Below, in pieces: positions 1 through 64,000 of a stretch of DNA of 64,000 nucleotides (positions within the stretch are counted from its first letter, which is position 1; each line of letters opens with the position of its first letter). The notes beneath the pieces were generated by a model. The model did not search any database. It was given only the letters and a program-made list of their open reading frames with translations, and was not told the origin of the DNA. A program made the position numbers and the translations under genes. The DNA is from Limnoperna fortunei. Lineage: Eukaryota; Mollusca; Bivalvia; Mytilida; Modiolidae. The stretch lies in contig OX104120.1 in NCBI GenBank assembly GCA_944474755.1, positions 45,178,067 through 45,242,066 of the forward strand. Direction: 5' to 3'.

Positions 1-1255
1 TTTCGTGGTAGGTTCCGTTTGTCATCCTGTCTGTGCAGTCTGTATTAGACCTACTGCTGTAGGGATAAAGAACTGTTTCATTTTTGCAGCAATAGACGGG
101 TATGTGTTGTCCTATTTCAGGCCTCCACTTTGTTGTATTAAACGAGTGTATGTTTGACTCGACACCACAACATTTAGCCTAAAACCAATATAAAGCGAGC
201 TATTAAATGAATAGGAATTAGTGTTGCTGTAGAAACTGTGTCACGACTTGACAGTAAATTTACTGTTTTATTCATTGTAAACTCTTTTTTTAAACTTTTT
301 TGAATTGTGTCGACACAAATATTTAGCTTCGAAGATATAAGTAAACATGACATGATGTTTTTGAATGATTTTTGGTCTTCCCTAATAAGCGATATTATTA
401 GTTTAATTTGATAGAAATCGCAGACGCATATTTGAGTATGGAAAAAAACTTGTTCTTGAAAGATATAACGCAAATTTTTGACACTAAAATATAGTTAAAA
501 TATGATTTTTGAAAAGTAAATCTAAGATATTATTCTCTACTTAATCTATAATTTATCATGCATGTAAGCAGTATATAAGCTACATTGTAGAGTAATCACC
601 TTAATAAACAGTGTATTCCATCCTACTGACGCTGCTGAAGACTCTCCCATTGAGTTGTCGGGATACTGATATCTGGTGATCTCAGATTTAATTTCGGATG
701 TTAGTTGCTCGGAAACCTTTCCAACGCATGAACATTTTAGATAAGATAACTGAAACGACTTATAACACCTTTTACAACTAGACCATTTTATACCAACGTC
801 TAGTAAATTGACAAATATTGTAGTGTATTAATAAAGATTTATAGGCCGCAATTTGACAAACATGATTATTGTAATGCAAAAGACCGTTTACAAGTGGAAA
901 ATCATTCTTCTTTAATGATTTCTGCTTCCATAATAGTAACTCTGAAGTGAACAGATTCAAACATTATATTAATATACAAAAAAATAACCTATTTCGGTAA
1001 TGTCGGTATGTGCATTACGTAGTTGCCAACTATGCGTGGATTGCCAGCTTTCCTGTTGATGACCATTTTTTTTTTACTTTTTAGGTATTAAGGCTTTTTT
1101 CCAATAAAAACCATGTTATAGATGAAAGTGGTGTCATACTCAAAACGTGTCACGTAAACAAAATAATCATCTGTACTTACATGTGTATGTACTTTTTCCC
1201 AGAGCACTATCTGTGTAGCACTTGCAATCAAGACGATTCCCAGGAAAACTAAAAC
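1..1255 (-). CDS. Gamma tetraspanin module of the damaged copy, partial at both ends
   Basis: Exons are 1181-1255 (helix 3, VLVFLGIVLIASATQIVLW), 600-716 (VSEQLTSEIK to SVGWNTLFIK) and 178 running off the window start (AKCCGVES, IPVYCCKNE, TDCTDRMTNGTYH). Each aligns exon for exon with the two complete gamma modules, with the same phases and acceptor positions. The window ends about two bases before the expected donor. The 46-nt entry exon and the 243-nt helix-1/2 exon, which should lie upstream, are absent between 1256 and 2083. Helix 4 and the tail lie outside the window. Confidence 0.8.
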
Positions 1256-2083
1256 CTATAAAAATGTATAAAAAACAAATAGCAGCAATAAGTTAACTTA
1301 TCCGTTGCAAAATCCGTATTACAAACAAAGATTCCAAAGCGTTTGATGCAACTTAAAAAAGTAAATTTTTTTCCAAATATTTTGTAATTAAAGTTGTTTT
1401 ACTTTCGATGTTTGCAAACGTAAATAAATATTAACATTTCTTTCGTTATTTATATTCTATTTTGATATTTAAATAAGAAATAACTTAATATTAATATTGT
1501 GAAAAGGAGAAAGCAAAACAACTTGACTAACGAAAAGATTATCAAATTGCATCATAATATATAAGATAAATAAATGTAGATGTGAAACAAACTTTTGAAT
1601 GACTAACATCCGAAACAAAATAATTGCTAAAGTTTAACCTGTCCCAAAAATATATTACTTTATCAAAATATGTTATGTATAGATATAATAAGTATCCGTT
1701 GAGATGGCATTATGTACATTAAAAAGAAAATGACGTGTATGTTGAAGTGCTTTTAACAAATTGATTGTAAATTGATTTTACACTAAATTCGTAAAAAGCC
1801 TTTTTTATTCGTTCCATACTATTTACGTGAATAATTATGCTGCTTCTATATATTATATATTTACTATTCGCTCAATAAGGGCAAATAATCTTCTCAATTT
1901 TACGAGATATTAGTATATTTATAAAAATTAAAAACACTTTTCTAGGATTTATATTTAAATTTGATACCGTGTAATAACTATTTTTTGTCAAATTAGAGCT
2001 AGAAACAATAAAGCAGTTTGGTAATTGTTTTTCTGAGAAAATGACCAAAACATTTTTTGTATAAAAGTAAATGCAGTTATTAC

Positions 2084-4589
2084 CGTAGTTCGATATGATC
2101 CATTACCATAATTATAGTCTAGGGTATGTGTATCGTCATATGTTTCTGATGGATAAGCGAATATTTCGATTGCATTCTCATAACAGAAAATGATTCTTCG
2201 TACAGATCCGTCAAATGTGTCTGTAATATTATTTACTCCACAACAGTCCAACTGAAACAACCAACAATTAAAATATGTAAAAACATTTCCTAATGAGAGA
2301 TAAATTCAGTCTTATGATATAAAACAATACATTGTACATAAAGGTAAATAAATACTTAATGATTGCAACAAAATCACTAGAGCACTTGTTTAAAATAATT
2401 GTATAAAAAACACACCCAGTTTCCAGCTGAAAAAATTTATACAATTTACGTGATTACATAGAATTAAGTGAGCTCCACTCTACATCTGCCATTTTTCCAC
2501 CATCAAATTACCTGAATATGACGAAAAAGTTGCATGTGTCATTTCATGTTTGGTTGATTCACGTTTTATTTACAATTACAAAACCCTGACATACTTAGCT
2601 AGAAAATTCCCGGGCTAAATTTTAATATGACTTCAAACCTTTAAAATATCAACCAATTAACAAAAAGGTACAATTAAATAAGTAAACTTCATGGAGGGTC
2701 CGTATACGGAATCTCTCCTGTGAACTGAATTTTTTCCGAGAACTGGAAACTTTTGTTTTCATGTCACATAACCATGTGCAAATTTAAAATACTGAATACA
2801 TAAAGGCTTGTTAGCAGTAAAGATGCAATTTAAATGCTTTATTTAGAGTTAACATAAAGCGCTACAAATACATATTTTAATTCTTTATTACTGTTATAAA
2901 TATGTAAACGCTATTTTTAATTAAAACAAGATTTGTAATAGAGATAGTTAATGTGTTTTGCTATCCGCATTATTTAAAACTGCATAACCTTAAATTTGTA
3001 ATTTCAAATTACCGCTTGAATCATAGTGTTCCATTGAGTTGTGATATCAAAGCTACTGTACATGTACTTGTAGTATCCTTTTTGTTGTATATTAAGTTGC
3101 AACTGTAATTCGTTGTTTATCTGCAATATTTGTTGAAAGACAAACAAATGAACTTTTTTGCCATACATTATAAAAAAGTGTTTACGGGTTATTGGTTATG
3201 TTCCTTATTCAGCTACGGAACATATATTTTATGTCGTGTTAGATTACTTGTAAGAAGTGTGTTTTGAAGATGCATAATGTTTCTAGCTAAATTTGTGTTA
3301 TAGATGTTGACGGCATATTATTGTATTTCACATATTTGAACAAAGTTACAGACGGTATTTTGATCGACTTTTTGACATATGTTGCTCTATGTTAATATTA
3401 TACGAAAAATGCATTCGTAATTTATGCTAAAAGATAAAACTTGATGCCAGGTTTTATAGCTGTGGTTTCTTTAATCTGAGAAGTTTAGAAATCTATACCT
3501 ACTTTATCTTGAAGAACAATCCATGTTAATAAATATGCAATTCCTGGAATATGAAAAGTTATGGACAAAACGGTACTCTAAAAAATCAACAAATGAATGT
3601 TGAAATAGTTTATACGTTAAATTTCTAACATTCATACTTATGAATTATTGCAAAGTCAATACATGTTTATAAATAAAATTCGTATTTCAAATATATGATT
3701 CTGATATATCCACACATACAGATTATACGTGTATCACGTTTCTCTGACAAATATTGAAAAGTATTCATAAAGATGATGGTTTACATAAGACAATATTATA
3801 GTCATGATTTTAGTTGGACGTCCATTTCTGAGATTGTAGACGACTTATAAAGACTCCATGATATATTTTAATATTTTATAATAATGTAAGATTTGAAGAA
3901 AGGAACAGGTAGCTATAGTAAGGTAATACCGTTAAAAGTAGTTTTTGTGACTTTTTCCATGAACCAAAAAGTCCCAAGACAGAAATAACAATCGTTGCAA
4001 TGCCTAAGACGATGGACGATGCAGCCAAACCGATTATAATATCATATAAATATAAGTTGTAAAATTGTAGTCTGTAATATATATCTTGTAATGCGCCGTC
4101 TGTTATGAAATTATTTCCAACGATAGTAAGACCAATGGCAAGTAGTCCTATTCCAAACATCTGCAAAAACATTGTGATTTGATGGTTTATTCACTAGTTG
4201 ATAAAAAGACGAATGATTCTTGTGAAAACACAATGAAGCTAGGTTTGACCAGAAATAATCGTAGTTATTCCATTAATAATTCACCGGTATTTAAATTTAA
4301 ATCTTCTTATTTGAATATAATAATTATTATTTTTACTAATAAACAATAATGTAGAATTTTACTTCTGATAGATATGTTATATACCATTAAAATATAAATT
4401 TAGACTTTAAACTTGTTGAATTAAAACAATGATCATCATTTAACTGTTGTGTATAAAATTCCTTTTAAAAGAATAAGGTAGGGTATTTAACTACATTAAT
4501 TAATGTCAATTTTCAACATTGAACCATGACTGTTTGTACTTACAAACGACGATAGTTTGATACAAACAGCCATAAATACAATTTTCGAT
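2084..4589 (-). CDS. Beta tetraspanin module of the damaged copy, lacking its last two exons
   Basis: Exons are 4544-4589, 3930-4160, 3503-3577, 3013-3120 and 2084-2251. The 46-nt entry exon encodes SKIVFMAVCIKLSSF. Exon 2 starts MFGIGLLAIG and carries helices 1-2 with the small loop, and exon 3 is helix 3. The large loop has TTQWNTMIQA, then LDCCGVNN, one further Cys in IIFCYEN, and N-I-T and N-G-S sequons. The expected 84-nt helix-4 exon (with the partner Cys) and the tail exon are not found downstream, so this module ends after the large loop. Compared with the intact beta module at 26-34 kb, the helix exons have the same lengths, while the loop exons differ (108 against 96 nt and 168 against 174 nt). 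Confidence 0.82.
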
Positions 4590-5010
4590 CTGAAAATACA
4601 AAATAAATGAACTAAAATGTTGTCGAGAGAATATATGTCTGGTTGAAACACTATCCGGTAGAGCAAGTTATAACTCGTGCAAAAAATTTAAAAATCGGTC
4701 TACAACCGTGTGAAATATGTTAACACTTTGATGTAAAAAATAAGACTTCTATGCAGTTTGGGCTCTAAATTCTATACTAAGCGGCTTAAAAATCGTTAAC
4801 ATTATACTTGTTGCAAGAATAAACATACAAATGCGTGAGTACATTTATGTGTCATTTTTCGTCTGAACATTACGTTTATTATCGTGAAGATTTTGGTTTC
4901 AATAATTTTCGATCACATTTTGTTTCTAAAAAAGCTACTGATGAAATAAACTTAAAAAATCAATATGCGATTAAACGATAAGCATATGTATAATCATTGT
5001 AAGTACTTAC

Positions 5011-8000
5011 TGTTTGAAAAACTAATACGTTTCGAAAAATACCAAGCCCTAAATTACAAAGAAGAAAATTCTTCCTGTTGGAAATTCTTTCGCCAGTCGT
5101 TTTTACTTTTATTTTTCGGTAGATATACTCAACAGCTGTAATAGAGACAGCCTAAAATAAATAGTATATTTTTTTGAGGAAGACAAAGAAAAAAATAATA
5201 TAAAAAAAACTTAATAATGACGTATTTTTATTACAATGATAGTGTAGTCCAACTATTATCTTGCTAGCAATAACGATAATAATAGGAGTGATATGAATTT
5301 GACACTTGCAACAGTAATGACGTATATGTAATACAAACCTTAATAGATTTCGTCACATTCATTTGATAATAAAGGAAACACATATACAGAATTACGTTCA
5401 ACACTCAAGTTCTTCTGTCCAATAACTAACTTTATATTTATTACATTGTACATTTTGGTAGTGCTTGTTTTCTGTTTGTAAATACTAATTGTAACAATTT
5501 TTAACACATGGGACAAAGCAAGCAAATAATTGTATATTCCAGATAGTAAATACCAACCTGACATACTACACAAGTTACTATCAAACCAAAATAAGTATAA
5601 ATGTAAATGTAACTTCCTAGCTTTTCTATGAAAACATCATAACACCCAATTGTCAAATACACCCAGACACTTGTGGAGCCATGACATCCAAGCTTAAAAT
5701 GTACAAAAATTAATCTTTAATGTCACGAAAGCAATATTAGTTATGACATGAATACGGCAAAAATACATGTACTTATATTGTAAATATAAATGTCCAATAT
5801 ACAAACATGTATAGGTAGAAAAAGAAAGCCTTACATGAAGTAACCAAAGTGCGATTGAACCGTTCCTTTGTAGGGATCGTTAACTTAAACGCTTTTTTAT
5901 AGTTCAATACTGTGCTGATCATAAATATACCTTTAAACGAAAAAAAACATCATAATGTTTTCCTTAAATATCTTTTTTTCAAGTGAAAATGTATGTCTAA
6001 TAGTTGAATTAAACTCCTGTAGTTGATTTCACAAAAAGTCGTAAGTGTTAAATCCATCGAAGGTGTTGGAAGATCAAAACGAAATCCAGTGTGACATCGG
6101 CACGTACAATTGTTTGTGAATAGCACTGCAAATGATGACGGTTTCTCTTACTTGGCCTGTTTGGGTCAGCAGCATTGGTACTGCTGTATAAAAGATATAT
6201 ATGATAAGATAAATGTGGCTTATTCTGTTATAATGATTATACATGTAGTTGTTTCGCGACTGCTACAACATACAAGACACATCTTCAGGAACGTAGTCTA
6301 CAAAAACGATTTTTTAATTGTTTTTCTGAGGTACACATTGAACCACTAGCTTTTGTTTAAGAGAAAAGTATGCTATCTTTGACGCTAATTAATAGCTTTT
6401 CTTTAAACTGCAGCCTAGGTGTCGACACTTTTGGCGAACGCAATGATATGATTTGGGAAACCAATACCAAGGACCTTGACAATAAATCCACACCAACTTT
6501 ATCGCATCTCGATACAGTAGTTATAACACTATACATGCTTCCTTCCATAAACCTTTCAAGGAAACATTTTAAATCAAGACAACGCTTAGACGTACACATA
6601 TTGAGCTCATGATGACTTTCTAGACAACTAGTACATAGAACGTTTCCAATTAACTTTAAAAAATAACTTAGAAAGATTTGTTAGCAAACAGTGCCACAAT
6701 ATCTGCAACAAGTTCAATAGCGATTTTATATAAAAAAATTAGTAAGACTGCATTCGCGGATTGTTCTTTAAAATAATAAAAGCGACGAGCTGCAGTCATT
6801 GGGATGACCATATTTTTAATAGAAAATATAATGTCAATTATAATTAGATTTGTGTTTAAGGCAACTCCTTTACATGTAGTCATTCCCATATGTTTACAAC
6901 CAACCGTAAGCACCGTTCAGAATTATAAAACAATTCACATTGTTACTTAATTTCTGGTGTCTGGAATAAAATTATTAAAACGTTATAGTTATTGCTGAGA
7001 GCATTATATTAAAAAATGCTTACTTTTTCAACAAAATCTGGGAATATGGTGTATTGATACGTCCATAAAAGCCTTATGTTATTAAAATTATGGTAACCCT
7101 CGTCATATGATCTGGAATATTGATCATGTCTTTTTGCCAAATAAAATCTCTGAAAAAAGCTGAAGATAATTAGAATTTCAATTTACTTTACATCTGGACA
7201 CGTAACAAACGACTGCACAAAGCAGTAATTTTTCAATTTATATTTTTAATACTATTACTACTCCTGTGACAAATAATTGTAAATATTTTGTTCAACACCC
7301 AGTTTGGTTGCACTCAATCTATTATTATCATTTAAATATTTTAACATAAAATAATTTACATCCACGAATTTAAACAAAGCGTCGTCCAGTTTTGAATAAA
7401 TCTAGTTAACTAGCTGTGTTAAGTATGGAGAAATACGTTAGAGTTATCTTTCTTTGCATACTATTACAGTGACGTACATACCGGTAAAATCAGAGTTCCA
7501 TATTGATTTTACCTGAACGGGTTTGACTGGTTATTTTATAGTCAGGTGTTCTCTATTAGTTGGGCACCTGGACATTGAATGGAAAGGATGTGCTAAAGAA
7601 GCACATGGTGGAAAATATAGGAACTGGTGAATGCTACCAGAGTTTATATATTCAAAAAAGGATTGATCAGTTCAGGAGATTTCCTGGATATAAAACTCAC
7701 CAGGGTATCAGTAAACCCACAGGTAAATTCCATATAGACTCAGCCCCACCCTATTGAGTGCACGTTAAAAAATGGCGCGTGTGATATCTATATGAAAGTT
7801 TATTAACGTTTGTGTTATTTGCGTGGATATGGCGGAAACGGTTCTAAAATTGTAAATAACAAAATAACGGTATTAAAATGGTCTTTTGTTCCTTTCACAG
7901 GGGACTGGTTTATGGACTAATTTAAGTGTTGCCCACTTTGGTTTGCGTAAGAGGGTCTATAGGAGAAAAGAGAGACCCACTCATAAAACTAATAACATTA

Positions 8001-11000
8001 GAAAGACGTTACAAATAGAAAGCTGTTGTACATAAAATCCAGCTTTGGCATATACACATATTGAGTAGACACGTCGTTCAGCAAAGTTAGGAAAATAGAT
8101 GGCTATAAAGTTATTTGACGAAGAGTTCTGAATACCAGTAGTCGTAAAGTCAATTTAATTATTTATGGAAATACATTTTGGACTTGACAGATTATTACAG
8201 TCATTGATTAACGTTGTAGCAGGCGTGGAAAGAGTATACTGGACTGTGATAAACATTTTCTTTATTTTATATTTTTAGTTTTGTATTATTTATTTTCTTT
8301 AGTTTCATTTTGTGTCGATGTGTTGTGAGATAGTAGTAACGTGTGCATATTGTTCTTTTGTTTCATGTTGGGTCGATTCCTTAGCGAGGTAGTGGTGAAG
8401 GCTGTATAATGTTGTTCTTCTGTTTCAAAGTTGTATTTATTAAAAGTGAATTTTTATTTAGCTTTTCATTTACGCCGACTGATCAATCTATAGAAATTTA
8501 ATTTTCAAAAAAAGAAACCAACGGAGTGAAAGTCACTTCGTTACAAGCTGCTACTTTCAGAGTGACTTTCTTCTTATGATTTTTTTAAATTTATTTTTGT
8601 TTATGTAATTTTTATTATTGTCTTCCCTGAGTGAGTTCTTATTTCATTATACATATACATCATCATTTCCATATAGGTTTAATTTATACAAAATGCGATT
8701 ACGGTTTTTCAAAACAAAGGACAACATACATGACCAAAGAATAATTATTGTAATAACTATACCAGCAAACTAAATTTAAGTGGTGGCCTCGGTTAAGGTA
8801 GTTCGTCTACCATTGATCACTAGGTCTATTAATACTGAGGTTGCATGTTCTAGTCTTATTTCGGGCAGGGTAAACTTGACTCCAATCTTAATTGACAAGG
8901 ATTGCCAGTTTTCCTACCGACGGTGGAGAGTTTTCTCCTGGTACTTCGGCTTCCTCCACAATTAAACTTGACGCCATGATATAGCCGAGATATTGCCATT
9001 CAAACAAACAAAATTTAAGTCAGCTTTTATTGTCTTATAGGAGGTTAATATTTTATACAATGCAAAAAAACGAAAAGATATCACGAACATAAATTATACT
9101 GATGTTGTTCTAGAGTATACATTTAATCATAAGCGTAAGTTTTAAAGAAAAGTATCTTTTAGTATAATACACAAAATAAGTTGACACTAAAATTTTGATA
9201 TACTTATTCTTAAAATTAGCACATCCAGGTCCCTTTATAATTAATGCGCATTTCATGGGTATTTTCATAATATTAAAGAGAGAAAAAAATTAATGTTACT
9301 CGGTCAATAAGTCAGTGAATTAAAATGCCCAATCTGTCTAAAGTGTCAGTTGAAGTTACACATCCCACTTGCATAGATACATGTACCCGTAGATAATAAA
9401 GTAAGTCTTAAAACTTACCTCTCTATAAACAATCGCAAATAAAACAAGATAAAGAATGTTAACAATAATCAACACTGATCTCAGCGCAACATTCTGAAAT
9501 AAAACGATAAGCAAGTTGGAATATTTTTGTAATAAGATGATGGTCTACAATTAATTGTGTCTTGTATTTGTACAATAAATTTTGTTCAAAAGCAAACATG
9601 CATATTGTTCAATATCCTTTATTGTCAATCATAAAAGTTTATTAAATATGATGCATTTGCTTGGTTGTGACGTTTTTATTTTTGTTGACTTTGTGATGAG
9701 AAATATGCTATTGATTTTGTTACGTGATATAGTTTGTTGAAAAAGATTGCGCTGAAGTTTCACACATATAGTTAATTTTTCTTTATTCTCTAATATAAAG
9801 TTGGCATTATCCAGATATAGTTTTACTGTTTGGAATTATGGTTTTATAATCGTTTTAGCATCTAAATGTTTTAGCTTACAATAGTTTTAGTTAACTAAAT
9901 CTCGTATGCTTTTTACAAAAAGAAATGCATACATAGAATATTATTATACTTGATCTGCTCGTGTTTTTCAGGGGTTTTACTTAATTAAAAGTGACAAATG
10001 TCTCTTTTAAATAGTACATATTGTAATTCTTACTTACAATAGTCAACATATACATGTTTCTCGTGAATGCACCGTACCACCCAAATAAACCTGTCGTCAC
10101 ATCAAGAACAAATACACAAATCAATGAACATACAAGACAATATACAGCTGTACCATATGGAATTCCGTTAATATTGTAGTTGTTTACCACTTTGATTACG
10201 GAGCTGTCCAGTATATCATCACCAGCCTTTATATAAATTGACATCATTACAAAGCCCAGTGCAAGTGCCTGTCATAAGATTATAACAATTTTTATATCTT
10301 TTTAATTTCTGTTTGGTAACAATTTACCATTTAACACAATCGTTTCCTTATATTTGCGCTTACCATCGGAAGTTGTTTTGTAAAATATGGAAGCAAAATT
10401 GGTCCAACAATTATCTGGTTAGCTTGTTTACATATTAACCACAATAGAAGAAACAGAAATGAAATATATTGATACAATAGTTACTTATTTAAAGGGAATT
10501 ATGATATTGTGGCCAGAGCCAAAGGCGAATGTATTATCAATGCTGAAGGCAATACCACAGTCCCGAGTGATGTCAAGTATTGTGACAATTCCAGCTACAT
10601 GTATATAAGCAACTATTTAATTAATTTAATTGAATAATTAGAAACGTGTTCAAAACGGTTTTATTTGTAGTTGTTTGTGGTACGATTTTAATGTGAGAGT
10701 CATGATATATTATTTTCCGGTATTTATACACTGTTAGGTTTAAAATTTACAGGTTTTAAAATAAGCAGCTTGTGTTGTTTGGAATTAACGCGATGGGAAT
10801 TATCATTGCGTAATAATGCCGTAGTGTCAAATTACTGCAGATTACATACATATAATACCAGTTGACATTGCTTTAATAAATTAAAACAAGCCTAATTTTA
10901 CTAATTTTAATCATTAAACTATACAGAATTTGTATACACAAATAAAAAAGTAATCAATATAATTTGTTTTCTAAACTTAAATCTGCTAATCCTGTAATAT

Positions 11001-11947
11001 CTCTTCACCAGACAACTTGAAGTTTTTATTGGGTGTGCGAGTCTTACATTCTGTGTTTGTGTAGTCTTCGTGTTTGAATCGCGTTGTATATGTTTGTCTA
11101 AATCCAGATTTGTAATCGTGTAATCGTCCCTTGATTTCTGGCTATTCTTGTTTTGGCAGTTACCTGGATATTTCTTTTCTCACGTATAGTTAATACCAGG
11201 GTATTCTAGCAATCTATTACATTATTAGCTTTCCCGACTTTAAATTCATGGCCCTTTTTAAAAGTACTACTATGTGCTGTGCCAATTGCTGACTTTCTTT
11301 CTTTTTTGATGGATAAATATATGTTTACAATTTTTGCATCATTAGTATCAATGAGATAACTGTCATACACGAACCAATCAAATGAATAAAGTGACTTAAT
11401 GACATACTAAATCGTGTACATTATTTTATTAAAAATACAAAATGTTGATCACATGTACGAGAACGCTTTTCGGACCCTTGCAGGAATGTTCTATTGCCAT
11501 GTAAGGCTGGCTTACAAGTTTCACCTAAATAAGTAACACTAAAAAAGCAAGTAGACCCTTTTCATATGAAAATCACCCTACCTATTCTACAAATGTAATG
11601 ACGAAGTGTATGTAGATTAATTAGTTTAATTTTTTTGTTTTTATACTCATCATCATCGTCCCGTTTATAAATCTGTTGTAAAATCAATCTATCTATTTAA
11701 TTTCGTAACGTTCTAATAACATGTACAAATCATTTTTGCAACGATTCATGTTAACAGTAGCACTATAATCAGTTTGATTTATTATGATTGCTTTTATTTT
11801 AAAACGGAAGTGGTTGAAAGTTTAAAGATGAGGGTGTGAATTAGGTTATTTAATTCAAGATTTAAAATTACTTACCCGAGTTATTAGTGATGCAGTCATT
11901 AAAATATTCACTGATATGGTAAAATGTCTACGTTTAATTCTCGCCAT
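5011..11947 (-). CDS. Alpha tetraspanin module of the damaged copy
   Basis: Exons are 11876-11947, 10038-10268, 9419-9493, 7024-7149, 5558-5692 and 5011-5151, together 780 nt or 260 codons with no stop. The start MARIKRRHFTISVNIL aligns with MPKIQRGRFTISVNIL of the other copy. Exon 2 encodes IYIKAGDDILDSSVIKVVNN and helix 2; exon 3 is helix 3. The large loop begins RFYLAKRHDQYS and continues LGCHGSTSVW...GCYDVF, again without CCG. Helix 4 runs into exon 6 (AVSITAVEYIYRK). Exon 6 is 141 nt instead of 155 nt and ends in phase 0 at a GTAAGT donor, so it no longer matches the phase of the beta entry exon. Unspliced, the frame runs 17 codons into the intron before TGA, which would give a stand-alone four-helix protein. 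Confidence 0.82.
8782..9010 (+). mobile_element. tRNA-derived SINE, diverged copy
   Basis: This is the same family as the element at 30487: tggcctcggttaagg head, gattgccagttttcctacc body and caaacaaaca tail. The target duplication aaatttaagt lies at 8772-8781 and 9011-9020. The head has lost parts of the A box, so it is probably inactive. It lies between alpha exons 3 and 4 of the damaged gene. Confidence 0.82.
11023..11170 (+). mobile_element. Possible relic of the same element's 3' region
   Basis: Short diverged matches (tttttattggg, gatttgtaatcg, tgtcta-atcc, cccttgatttctggct) resemble the terminal region of the 61846 element. The similarity is weak. Confidence 0.35.
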
Positions 11948-14900
11948 CCTATAATTTTATGTTTGTCTTTATTTGGTCGATGCTACAATACTGGTCCTTA
12001 TTGATTGGTTTATATTTAAATATCTATTGATTTTTCACTTATATATTATACAAAAAAGATAACCTATTTCTCTGTGAACTGAGGTTTACATCGGCAATAA
12101 CACTCTTTTTTTAACATTCCCTTTCAGTTTGAATAATAAGCTGTGAAATAATACCAGCTGCAAACAAAAGATAAATTTAAGTAATCCTAAAATGCCTACA
12201 TTGCAAAGGTGTACAATACTTGAGATAATAATTCTAAGTTTATTCGATGGGTATATGTTTGAATTGTCATATACTATTAACGGATTCGGTTTGATATTGA
12301 TATGTCAGCAGACAATGTGAAACGTATAAAAGAAATATGTACTAAACTTAAGTGTCACCTTTTACATTAATATAATGCTAACAAAAAAGTCACATTAAAA
12401 CATAAATTAAGCAATAGGTTACGTGTACAGAAAAACATAAATTTAGATATTTGTGTTCAATACGACTGTGCTTATCACATTTTAAAATACAGTCTCATCG
12501 CGTAAATGAAGGTAATAACAAAATAACTAACGAAAAAAGCTGTTTGAAAGACAGTCTACAAAGTCCACGAAACCGACAAACAAACCAAAAATGAGGCAAT
12601 TAGTTGATGGGTTAAAGCATGATTTGTAACATTCTAAGCCTTCCGCTTCTGCCACTGTAGTATTGGTGTGTTTTTAAAAAAGGTTGGGTATCATGATCCA
12701 AGGTGCATATGTATTCAACACATTTCATTATAAACAAGTTGGTCAAAACGAAATGCAATAGTGAAAAGTAGAGCATCAGTAAAAGTCTCCTTTAACTTTT
12801 TTATTTCTTTTCAAAAAGACTTTAAGATTGATGACAATGACAATTGTTTTATTTAAACAACAACTAACCAACAAAACGATGTAGTCTTACATCTCTCGTT
12901 TTATTCATTCAATCATACAAACATATAAATTAAAATAATAAAAGTTGAATGGCTGTACATGTATTTGTATATTTGTTTCAGAATAAAACCACCTTGTGAA
13001 TAAATCGTTTATTAAAATATGCAATTATTAACAAATTATAGTTATATCTGCAAATTACAACAGTTTTAACACTTTATACCTTACAAAAGGCGTTGATTTT
13101 CACTGAACCTGTGCCTACTGTTCAAAGTCCCGCGATGCGCATGTTCTTAAGTATCATTTAAAGAATGCTTCACCTACACATCTTACATTTAAGGTTGCTT
13201 TTCATTGTATAAAATTTAACTGGCACTTAAAACCCCTTTTATAATCGTGTTACTATTAATTCGATAAATTTGCAACAAAACAACATGTCTTACCCGAGTG
13301 AGCAAAAGTGTTATAATATCTAACACGATAGCAAAACGTTCTTTTTTATTTTCCACACCTGTATTGATTTAATATTTTTATTTGGCATTGAAATGCATTC
13401 CTAACTTTAATTTTAAAATCTGTAGATTTCTTACGATATTAGACATCATTACTACATACGTCGTTGTAGTAAACTCTGACAATTAATACAAAACACACAT
13501 ATTTTTGTATTGTTTGTTTATTTGTTATGTTTTGTTGCTTATTATTATTTTGTTTAAGTAAGAACACAATTAATAATGATAATAAAGATTTATTATGGTT
13601 GGTTTATAATGTTGCAATGGACTCTCAGCCTCGATGTATAATAATTTAAAATACATTTTATTTAAATTATCTCTCATCAATTGTTATTTTACAAACTAAA
13701 AATGGATATGTTTTGTTGTTTACCAAGGAATACAAGTAGGTCAATTTGTTTACCTAATACCACTTTATTCAGTAAAAATATCTTCTTCAAGCTTAACAAT
13801 ATATTACTTTACTATTAATATTTCGAACAGTTAAAAAAGTTGTAGTATTATTACATTTCTCGTTGTCTAGTCTGATTTTGTGGTGATTACACTTATTAGA
13901 AAGTAAAGGAGGATTGTATACAAATTTTATAAACAGTCATCGGAAAATGATCACGCCTCATCAAGCGATATTTGCTTAAAATTAATTCAGCGTCTTTCTT
14001 CATAAGATTTGATATTATTTGTTAAAACATTTTATTCTGTTATTGTCTCCAACAATTGGAATGACATAAGATATGTTAAATGTGCACGTCAATTCTAATG
14101 GATTTAAATTACATACGGTGAAGTACGAGGATTTTTATAAACCATTTATTTGTCATAAATGTTTACATTATTACTTCAAAAACTGCATCGAATTTTACGA
14201 TACCATATTAAAAGCTCAAAGTTGTTTAGTATCATATACATATCAAAAATACCCATTGACTTTTGTAGCCATTGGTATAAATTAGATAAAAATGTATAAC
14301 ATGATTTATAAACATCAAGTTTACAAGATTACAACAATAAATGAACAGTTTAAAATCGCTGTAGTGTGATTTAGTGGTAACATGACGTCAACACATGAGT
14401 TGTGTCTTGTCACCACTTGACTTGCATCGCCCCACAACGTAAATTGTATCACATAGATATCTTGTCCATTCCGAGGTTCTGCAAAGAGATCAGAAAAATA
14501 TCTTTGCCTGTGGGTTTGGGATTTTCTGGAATGGGAATTCTACAATTGATTTAATTCGATACTTTTTCATACCAGGGATCCGGATTGCTTATGCATTTCT
14601 TCGCTACATTTGGTAGCCATTTGTGCAGACGAATGTGTTACATGAATCAAGTCAAAACATCCGATTAGACAGTGAAATTTCACCAACAGGATTAAATACC
14701 TCAGTTGAGAAAACAATTGCTTCTCTAGAACAGAAATACAGTTATTAAAATGAAATTTAATAACCATAATTTTTTATATACAGTCATTAACAGTGGGGAT
14801 AATAGTAGTAATTTATGTAGATAGTTAGATATTTATACCTGAAGTGCCTCAAGTAGACCCCGATGCCAGCTTAAGGTTGTACAGGGCGTTGAAGGTGTTA

Positions 14901-15749
14901 AAATCTCCATATCTACAAACTAATATAAAACGACTTTATTCTTGGTTTTGGTCTAAATAATGAATTTAAAGGAGGGTTAACACCGAAATGACTAAAGTAA
15001 AAGTAGTGTTATCTTAGTTTGCAAGGACAATTCAAGTGTGAGCAAAATGAGTGTTTTCGCAAAATGTATGGTTCGACTTTTGGAAGTACCCTATAGTTGT
15101 CGACGAAAAGGAGTATTTTGAAGGATTAAAGTAGATGTTTAGATGAGACTTATATCTTTTTTCTCGCTTTAGCGGAGACCTACACATATTTTGAATGATT
15201 TTCTATTATAAATTGAATGAATATATTTCCATCGTTTCAAAGAATTACAATTTTATGCGAAGATTACCGATTCGCATGTTACATAAAGCTAGCCCTCACA
15301 GCTCACAACAATACAGATTTTGTTGTAGGTAAATCATCCAAGAGGCCAATCAAATATACGAACACCGATCAGGTGGATTGCTGACTGGCGAAATCAGTTT
15401 GTTCAAAATGTTGAAAATAAAATCAATGCTCAGGATATATTTAAAAAATTTAATACCTTGAGTATACATGACGACAAATGTGAAGAGTCTTTAAACTCGT
15501 TTGTTGCGTTCTTTAATTTTATACTAAAAGAATCAGCACACGAAACATTTTTAAGAAAGGAAATTAAATCACAATAACACGTATTGTAGTATCTCAACTT
15601 TAATTTGATGAAAACTGTCATATAAAACTTGTAGAATTTCATACCGCAAAAAATAAAACACTCTACCGACGAATACAGATTTCAATTGAGCAGTAAATCA
15701 TAAAATAGAGCAACAAGCAAGGCATTTAGTAATTATCAATTTAAAGTAG
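11948..15749. other. Intergenic AT-rich stretch upstream of the damaged gene
   Basis: This is part of the roughly 6 kb gap between array genes. I see no convincing exon or RNA gene. The first 100 bases share a tttaaat-t-cattgatttt block with the matching position upstream of the complete gene (about 50400), so a short promoter or leader may be conserved; this is inference. Confidence 0.4.
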
Positions 15750-16660
15750 AAAATGTCTTACGTAACTGAAAACGAGCCGCGACACCTGTGGATTTTTTTA
15801 ATAAAATTATTTTTTCCAAGGAAACTGAATATAGCCTCAGCATTGATCAACTATATGATTATTTTTAAAGAATTAAACACTGATGATAATGTATATGAAG
15901 AAGATGATATTTTATTACCTGATTGTAATGTTAAATAAATTTAATTTTAAATGGTGCTTTATCTAATGATGAAATATTATTAGCTGTACAAATTTGTAGC
16001 ACCAGGCTACGACATGATTATACATATATTAAATCCACAATAAATTGTCTGTTACCTTTGTATAAAGATCTGTTTAATAAGATTTAAGATACTTGCTTTA
16101 CCCCTGATATTTGAACTATTGGTATTTTTCTACCAATCTATAACAACAATGGGCCCTTTAAATCAAGATTTTTAAAGGGGTGGGTCTGGTGTTATTAATT
16201 GATAAATTAGTAACTGCTCTTATGAGTAATAAATTGAATAAATTTTCTGACCTATCAGATCTTATTCCAAAGGTTCAAGCCGGAGTTAGAAAATGGTATA
16301 GCATAAATGCAAATATATTTGTATTACAAACATTGATATAACTTTATTTTCATAATAACAAAAAGTTATTTTGTACATTTGTAGACTTCCACAGAGCGTT
16401 TGATACTATTTAGATAATACGTTTATGGCACAAGCTTAGTGCTAACAGTATAACGGAAAGATTTTAAAGGTTATCTATAATAGTATGAGTATTAAATCAT
16501 GTGTAAAAAGGGGAACGGATATCTCTGGACTCTTCTCGTGTGATATTGGGGTTCGACGAGGTGAGAATTTATCTCCTTTCCTATTCTCGATCTTTCTGTC
16601 AGACTTAACGGAAGTCTTCCAGTTTCGCCATAGACCATATAATTAGGAGTTGAATTTCTA
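15750..16660 (+). mobile_element. LINE reverse-transcriptase relic
   Basis: Three-frame reading gives pieces of a non-LTR retrotransposon: FKELNTDDNVYEEDDILLPD, then a block like the usual LAVQICSTRLRHD spacer, PKVQAGVRKWYS, LFCTFVDFHRAFDT (RT motif A region) and GVRRGENLSPFLFSIF (motif B region). In-frame stops and shifts interrupt it, and I cannot find a clean YADD motif. It lies in the intergenic gap between the complete and the damaged tetraspanin genes. Confidence 0.7.
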
Positions 16661-18029
16661 ACATTGAGCACTTGTTTTGTTGGTTGATCTTATGTATGGA
16701 AAAACCTATAATATGTAACATAACAGTGATCAAGAGAATATTGCCAGACCAATTTATTCAAAAATGGCACAATGAAATGATGGTTTCATCAAAAGGTCAA
16801 TTTTAGTCGTCGTTTGAAATCGATTTTTGCTGTGAAAAATACTTATTAAAAGTTTGTAAAAAGTAACAAAAAATGTTTGCTGACAAAATTCAGATGCTTC
16901 TAGTTTAAGATTTCCAGTTGAAGTTAGGAGATTCCAGGAGAACGTAGGGTATGCAACATGTGTGATGATAGTCACAGGAGATGAATTTTATCATTTGTTT
17001 ATATGCCAGGAGGTAAATATATTTGCAGTTGAGAAATTGTATATTCCTGAATATTATGTCAAGTACCCAACATATGAAGTTGCAAGCATTGTTAAAACAT
17101 TGTAATGTTAAAGTACTAGGTAACCTGTAACTATTCATCAAGAAAACGAATAAATATTTCTAAGAATATACTTTTATATGTGATTTCTAATGTTAAATCT
17201 CAATTATATTTTCTATATATGCATTACTCTATTTTCCTGACCTCGTTTATTTATGTAATGGGTTGAAATGCATTATGTCGGGTGCGTTCGATATGTTTTT
17301 GTTCCTTTCAACTGTCACTACCTTTTCAACTATTTTATCATGTTGATGTGCATATTTGTTATTTGTTTGCCTCTTGTGTCAGTGTAAAATGTCTGAGTGT
17401 AAAACATCCTGAAATTTGGAAAAGCTACACTATGAACACATCTTACTTAATATGGTGAAACTAAATGTAACAGTTAGTAAAATAGCAACACCCGTGTATA
17501 TGTGTTTTGAAGAAGGTACATCTGTAGTGTGCACCTACGATACTGATTTTCCAAACAAATAAAAAAGGATACTGTTTTTTCGTATTATTTATGTTAAATG
17601 GAAATGTAATTGTAGCTATATAAGTAGTAGAATTTGAATTTATCCGTTTAAATTGCATGATAAACTGAACTTAACATTGGTTTGTTTTAATTTATCTTTA
17701 CGTAGATTGTCGGCAACATAGATAATATTTGAAAAATGACACTATAAGCATAAGACTTTCAAATCGCGTAATAACAAATGTTATTTTAAAAGAAAAATAC
17801 ACAGTCTTTAAAACATATTTTTAAAGTGGAGTACTCCTTGTTTTACACAAACCTACATTAATAATCTCATTATAGAAATAGTTTTGTGTTCAGAAACACT
17901 AAAAAATGTATAACTATTGACACAGCAAAGCTCTAAATAATTTAAAAAAAATACATTATAATCTTTATCGTGAAATCTAAAAGAACTGTAACTTGAAATA
18001 AAAATACTAGAATACTAGTTACAATTACA
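16661..18029. other. Intergenic stretch downstream of the complete gene
   Basis: No gene seen. It presumably holds the 3' untranslated region and polyadenylation site of the complete gene, but no single signal is convincing because the sequence is very AT-rich. Bases 18030-18047 retain codons for DESSL and a second stop beyond the used stop. Confidence 0.4.
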
Positions 18030-18047
18030 CTACAAACTAGATTCGTC

Positions 18048-21000
18048 TTAGCGTTCTTTTAATTCTGTTTCCGGATTATCAACTTGTTTTTTATATGTTA
18101 TATCGTCTTCATTAACTTGTTTTTCATTCTCATTTTCAATTTCAAGTTTATTATATGATATATAGTTAATGTCGTTTTCATTTTTTCTTTCACCAGAAAA
18201 CGTTTCATTTAGAGGATAACCATCCAATAGATTAACCTTAACATTTGGGTCGCGGCCTTCTTCGTGTGTTGTTTCCTTCTGTGCAACTATATCTGAATAG
18301 TTTTCGTTGATATCGTCGACGGTCTTCTTTTTTGAAATTGTTTGTTTGAATGTCTCCTTAATGGGTGGCAAACTTTTCGTTGTTAGCTTCCTTTTTTTCT
18401 TTCGAGATCGTTTCTTTCTGTATTCGTCATTTTGTCCAAGTACTGAATTTATTGAATCGTCGTCAACTGTTATATCTGTTATTTTCCTGTTGTCTTCGAC
18501 ATTGTTTACAGGTACTAAAAGTTTTGGATCATCACCAACTGTAATATCTGAAGTTTTGTCGCTAAGTTCTTCAGTGCGGTCTTTTTTGTCATTTGTCATT
18601 CCACTTATTCGTTTATTGCTTTGTTCCTTTTTCTCATTATAAATATTGAATAACGTCGTAACTATGCAGATAATCTGAAAATTACCACCATAACATAATT
18701 ATATTTACAATGAAGTTATTTGATAAAAGTTATTTAAGTGAAATGCAAATAATATTTGTATCAATTAAATACATCTGTCTGTCATTATTTACAAAGATCA
18801 TCACCTATTAATCAACACCTAAACTAATGTTTTTAAAGAAATTAGTAATGTACGGATTAAAAGCAACACAATATTGTAAGTTTTTATTTACCTGTGATCC
18901 TTCTTGCTTATGTAACCCTTCTTACTATTTATTTTTATGTTAATTTTGTTGCTACGGATACTGCTGTTACATGTATTTTACAAATGTGCCGCACTGTATA
19001 TAAGCGGTTACAAATTTAACAGTTTCTTATTATCAGAATTATGTAATCATAAGTGTGTATATTATTGTTTAAATGAATGAATACTTAAACAAATATTGAT
19101 TTCTTTGTTATAACATACCTGTGACAACATAACAAATGCCGTTATGACGAAAAATGAAATGCTGAATTCGTAAAGTCTGGTCTTGATAGCTTCATCACAG
19201 ACCTGAACAAATATAATTGTTGAATAAAATTTCCGAAACTATGAATACAACGGGAAGACTAATACAACGTGTGAGGTTCGACGTAAATCTGAATTTGAAA
19301 TTTCTACTGCAAAACATTATGATTTTACTATTCCTAATCAGCAATTTACCAGCATGTGTCCCAAACAGACGCGCTAATATCTCAAAACAAACAAATATGT
19401 TAATTTAGAATTTGTAGACAGATAAAATTCTGAAACAAGCACATGAAATTCTTTAAAAGCAATGTCTGGTAAAAAATATTATTGATAGCAAAATAAAGCA
19501 TAACGTATCACTTTTTCAGTTTTAAAACGAGTTGCACGAGTTTCGTAATTTACCAACATTTAAATGACTATGTTATAGAGGTGATGCAAACGGAATAATA
19601 TTTAATTGCTTTTAAAGATATCTAAAATAAAAAATATCTACTGACAAGTCAACAAATATTTGCACCCGACCAGTGTACCTACATAACTGAATGAACATGA
19701 GCATCACAAGAACTAATACTTTTCCGAAGCTTCATTACGAATATTAATATGAATCAGTGGGAAATATGAGTATCTCGTACGTGCACATACATGCACACAC
19801 AAGTGTAGAGGCAAATGCCTTTTTTATTCAGTCAATTCTGCAATGAATATGTCATTCATTATTAAATATAGAATAAGAAGCTGGTTGCATTTCATCTAAT
19901 TTCATTGACAGTCTATGCTAGTAAGAAAAATGTCGCAGGCACAACAATTTTAACTATTAATTTCATCTACGGGTAAAAAACCTACATGCATGTACATGCA
20001 CCAGAGAACAAGGTTCCAAATTTTTTTACCAAATAAAACGAATAAATCTTTGATTTCCTTGTTCTTTAATGTAAAATTGGATTTACAATTTATTATGTTC
20101 CATGATATAAAACAAATAGCAGATTACTTTTGTATTATAAAGTAGAAAACATTTTATTTTAACAATTTCAAATGCATTTTCTTAACTGTTTACGACACAA
20201 CTAAGGACAAAGAACCATACGACGTGCGCCAACCCAATTGAAACACCTGTCAAAAATACATTGCTGACTTTCACCGTGAAGACTAGCTTCCAACCAAATA
20301 AAGACGTGTCGATAAATCGCAAAAAAAATTTGAAAGTTTAGTAAATTACAAATTAACTAATTAAAGAAGCAAACACATGTTTTTGGATTTGAATATAATA
20401 ATAAGTAAGATCTTCGTTCAATATTGTTTCGATCGAGTTTAACAAGAAAAAATGAAAATATTATTGTTTTTTTACAAAAGCTATGAACTTTATAACTTAC
20501 AAGAAGTGTCAAAGCGCCACCAAATACACCCGTCGAAAATGTTGGTGAATGGTTGACAATCTTGACAGAGGGGTGTGTGCATGTATTAAGTTGCATGAAT
20601 CTTTATAGCCCAAATGAAACCAACCAATTTATACTTAAGAGTTATGGGCTATTTGCAGAATGTCAATTATATCACATGAGCCTTATGCTACTATTATGGA
20701 TTACAGAACACACAATTGATTGTAAACGTGTAAACAAGTCTTCTGTTGATGGTCAGAACAGGCTGGAAGGTGAATCTAGCAGCTTTTTGACCATTTAAGG
20801 GCTAGATGGTTATCAGATATTATGCTAATAAATATTTTCCCCAACTTTCATGAAGATTTGACAACAACTGTTGAGTGAGGGAGCGGAAATTGCAGTGAAC
20901 ATTTCCGCAAAGGGGGGGTCCATTATTACGGTGTTCCCATTTTCGACGGCCATTTAAAAAGCAAACATCAATGTAAGCATCATACATAGACTTATTCATT

Positions 21001-24000
21001 CTGTTTTTATTCTATATACTTTTTTTAAAAAAACCTCTAACATGATAATCAAGAGAGTTGCGAGGGTATATGAAAAAATATATTGCACTTTCGAGAGACA
21101 TTGACATCTTGTTCCATTGTTTTTACACTCATACTGTTTACATGTTCAATGCACATATTGCAGTCATAATATACATTGTATTCAACTTAAATTTGTGTTT
21201 TTGTTTGATAATAGATGATATTTTTAATGCAAAAACAATAATTTATAATAATGTTATCCTGCTTACACATGGATACTGAACTTACAAGATCGTGGAAGGT
21301 CCCATTTGTCATTGTGCGTGTACAGTCTGTGTTAGTCCTACTGGTATAAGGATATAAAATAGTTTCACTTTTACAGCAGTATATAGGTATTTGTGCAGCT
21401 GACCTATCAGAGGTGGACCACCATTGAGACTCATTAAATGACTGCAGATATGACTCTACCCCGCAACATTGAGCCTTTAAAAGCGTAACATAAAATTTTT
21501 ATAAAACCCGCGTATATTATTATTAATATATATACAACCTATGCTATCAGGCCAACGCATTAGAAACAAATGTATTTAATCAAGACACTCTGCTACCTTA
21601 CGTTATGGTTTACAGCTGCCTTAAAGAAATGTTTTGTTATTGTATTAAAAATCTGGCGAAATTTTTTTAAGAGTTTAGAAAAGTCCACAATCCATGTAAG
21701 TTAAAGAACCGTTTGAAAATGTGCAAAACTCAAATATGTAGATTTTACAAAAGACTATGTTTTGTTCCTACGTGATTAAGACTTCGACCATGTTTAAATG
21801 AAATAAATTCTGTTGGTTTACTTGTCTTTTGATACAGCTGAAATATTACGGTGTGCAGATAAAGCAACAATTTAGTAGATCTTCCGGCAGAGTTGAATTA
21901 AAAAAATATATTTCAAAAACGATAAAACAAATTAGTTTGTACTTATATAATATTAGTGCTACTGAGTTATTTATTAGTTTAGTTATTATTAACGATGCAA
22001 ATAACATGTTAAATACATGGTAATAAACGCAATGGAAGTCATTAAGAAATTTATTGGTACGATTTTTGTACCCACAGTTTAAACTTGTAGGACATGTATC
22101 TTAAACTAGCGATACAGCTAAAATAGTTTTGAAATTTAAAATGAAATCGTGGCTAAAGGCATAAGCAATAAGATAGGCGCAGTACACTTAATCCCGATCA
22201 GAATTAAATTATACTTACACACTTACCTTAATAAACAATGTATTCCATCCGACAGATTTTGTATGCCAATATACATTTTTGTCCAGATAATAGTATTTAA
22301 TCAAATCAGACTTCATTTTGGATGTTATGTACTCTGAGACCTTATAAAATAACAAATATTTGTATTACATGTATTTAGTTTATTAATATTTTAACAAAAA
22401 TGTACACATGAAATCAAAAACACACAGTGAAGGCCAGTTTATAGGAAACCATGTCAAAAGTTTTTTACATGAAATGTTTAACAGCTTCAGACAGAAGCCA
22501 TATACATATATGTAAACTTTCACATGGTCAAAATATGTAGCACATCCAAACCAAGATAAAATTCTTTTCACTGAGAATAACATAATACATTTTTACAATA
22601 TTTCGCACTGTTTACTCATATTACTCTTAAATGACAAGGATTTCCTAATTTTCTATAGGAATGAAAGATAGTAGATATTTAGCCTTAATTTATGACATAA
22701 TTAGCGAAGTATTAACAAGTAATGTCAAAACCCCAAACAAACAAACGGCTCCAGCAATCTTTGATATGGATAGCCGGTTTCCCAGAGAAATGTCGTCCGT
22801 TTTTCCTCTTTATCGACAAACTTGATGACAAAATAATGATACAACTACAACAAGCTGTGAGTGGCGTTCAACTTCAAACAAACAAATGAACAACACGTTA
22901 TATTAATTAAAAAATAATATTATATAAGTTTATCACACCTGAAACATATTCTCGTTAAAATAATAAAATATTGTAATTAAAAATAAAATATTGTATAAAC
23001 ACCTATTAACTAAATGTATAATTATCTTTAATCTCTGATTCAACTTGTTATGAATACTATGAGAAATTAAAGTTTAATTGATTAATTTACGAAACGCATC
23101 TTTCTATAAGATATACAGTACTTGCGCCTATTAATGCAAAACTTTAACTGATTGATAACTGATTGGTGACTGATTAATGAGCACTGATGGATGTATTCGT
23201 CCAAAACATTCATCCATCATTACCTTGATAATGTTCAGCGATCAGTACTGTCAGTCTGATCAGACCAATTTAGAATCTGTCATTGAATATTATTTACATA
23301 ATCCATTCATCTTTCTGTATGTAATAATTACTGAATTTGTAGTATACATTGTTTCATAAGAATACAAATACTTCACTGCGATCTTTCAATCTATTTATCT
23401 TCAATCTATGCATGTTTTTTTTGTAGAAGTGTAGCAATAATAAAATCATTTTATGGAAGATGTTTGAAGAAATTAAAGCTATAAAAATAAATAATAAATT
23501 GCATGATTTATACAAGTAGTCATGTCATATACTTAAAATAATATTTTCAAGATAATCAGAATGTGTTTAAATAACGTGGGATTTTTTAAAATGATTTATG
23601 TCCAATAGTCCATTTTAATAGTGTTAATTTGTACTTACGTGTGAATGAATTACTCCCCACAGTACTACTTGAATAACATTTGATATGAACAGTATTCCAC
23701 TAAATAACATAACCTATAATAATATTTATTATCAAAATTATTTATAAAAATATATACTCTATAAATTCTTGTAGTTACACTACGTTTTAGTTTAAACACA
23801 TTTTAATTGTTCAAATATCCAAATAGGATAACACAGTCTTGTAAAAAGTACGTTACAAAAATACATTTGTAACACAAATTATATTATGTTTGTTAGAAAT
23901 GAACCATAAGACAAAAACAAAACGTTTGATGAAGAATATTCAATGACAAATATTTGACAAAAATATTACCCTTCGTTTTGGTCACTCAGACAAACATGAT

Positions 24001-25585
24001 CTTCAAATGAATAAGATTTTGTGCCGCACAACGAACATATATTAACACATTTTATAAGTGCAATTAGTTAGTACGTTTTTAGAACTGACCAGAATATCGC
24101 GATCAAAATCAGTTTATGTAACTCTGTTTACACCTGAATGAATACTTAAACATTTACTTTTTTGAAACTGTAAATCTTAACAGTATTCATTTTTGTGTGT
24201 AATATGTTTATTGAAAAGCTTGTTTACACTTACCAAGTACAGCAACAAACATCGTTTTATAAACTGGACTGCTGACACTATGTAGGCATATATCCCAAAG
24301 CATAGTGATACAACAGAAAAAGTCGTTACTACTATGTAAAAGTTTTCAATAGATGAACTGAATGACCGACCAGCAATCACTATATCATCAAATATATAGC
24401 CATTGATGTATCTATTTCCAAAAACATCGTCGTATCTTAACTTTAAAGCAACGACCAGTAATCCAAAGTTCATCAGCTTGAAGAAGAATGTGCAAATTGT
24501 CATTTTATATTGATTTTGTTTACTGTGGTAACACCAATAACATGTGCGAGTTAATGAGTTATATTAAAACAAAGTAAAAATAATGTTATTTACAACGCAG
24601 AATTTGAAATATCCATTTTTATGGATATCGATTTCAGCTACAATTGAAAAAACAAAACATGAAATACCGGATTACAATAATAAGTTAAGTTACAAGTAGT
24701 TGTTATGTTCGCAAGGAAATGATGTTGGCTAAGGTTTTGTTAAATATTTAGAGTAGTCCTGTCCACAAGTAGCGACCAAATCAGACAACATGGGAGGTAA
24801 TCTTTTTGCAAAAATAACAATCTTTTAATTTCTTTGTAAATTTAGTCCTATTTAGCTAGGTGTTGTCATGTGTTATAAAAAATCTAAAAAAAACTAAATG
24901 TGAGTCATAAAATTACCTCCCCGCCCCTTAACTACAGTTTTGTTAGGCGGAAGGGGTTTGTTTATGTTTGCTTGAATCGAGTCTCTTGACTTTCGGATCG
25001 TCTTGTTTAGTCAGTTTTCCGATCACTGCTGTTGACTGCTAAACTACTCAAACAAGGGTTTGTTGTACCTAGGTTGATGTTATCTCTCCAGAAGTTCTAT
25101 GGTCGGCACAACGACTTAATTGATCGTTACGGGAAATCAGTGTCTCAAATACGATCTGACATTTTCGCTGAGTCATAGGTAGTGTTTCCTATTCCTGGAT
25201 TTGACTTTTCCCTAGACAAGACAATGAGTAACTCGACGAGTGTCTAATAAGAGGCAGGCACTGCTTACTCGTCCAGTGCACCTGAGTGCACCCATGGTTT
25301 TTATTGGGTTCAAGTTACTCTCTTTCTGTGTTTTATGTTTTTGATTTTTGTCTTGTGTTTGTCTATATTCGGATTTGTAACTGTCCCTTGGTTTTTGGCT
25401 CTTGTTGTTCGATCGCTTTTCTTTTGCTACTTTCTTGCTACATTTCTTAGTACACAGAGGCTTGTTCTCAAACTTTGTTCTACGCAGATATACATGTAAT
25501 TTTCTTAATATGAGTCAAGAATAGATCACTGATACTTACAATTATAACTGTAACAGATGATAACAATAATGAAGTCATTTTCGAT
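18048..25585 (-). CDS. Gamma tetraspanin module with long cytoplasmic tail (C-terminal part of complete gene)
   Basis: Exons are 25540-25585, 24234-24476, 23639-23713, 22227-22340, 21286-21474, 19119-19202 and 18048-18674. The entry exon encodes (R)SKMTSLLLSSVTVII, which continues into LMNFGLLVVAL as helix 1. Exon 2 holds the small loop and helix 2; exon 3 is helix 3. The large loop has SVGWNTLFIK, then AQCCGVES, IPIYCCK, a further DCT and VCDEAIK: six cysteines, with an N-G-T sequon. Helix 4 spans the 84-nt exon and the start of the last exon. The last exon adds about 190 cytoplasmic residues with two 24-residue repeats (DITVGDDP and DITVDDDS cores), a basic run RKKRSRKKKRK, VDDINEN and YISYNKLE. 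The stop lies five codons earlier than in the 56.3 kb copy, removing a DESSL end. Confidence 0.88.
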
Positions 25586-28500
25586 CTACAAAATGTTTGC
25601 ATAGTAATTAATATGACGTCAAATAAAAAAACTAAATGTAGCTTTACAGATTTCGTCATTTTGATATTCTCGTATAGCAAATTTTTTTTCTAAATTAAAT
25701 TAAATTAATCAGCAGATTTCAATATTTCGGGTTAAAAAACAATAAGATACTATACTTTTATGCTTACCGCTTCCAGGTGTTAACGACGAATTGTTTAACA
25801 ACTACAAGTAGAATCAACAATATGTGTTGAGGCTTTTTTTCATTACTTTCTACTGTTTCAGTTTTTTCGTTTTGTTTGGGTACAAATGATGCTGGATGAT
25901 ATATCTGAATTTCTTTATTTACTAATACAGTTCCAACCATCTGTTGAAAACAAGCATACTATGCAGTAGTCATTAGTTCCGTTTTAAATAATTTTAAGCA
26001 AGTACTATACGCACATAATAATTATAGTGTTACAAAGTATTCCGTTTTTACAAAAATTGCAATTGATTAAGACGAAAGAGTAATATATATATTATAAGAT
26101 TTGATTGAAAAGAAACGATAAACCACAAGAGATTTTCATATACACACCTCCAATAGAATCTGCAGAATCGTTACTGCCGAAAACCATCCAATCATCATTT
26201 CGATTCGAAATTGGATCTTGTTTTTACATGTCTGCAAAATATAATTTATCAACATTAACAGCTGGTATTTGAACAGTGCCATAATTCATTATTACAAAAT
26301 TGAATGATGGGACAAGTTTGTGTAATATACATGTTTCTGAATAAGTCCGCCATTGAGAACTTAAAAAATGGAAACAGCACAAAACGCTATGGATGAACTC
26401 TGATAATATGAGGTTTTGAAATGCTGCCCTTCATGTCCTACCATATGTATTTGTTAAAAACCAGTAAAAACTCATAAACATGTAAAAAGGGCTGATGACG
26501 TTTAATACAGCTGTAGCCGATTCTTGTGTAACATCGCGACTCTCATTGTTTTGTCAGCGGAAATTCAGAATTGAAAGATTAGATTTATATGCATTTATAT
26601 GCAAAATTCGTAGATATCTACATTTCTATCGATATGCAGCATTCATAAAATAATGCAAGTAAGAATCGAAAATTAATCTTTTGTACAGTTTGAATATTTA
26701 ATCTGTCCTTAGAGTCAAAATATGTAATATTCAAGCTGGGATGCAGAGATGAGGTAAAATTTTTCACGATTTAATTAAAGAAAAATGAATTATCATGCAG
26801 TAAAGATACTTTACGCAAAAAAGCTCAACAATATCTGGCATTAATAAAATAAAACTTAAGCATCAGCTTTAATTTCAAGACTAAGATTATTCTTTTCCTA
26901 GTCTGACGTCTGATGTAAATCCAAAAATGAATGTGTACTAATGGGGCACATAAGAATACATTATGTATGTAAACAGTCTTCACCAACAAACGCAACAAAT
27001 ATGTCGGCGATTGTAAGAATCTGAAAAAAACAAGGATTAACCTACCATCGTGGCTCCTAGGTCAGTTTACTAACTCTGTTGTGATCCTACATTAATTATT
27101 TCATCATACATGTACATTTTTAATGAGTATCTGTAGTTGTGTTATGATTTGTAAAGGAAAATGCATAGATTTTGCAACAATGCAAGACACGTTAAATTTG
27201 CAGTCTGTATTTAAAATAGTATTGGTATTATATATCGCTTTTATACAGTTATTGTATTTGTCTTCGGTTTTGTTCATGTGGGCTGAAAATAACATTATAT
27301 GGACATAGTTGTAAAGTATACCCAAATCTTGGACTTACTAAGATATATGTATCAATTTCTATTATCTTTCAATGTTATTTTATTTGTTTATATTCTGTAT
27401 TTTCAATTATTTATTTTTTTAAGTGTGTGCATCATTGTATACTGAACGACTACACCATCCGTCCGTATGAAAAGCACCACAATGTATTATGGCGTGTGGG
27501 ACTTAAAGGTATATTAAAAAGTGAATTCATATTGGTATTTATACGTCACCACTGCTATAGATTTTAAACTAAGAGATCATCATAACGTTTTATGATGTCT
27601 ATACCAACACCATGTGGTGTGCATAGTAGCTAATCGGGCATAGGGATCTAATTTGAACGCTGGTGAAATAAAAGCTACAGTTGTGAAATATGCTTTCTAG
27701 AAAAAAGCTTTATTTTCATCTAATCTAATAGAAAATGAAATGTATTAAAAACACAATCAATTATAAGACATGTACACTAAGTGAATCAATAAAATGATGC
27801 ACAAAAATTGCACATCTGTGGCGTTAATAGTTATTTAAATCGTTTACATTTATGATCAAATCTCTGAGTTCCAAAAGATTCATATGTATTCTCAAATAGA
27901 AAAAAGTAGTAAATGAGCGTTGACTAATTTATGTCTCTGAAAAATTATGTATGTCGACAATTGAACGCTGCCAGACCAGCTGTATTTACAATAAGCAGTC
28001 CTAAGACTTTTATTTAATGTAATTAATTAATACAATAACTTGGAATGTTCCTTATTGATTCTATATTAATGTAATCCTTACCGTTGTTCTATTATTACCG
28101 GTTCCGTAGTAAAAGTTTAAGTTATTTAGATTGTCATAAGTTTCCGATGGATATGCAACAATTTCCCTTGCATTTTCGTAACAGAAAATAATACTCCGAA
28201 TAGGATAGGCGGAATCGAATGTGTCGTATGTTGAGTTGACTCCACAACAATCTAGCTGCAAAATGTCAAACAAGATAATTTTATACTCTTTAGGTTGATA
28301 ATCATTTATTGGAATTGTAAGACTTTGTATTGATATATATATGTATACGTTCTACTTGGAATCTCGATGTCGATAATTCATATGATATTTTTTATAGTAC
28401 ACTTTATATTTGTAAAAAAATGTCTTCGTAAGAACTTTCTTATTAATAAAACTAAGAATTTATTTTGAAAGAAATACACAAAAATAATAAATGTAAATTT

Positions 28501-31500
28501 AATCTGAGTTAAACATAATTTTAAAATAGTAATAACATTTATATTTTGATGTTTTCGTCAATGCTTTCTTTTTCCACTGAGTAGTGTGAATATAAGCCTG
28601 TTAATCGTTCAGCTTGGCTATGTAAACATCTACATGTACATTGTAAAATAATGAATATATACAACAATTAAACTTACCGTTTGTATCATTGTGTTCCATT
28701 CTGTAGTTATTGGCCAGTGTTTGTTGTATCCAGTTTGTTCTATATTCATTTGAATCTGTAGATCTTCGTTTATCTGCAGAAATTATCACTTAGAAATTTG
28801 AATTACACAGATTAAGATCTAAATCTATTTAAACCCTTATATTTTGTATACACATGGATCATAAGAAAATGGGAATATGCCAAAACAAAAACAATTTCTA
28901 ATATGTTCAATTATTGTAACATTTGAATATTATTTTTGTTATTTAGAGGGTTTAAATATGTCATCATCAGTTCTAATTAAGTTGTCAAAGATGCAAACAT
29001 ACAGTAATCAAATGTTTCAAAATAAGTTTCTTATGTGTTCACTGCGACTGCTGCTTGCATACTTCTAACAAGCGAACACATTTGTATGTGAACTATCTAT
29101 TGAGGGACGTATTTTCACTCTACATAATTCGTATGATGTAGTTTATTAATGAGTTGTTATTTGATTCTCCTGGCTTTTCTTGAAAGGTGTGGCAGTAAAG
29201 AGGATTGACGTTGCTTTAAATAAACTAGAATCTCTGAAAAGCTTGTATCGCTCACCTGTCTTACAAAAAGCTTTTTTAAGAGACATAACTTTTCTAGTAA
29301 ATTTTGATATTAATTTCTAAAGATTTTATGTGAAGACGCTGTTTTTATGAACGTTGCAATGTTAAGTTTCCAATCAACAGCAATTTGTAGGACAGTTTTT
29401 GAGGAGAAATCTTTTAAGGTTATCTCATAGTTTACTATGTTAAGTGATGTTCCATGATGGTAGCAAACTTGTATTTTGGATCAAAATAACAAACTCATAA
29501 TTAGTAGCGACCATCTGAGGTACATTTATATAATATCAGAATCCCTTCCGTCAAGCGATTTTTTGAGGAAACGAATTTTGAAATTTAAGCAAATCAGAAC
29601 GCATTTGCAGCTCTAGTAGTCATGTTGAAGTTACTGATTGAATAACGCAAAATAATAAGATTACTATCCTCGATTCATTTCGGGATTATTTGGTTTAATT
29701 GCGTGGAACAGTTTCGGAGAAGCTATTTATGTGTTTCCCATAGGGTCCTATGTTTAGCTGTGTTCTACGATGGCAGCCATCTTGGATTTTGGATCATTAA
29801 CAAACTCAAACTTTTTATAGGATCATCTAAGGTACATACTTATCCAACTTTCATTTCTTCAAAATTTGACTTCATTGTGTGGAATAGTTTCCGAGAAATG
29901 TCGCTGCTCCATGTGCAAATAACCAAATATGCGTCCCGAATTTTACCAGTATCCCTCTTTTGATCACAAATTCATCTAATTGTTGTCATTGCTTTTATAT
30001 TTTAGTAAATGCTTTGTGTTGCTTTACATATTTCATGTTAACATGTAAAAAATCAGTTTTAATTATGTACTATGATTTTATGCATGCCAGAACTTATATA
30101 GTAATCAGCTGATTTTACATATTTATGTGCAAAGCAGTTTTACTACATGTACTTTTACTTTTTTATCCATTTTAGTTGTGCTTATACGTAAACCAGCTGA
30201 TTTTATGTAACTTTATACTGTGGAGGTATCTTGTAACTTGTGCTTAGTCCTCATAACTTAGCCTGCTTATTTTATGTCAAAGTGCTTATAACTACTAACT
30301 TGCTTGTTTTTTTTAATCTGCTGATTGTACCATTCAAACAAACAAAAACAAAACTTAATTGCTGTTTGTATTGTTTTAATGTCTTATAATGTATTTATTG
30401 GGTCAAAAGCTCTTTGGAGCTTATGTTATTTGCTGATAATGTCATGCCGAAGTTTTCTTATCTTATCTTATCTTATCTTATCTAAGAGGGGCCTCGTTGG
30501 CCGAGCGCTCAAGGAGTTCGTCTACTATTGATCACGTGGTCGGTCAACACTGAGATTGCGGGTTCGATTCTCACTGCGGGCAGGGTGTACTCGACTCCTA
30601 TCTTAATTGACAAGGATTGCCAGTTTTCCAACCGCAGGTCGTTGGTTTTCTCCGGGTACTCCGGCTTCCTCCCCAATAAAAACTGGACGCCATGATATAG
30701 CTTAAAAATTGCTGAATGTGGCGTTAAAAACCATCAAACAAACAACAACAAACTTATCTAAGAAGTTGTTTGTATTTTTTTTCAAAAGGGTCCAATGTTA
30801 AACTAAGTCATGCAATGGCGGCGATCTTGGATTTTAGGATCGGCACAAAACACTCAAAATTGGTAGAGGACCATCTAAGGTACAATTCCGCAATATTTCA
30901 GGTGAGCTAAAAAGCGGCCTTCGGTAGACACGACGACAGTCAATAATAAACCCGTCTCGAGTAATCGATGGCATAGCCAACTACGGCTAACAGTTGTGAA
31001 ATACAAATAAATATTGGATATTAATAATAAATATTGCCACCAACACGTGTTTTACTTTTTTCATCGTATATACAAATGTCAAAAAGAATATTTAAGGACT
31101 AGCGACTTTGCATGGTCATCTAATTAGTACTTTATGACACATAGTTATATGTTTAGCTATAATATGCTATATTTGTTTATTCTTTTAAACACATCAATAG
31201 AAAAAAAATTTCTTTGCGATGAAAAATAAAAAAATGTATTAAATGTTTTGCAACATTTAGGGCAATTTAACTTCATGTCCTCTGTAAATGTTGATTAGTT
31301 TGAAGCATACTAAAATTAAGTAAGACTGATAGCAAATAATTTGACTAACCTTCACTTGTAAAATAATCCATATTAAAACAGCTGCAAGTCTTGGTATTAG
31401 TAACATCACTGAAACAACTGTACTCTAAAATAAAAACGATAGTAAAGCTGTAAGTGAAATATATTATTCTATTCAAACGGTATAATTTATGTTTAATATA

Positions 31501-31731
31501 TTTGACTTTGGTCATAAAATAAAACAAAATGTCCCAGGTTTCTCGGTCCCCCGATTTTTCGAACTATTTCTGTCGGTTCCTTGAGTTCGAGCCATCGAAG
31601 TTCGACTGTATGTGTTTTCATATTAAACACACAAAGTACATAAACACTTTCTCATTCTTAAAATATGTGTTTATTATTTCCAGCAGGCAAAGATAGTCCA
31701 ACTAAAAATACTTATTGCACCAAGTATGTCC

Positions 31732-31795
<64 letters not shown>

Positions 31796-34700
31796 TCCTT
31801 GCTTTTTATTAAATATACTCATATACTTGTTTTGTATGTGTGAAACCTCTTGTGTTTGAGAGTATTCTGGTAACAATTTTCTTTTTTACTTGTCTGCTTG
31901 AAAAAGGGTTGATTCGTCAACACGTGTATACAAGGTTTCTTTAAAAATCTATCTTATACTAAAAATGATATGGAAATCATCAATAACTCAAAAAAATAAG
32001 CTAAATGAAAAATAACTGGAAAATGTTTCCTAAAAGGAGGCGTTATGGATATGCCTTAGGCTTTGTCTTTTTTCAGAAACAAAAATTGTGCTTTTTATTG
32101 TGTACGCTATATAATAATAAATCTATATTGTTTTACCGTTACAAGTAACTTATTTGACTTTCTCCAGGAGCCAACAAGGCCTGTCACCGCAATTACTATT
32201 GTTGCTACTCCGAAAACAATACAAGATGCAGTCACACCAGTAATGATATCATATAAATACAGATTGTAAAATTGCAGTTTGTAAAATAAATCTTTTAGTT
32301 TGTAGTCTGTTATGAAGTCATTTCCTACAATAATCAGACCAAGTGCAAGTAGTCCAGTCCCCATAACCTAATTAATGAAAAAATGTTATTTATAAGGCAA
32401 CACAAATCAATTTCTTAATTAACGTACCCGACCACAATTTTTTAAAACCGAAAGAATAATACTAACATATTTTACCACTACCCGCACCCTAAGAGTCGTC
32501 ACTTGTTTTTTGTAAATTTTCTAAGTGAAATCGTAATTGTTTGATTTTATTTGCATCTACAAACAAAAATATTGATGTAATTTGATACCTCTATTCTATA
32601 TTATTTTTGTTTATGCTGTATTGTCATGTTTAATACTTAATAAGTGTACAGGTTGGTAGCTTTTTTAGACCCTTTACATAATATTTTAAACAACATGTAT
32701 TGTGTATATACATGATCCCAGTGGACTTGTATTCCTTCATCTCCCCGTGAAAAATAAGCATTTAAAATTAAACGCCGATGATGAGTCTTGAATAGACGAA
32801 ACGCACGTCTGGCGTAATGAATTTGTCACCTTGGTAATTGTGATAACATTTTGCAGGAATGTTTTAGCAAATCCAAGGAAAGCTTGTCCGCGGGTGGCGA
32901 ATGGTAAATTCAATATATAGAAGTTTTAAGTTCAGTTGGAGTGAGAAAATTCAAGATCAATTTTTTATGACTGTCTGAGCGGCTGTTAATTTTTTATATC
33001 ACCCGTAGGGAGAAAACCACGAGTAATTATCACCCATTGCTATAATGGGCGGAGCTAAATCGGAATCAGTAGAAATAAACGTTTACTGTCCAATAAAAGG
33101 ACAGCATTTATGCATGAAGTATAATAATTATTTATATTGACACTCATTTACTAAGGCCATTCGTTGGTCAGTCTGTATATAATTTTGACAAATTACACCG
33201 TCATTTGTATCGTTGCATAATCTTCTAGACTTGTTTTTTTTGTTTATGCTGTATCGTCATGTTTGTCGATCCGATAATTAATAGGTGTACTATTTGTTAG
33301 CTTTTTAGACCCTTTTATAATATATTTTTAACACCTGTATTGTGTATTTACACGATCCCAGTGGATTTATATCATTCCATCTCCCAATAAAGAGTTAAGA
33401 GTTAAACGCCACTGATGAGTCTTGAAAAGACGAAACGCACGTCCGGCGTATTGAATTTTTCACCTTGGTAATTTTGATAACATTTTGTTGGAATTTTTTA
33501 GCACAGTCAAATGAAAGCTCAGTTGGCGGAAGGTGAAGGCAATATTTAGAAGTGTTGAGTTCAGTTGAAGTGAGAAAATTCAAGATCATCCATTTTGTTA
33601 CTGGTTGACGTTATTTTTTTATATTGACATTCAATGACTAAAGCCATTCGTTGGTCAGTCTGTGTCTATAACTTTGACAAAAACACCTTCATTTCTATCG
33701 TTCCATAATCAATAAATAAATACTTACCATTACCAGATATACATTGAGTCAGGTTAGAAAGAAAATTGATGGTGTGAATTTGCCCATGCAGATTAACTGC
33801 TTTAGTGATGTTTGTGTAATAGTCACAGCAACTGACATCGATTGTGCAAAAGAATTTAAAAAACTTAAGACCCCCATTGAAAACGACTTTGATTAAATGC
33901 TTTAGACTCGAAATATTTTAAAGGCTGATCATTACATGTATAATTAAATTGATCAAGTAAAAATGTGTATTCGACTTTCCCAATGTTTGCTCATCTAAAT
34001 AATTTATTTCTGTTACTTAGCTTACTTACGACTGAGGACAGCTTTATAGCAACAGTCACGAACATAAGTTTTGATCTAGAAATAATAAATTGAAAAAAAT
34101 ATGGGCGTAATAGTATTTAAACTACATATTTAAATATAATAATTATTAATAAGCATAGATATAACTAAAAACAAGCAGAAAACATACCTTAAAGTCAAGG
34201 CAGGTTACACATGCGAAACAAAACTAAAAACACAAAATCGTAAAGTAAATAACACAACACCAATAAAACCATGTGTGCCTAAGGTGCTACAGACGAGTAA
34301 GCAGTGCTTGCCTCTAATTACAAATGTAGTCGCCCTAAGAGTAACTCGATTTCATGTCTATGAAAAGTAAAATCCAGGAATAAGAGAGACTACCTCTGAC
34401 TAAGCAAAACTATCCAAGCGTATTTTTGAGAGGTTAATTTCTCACAACTGTTAATTATGTCATTGTGATGGCCATATCACTTCTGAAGGGATAACACCAA
34501 CCTAGGTGCAATAAACATTTATAAAGGTACCTAAATAGTCAAGAAAGTGACTTGTGTAGAAAATTGAAAAAAAACCTTTTGCAGGATCTGGCATGACGTA
34601 TATGAAATGTAAATACCATACACAGGAACTGTTGAATGTTACTAGCGATGAACTGGATGTTACAATCTGGAATGTTGAAGTCATTACATTTGCCTAAGAG

Positions 34701-37700
34701 TATATTTTAAATGTCCGTAGTCTATTTCAAGAAGAGGGTCTAAGTAAGAGGCCGACCTCTTGTGCATAGACAATAACAGTGCAAGACACTAATAAAAAAT
34801 ATACAAAATAGGTATCTGATGTTGATCTACCTGCCTTCCTTTGTTTACAGACGTGAGTTATTGTAAGGACTCGACAGTCGTTTAATATCTGAGTGATTAA
34901 AACCACGTTTTAGGTTTGCATTATAAAATACTAGACCTAATTGTTTTTACACTTGTTAGTTTGATTAACTTCACAAAAGATTTTCGATGATGGTTTATTT
35001 TTAGTAGTATTGGTCATATACATTTTCTACTTTCGTTTTAAATATAGAAAAAAAACTCAAACATGTCACAGTTGACGTATGTAGTACAGCTTTAAATAAT
35101 TATGCATTCTAAAAATCAATTACTTTTTTATTTTAAAACATGTTATATTTCGTATGCCTTTTCACGCTTTACTACAGATTTCTATATATTCGCTTTAACT
35201 TTTTAACTTGTGCAATGTATTGTTAGTGTCGTCATTTTACATTGAGATTTACCTTTGGAGTTTAAGGGGCTAAAGGGGTGGTCTTGTTTAAATGACTCGC
35301 ACGCAAAAGAAGTGTAAGATAGCACTAATGGTTATTAACGTATTTAAATTTTAAAGGCTCTTAGTGGTACTTTTTGTACTTTACCTGCATATTTATGCAA
35401 AGACAATAAGTTTTTTCCAAACGTATGAAATACAGACAGTAGTATTCCACTCAAATAATTAACTCTCTGAAGGTTAAATTATAGGGCCCTATTGTAAAGT
35501 TTTAATTCAATGCAAAAAGTCAGTGCAGATCGTCTCTCAGGTTCGAACCAAATAAAGCCTCAAATTCTTATCAATGGCCTCGTCACATTAGTTGTCGAAA
35601 ACAATAACGTTTATTTTCTATACGCTATTAACACTATGTTCAATTAATTGTGTTTGTAACCATTAAAAGTTGATGGATCTATAGAAACGCCGTAAAAATA
35701 TAACTCGGGATAAATCATTGTATTCAGCATACATGTAACATAATTATGTTGCTTGTTTGTTTACCAATGAACGAAGTTCACTCAAAAACATCTTAATTCT
35801 TACTAGGTAAATTCATTAACGACACGAAAAAATGTTAATACAATCTGTCAGCGATTTCTTATTAAAGTTCTTTTATCCAAAACTACTGAGATTACTAATT
35901 TCCATTGAGTATTACTTGCATTCGTTAAATAAACGAAACCAACACGTTACTGAGACACTTTAAATTACAACTAAACATTAAGAAAAAGGCACAGCAGGCA
36001 TTACGAAACCCTTAAACTTAGGTGCGATTATTTATTAATATTTTTCAAACAGTAAAACCAAATTGGCAACCATAGCTGCACAAAGTTTGTAATAAAAACA
36101 AATTGTATTTATCACATCAATGAAGATGATGATACATACATTTTACATAGAGGTTTTATACTTTTTTCGAGGGGTGGGGGAAAATGTTAAAGTTATTTTA
36201 TCCTAGAACATAAAAGAAATAACCACCCATATATACATGTAAAACAAACGATGAACTGATCAAATGCAATCACTAAGGTTCTATATTATTCATGTTTGTT
36301 GGGCGGATGTATTCTTCAGCATTTATTTTAAGATCTATTGTCAGTCATCATTCTGTAAATATTCAGTCACGAATCAAGCAAAGTGTTTCGTTTAATTGTT
36401 CAATTTCTTATTATTATCGACTGATTTTGTGTTCAAATGTTTTGTTTTGTTTTGCGTTGCGCATTTTCAAGTTATAAATGATCAGATTTTTGTATTTATT
36501 TGTATTAGATGTCATCATGTTATCAGTATTCTGAACTTACCTTTTAAATGATTCCTTGATGAACACTGTAAAGTTCCGAAACATACCAAAGTGCATTGTA
36601 CACAAAAGAAAATACTTAGTGTTTGAAATCCTTTCCGATATCTTTTTAACTTCCATTTTTCGGTATATATACTCAATGACAACAATAGATAATGCCTACA
36701 ACAGTAACATAAACATTTGCTTGTTTCGCAGACATTACATTAATTGAAAGATATGCACAGCAACCACGCGGGGTCTTAAATTTTAAATTAATATAAATCA
36801 AGCTAAACCAATTTAACAGGCATATTTAACCACAAAAACAAAGTTTTATGTTACATGCTTACACAAAACAATAACAATGTGATGTTCTTAAAGTAAATAA
36901 TACAGTAATCTGAACTTTCGTACCTACACAGAGAGATTACTGCAGCGTGTGAAACAAAAAACTATAAATTAGAATTCTGAAATAGCTAACGAAGAGAAAT
37001 CTTAATTGAATGTTTGTTTGATGTGTTTAACGCCACTTTAGGCGATTTTTCAGCTATATCATAGCGTCCAGTTTTTATTAAGGGTGGAAGCCGTAGTACC
37101 AGGAAAAAACGACCGACCAGAGATGGGAAAACTAACAATCCTTGTCAATTAAGATTGGAGTGGAGTACACCCTGTCTGCAAAGTGAATCAAACCCGCAAT
37201 CTCAGTGTTGACAGACCACGTGATCAATAGTAGACGAACTACCTTAACCACTCGGCCACCGAGGAACCTGAAATCTTAATTGAACTTATCGCAGAAATGA
37301 TGCCGTTTTGATAATAACATTTCGGTTTATGTTAGTTTTTAACTAATGCCTTAATATCAAAATACCACATCAATTAATTGCATATAGTATTGGCATCTAC
37401 ATAAATATATACCTGACACATAATGCAAGTTACTAGTAAGCCGAAATATGTATGTAGATAGCTTTCTAGTTTCTCCATGTAAACATCATAACAAGCCGAG
37501 TATTGATATGCTCTAACAGCACTGCATCCAAGCTGAAAGATTAGACAAAGTAATGGAAGAAAAAGAAATTTCTTTTATGCCTTTTTTCCTACACATTACA
37601 GGATTTCGAATCGTGACTACATTAATTATTTTATGTTTTATTTAATGTCAAACCACAGACGATGGGTATTTACGCCTACACCTAGGCATGTAAGGGTATT

Positions 37701-40700
37701 GTCATCACTCTGAGACCTCTGCAAAATTGAAGAAAAAGTTGTTTACAATGCTAATTGGTTTATCTTAAATTAAAAAAATGTGTGCAACTTTTGAAATACA
37801 TTAAAAGAACTATTTTATGATATTTTCAAAAACACATTTTCTGATTTGAGAAGTCATTTTCATGAAAACAATATTTACAAAGCAAGCATGAAACTGCAAA
37901 AAACATGTTTGTTAAAGCTTGTTTGTCATTTAACCGCTTATAAAAGAAAATAAAAATAATTTCATTTGCCGTATACAAAATTATACGCTGTTTCTATATG
38001 TTCAAACGAAACAGTTTTAAATTTTTATTCGTACTGCGTTCTTGTTAAGAAAAGTCATATTATCAATCATCCCAAGAAAATAACACTTTATTAACGCATT
38101 TTACAATTGTATTAAGATGTTGCTGTAAACTGTTTAAAGATGCGAGTGCATTAAAAAGCTTGCAGTTTGACAATGTGGTGCCCAATTTCTTTTCATCTAC
38201 TCTGAACATCAAAAAAATGTAAAATAATGGACATAAAGATACTTAATAAGTTTGAAAGAGTTAATGCTTTAAATACAGAAGCAACATTTTGGTGCTTACT
38301 ACAAGGTCTGTTATTCAAACTAATTATGTGCGTCATATATTTCACAGAAGCAGACATAAATATGTGGTTTGCGTTCTGTTATTTGTATAGTAATTTCGGT
38401 TGATGGAATAGTTGATTTATGTCCAAGGGTCACTATTTAGTAAAATAGTTGATAATTTAAGTATAATATTATATCTATTAGGTAATACGCCTTTAACGGC
38501 TCGTTGATTTTTTTTTCTAAATGCAGAAAGTATGCGCAAAATACGGTCATTCGAACATGTAGGTAAATAGAAAATTGGTTGTAAAATTATATTTATGGCT
38601 CCAATTGCCAATTTGCCTCTAAAATTTCTACTAACTTTATTGTTTACATTGGTACAAATTTTGTATCCATGTTTAAACACATGTAATTTACCTGATTAAT
38701 GAATGCTGGAAATATGTTATATTGATATTCCCATGACAGTCTCAAGTAGGCGTAATACTGACCAGAATCGTAAAAGTACATAAAGGCTCTAGAATAAGTA
38801 TAAAGCCTTTCTGCCAAGTCGAATCTCTAAAACAAATAATTTCAATTTAAGCTATTATACACCATCAAAAAGTTAAGATTATGTTTAGCTGTTCAGAGTG
38901 TTTTTAATTTTAAAATATATAAACAAAGCATGAACTAATAAACAATGTGACAAATAATTTGCATTTACAAAGCTTAGTCACTAATAATGTATAATAAAGT
39001 TCAAATATTGCAAAACTTTTATTGTACACTTTCATGCATGCACATTGTTCTACATGTAAAATTACCTCTCCGTAGATGATCGCAAATAAAACAATATATA
39101 TAATGTACACTATAATCAACATAGAGCTCATCACAACGTTCTGAAATAAGAAAAAAAAAGATAAGTGTGTATATTATTAAATGGTTTGTATATGTTTTTC
39201 AGTGTGACTGAAACAAATTACTTTGTACTCCTGAGTGTTTGTATAAAGTAACTCAAAATAAAGTGAAAAGTAAATAAAAGAACAAAATCAAAGTCTTAAA
39301 CAATTACAACGGGAAGCCAAGTTAAATTAATTAAACACTTACCCATCTGATATTAAGGGCTAAACTAACAATGTCAATAACAAGATTACAGACAGTGACA
39401 AATCGGATCAAGATAAAGATTGATTGATTGATTGGATGTCTTCTTTACGTCCAGCGAGCAGTATTTCAGCTATATTCAGGACGGGAACAAGTAAACAAAC
39501 AATAAATCAACGGAAAATGGAGGTGGGATGGGTCACAGGGAATACAATTTTGACTGCCACTGGAAAAGTATCGAGTTTTGGGTAGGGTTGAAAAATTTAG
39601 CCTTTTGTAGCGGCTACAAACAAATATATTAAAAACGAAACAAACCACCAAAAACACGGCCTATTTTCTTAGTATGAAACCGACATAAATGTGTTTGAGG
39701 GGTCTCAACTTCCATTGAAAAAAGAAACTCTATTCAATCTGAAAACATAATGCTTATTTTATTGTAAAAATGTAAATAAATCATTTCGTTCCAAGCTGAT
39801 GAGAAAGAGATGTATATGACATATACAGTAGACGGAACAAACTTATTCGGAGTTATTGTCTTTCTAACCGGCTCCAAAAGCCAAGTTTAACACCCAAGTC
39901 TATTCCAGGATTAAGACCGATCAGTTCAAGGACCGTAAGCAACAGATTACGAACGCAAAGCATCCATTTACCAACCACGTTACAAAGCGTAACTACATGC
40001 AGCAGTGTTTGAATGGCAGATGTTTTTGTGCCCTGTAACATTTTTTAGTAATTGGAATAAATTTCACCTTTGACCTTATGGAACACAGTACCTTTTATTT
40101 GCGTTTTCTGTATTTTACTCGAAACATTTGCGCTTTTTCTTTTCCTTTAGTATATAAATTCACTTCTTTAACGTTTAATTTTTATTGTAGCTTACATTCT
40201 TTGTTTATTTCTTGTTTTGATAATATTATTGTTAGGTCGTGTATATATACAGAGGACTATTTAATGTCGATTTTGTGTACATAGTAGCAAATACATTAAA
40301 GTAAATTAGCTAAGAAGTGCTTACAACAGTCAGCATATATTTATTTTTCCTAAAAGCTCCATACAATCCAAAGATTCCTGTTATTAAGTCTAGTACAAAT
40401 ACGCCAATCAAGGAAAACACAAGACAAAATACAGCTGTACCATATGGTATGCCATTAATGTTGTAGTTGTTTACCACTCTGATGACGGTACTGTCCAGTA
40501 TATCGTCACTAGCCTTTATATAAATTGACATTATTACAAAGCCAAATGTTAGCGCCTGTAAGAAATTAAATAACTTACATTATATTGTAAAGAATGCAAC
40601 ATTTCATTCAAATTCGTTAGAATAATACTGGAGTTGCGAAACAAACAACTTAGTATGGTATTCTGTACAGAAAGTCTATTTCATTTCTTTATGTAACATA

Positions 40701-43700
40701 AATACAATATTTAGAAAATCAATTTTTGTCATTTTCATTTACATCAACTAAAACAAACATGCAGATAAAAACTAGAATCAAACAACCAAAAACGAATTTT
40801 AATTGAAAGCAGTACAATGTTATTTTGATGTCTTTAAAAACGTTGATCTATGTTTTACCAACAAACTACGTGTCATCAAGTAAGACTTGCAGTTCTGACG
40901 CCCTAAAAGTCCATTTAACAGATATAAACTCCCCACAATTCTCACTTATAGATATATAGTGTTTCCAATTCCTGGATAGAACATTTTGCTAGACATGACA
41001 CTGGATAAGTCGAGGGGTGTCTAATTAGAGGCGGGCACTGCTTACTCCGAAGCACCTGATAGTACCCATGGTTTTTATTGGGTTCAGCTGACTCTCTTGC
41101 TGTTTTTGTTTTTCGTTGTGTGTGTTTGTTTATGTCGGATTGGTAACTGTCCCTTAACTTTTGGCTCCTGTTGTTCGGTTGGTTTTCTTTGCAATTTTTC
41201 TTATAACTAATTATATTTAATTATATCATAATTTACATATTGTTACTTTATAAAATAAGTTAAATTACATTGGGTAATGCTATGATCATTATTTCAGCTG
41301 TATTCACTTTGTGCAACTTTTAAATTGTTCATTATTTGTAGATAGACATGAAATAAAATTCACTAGTATTGTACAGAGAATAAGACATTAGTAGAAGTTG
41401 CATTCCTCCAACTAAATTTCGGCAAATATATAGGTGTCTGTAAGAAACAACTAAAACGTCCGCGCCAAAAACTTTAAAATGACAACAAAACAACCAAAGG
41501 TTCTTCATACAATACTTAGGATAGCAATAATGCCATAGTCACAGAATTTTAACTGTTAGATAAATTCATTTTAGACCAATTCAGTTTGTGTAATGATAGT
41601 GCATATTTGAAACAAATGACATTAAATTGCCAAGAAAAAGGCAATTTTTTCAAAAATATAAGTAATTTTTTAAAATTAATCTGATAAATAAGAACAATGT
41701 CCTTATCCTTGAAACTAAAGTTGTTCATATCAATATATTCGATTTGATGAAACACCAACTTTGAATATCAAACCCATACCTGAAAACTGTACCGATTTTA
41801 CGACGTACAGCCTAAACGTTAAACATTAAACTATAATATTGATCTGTATCTGTGGTTATTTTGTTTACCATTGCCGTGCATTGACAAAATTTGTAGACAT
41901 AGTAATAAACATTAATATTATGCGATCTTACAATCACAGTCACGAACAATACTAGTGTCGTATGTTTACACTCTACCAACTACATTTTAGCGCGTAAAAT
42001 GAATTATGTTTTATATTTATTGCTCATGATCACCTGGCATAACCGAAAACGTAGATATGTTTATAATTGATTAAATTGTTCAATATTGAACAATTTAAAT
42101 TAACTTCAAACATGTATTAACTTTACACTGTATTTCGATATTGACATTCTTTAAATGGCCAAAGCAACACTTTTGCTTTAGAAACTGTTTAGTCTATTTT
42201 AATCTTTAAGCTCACAAAACAGAAAATGAGAATGAGCTTTTTATATCGTTGTTCGCTCGTCGACGGTGAGTGCATTTTCACGTATAAATTCGACTTTGTT
42301 TTTAGAAGTTTTTTTTCTCAACCACAGTTTTGTATTAATATTAAAATGAAGGTTATTATCTAAACTTTATCAGACGCCGTTTTTCTTACCGAATGAATCA
42401 TAACAAAAACGAAAATCTTATTTTGAGCCCTTCGTGTATTAACGTTTAGATAAATCATTTTCTCTTTTTATATAAGTTTATATAAATAACATAACATCAA
42501 AGTAAGACCTTACAGCATTAGACATTTTTAATTTAAATTAATCAAGGAAATTATTGATCAGAAAGTACAATTAGAGAGGCATATTTAACTGCTTCATGAA
42601 TAGTAGCATTACAACAAAAGACCAATGTCCGTCTGTAGGGTGCCATAGGGACACTCTTAGTAGAATATGGTTTGGGAAAAATAACCATTACTCAGTTAAA
42701 TTGATAACTCGTAGATGATGACATACTGCACGTCTCGCGTTTAAACATATTGTATTTCCCATTTTTCAAATTATTTTCCATTCACAGATGATTAGGAAAT
42801 GCAAGAGAGAAGGTCTCAAAATGTTAGTTGTGATCATCTGCTTTGAGTAGGCAATAATTAAACACAATACACATTTAATTCCAACAATAAACATGATTTA
42901 AACTGTGCTATTCAGAATGGACTAACGTTTAAAAACCTCAAACAATGGAGAACATAAATAGATGTTGATTGTGATTGTACAATACATAAATGGTGATTAA
43001 GAGCTACGTATGCATGTGAAAATCAAACAAGAAAAACAAATCAACTATGCGAGGAGTATTCAGAAAGATAATTTCAGATAAATATTTCTTAACAATATAA
43101 TTTATACGAGTACACCACAAATTTGTTTCGCTGTGAGTGTTGTCAAACTTGTAGATGTATAAAACGATTTTTAACCGAAACACACTTAAGTTTGAAATTG
43201 TTTGAGACATTCGTCTATCAATAGGAAAACGTGGCTACCTACAGCGTGAAACTAACGATACAACAATGTTTGGTAAGTTTCAAAACAAAACCACAGAACT
43301 AACAATTTGTAATGTATTATTAATACAATTTAATAAATTGTAAATTAATAAAGAATTAGTATTTTTACGTAAACTGTAAAAACATAACACTAATAAGTCA
43401 AGGAAAATCCTTATATATGTCTTCAGCGTGCTTTAGCTAGAGATTATCTGTTTCATTTGATATTAAAATTCCATTCCGGGTTGCACGTGTTGTGCGATCC
43501 CAACAAGGAACGTGCGATTTAATATTCAAATTCGACAAATTTTACATGTAAATCATAAAAGCGTTCAAAGATAAACCTCTATAAGATTAGTTACTAAACG
43601 GTATTGACATCGAAGCTCCTTTGTTATGAGATTGTTTACTTGTTTAATTTATGTTTAAAAGTTTAATGATAACATATGCACAATGGAGTATTCTCTTACA

Positions 43701-46700
43701 TGCGCAAGGTGAATAACACGTCTAATAATAAGTCTATTTTAATTATTTGCCATTTAAATGTTCGTTAAGGCATAGCCGCAAATTTATCACAATCTAAAAA
43801 ATGAATATACAACACCCTAAAGTATTAAATTATTTAAACAAATCTATTTTGCTCATTCGAAATTTAGAGATGCCCGAATGATATGTCAGACAGTGAAAAA
43901 ACTTGACAATGTGTGGACGGAACACGTTTTGTTTCTTATGAAAAAAAACTGTTTAAAAAGTAAAAAGTAAAACGTTATCATCTTTGAAATAATAGTTAAT
44001 AAGTGTTATACGTAACCTCCCCGTGGGAAATAAATGCTGCATTTATGTTGAACAACTTTGCCATTTATTGTAGACATGATTATACACAGATCAGTGGGTT
44101 GTACCATTGCATATTGACATATACAGGAAGAAGCTTAAGCATGATATGCTGTAAACAGCAGACAGGATGATTATGAGTAAAGCAAACCAATCTGTCCATG
44201 CGTCGAACATGGAAGGAAGAAATATTAGATTCAGTTTAAAGATACGCATCAAATTGAAGAAAAAGGTCGTTTTTGTTAATAATATTAATATGGTTCGAAT
44301 AAACTTATCAATATAATAAAAAGCCTTAGCTAACGCTCGGAATGAAATAGTTGGCAATATCTGTACCAGTGAATTATTTCGTAAATAAAACCAATGGCAA
44401 CTTGATTTATGTGTATAACACAAAATGGTGAGGGCAAAATTAAGCAACGAACGTTTAGAAAAATACAGAAAGCTAAAAATGATTATCAAACTGGTTTACT
44501 TGGATGCTCCAGAAAGGTTAGCCAATCCTACACAACATGCTCTATGTAAAGTAATTAATAAAATCAATTGAAATATGTGATTGCATTCGTAAATAACGAG
44601 AAGGCGTAGCTACAGTACAAACAAATCTTGACTCTTTCCTGCGACCAACACACTTAAATTACCACGGATTATCGAGACTTTAAGAATTGAAAATGTAACC
44701 TTGCTGAGCGAATTCTCAACGTTTACAATATTACTCAGCGCGCCTCCAGGGGCTTAATTGTCCAGACCCTTTTGCAAAGTGTTAGTCTGGTTTTCCGGGA
44801 AGTCTGATCGTACTCCACAGTAGGTAGCGTGTTAAGATAGTGTCATGCTACTCCACGATATACTGTAAAAGTACTTTTCTTCGAGTGCATCATTTTTCGT
44901 AATTTGTTAAAAGTTACATGTTTGTGGTTTTTAAATTCATGGCTTGACGTTTCCATAAAAGGAAAGAAATAAAGAAGGAGCGATCAGAACTAAGGGATTA
45001 ACACAAAATATTCGCACTGTTATAGTTAACTTATAAAGCAGACAATACAGTTTGCTAACATGAATGAAGATGAAATAAAGCTCATTTTTCAAATACATTA
45101 TTGTATTATTTTATTTATGTATAAAAGAAACAACCAAACTCATAATTCCATTATTTTTTAACATCGAAAATGAACACTTTATATCTTCCATTCGTGATTG
45201 GAAGTCAATGTTTCTTCTTACTCTTTTCAAATAAATGATACTTACATTTAATGAAAACACAATTAAACATTAAACCTGCTTACTTAATCTTTTAAAATTA
45301 ACACTGAGCTGAAAAGAGATATTGGCGAACTACAAAAATCAATTATTACAGGTACAAATAAATGACCAATGTGGGCAATGTTCAGATTGTGGTTTCAAGT
45401 TCCTGTCTATTAATGAAGTGTTAATATTTGTTCTATTTTTAATTTCGTATTCCAAGGCCTCTACCAAAGAAGCCGAAGGTTGGTATCCAATGAATAAAAA
45501 CTGTTTCACAGTAGACCACGTTTGTAAATTAAGAAAATGAGTAACCACATTGTAGCCGATACAAAATGCTATACTATCTGCCCTACCCAAATGCCAATGC
45601 TTTTTCAAAGAAAAAAACGTAGGACGTAGCAGCTCTGCTCGTCTATCACTGGAAACCCTCCCAGTCTCAGCAATTACATTAAGAATATGTTAACTAAATA
45701 TTCGTCAAGAATTACCACGCGCCACACAGTGATCCATGCCTGTAGTTTATGTCGTCGTATTAGTCTCTCTAGAACTGTTTTTGATCATTTTTGTTGATTT
45801 GTTCTTTGTTTATGTTACAAAACTAGTATAAACCTTAAAATTGTGTTATTAAATTGAGTATAATGCATTATTATGTTATGTTAAAAAATTTAGTTTTACC
45901 GTCCTGAAAGTTTTTTTTCGATAGTAAGAATTTCAATTTCATAGAGTATTGGTTAACAAACATTTCTGCGATCGTGTAAACAAAAACTGATAATATTTTA
46001 TAATGTTATATGTTATTTTTTTAATTTATCAATACTTTAAATGTAACAAGATAACTTTTATCTTAATAGAAATTCAGAATGGATTTAAATACAAACATTG
46101 TTGGTACAATGAATCTTATTAACATAATATATTAGTCTTATCTGCTTATTTGTTCACAAAAGTGCGGATATCGGGTACATACAAAGGTCCAGCATTCATA
46201 TTGTCTTTGCGTTCTTGTTTTAGGATACAATCTATAAGGTTAAAACACTGTGAGGCCAATAAACAAATTTCAATTATACCACATGACTTTAAATTAGCAA
46301 TTCACACATAACACGGATAAGTGGTTACGAACAAATGTAGGTTGTAAAGACCTTTTCCAACCACACATGCGTCGACTAGGATGCTTTTGTGATTTTGGCT
46401 AATTAATGATTTTCTACATCCTGACATTCACTGCAGGCAGGGTGTACTCGACTCCAATCTTAATTGACAAGGATTGCCAGTTTTCCTACCGCAGGTCGGG
46501 GGTTCTCTCCGGGTACTCCGGCTTCCTCCCCCAATAAAAACTGGACGCCATGAAATAGCTGAAAAATTGCTGAAAGTGGCGTTAAAACACCATTCAAACA
46601 AATCAAACAAACATCCTGACATCGAGCAACTGCACTAGTTACTGTCATACTGTTCATCTGTATGTCGTATATTACATTTATGCACGCGTATGGCCGCAAC

Positions 46701-49700
46701 TGCAATGGGAGTACCTATGTATTTGGTAGCCATACCTGTATTTGTTGCAATTGCTGTATTGCATCACTTTTATTATATATGATATCATGGCTTTATTTAT
46801 AATTGTGATGACTATATATGTGTGCGAGTTGGTACATATTTCTCTTTACCACTTCCGGCTTCTGGTTGGATATTAATGTAATAAATCTTTTAACCGATCT
46901 ATTTCATTTTTAACCCTAAACAATTCACATATGAATACGGAAAACTGGTCAGAATGGAGACTATATTGATTTACAGTGTTTTGAGTTTTTAGGATTTTTC
47001 AAACCAGAGCATTGGGTTTATGATCAATTCAACAAAATAAATAATGCTGAACCTTATTCAAAACCCTTTAAAACTACCATTTACTGCGGCCTTGGTATAG
47101 ACTTCTGATTTTCTTTTGTTTGAAGTTGAAAAGAAATAAAATGAAAATCAAATTATCAAAACTTACATGTCTTTATTAAAGGCTTTTTGAAAAAAACTAA
47201 AGAGGAACAATCAAACACGAACTTATATCAACGTACCTTGAGCGCTCGGGTTAATAAGTCTAGTGATCGAGATATAAAATTAAAAAAATTAAAATGTAAT
47301 ACATAGATTTTATTTAAAGATTAAAATCATGTGTGTCCCCAAAATCATATTTTCAAATATATTATTATTGGATTAGATCTAACTAGTTCAATTAATTAAC
47401 CTAAAGCTAAATGTATATATGATATAATTAACCTAAAGCTAAATGTATATATGTTAAACGAGGTACTAACAATTTTGAATATTGAACTAGAAACTACGAA
47501 TTTTAACTAGGAACTACGAATGTGAACTAGGAACTACGAATGTAAAACTAAGAATTACGAATGCTGATACAAATTTCGAAATATAACCAGAAACTATGAA
47601 TGTTGAACTAGGAACTACGAATATTGAAATAGGAACTGAGTATTCAATGTTGAATTGACAGAAGAATACAAATGCGAACGTTGAACAAATAACTTAATTC
47701 CATATGATACATTAAGTAAATTGTTAACGCAACTATTTCCATTCTGGTTGAATAAATGTATCTTATGTAAGCAATAATTTAGGTTTTAAGGGCTAAAAAT
47801 TGTTCATGTATGTCTAACTTTTTCTCTTGTTGTGTGATGGTTAGAGTGTCCATTATCAATTTAGCTTACTGAAAGGTCTGGTACCTAGTGACTGATAATT
47901 CCTTTTGTTTTGTCCGCTTGTCTTTACAAAGATTACTTTGATGCTGTATTGCATCACTTTTATTATATATGATATCATGGCTTTATTTATAATTGTGATG
48001 ACTATATATGTGTGCGAGTTGGTACATATTTCTCTTTACCACTTCCGGCTTCTGGTTGGATATTAATGTAATAAATCTTTTAACCGATCTATTTCATTTT
48101 TAACCCTAAACAATTCACATATGAATACGGAAAACTGGTCAGAATGGAGACTATATTGATTTACAGTGTTTTGAGTTTTTAGGATTTTTCAAACCAGAGC
48201 ATTGGGTTTATGATCAATTCAACAAAATAAATAATGCTGAACCTTATTCAAAACCCTTTAAAACTACCATTTACTGCGGCCTTGGTATAGACTTCTGATT
48301 TTCTTTTGTTTGAAGTTGAAAAGAAATAAAATGAAAATCAAATTATCAAAACTTACATGTCTTTATTAAAGGCTTTTTGAAAAAAACTAAAGAGGAACAA
48401 TCAAACACGAACTTATATCAACGTACCTTGAGCGCTCGGGTTAATAAGTCTAGTGATCGAGATATAAAATTTAAAAAATTAAAATGTAATACATAGATTT
48501 TATTTAAAGATTAAAATCATGTGTGTCCCCAAAATCATATTTTCAAATATATTATTATTGGATTAGATCTAACTAGTTCAATTAATTAACCTAAAGCTAA
48601 ATGTATTCATTAAAGCTGCTACAAATATGTTCATCATGCAAAAAGAATTATTACCTGTTCACTTTTATTGCTCTATTTATAATCTAAATAGCTACAAGGA
48701 AGTTCCTTATTTTCACATTGCCTTGAGTGAGCCTTATAAATGTTAAACGAGGTACTAACAATTTTGAATATTGAACTAGAAACTACGAATTTGAACTAGG
48801 AACTACGAATGTAAAACTAAGAATTACGAATGCTGATACAAATTTCGAAATATAACCAGAAACTATGAATGTTGAACTAGGAACTACGAATATTGAAATA
48901 GGAACTGAGTATTCAATGTTGAATTGACAGAAGAATACAAATGCGAACGTTGAACAAATAACTTAATTCCATATGATACATAAAGTAAATTGTTAACGCA
49001 ACTATTTCCATTCTGGTTGAATAAATGTATCTTATGTAAGCAATAATTTAGGTTTTAAGGGCTAAAAATTGTTCATGTATGTCTAACTTTTTCTCTTGTT
49101 GTGTGATGGTTAGAGTGTCCATTATCAATTTAGCTTACTGAAAGGTCTAGTACCTAGTGACTGATAATTCCTTTTGTTTTGTCCGCTTGTCTTTACAAAG
49201 ATTACTTTCTTGAAATCGTTATGTAAATTTAAGTGCAACACTGACCTCTAGTTCATTTAGTTATTAATCTCCAGATTTGATATATTTGGTCGTCATTCAA
49301 AGCTCATTGTAAGTGCCTGCTGTAGCAATATTTATTGATTTGAAACATATCGTGTTAACTACTATGTGTTAATACATGCAAATAGCTACTTCCCAGCGAG
49401 TGCACCATGAAAAATGTCACAAAACTTCATTTAATTTTACAACAATAAACCCTACACATTTTATAAGTCAACAAAAACCGAGAACAAATGAGCAATATAT
49501 TACAAAGATCACTGTACATATTTTATATACAACCTGTATATAATTATTCATTCATAACCATATCCTTTAAATTGTTCAAAATCATATATGGGCTCTTTAA
49601 ATTCATAACATGTTACTGTTTACGTACACAAGACAAAATCGGTGTTCAGTGTTTTAAATGTTCGATGTATATTTGCATATATGACACTGACAAAGAGTGA

Positions 49701-50302
49701 TATCACCATGGGTCTTTCCTTTTAATGTTTTATAGTATACACCATTGCAATTTTCATCGTTATTCTTATAAACCTATACATTTGTACAAAATATAATGTA
49801 CAATGTAAAATAATAGTGTATACTTATATGCCATTTTTATTTGCTAATAAAATCCGTTCTGCGCATAAACAGTTATGTTAACCAAATTGAAGTATGCAAA
49901 CAAATCTATTCGAATATTTATTAATTTATTTATTAAAATTGTGTCATAATCAATTTGTTTACCAGAGGCTTTTCTATATAATAAACCTATTGCTACTCGG
50001 CAACGATAAACAAAACTATTTATTTACTGATTCTATCAAAGGAGGTCAATATTTTTGTTAATTCTGAAAATCTCATTCATTTACCGTGTGCAAGATACAC
50101 AGGTGATAAACTAATAGTGTTTGAATGTTTGACTTTAATAAATTATACAATTACTTTAAAATACTTCATTGTCATGGAATTAAATTATAAACTTGAAACA
50201 AAATTAAACCTGTGTTGACAAATAACTTACCCTAGTTATAAGAGATGTTGTCATTAAGATGTTCACCGATATGGTAAAACGTCCTCGTTGTATTTTCGGC
50301 AT
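18048..50302 (-). CDS. Three-module (12-TM) tetraspanin concatemer, complete gene
   Basis: I read this as one 20-exon gene encoding three fused tetraspanin modules, 1014 residues in all: alpha about 1-262, beta 264-555 and gamma 557-1014, with an arginine codon split across each module junction. Exon lengths sum to 3045 nt, divisible by three, with no internal stop. The start is the ATG at 50302, the first Met of a basic leader (MPKIQRGR) before helix 1. The stop is TAA at 18048-18050. Module junctions are 36541 to 34075 and 25768 to 25585; both join a phase-2 exon to a 46-nt exon. Tetraspanins normally carry four helices in 200-350 residues and organise membrane microdomains, so a triple fusion is unusual. 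The product should sit in the plasma or an internal membrane with the gamma tail cytoplasmic. The alternative is three adjacent genes sharing splice-compatible ends; each module could stop or restart separately. No transcript was seen. Confidence 0.72.
24980..25440 (+). mobile_element. Reverse-transcriptase 3' fragment, decayed
   Basis: It shares the block gttgactgctaaactactca onward and the complete 3' non-coding region with the element at 61846. The frame is broken by small indels and by a stop where the longer copy is open. It lies between the 46-nt gamma entry exon and gamma exon 2 of the complete gene, antisense. Confidence 0.75.
25768..34075 (-). CDS. Beta tetraspanin module of the complete gene (middle)
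   Basis: Exons are 34030-34075, 32137-32367, 31350-31424, 28678-28773, 28082-28255, 26148-26231 and 25768-25940. The 46-nt first exon begins with one base completing an arginine codon, then SKLMFVTVAIKLSSV, the first half of helix 1. The second exon holds helices 1-2 and the small loop, and the third is helix 3. The large loop carries W-N-T followed by LDCCGVN, a clear CCG signature, plus one Cys in IIFCYEN and one in TCKNK, giving four cysteines, and an N-R-T glycosylation sequon. Helix 4 is its own 84-nt exon. The last exon encodes a tail (KEIQIYHPASFVPKQNEK) and a hydrophobic patch (HILLILLVVVKQF) before the split arginine codon that joins gamma. An internal Met at SKLM could serve as an independent start. 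Confidence 0.88.
30457..30483. repeat. (CTTAT)n short tandem repeat
   Basis: Five or so pentanucleotide units directly abut the SINE at 30487 and provide part of its target duplication. Confidence 0.9.
30487..30752 (+). mobile_element. tRNA-derived SINE, near full length
   Basis: The head resembles a class II tRNA (Ser/Leu type) with an A box (TGGCCGAGCGCTCAAGG) and a B box (GGTTCGATTC). A shared body follows (aaggattgccagttttc, ctccgggtactccggcttcc, aaaactggacgccatgatat), then a tail rich in aac/aaaca. The duplicated target cttatctaag flanks it at 30477-30486 and 30753-30762. It lies in an intron of the beta module, antisense to the gene. Confidence 0.88.
31732..31794. repeat. (AAT)n microsatellite
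   Basis: About 21 uninterrupted trinucleotide units, intronic in the beta module of the complete gene. Confidence 0.97.
32778..32816 (+). ncRNA. Hammerhead ribozyme core, first copy, altered core
   Basis: This has the same layout as the copy at 33412: stem II GTCT/AGAC, GAAA, stem III CGC/GCG and the GTA triplet. The seven-base core reads ATGATGA instead of CTGATGA, changing the conserved C3, which pairs with G8 in active hammerheads. It is predicted to be inactive or weak. Confidence 0.55.
33412..33450 (+). ncRNA. Hammerhead ribozyme core, consensus intact
   Basis: The core is CTGATGA (33412-33418), then stem II GTCT/AGAC with loop TGAAA, then GAAA (33432-33435), then a short stem III CGC/GCG with a seven-base loop, then the GTA cleavage triplet (33448-33450). 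The A35-U49 closing pair is present (last two digits of positions). Stem I is not convincing by eye, so activity is uncertain. Confidence 0.65.
34265..34420 (-). mobile_element. Reverse-transcriptase element, 3' end, minus-strand fragment
   Basis: This is the reverse complement of the same 3' block (gacgagtaagcagtgcttgcc, cctctaatta, gagtaactcga). It lies between alpha exon 6 and the beta entry exon of the complete gene. Confidence 0.6.
36541..50302 (-). CDS. Alpha tetraspanin module of the complete gene (N-terminal)
   Basis: Exons are 50231-50302, 40325-40555, 39066-39140, 38692-38826, 37413-37532 and 36541-36695, all with GT/AG ends. Exon 1 carries the start Met and the first half of helix 1. 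Exon 2 (77 codons) completes helix 1, holds the small loop (SDDILDSTVIRVVNNYNING) and contains helix 2. The 25-codon exon 3 is helix 3. Exons 4-5 form the large loop, and helix 4 runs across exons 5-6. The family CCG motif is absent: exon 5 begins LGCSAV and the loop shows only two cysteines. The pre-loop W-E-Y...F pattern still fits tetraspanins. Exon 6 adds a basic cytoplasmic linker ending ESFK plus a split arginine codon leading into the beta module. Intron 1 is 9.7 kb against 1.6 kb in the other copy, inflated by repeats. Confidence 0.85.
37011..37270 (-). mobile_element. tRNA-derived SINE, minus-strand copy
   Basis: This is a reverse-complement member of the same family: the ggtggccgagtgg-like head is at its high-coordinate end and the tgtttgtttga tail at its low end. 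It has a perfect 14-nt target duplication, aaatcttaattgaa, at 36997-37010 and 37271-37284. It is inserted between alpha exons 5 and 6 of the complete gene, in the sense orientation. Confidence 0.88.
39419..39575 (+). repeat. Interspersed repeat fragment (attgattgattg family)
   Basis: Starts with attgattgattgattgg, then tacgtccagcgagcag, tcaggacgggaacaag and a later tgactgccactgg. A diverged relative lies at 55630-55795. Confidence 0.55.
40950..41195 (+). mobile_element. Reverse-transcriptase element, 3' end only
   Basis: It matches the last codons and 3' region of the element at 61846 (attcctgga, ggtgtctaattagaggc, gggcactgcttactc, cccatggtttttattggg). It lies in alpha intron 1 of the complete gene. 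Confidence 0.65.
44091..44489 (-). other. Unrecognised hydrophobic open frame inside alpha intron 1
   Basis: A 132-codon minus-strand frame includes FDAWTDWFALLIIILSAVYS and other hydrophobic runs. I do not recognise a family, there is no counterpart in the short intron 1 of the other copy, and no splice sites were resolved. It could be a fragment of an unrelated membrane protein gene, a repeat product or chance. Confidence 0.25.
45339..45608 (-). other. Unrecognised exon-like open frame inside alpha intron 1
   Basis: The 89-codon minus-strand frame has a balanced composition (HWHLGRADSIAFCIGYNV, then IDRNLKPQSEHCPHW) unlike the AT-rich surroundings, and ends near a possible CCTGTAATA donor. 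I do not recognise the protein. An opposite-strand frame overlaps it and may be its shadow. Confidence 0.25.
46428..46610 (+). mobile_element. 5'-truncated SINE with target duplication
   Basis: This copy starts within the body (gcagggtgtactcgactcc) and runs to the caaacaaatcaaacaa tail, lacking most of the tRNA head. The duplication acatcctgacat lies at 46416-46427 and 46611-46622. This points to 5' truncation at insertion rather than later deletion. It lies in the large alpha intron 1. Confidence 0.85.
47472..47640. repeat. Imperfect ~20-nt minisatellite (first copy)
   Basis: Units resemble gaactaggaactacgaatgt, repeated with substitutions. The array recurs within the second tandem copy at about 48762-48908, one unit shorter. 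Confidence 0.75.
48762..48908. repeat. Imperfect ~20-nt minisatellite (second copy)
   Basis: Counterpart of the array at 47472, carried along by the tandem duplication; one gaactaggaactacgaatgt unit fewer. Confidence 0.75.
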
Positions 50303-53300
50303 GGTATAAAACTACACATATATTGACTGAATGTACATATTAACTAACAGTAACGTAGTACTGAGTTCATTCATTAAGCTGTTGTTTGCTTATTCTGTAT
50401 TTTTTAAAATTTAAATGTCCATTGATTTTCCTATGTCATGGCACATCAGGTACTTCCTTCTGTGTTATTTATTAAACTTTAAACCATTAATCAACGTCCT
50501 GTTAAAATGTATATTATATGTAAGGTCATCTGCAACAATATCAAAATATGATACACCAGAAATTCTGCAAAACTAAACATATCTACAAAAATTTTTACGC
50601 GTTACAAGGTGTGTAGTATTTAGGAAACGTGAAACTGATAATGCTTCAAAATTTGCTATCTTAATGTATCTGACTAAACGTATTTAGATGTTAAACGTCG
50701 CTTATACCATACGTATAAGGCATTTCAATATTTGGCAATGTGCGATAGACGTTTTTTACAGAAAACTTTCTATTGAAATGTTTACGAAGACAGAAATATG
50801 TACTTATATCGCTATTCTTATACCTCATTACCTCTTCTTTGGGTTTTACCTTATTCATTCGTAATCTCTTATGTTGTTCATTATTATTAAGTTTATTCAA
50901 GATCATTTAGTAGATAGCTGTTGTATAATTTCTGCTAAAAATGCAAGACTGTCCTATTGTAATATAACATGTGTTTTAATTGTATATGTTACCCGTTAAT
51001 TTTTTAACACACAGAATGGTTTATAATGTTGTAACAACTTCCTTCTTCGTGGTATTAGTCAACGTTTAATTCGACAAGCTGAACGCTTCTAATTAAAAAA
51101 TATTATAAATATTTTTGTCTCGTGTATTTGAACAAAACTTCAGCTATTTTGTCTTATATGTAAGGTTCTTCTTATCAATGTGTCAACGATTACAGCAAGA
51201 CCTACCTTGTATTGCTGCATTTTTACCTTATTCAATTCAATATGCACTAAATGTATACTACCGGTGCTTAAAAACTTTTAAACTGTTCTTTGTCACTTCA
51301 TCAGAGATGATTTTGATATTGGTTAAATAGCTGGAACACATTATTATTGTTTAAATGAAAAATACATGATTAATATCGCAGACGTTATTGTTTTGGTGTT
51401 TTGTTGGGCAATTGATACATTAATGCGATAATGAAATGCCCTTCAAAATCGTCCTACAATGTAAACAGTCACAATAATATCTGCTTCGTACAAAAACTGT
51501 TGCATTTCAATAATTGCATTAATAATTCTGTAATACTAATTATTTATAATTTTGTAATGGACTTTTTTATCGGATTGTTAACACCTTTATAAAAATTCGT
51601 TTGTATACTTTCAAGAAGAAAAAAAATTGAAAAAAATAAATTATTGAATAATTGTTATAAAAGTAATCGGTTCTGCTTGTTAACCAAACACACAGTTATA
51701 TTAAACGAAACATTTCAAAATATCATTGACAAATTAAATATAATTTTTACTTTAATATTATTAATTTTATTGCGTCATTTATAATCTTTTATTGTATATT
51801 GTATTCTTATGTTATATAATGAAAAACGTTCAATGACACAAGATACCGTTTACAAAAAACAATTCACAATGAATTTAGTACTAAAGGACTAGTAAAAACC
51901 TACGTCTATATTTATTGTATTAATAAACACAATGTATAACGGACACATGCATGTACAGTTACCAACACAGGTGCAGCACTGATATGTGAACTTGTATCAC
52001 GATACAATCCACAAGGTTAAAATACCGTCACACGTGCTGCCATACAGCATACATTGATTTAAAAACAAAAGGTCTTTAAAGAATAACAAGGATAAATTCT
52101 ACACATAACACAAAGTTGTAAGATGTTTTATAATTAAAGTGCGCAGTATACGTACCTGTTTAACTATTTTGTTTATAAATAATTTAAATTATTTCTATAT
52201 CTACTTCTCACGTACGCCGATGTTATAAAGGGTACCAAATTATAAGGTACTCTAGTCTGCAACAGCTGTATTAATTACTTGTAATATCTACATGTATGAT
52301 CTAAATGCTTAACTATCGAATGGTTGGTGTTCACATATAAATATGTGTGAGCTGCTTTAAAAGTCTTTAAAAAAATTCCTATTAATAATATTCATAATCA
52401 ACATGTACCGGTAAAAAGAGATTTTTCCATTATTAAGTGAATAATAAAGGCAAATTAGTTACTGACTTTGTAATAAAGGGAAAACGAAATGTGTGCTCAC
52501 TAAACAATTCTGTTGGTCTAATTTCAGAAAAAAAAGGAAATTATTTCTTTAATATCGTCAATAAAAATTCAACAACACAAGTTCCTAAATGACATTGTCG
52601 TCAACTCAAATAAACACAGAAAATGGAACGCAAGCCAGGCACCAAATTTACAACAGTATTTAATAGTCAGACGACCAAATTTCCTTGGTATCCTTAGAAA
52701 TCACTTTCGTGATGTAATTACAACAGTGATAATAGATTCTTTCGTTAACGACTGATTCTCGTCCAGATACCACAGATGACGTTCGCACACTCATCTTTAC
52801 TTGTTGCATCATCCAATCAAATCGATCGTCAGAAACAAGAACGTTTTGATGGTAGCATTATGAAAGTAGTTGGTTTTCGGAAACCCTGTGTGATTATCCA
52901 CTTGTAATATGGATTTTCGCTCGTTTCGCTGATCGTCATTCTCCAAAATACATACAATTTCTATAACTTATGGAAGATCTACCGGTTTCTTTGAGTAAAG
53001 GAGGTAAAATTTATTGTATTACTTCTGGTACTCAAATGTGTATTTATTCGTTCTTATAAATGAACACAGCTATGCACATGTGCCATTTAAATTGTGCAAC
53101 ATGATTATTTTTAACATTTGGAATATAAAAACCTAAATCAAATATCACTATCTAACAAAACTGTAATCAACCTTGAGTATATTGGTAACTGATACAATGT
53201 GTTCATTGGCAACCTGTAGTTATCTTTACAGCTAAGGTTTCAATTGTTAAATATCAAAATCTAATCTTCACTTATCCTGATTTATTCATTTTCTTTTGAT

Positions 53301-56300
53301 ACACGCGATATCATCGTTGAACATACAATTTTTAATATACCAAAAAAAAATCATGGCCACAAAATGGCAAAACATACTTTGTCTACGAATTTACACACAT
53401 CTGTGATTTTAAATCAATTGATTATATTGTGAATGCAAATAAACTCTTTTTACACATGCTAATATGACAATTGTTTGATTTGTGCATTGATTTACTGTAC
53501 ACAAGTAGAGAATGTAATATTTGTAAAACTTTTTTTCCGCCTTTGACACAAACAACTTGCTAAATATGAAAACACAATTGACGCTTATTGTGTAATCGGG
53601 GTGTAAATTTGGTGTTGAACTGTGATAACTTTACACATTTAATTTATATCACGTGTTTATTATTTGTAATTAGTTAAATGTCAGGCAACACACTTTTATT
53701 TTAGATCATAAATTTAATGTCGGTTTTAAATACTTACTCCCAAAAAGTGGTGTCATTATATATTCCTAGTATAATTAACCATGATCGCTACATTATAAAG
53801 ATCAGTCTTTCAGACGATTTTATATGGGTTTCAGTAACAACCGTTTTTCAAATTAAAAGGGGCAAGACAATACTTTTTAAACATAAAATTAGGCAAATTA
53901 ATTCTTTTTCACCTTCTTAAAAAATTTTCATTTTTTAAACACATGTAAATAAAAAAGTATAAGCTAATTGTTATAATCGCCGTTATATAAAAGTCTTTCT
54001 ACGTGAAATTTGCGATGTGCAAAAACCATACAAAAGATGACTTGGTGTCCCATTTCATAATGAATACAGCTCGAATACTTCTTGATGAATATTAGGCATA
54101 CGATTGTAATGATAATTATAATTTGACCATGTACTACGTAAACGGGATTGAAGTTAAATGTTACGAAAGAACCGCTATACAACATTGGTCCAGCTATAGA
54201 GTTTTCAGACTTAATATCTGTGTGTTAAGGTGAATAAACAGCGCACTACGCATACGAGAGTTATTTAATTGTTCGAGTGTGTTAAGTTCTTAACATTTTT
54301 GGGCTTTGACCCTTTGATTTGCGTGTTGTAATTATTTTTCAGTACAGTTTTATCTTACAATTTAACAATCTGTAAACACTTACACTATAATGTAACAGCA
54401 CCCATAATTATGAAATATCTATAATTACTTGTAACTTTTGTTATCATTTAACACGTAAGCAGATCCCTTGTTTATCATTGAATGATATTCAATGTGTAAG
54501 GCGCTTGAAACCCCAAGTATCTTCTTACGAATATATAAAATATCTATATGTTGTCCGTCATGAGAACAAGGATACCGGGTTATTATATTCCGATAATAAC
54601 ACAATAAAGCAAACATGTATTTGTATGCATTTGTTGTACAAAAAAGTGTAATGATAGTACGATCAATTATTATGCAATAATAATACATACATGTACGCTC
54701 TATTTATTTTCCTTAAAATTGTGTTATCATAAGGTGTATTTATCCATATTAATTTGTGCCTTACCATATAATGTTATAATTGTAAGTTGGAATATTATTG
54801 GATAGTTAAGTATGAATAAAAAAGCATTCGTAAACTTTTATATGAAATATCCATTTCAACATGCAATCAACAAAAAAGAGTTCTTGGCTGTTTCTTTCAA
54901 TTCATCCAAATGCAAAGCGTTCCTAGTACACTTTCAATTAAAAAATAAAATAGTGAGAAGAATTTTTACATCACTCTTCATAACTTCAAATAATTGAGCC
55001 ATCATAACGACTACAATGAATCTGGTTTGGAAATGTGCAAAGGTGTCTTTGTCGTTCATGGAGAATGGAACTCTCTACAAAATTTATGGCTTGCGACCAG
55101 GTTTCCTATATAACAGCCTAACAAGTATGAATCTAAAATATTCTGTTTAAAATATGCGTCTTGGTGTATCCATTATTTTATATCTTGTTTCGTCCTGTTG
55201 TCGTTTTACATTTGAGTAACTACCTTCATATTAAATCGCTTTGAAAGAAATTACAGGTTATTATGCTAAATTTGCACAGATTACATTTGTGTTTAAAATA
55301 TGGGCTAAACATATTTAAATGTCATATCACATTCCATTATAATATTTGTATAGCCGTCCATTTTGAAAAACGGTTTGATAGGTGATGCGTCTACAAGTTA
55401 CAAAAATGTAAGAATACTATTCTTATATCACGTTTTTTGAGACTCTTCTAAAACACAGCTGTATTTGAATGAAATTAACCTACAGGTGTATCAAGCTAAT
55501 TCAGTTTAATCTTATTATCATTCAAAACACTCCAACGCTCCCAAATTTCTGGCCAGTTATGACCTCCAAAACTAGAAACAAGATCAAAAATGTAGTTTTC
55601 AATAACACCGTTGTTGTTCAATGCTTAGTAAACGGTTTGATTGATTGAATGAATGTTGCCTAACGTCCGGAGAGCAATGCTTTAGATTTATTTTGGACGA
55701 GAACAAGCAAACAAAACAAATTAAACTTCAAAAAGGGATAGATAGAACAACATGATCAACATTTTAACTGTCACTAGAAAATTATGGGGCAAAGATCACT
55801 TAAACGTTATTTCTCCATAGAACACGTTATAATCATACACGTAATTATTCTAAAACAACCGAATATAACACATTTTGATATTTTCTGCCAATGCAAACGC
55901 ATGTGAACTTTACTATTTTCATTGGTCGTTACAAGCGGTGTCCCAAATAGGGATTAGGATAGAAACACTTACCAAAGTGGGAGACCTCTTAACAAAATGA
56001 GTTGCATTTTGCAACAGAAAATGGAACAAGTGGAGCAGTCTGTCCAAAAATATTTTAGGTTCTGTAGAAACCTACAGGCATATGCGTCTTACCAACTTTC
56101 TTGTATTACTTAATAGATATTTTTTTGATTTACTTACTTCTTATTGACGCTTAACATGTCTACTGTACATGACAATGATATAGTGTATTTGCAAAATCAT
56201 TAAGTAAAACAAAGAATAGTGTGCAAAAATAAAAAAAAATAATAAATGACTATGTCTGTGCTCGCATTTTGGGAATGCCTACTCCATATGCAAATTCTAG

Positions 56301-56316
56301 ATAAACTCTACCGGTA
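50303..56316. other. Intergenic AT-rich stretch between upstream and complete genes
   Basis: About 6 kb with no exon I can support. It contains the repeat fragment at 55630 and should hold the 3' end of the upstream gene and the promoter of the complete gene. A less AT-rich patch at about 52600-52900 has no readable frame. Confidence 0.4.
55630..55795 (+). repeat. Interspersed repeat fragment (attgattgattg family)
   Basis: Relative of the 39419 fragment: ttgattgattgaatgaatg, aacgtccggagagcaatg, tggacgagaacaag and aactgtcactag appear in the same order. It lies just upstream of the complete gene's intergenic border. Confidence 0.5.
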
Positions 56317-59300
56317 CTACAAACTAGATTCGTCTGGGTGGTCTTCGAATTTCGTCTCTAAACGTTGATCATCACCGGGTTTTGTATATGACCTCTCCAT
56401 ATTAATTGCAGTCTTATAAACATGATCATCTTCAAGTTTATTATATGATATATAACTCATTTTGTTTTCATTGTGTCTTTCAGCAATCAACGTTTCGTTC
56501 AGAGAATAACTATCCAATTGATTTACACTTAAGTCATGGTCTGCTTCTTTCATAATTGTCTCCTGTGCAGGTTGATCTGAATTGTTCTCGTTGATATCAT
56601 CGACGATCATCTTTCTTGAAGAGTTTTGGTTGGACTTCTCTTTAATAGGTGGCAAACTTTCCATGGTCGGCTTTCGTTTTTTCTTTCGAGATCTTTTCTT
56701 TTCATCTTCGTCAGTATTTACCTGTTGGGAAATTATTGGATCATCAATAACCGTGAAATCTGTAATTTCCTTTTCGTTTTCGTCCTTATTAACAACGGTT
56801 GAAATAATTGGATCATCACCAACTGTGATATCTGTAATTTGTTCCTCCTTTTTCTTATTTGTCAAATCTTCTGCAGGTTTAATTCGTTGTTCTTTTTTCA
56901 AGTAATAAATATTGAAGGACGTTGTAATAATGCAGATAATCTAAAAATAAAATATGTTCAATTAATACCTTCTTATCTAATATTATGCTTTTTAATGTGA
57001 CAACCAATTCGTTTTAAACTCTAATAATGACGTCTGCTTTTGCTATGCATACAAAGCGTGTTGAAATTACAATAAAGTTTGCACATGCGTCTGTTGTTTC
57101 TTTCAGTCAATGGAACAGAAATCACTATTGCATTCTTTTTATTCATAATTATTGTTATTGTTAATAAAATTAATTTTTTCTCAGAATTTTGAAATTTGTA
57201 TGTTTTGACATACTGTAATTAGCTCATTACATTAAACATTTATCCTGTGTAGATCGGGGTTTCTATAGTTAATCCTATTTCCTCCCCAAATAAAAACTGG
57301 ACTGATAAAGCTGAAAAATTGCTGAAAGTGGCATTAAGCACTGTTCAAACAAACAAACATCATACAACTATTGGCTTTAATAAACGTTAAATTCACAATT
57401 ATAAAATCAAGAAAGGATTACTTTTTCGAGGTCCAGCTTTTAAGTGAGAAAAAACAGTTATTGCTCCTAACATCAAATTTAATTTAGTACTGGTTTTTAA
57501 TGTAAAATATTATAATACCATATAGGTCATAAAATCCAAATAATTCAAGCATAACATACTTTATTGTCGTTTGAACAGGAATGCAATAATTTTTCTTAAA
57601 TAATATCTTATGGCAAAATATATTGCTTATAGAAAACATTTTTTCGTCTATTTTTTTAATAATTAAATATATCTCTGGTCTTGCTTTACCCAGAACTATA
57701 CCGATTAATCAGTCATTATCATGTACATATAATTGCATGCTTACAGAACATTGGGTGCATTATGGATTGGAAGCGCCAGTTAACATATCACATATTTTCA
57801 TTTATTTTCAATCTTTCGTTAACAATTAATTAATGCTTTAAAATGATATTTTAATTAAGTTTAATTATTTCTTTCTCTCCTGAAAATTTGTTTTTATTTC
57901 TGCCACATTCAGTTGGTTCATACATTGGCTGTTATTGTTTTCTAAAGTCTTTTTTATGTTATCATAAATTTGTGTATGCTTGCTTATCGTTCAGAATGCA
58001 AATTAGTTATAAGCATACAAAATTGATGTTATTTTTATGGTACATGTAATCTAATGACATACCTCAGCCAACAGAGCAAATGCCGATATGACGAAAAATG
58101 AAATGCTGTATTCGTACAGTTTAGTCTTGATAGCTTCATCACATACCTGAACAAATACAGCCTTGTACATGTAGTTGAGTTTACGTCAAAAAAAGAGAAA
58201 ACGAGAAGTTTACTGGTGTATTAAAACTGGACTTTAAATTTCACGATCGATAGTTTAAGTTTCGTGGTCGATGATGTGAAATTCAAATTTGGAATGCGTA
58301 TTACATATTTGTTAAACTGTATATATATTGTGGGCCTTGGACCATACTATGAAATGATTTCAAGTGTTCGACACAACATAGCTGTCCAGCGCGTCCCAGA
58401 TGATGAATATGGGATTCGCTTTAGTTAGCGTATTGTCAGGACACCTTTAAAGCGAAACATAGCACAACAAAGGTAGTGATGAAAATGCCTAGGTCCCACA
58501 TTCACGGCATTTAAACCGGCATCGTTCGTGGCAATCTGTACTGGACCGTAGCTTTCCGTAATGTAGCTGAATGCATAATATATCCACGAACGTAGAAAAT
58601 CTTACTAAGCCATATTAAGCCTACTGGTCCGTATTAAATCCATACTTATTCTTAGGCCATATGTACGGATTGATTATCGTGATTTTTCGGTATCGTTCTG
58701 TTGTTGTTTGTACTATTCCGTATCAGACCGTTCTTATTCGTACTAACCCTTACTTATGCCGTACATGGAGCAAGCCTTTGTCTTTCTACATTGCAGACGA
58801 CACAACACGTGTTAATCCGTGTCAATATCTATATAGATAATTAATTCCTATAAATATCTGACAAGATTAGCATAGACGCAGTGTATGTGCCATCCTGAGT
58901 TTATTTGGTTTTATATAAGAATACAATTATTAAACAGTAATCCATCACTGGGTTTCACCAATGGCCTTGTGCGTTAGTACATGTAATTCCGACTTCGCAC
59001 ATGCCATGCTCCAACTTAATTTGCGTAGATTTCAATTTTGTCGAAATTTGCTGATTCTCACAGGATATTAGGGCTTTCTAAACAAATTTTGAACGGCATG
59101 CTATAGCGTCAATATTTTTAAAGTGTTGCTTAAAACACAATTCAAACAAATACGCAAATATCAATGAATTTAAATACAATTAATAAATATGTCAATATTA
59201 TCTCGAGTGGGATTGAAATTTGAGATATTATTTCTACGGAAAAGCTCTGCCCTTTATAACTAATTAAAGAGATAAGGACTTGTAAGTATGATGCATGCAA

Positions 59301-62300
59301 TAATTTATTCCTCTTTGAATTCAAATGAAATTGATAAATAACCCCATCTTTGGAACAGAGCTTATATCCAGATTCGTTCCGCACTTTAGCATAGAGAAAC
59401 GAACTATACAATGGAGCTGATATGGTCGTTAAGCGAGTTTGACGACGAGTTCCGATTTTTTTTAACTATTGCGACGGCGATGACATTGACAACCAGTTCC
59501 AATCATGAATTGTATTTGTTATATATACTCTGCAATTTGTGTATGTTTTTTGCTTCACGTTAATGGCAAAAACTAATGTATAATACAAGTAATTACAGGC
59601 AGTGTACACATGTATATTATACTTACAAGATCGTGGAAGGTTCCATTTGTCATTGTGTCTGTACAATCTATATTAGACCTACTCCTACTAGTGTAAGGAT
59701 ACAAGATTGTTTCACTTTTACAGCAGTATATAGGTATTTTTGCGGAAAGCCTTTCAGACCACCAATTAGTCGATTGAAATGACTGCATATAAGATTCCAC
59801 CCCACAACATTGGCCCTAAAACAAAACCACACACTATTGAGATTGAAGATAATTTTTTCACGCCTGCTTGTACCAGAAATACCACACCATTGATGTTTAT
59901 CGCGTGATCATATACTGTTCTAAGACAAGTACATGTATATAGTTGTTATAACGTAACAACCCCTTCTTGTGTGCCAACAGAGCGGTTTCCCAATCCTTAA
60001 CAAGGGACCATCTAATCTGAGTACAATGTACTTAGCATTAACATACAAAACTACAAGAATTTATAAATTGCAGTAAATACATGATTAAAATTAACTATGT
60101 GATATTTATTAACTTCTTTAATACGAGAGGCACAACACAATCAACACCGAGATTGCACTCTTCATTGACAAGGATTGCCAAGTTTCCTGCCGAAGGTCGG
60201 AAAATTTTTTGGATGACTCCGGCTTCCTCTCCAATACAAACTGGACGCAATGATATAGCTGAAAAATTGCTGAAAAGTTCAGTTAAAAAAACAAAGCATT
60301 TACTGAATATACGTACCTTAATAAACAAGGTATTCCATCCGACAGATTTTTGTTCCCAATATGAAATGTCAGCATAACGATAATAATTCATATCAGACTT
60401 CATTGCAGAAGTTAAATATTCTGAAACCTGTTAACAGGAATGAAGAAACTAAACATATTTTTCTAAGTACATCTTAAATTTTGGTTCTTCGGATAGCAGT
60501 TTGGTATTAAACCTGATAAAAATTGACAAAATAGAGCATTACCTATTGAATCGTTGAAAATCAGGAAAATCATGTAAACGTTTCACGTTTTCTATTTGTT
60601 AAAACCAAATGCAAAATTATTCTGTTGTATAAAAACAAACTATTTTTGTTGTGCGTTATTCAATTTGTTTCAAGTTGAGAGTTCAGGTGTAAACCGTCTA
60701 AACTCTAAGTATAAAATAAACAGGTATAGTTACAATTCACATATAAAATACTTTAGCATGAAAACTATTGACAGTTCTGTTATGAAATGAAGTCATAAAT
60801 GTTGTGCAATTAAAATCTACCAAATTATTATAAAGTAGAATTGAATAGTTAGATAAATTTAATTTGAATAAAGTAACATGTAACATCGATAAAACGACAA
60901 ATGTGTCATGGCAGTAAGAATTGCAATCTCTTTTCTGTCCTAGTGAAATATGCAACATCGAAAATGAATGTTGCATGCTATTGTCGGCCTTTAACTCCAA
61001 CATTTATCATATTCAGTATTAAACCATTGTATACGAATCAAACCCTTTATTTAGACGAGCTTAATAATCTTACATACTGTTGAATTATTAGAAAAGATAA
61101 AAATAGCAAGCAAAAAGACATTAACTACATCCAACTATCAAGTGGCGATAACAAAAACCCAGATTTCGACAAACAGACTCACACACATAAAACAATAACA
61201 CAAAAGCGAGTCCATTTAACAAAGTAAAACAGTAGTCCACCAAGTGACTGGTTCGTTATATGTTTTCCTGGACCAAACTGTGGGGGTCCCAAGTGTTCGA
61301 CCCACAGAATAACGTAACGTCTTCTGGTCTCTGATTGGTATGCCCTCTCGTTCAGGGTGACAATTCACAAACTAAGGAAGGTAACAAGTTTAGTGAGGGC
61401 GCTTCTTGCAATAAAAAACCAATTTTGAAAATTTGGAAAAATAGTCATGTAACTAAATGTTCCCTACCCAATATTCCATACTCTTCGGTGGCAGTCAAAA
61501 TTCTGTCCCCGTTGGTCCATCTCGTTTCCTTGTTGATTTATTTTGTGTGCTAATTTATTCTCGCCATGAATATAGCTGACATGTAGCATGCTAAACGTGT
61601 TTTAAAAATCCTTCAATTTATTTTTTCATTTAATGGATGCTAGACAAATTTATGATTACTCTCCACGTCTTAGCTATTGCCTTGTGAAACAGTGGCAATA
61701 AAAATTAAAACTCAAACAAAATCGGATTTCATGGTAAGTTTTCAACGCCGTAACTATTTACAATTTAACAATTGTAACTGTTGTATCAATCGCAATGTTT
61801 TTAAATCGTGTTTAAGATAATAATTATTGTCCAAGACAAATACAGAAAATCGAAGTTTTGAACGAATTCACTGTACTTTCACAGTTCCTAGAAGGCCTGC
61901 TGAAGAAGAAAGAAAAGACACTGGCCCAGACCTTTAATTTAACATTCCGCTATATTGATGATGTTTTGTCCCTCAACAATGCTAAATTTGGTGACTATTT
62001 ACATTCAATTTACCCTAGCGAGCTTGAAATTAAAGACACCACCAATACACTAAGCTCAGCCTCTTACTTAGACCTACTTCTAGAAATAGACTCAGGAAAA
62101 CTACAAACTAGACTCTACGACAAACGTGATGACTTCAACTTTCCAATTGTCAACTTCCCGTTCATCGACAGCAACATTCCAGCAGCTCCAGAGTATGTTG
62201 TGTACATTTCACAACTTATACGTTATTCTAGATCCAAAGATCGGTATTCCGATTTTCTAGACCGACCCCTGTTGTTGACTGCTAAACTACTCAAACAAGG

Positions 62301-63444
62301 GTTTGTTGCACCTAGGTTGATGTTATCTCTCCAGAAGTTCTATGGTCGTCACCATGACTTAATTGATCGTTATGGGTCTCAAATACGATCTGACATGTTT
62401 GCTGAGTCATATGTAGTGATTCCTATTCCTGGGTTTGACTTTTCCCAAGACATGACAATGAGTAACTCGACGGGTGTCTAATTAGAGGCAGGCACTGCTT
62501 ACTCGTCCGGAGCACCTGAGTGCACCCATGGTTTTTATTGGGTTCGGGTTCATCTCTTTCTGTTTTTTGTGTTTTTGGTTTTGTGTGGCGTTTTGTCTAT
62601 ATCCGGATTTGTAACTGTCCCTTGACTTTTGGCTCTTGTTGTTCGGTCGGTTTTCTTTGCTATTTTTTATATTATAGAACGTACAAGTTGTAAGACTAGA
62701 GTGTCGTAAAGTAAAACAAACGTTTTGTACAAGTATAAACACAACAATTAAGTTAAAGGTTCTTGAATAAAAACTGTTACATGCGACTTTTATATAGTTA
62801 AATAAAACAAAAAATAATTCTGATGTTAACTTACGTGTGAGTGCACTATTCCCCATAGCACTATTTGAATGCCATGTGCTATGAACAGGAATCCCATAAA
62901 TAATATAACCTTTAATAATATGTATATTGATATTATTTATAACAAGTATATAGAATTACTTTTTGTAGTTAGTCCTTTTTTACATCTATTAGACACACAT
63001 TTATCATGATCATTTAATGCAAATGCAAAAGTGCATGTTATCTTCATTTGTATTTAACTTCTGAATCAATGCATCCATATAATATAATCAAAAGTATGCC
63101 GCTATAGAAAAAATAAATGCATTGTTTACACTAAAATACAACTTTTTACTTCTACATGTATTCGCTTGTTATAATTTAGGATAACTGCTTGTGATACTTA
63201 CCAAAAACAGCAAAAAACATCGCTGTTTAAAATCGACTGCTGAAGCTATGAACGCATATATCCCTACGCAAAATGATGCCAGAGAAAATGTCGTTACTAC
63301 AATGTGAAAGTTTTCTATCAATGAACTGAATGACCGACCAGCAATCACTATATCATCAAATATGTAGTCATTGATGTTTCTATTTCCAAATACACCGTCG
63401 TATCTTACAGCTAAAGCAATAATCAGTAATCCCACATTTAGAAG
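56317..63444 (-). CDS. Gamma tetraspanin module, 3' end of an upstream array gene (5' end outside window)
   Basis: Exons are 63202-63444, 62835-62909, 60317-60427, 59627-59815, 58063-58146 and 56317-56940. The 442 codons seen include a TAG stop at 56317-56319. Exon order, phases and all but one exon length class match the gamma module at 18-25 kb. The first exon begins LLNVGLL after a TTCCAG acceptor in phase 0. The 46-nt entry exon is expected about 1.1 kb further upstream, beyond position 64000, so this is best read as the end of another three-module gene. The large loop has SVGWNTLFIK, GQCCGVES, IPIYCCK, DCT and VCDEAIK, with an N-G-T sequon. The tail has two 24-residue repeats (ITDITVGDDP and ITDFTVIDDP), KKRSRKKKRK, YISYNKLE and a terminal ESSL, which fits a class I PDZ ligand. 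An ATG upstream of the acceptor in the same frame is an alternative start. Confidence 0.87.
57253..57360 (+). mobile_element. SINE 3' fragment
   Basis: Only the 3' body and tail remain (cctccccaaataaaaactgg, gctgaaaaattgctgaaagtgg, caaacaaacaaac). I see no target duplication. It is intronic in the gamma module at 56-63 kb. Confidence 0.7.
60141..60290 (+). mobile_element. SINE internal fragment
   Basis: The fragment matches the family body: tcaacaccgagattgc, aaggattgccaagtttcctgcc, ctccggcttcctc and actggacgcaatgatatagc. It has no head and no aac-rich tail. It ends about 30 bases before the donor of the gamma exon at 60317. Confidence 0.7.
61846..62670 (+). mobile_element. Retroelement 3' fragment with reverse-transcriptase C-terminal part
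   Basis: An open frame at 61858-62481 (207 residues) carries FRYIDDVLSLNN, the RT catalytic motif with YIDD, followed by SASYLDLLLEID, LYDKRDDFNFPIVNFPF and LQKFYGRHHDLIDRYG. I know this block from many animal repeat proteins; a Penelope-like origin is likely but not certain. It is followed by a non-coding 3' region that recurs in the other fragments here. No N-terminal RT part is present, so the element is truncated. It sits antisense in a gamma intron between 62835 and 60427. Confidence 0.75.
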
Positions 63445-64000
63445 CTGGAATGAGAAATATTGGTTTATAGTTTGGTTGTTTGATGAAAATGGAATGAACA
63501 ATCAGTTAATAAGTAAAGTTAAATGTAAGCCTAAATATAACATAAATTTTTAAAGTTATAAGAGGCTAATATTTACAAGACAAGGGTTGTCAGCATCAAT
63601 ATATCTTATGCGTTTCATTTTTAGCTGCACCTAAACCTTTATTATTTAGTGCAAACCTGTAAAAGCTAATCAGCGGTTTTTCTCCTGAAATATGTCTGTT
63701 AAAATGTGATGTATAGCTTTTATGTTGTGCGTCATTCATTCGCACAAAATTGGCAATACAAAATGGCACATGAAAGTTTTAAAATGAAAAAAAAAGTTTA
63801 AATTTTGTTGTAGTTATATATATCATTTACTATCTTTTAAATAAGCGAATTCAATAATAATTGTAATACTTTGTTTATTTGAAATACGTGTCATCACTCT
63901 TTTCGTTTCGCATATTATAATGCATGTAAACTTCCTTCAGTTACATCATAAATCAACCTTTATAAATTCAACAAGATTATCTGGTACGTGAAAATACTTT
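63445..64000. other. Intron sequence upstream of the first visible gamma exon
   Basis: No exon is found. By comparison with the complete gene, where this intron is about 1.06 kb, the 46-nt entry exon should lie beyond the window. Confidence 0.6.

What the first reader, a model, noticed from the sequence alone, without database searches (positions are those of the whole stretch)
18048..50302. Three tetraspanins fused in frame into one 12-helix protein
The last alpha exon (ends 36541) and last beta exon (ends 25768) both stop in phase 2 at GTAAG donors. Each is followed by a 46-nt exon preceded by a pyrimidine tract and AG, which starts in the matching phase and encodes RSK plus half of helix 1. 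Exon lengths sum to 3045 nt without an internal stop. Typical tetraspanins are single four-helix units; I know of no described triple concatemer. Such a chain could fix the stoichiometry of a tetraspanin cluster.
Basis: partly seen in the sequence, partly recalled or inferred. Interest (0 to 1): 0.9.

Follow-up and report, generated by a model that had tools for sequence, protein, structure and literature searches.

The report
Three tetraspanins joined in one gene
In DNA likely from a mussel relative, twenty exons join in frame into one gene that would make three linked tetraspanins (normally separate four-helix membrane proteins) as a single twelve-helix chain; matching three-part proteins are annotated in several Mytilus mussels, so this is likely a naturally fixed tetraspanin cluster.

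Summary
Twenty minus-strand exons (50302 to 18048) with GT-AG introns give 3,045 nt, 1,014 codons and no internal stop. Each unit-to-unit join is a phase-2 intron leading to a 46-nt exon. Evidence from outside the window supports the fusion. Two searches together found 14 proteins, all labelled Mytilus (five species); 9 of 14 have both junction peptides (mostly W-x-R-S-K/R). Where a homologue carries the 46-nt exon, 4 of 11 (beta) and 7 of 10 (gamma) have no methionine in it, so those units cannot start there with ATG. Stretches missing from Mytilus models end at the window's exon ends at 29 of 32 boundaries. Beta and gamma each have six phase-0 introns, as ancestral tetraspanins do; only the junction introns are phase 2. 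In a unit tree alpha, beta and gamma separate cleanly, so the triple was likely built once and duplicated as a block. Against it: no RNA was seen, the homologues are themselves gene models, and downstream copy C is broken. Alpha lacks the CCG signature, so it is tetraspanin-like. Function (pre-assembled 1:1:1 cluster) is inferred. My paper searches showed no fused tetraspanin. Verdict: real and unusual; a new variant of a known kind.

The parts
50231..50302 (-). alpha exon 1, start codon and first half of helix 1 (MPKIQRGRFTISVNILMTTSLITR)
   Evidence: similar N-terminus in Mytilus homologues and in copy C at 11947-11876
40325..40555 (-). alpha exon 2 (rest of TM1, TM2)
39066..39140 (-). alpha exon 3 (TM3, 75 nt)
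38692..38826 (-). alpha exon 4 (large loop)
37413..37532 (-). alpha exon 5 (2-Cys loop without CCG, start of TM4)
36541..36695 (-). alpha exon 6 (end of TM4, amphipathic linker, ends phase 2 at GTAAGT)
34076..36540 (-). alpha-beta junction intron, phase 2, 2465 nt; six AATAAA hexamers
34030..34075 (-). beta exon 1, 46 nt, junction peptide (R)SKLMF... and first half of TM1
32137..32367 (-). beta exon 2
31350..31424 (-). beta exon 3 (TM3, 75 nt)
28678..28773 (-). beta exon 4 (loop)
28082..28255 (-). beta exon 5 (CCG; Cys 4 and 5 of the CC-CC-C-C pattern absent)
26148..26231 (-). beta exon 6 (last loop Cys, start of TM4, 84 nt)
25768..25940 (-). beta exon 7 (end of TM4, linker, ends phase 2 at GTAAGC)
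25586..25767 (-). beta-gamma junction intron, phase 2, 182 nt, no AATAAA or ATTAAA
25540..25585 (-). gamma exon 1, 46 nt, junction peptide (R)SKMTS... and first half of TM1
24234..24476 (-). gamma exon 2
   Evidence: copy A 63444-63202
23639..23713 (-). gamma exon 3 (TM3, 75 nt)
22227..22340 (-). gamma exon 4 (loop)
21286..21474 (-). gamma exon 5 (CCG, CC, C)
19119..19202 (-). gamma exon 6 (last loop Cys, start of TM4)
18048..18674 (-). gamma exon 7 (end of TM4, long charged tail, stop codon)
   Evidence: copy A 56940-56317
56317..63444 (-). copy A, upstream neighbour: gamma exons 2-7, open and with splice sites; gamma exon 1 not found in the window
1..11947 (-). copy C, downstream neighbour: alpha 1-6, beta 1-5, gamma 3-5 found (cut by the window end); beta 6-7 and gamma 1-2 not found; alpha-beta join out of frame

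Best explanation
The 20 exons from 50302 to 18048 join in frame into one 3,045-nt reading frame that is predicted to be spliced and translated as a single 12-helix chain of three tetraspanin units, likely working as a pre-assembled tetraspanin cluster of fixed 1:1:1 make-up. Shown by sequence: each window unit has four hydrophobic clusters and one large loop; beta and gamma have six phase-0 introns and (gamma; beta in Mytilus) the CC-CC-C-C cysteines of CD63-like tetraspanins; the units are linked through phase-2 introns into 46-nt exons whose first codons are conserved. Inferred origin: a tetraspanin gene triplicated in tandem; a donor arose at the end of the last coding exon of units 1 and 2 and an acceptor at the front of the next unit's first exon, removing stop and start. 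Inferred topology: N-terminus, both amphipathic linkers and the long charged gamma tail face the cytosol, the three large loops face outside. Inferred working: the linkers hold alpha (no CCG, probably structural), beta and gamma side by side, so partners are recruited as a set instead of by free lateral association, with the gamma tail as cytosolic anchor. The whole triple was probably then duplicated as a block.
For: Reading frame rebuilt. Homologues: 5 proteins with the fusion as query, 38-42% identity, coverage 99-100% in four and 63% in P0004; 12 with the profile; union 14, all labelled Mytilus (five species). Both junction peptides in 9 of 14; no Met in the 46-nt exon in 4 of 11 (beta) and 7 of 10 (gamma) homologues that carry it. 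Stretches missing in Mytilus models end at window exon ends at 29 of 32 boundaries. Beta and gamma introns lie in the same alignment columns, all phase 0; alpha shares four of these columns and its first intron is three columns off, next to a gap; the two joins are phase 2. Ancestral animal tetraspanins have six phase-0 introns, CD63-like ones CC-CC-C-C (PMC2650405, passages). Tree: alpha, beta, gamma each on one side of a branch, 100/99, 99/97, 96/96. Exons a6+b1 between copies B and C: pS 0.57, pN 0.25. Beta-gamma intron 182 nt, no poly(A) hexamer. PF00335 in 3 stretches in P0001 and P0002, 2 in the window protein and the five others scanned. Best 18-mer of each of 12 linkers in six proteins is in the top 0.1-8% for amphipathicity.
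Against: No transcript or peptide was examined; the homologues are predicted models of one genus. 5 of 14 lack at least one junction (P0004, P0010, P0012, P0013, P0014). Copy C joins alpha to beta out of frame, with none of the five GT sites near the exon end in phase 2, and lacks beta 6-7 and gamma 1-2. The alpha-beta intron is 2.5 kb with six AATAAA, so early termination there is possible. Exons b7 and g1 are poorly conserved (19-28% and 20-40% identity), and the linker codons are under weaker constraint than the helix exons (pN/pS 0.44 against 0.29). Window alpha (21.4 bits) and gamma (28.1) alone are below Pfam's cut-off of 32.1. The AlphaFold model of P0001 was too poor (pLDDT 42, pTM 0.32) to test the arrangement. 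No functional data.
Confidence: 0.8

Rival explanations
1. Three separate neighbouring tetraspanin genes: each 46-nt exon is a first coding exon with its own start codon, and alpha and beta end at the TAA that lies in the GTAAG just after their last exon.
For: Unspliced reading of both last exons ends at once in ...KR-stop. In the window both 46-nt exons contain an in-frame ATG.
Against: A phase-2 GTAAG donor after these bases gives TAA at once by construction. The Met is absent from the 46-nt exon in 4 of 11 and 7 of 10 homologues, while RS at the join is kept in 10 of 11 (beta; P0003 reads KS) and 10 of 10 (gamma). The beta-gamma gap is only 182 nt, with no poly(A) hexamer. Models with both joins exist in four labelled species (californianus, coruscus, edulis, galloprovincialis).
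Confidence: 0.06
2. A triple gene that also makes shorter products: retention of, or polyadenylation in, the alpha-beta intron yields an alpha-only protein ending ...FKR, and exon skipping removes units in frame.
For: Immediate stop after both donors, six AATAAA in the 2.5-kb intron. Mytilus models P0004 and P0013 lack a5, a6 and b1 together, and P0010 lacks b6, b7 and g1 together, which keeps the frame. P0012 (473 aa) ends after the beta loop; P0014 runs from alpha into ankyrin repeats.
Against: AATAAA density in that intron (2.4 per kb) is inside the range of the other introns (0 to 4.7). The incomplete models may be annotation errors. Compatible with the main reading.
Confidence: 0.3
3. Readthrough or annotation artefact: adjacent genes share occasional readthrough transcripts that annotators merged, without a functional fused protein.
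For: All homologues found are predictions from one genus; some look faulty (P0009 carries an extra stretch, P0014 joins ankyrin repeats).
Against: The RS join and the 46-nt exon are conserved; per site, silent positions of a6+b1 changed about twice as often as replacement positions between copies B and C (pS 0.57, pN 0.25; by codons 24 changed the amino acid and 14 did not); 29 of 32 missing-stretch boundaries match exon ends; alpha, beta and gamma types stay apart in the tree.
Confidence: 0.08
4. The window's locus is a decaying member of the family, with the working triples elsewhere.
For: Neighbour copy C is broken; window beta lacks two loop cysteines.
Against: Copy B is open through 1,014 codons with all 19 introns GT-AG; the two absent cysteines are those that the vertebrate CD53 also lost (PMC2965184, passages), which would be one lost disulphide (pairing recalled, not tested).
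Confidence: 0.08

Closest known systems
Uncharacterised / 'TSPAN9' / 'Tetraspanin' proteins of Mytilus (P0001 LOC127706050, P0007 LOC127706052, P0003 LOC127706053 of M. californianus; P0006 LOC143083940 of M. galloprovincialis; P0002, P0008, P0009 of M. coruscus)
   Same: Same alpha-beta-gamma order, both junctions; a tail after gamma
   Different: 34-42% identical to the window protein over the aligned part; betas with a complete loop have six cysteines, the window's four; no description of them turned up in my paper searches
CD63-like tetraspanins (animal group with introns 1-6; PMC2650405, passages)
   Same: Beta and gamma: six phase-0 introns each, CC-CC-C-C loop (gamma; Mytilus beta)
   Different: Those are single four-helix proteins of 200-300 aa; here three units share one chain, and alpha has one intron fewer and no CCG
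CD53 (PDB 6wvg, a GFP chimera)
   Same: Only solved structure that matched window beta by sequence at E up to 0.1 (E 1.9e-5); CD53 too lost cysteines 4 and 5 (PMC2965184, passages)
   Different: Single unit; weak similarity; the shared loss is probably convergent, since Mytilus betas keep six
Peripherin-2/ROM1 heterodimers and oligomers (PMC9645710, passages)
   Same: A defined tetraspanin hetero-assembly with amphipathic C-terminal helices
   Different: Assembled from separate chains and disulphides, not one polypeptide
Non-conventional tetraspanin isoforms (PMC6773723, abstract and passages)
   Same: Departure from four helices in tetraspanin genes
   Different: Those have one to three helices by splicing, not twelve

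Membership tests
Tetraspanin family, beta unit | PF00335 above gathering score | tested here: met
   64.1 bits against 32.1
Tetraspanin family, beta unit | CCG motif and at least four loop cysteines | tested here: met
   CCG, 4 Cys
Tetraspanin family, gamma unit | PF00335 above gathering score as a single unit | tested here: not met
   28.1 bits against 32.1, E 1.9e-6, model positions 10-220 of 225
Tetraspanin family, gamma unit | CCG motif and CC-CC-C-C loop | tested here: met
   CCG, 6 Cys
Tetraspanin family, alpha unit | CCG motif and at least four loop cysteines | tested here: not met
   Window: 2 Cys, no CCG. Homologues: no CCG in 14 of 14; 2 Cys in the 11 with a complete loop, 3 models (P0004, P0011, P0013) lack that exon
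Tetraspanin family, alpha unit | PF00335 above gathering score as a single unit | tested here: not met
   21.4 bits against 32.1, model positions 9-104 only
Tetraspanin family, alpha unit | Tetraspanin gene structure (phase-0 introns at the family's places) | tested here: met
   Five phase-0 introns, four in the same columns as in beta and gamma, the first three columns off beside a gap, one of the six missing; blastp of alpha against beta E 3.5e-4
CD63-like tetraspanin group | Introns 1-6, all phase 0 | tested here: met
   Beta and gamma six each; that these are the numbered positions 1-6 of PMC2650405 is my inference, as I could not see its figures
Tetraspanin family, whole protein | Single four-helix protein of 200-300 aa | tested here: not met
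   Reading frame of 1,014 aa; 18 overlapping hydrophobic peaks in the window protein, read by eye as 4+4+4 clusters
Tetraspanin family, whole protein | Termini in the cytosol, loops outside, tetraspanin fold | tested here: inconclusive
   AlphaFold model of P0001 too poor (pLDDT 42)
Tetraspanin family, whole protein | Assembly into tetraspanin-enriched domains | not testable with these tools
   needs cell biology

The most novel reading that the evidence does not exclude
A natural, conserved tetraspanin concatemer: mytilid mussels carry a multi-copy family of 12-helix proteins in which a degenerate, CCG-less tetraspanin (alpha) and two CD63-like tetraspanins (beta, gamma) are one chain, a hard-wired hetero-trimeric tetraspanin cluster of fixed order, stoichiometry and cytosolic tail.
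Probability: 0.65. Interest if true: 0.8.

Novelty: new variant of a known kind. Interest (0 to 1): 0.68.

Why it matters
How tetraspanins pair, in what numbers and in what order, is hard to study because they associate loosely in the membrane. A natural chain that fixes three different tetraspanins in one order would be a ready-made, purifiable unit for structure work and a test of whether neighbour identity matters. It would also be a clear case of three-way gene fusion in which the stop of one unit and the start of the next were lost to a pair of splice sites.

Tried and rejected
Search for stand-alone beta units: none among 7,994 scored candidates, but P0012, which contains most of a beta and has a fitting length, was not returned either, so this null says nothing. 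The profile search also missed P0001 and P0003, which one search had found; both searches scored only the top 8,000 or so candidates. Recall is limited, so absence outside Mytilus is not shown.

Premature ends: AATAAA in the alpha-beta intron is as frequent as in other introns, so it neither supports nor excludes termination there.

Copy C as a second full triple: rejected. None of the five GT sites from 5042 to 5006 is in phase 2, and beta 6-7 and gamma 1-2 were not found by tblastn at E up to 10.

Pfam on six short window frames found nothing at E 0.01; the tRNA search found none.

Papers: ten searches over the open-licence library; nine of them (all but 46) sought fused, tandem, multi-domain or mussel tetraspanins. 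Titles and abstract starts in the listings showed no fused tetraspanin; one search listed 20 of 30 Mytilus-and-tetraspanin papers and I read passages of one (PMC7772429), so a mention inside another cannot be excluded. Subscription papers and preprints were not searched.

Full report
What is there. On the minus strand, 20 exons from 50302 to 18048 give 3,045 nt and 1,014 codons with no internal stop. All 19 introns are GT-AG. Alpha (exons a1-a6) and beta (b1-b7) end in phase 2; the 46-nt exons b1 and g1 start in the matching phase, and the arginine codon at each join is split by the intron. In the window protein 18 overlapping hydrophobic peaks fall, by eye, into three clusters of four, and no linker passes the threshold used; in P0001 the first alpha helix also stays below it.

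Is it one gene? The strongest evidence is from other species. With the fused protein as query, 5 proteins were returned; with the profile of these and the window, 12. The union is 14, all labelled Mytilus: californianus, coruscus, edulis, galloprovincialis, trossulus. Alpha matches 14, beta 13, gamma 12 of them at E up to 1e-3. The alpha-beta junction peptide is present in 11 of 14 and the beta-gamma one in 10 of 14; 9 of 14 have both. The other five are P0004 and P0013 (no a6 and b1 in the model), P0010 (no b7 and g1), P0012 (ends within beta) and P0014 (alpha, then ankyrin repeats).

Separate starts were tested directly. In the window both 46-nt exons have an in-frame ATG, so the separate-genes reading is open there. 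Among homologues that have the exon, 4 of 11 (beta) and 7 of 10 (gamma) have no Met in it, while RS at the join is kept in 10 of 11 and 10 of 10 (counts exclude P0014, which aligns there without being homologous, and the window itself). The gap between beta and gamma is 182 nt and holds neither AATAAA nor ATTAAA; the alpha-beta gap is 2,465 nt and holds six AATAAA, within the density of other introns.

Exon ends were tested too. Thirteen homologues (all but P0014) were scanned for missing stretches of 20 residues or more before residue 806; 16 were found in six of them, and 29 of their 32 ends lie within 2 residues of a window exon end, against about 0.12 expected per end. This includes the 3' ends of b1 and g1. 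It suggests that the Mytilus genes share the window's exons.

Copies in the window. An upstream copy A shows gamma exons 2-7, open with splice sites; a downstream copy C shows alpha 1-6, beta 1-5 and gamma 3-5, where the window ends. C has the same 46-nt exon b1 (4589-4544) with acceptor and donor. Between B and C, a6 (first 129 nt) plus b1 give pS 0.57 and pN 0.25; a1-a3, b2 and b3 give 0.52 and 0.15 (a crude count on few sites, silent sites near saturation). The linker is thus constrained as coding sequence, but less than the helix exons. C joins alpha to beta out of frame, with no phase-2 GT near the exon end, and four exons were not found, so it is probably broken. This counts against a general rule that every copy in the array is a working triple.

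History. In a tree of 37 units (13 alpha, 12 beta, 12 gamma) each type lies on one side of a branch, with support 100/99, 99/97 and 96/96 (midpoint root, and the P0003 rows have long branches). The simplest reading is one fusion followed by block duplication. The best Mytilus matches are 50% (alpha), 44% (beta) and 38% (gamma) identical, while the window's own copies are 64-73% identical to each other, so the window likely comes from a mytilid outside those five species, or from an unannotated cluster; I could not identify the species.

Family. Beta passes Pfam's tetraspanin cut-off alone; gamma and alpha do not. Of eight whole proteins scanned, P0001 and P0002 show three tetraspanin stretches, the window protein and five others two. 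Beta and gamma have six introns each in the same alignment columns, all phase 0; alpha has five, four in those columns and the first three columns off beside a gap. A study of tetraspanin introns reports six ancestral phase-0 introns in animals and a CD63-like group with introns 1-6 and CC-CC-C-C (PMC2650405, passages). Beta and gamma fit it. Window beta lacks cysteines 4 and 5; a survey says that CD53 lost the same two (PMC2965184, passages), and CD53 is the only solved structure that matched beta by sequence (6wvg, E 1.9e-5). Alpha has no CCG in any row, and two loop cysteines wherever the loop is complete, so I call it tetraspanin-like.

How it may work (inference). In six proteins examined, the best 18-mer of both linkers is strongly amphipathic, in the top 0.1-8% of all 18-mers of its protein (best of several windows), usually followed by W/F-x-R-S-K. 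Peripherin-2 and ROM1 have amphipathic C-terminal helices at the membrane surface and form defined hetero-oligomers from separate chains (PMC9645710, passages). I propose that the linkers lie on the cytosolic face and hold three bundles side by side, so that a cluster of fixed make-up is delivered as one chain, with the gamma tail as anchor. The loop exon of alpha (a4, 26-37% identity to Mytilus) is less conserved than its helix exon a2 (51-62%), and b5 (29-43%) less than b2 (41-58%, leaving out P0014, which has no beta), but gamma does not follow (g5 34-47%, g2 30-37%), so fast loop change is not a rule of the whole protein. In mussel gills 'tetraspanins' are among genes raised after Vibrio exposure (PMC7772429, passages), but the passages do not say which, so I draw no conclusion from it.

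What is not shown. No RNA, protein or localisation. The AlphaFold model was unusable. Absence outside Mytilus is not shown. The homologues have been in databases under neutral names; the listings of the papers I could search show no fused tetraspanin.

Noticed in passing
window 33406-33449 (+): Type I hammerhead ribozyme (RF00163, 34.7 bits against 34 gathering) in the intron between beta exons 1 and 2; by eye a similar sequence lies near 32772-32816 in the same orientation, probably one repeat element in two copies.
   Followed up: partly
window 46752-49070 (+): Two pairs of direct repeats, spacing 1,190 and 1,269 nt, 99-100% identical over the 300 nt compared, inside the long first intron of alpha: a recent tandem duplication or assembly duplication.
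   Followed up: partly
P0014 (M. edulis, labelled ANKRD6): Gene model that joins a complete alpha unit, at the position of the fusion donor, to ankyrin repeats: an annotation chimera or another use of the same donor.
   Followed up: no
window 28082-28255 (-): Window beta and copy C beta lack cysteines 4 and 5 that 9 of 9 Mytilus betas with a complete loop have, the same pair as lost in CD53.
   Followed up: partly
window 61816-62478 (+): Open frame of 221 codons without a Pfam match at E 0.01; identity unknown.
   Followed up: partly
window 31729-31812: Run of (ATT)n microsatellite inside a beta intron.
   Followed up: no
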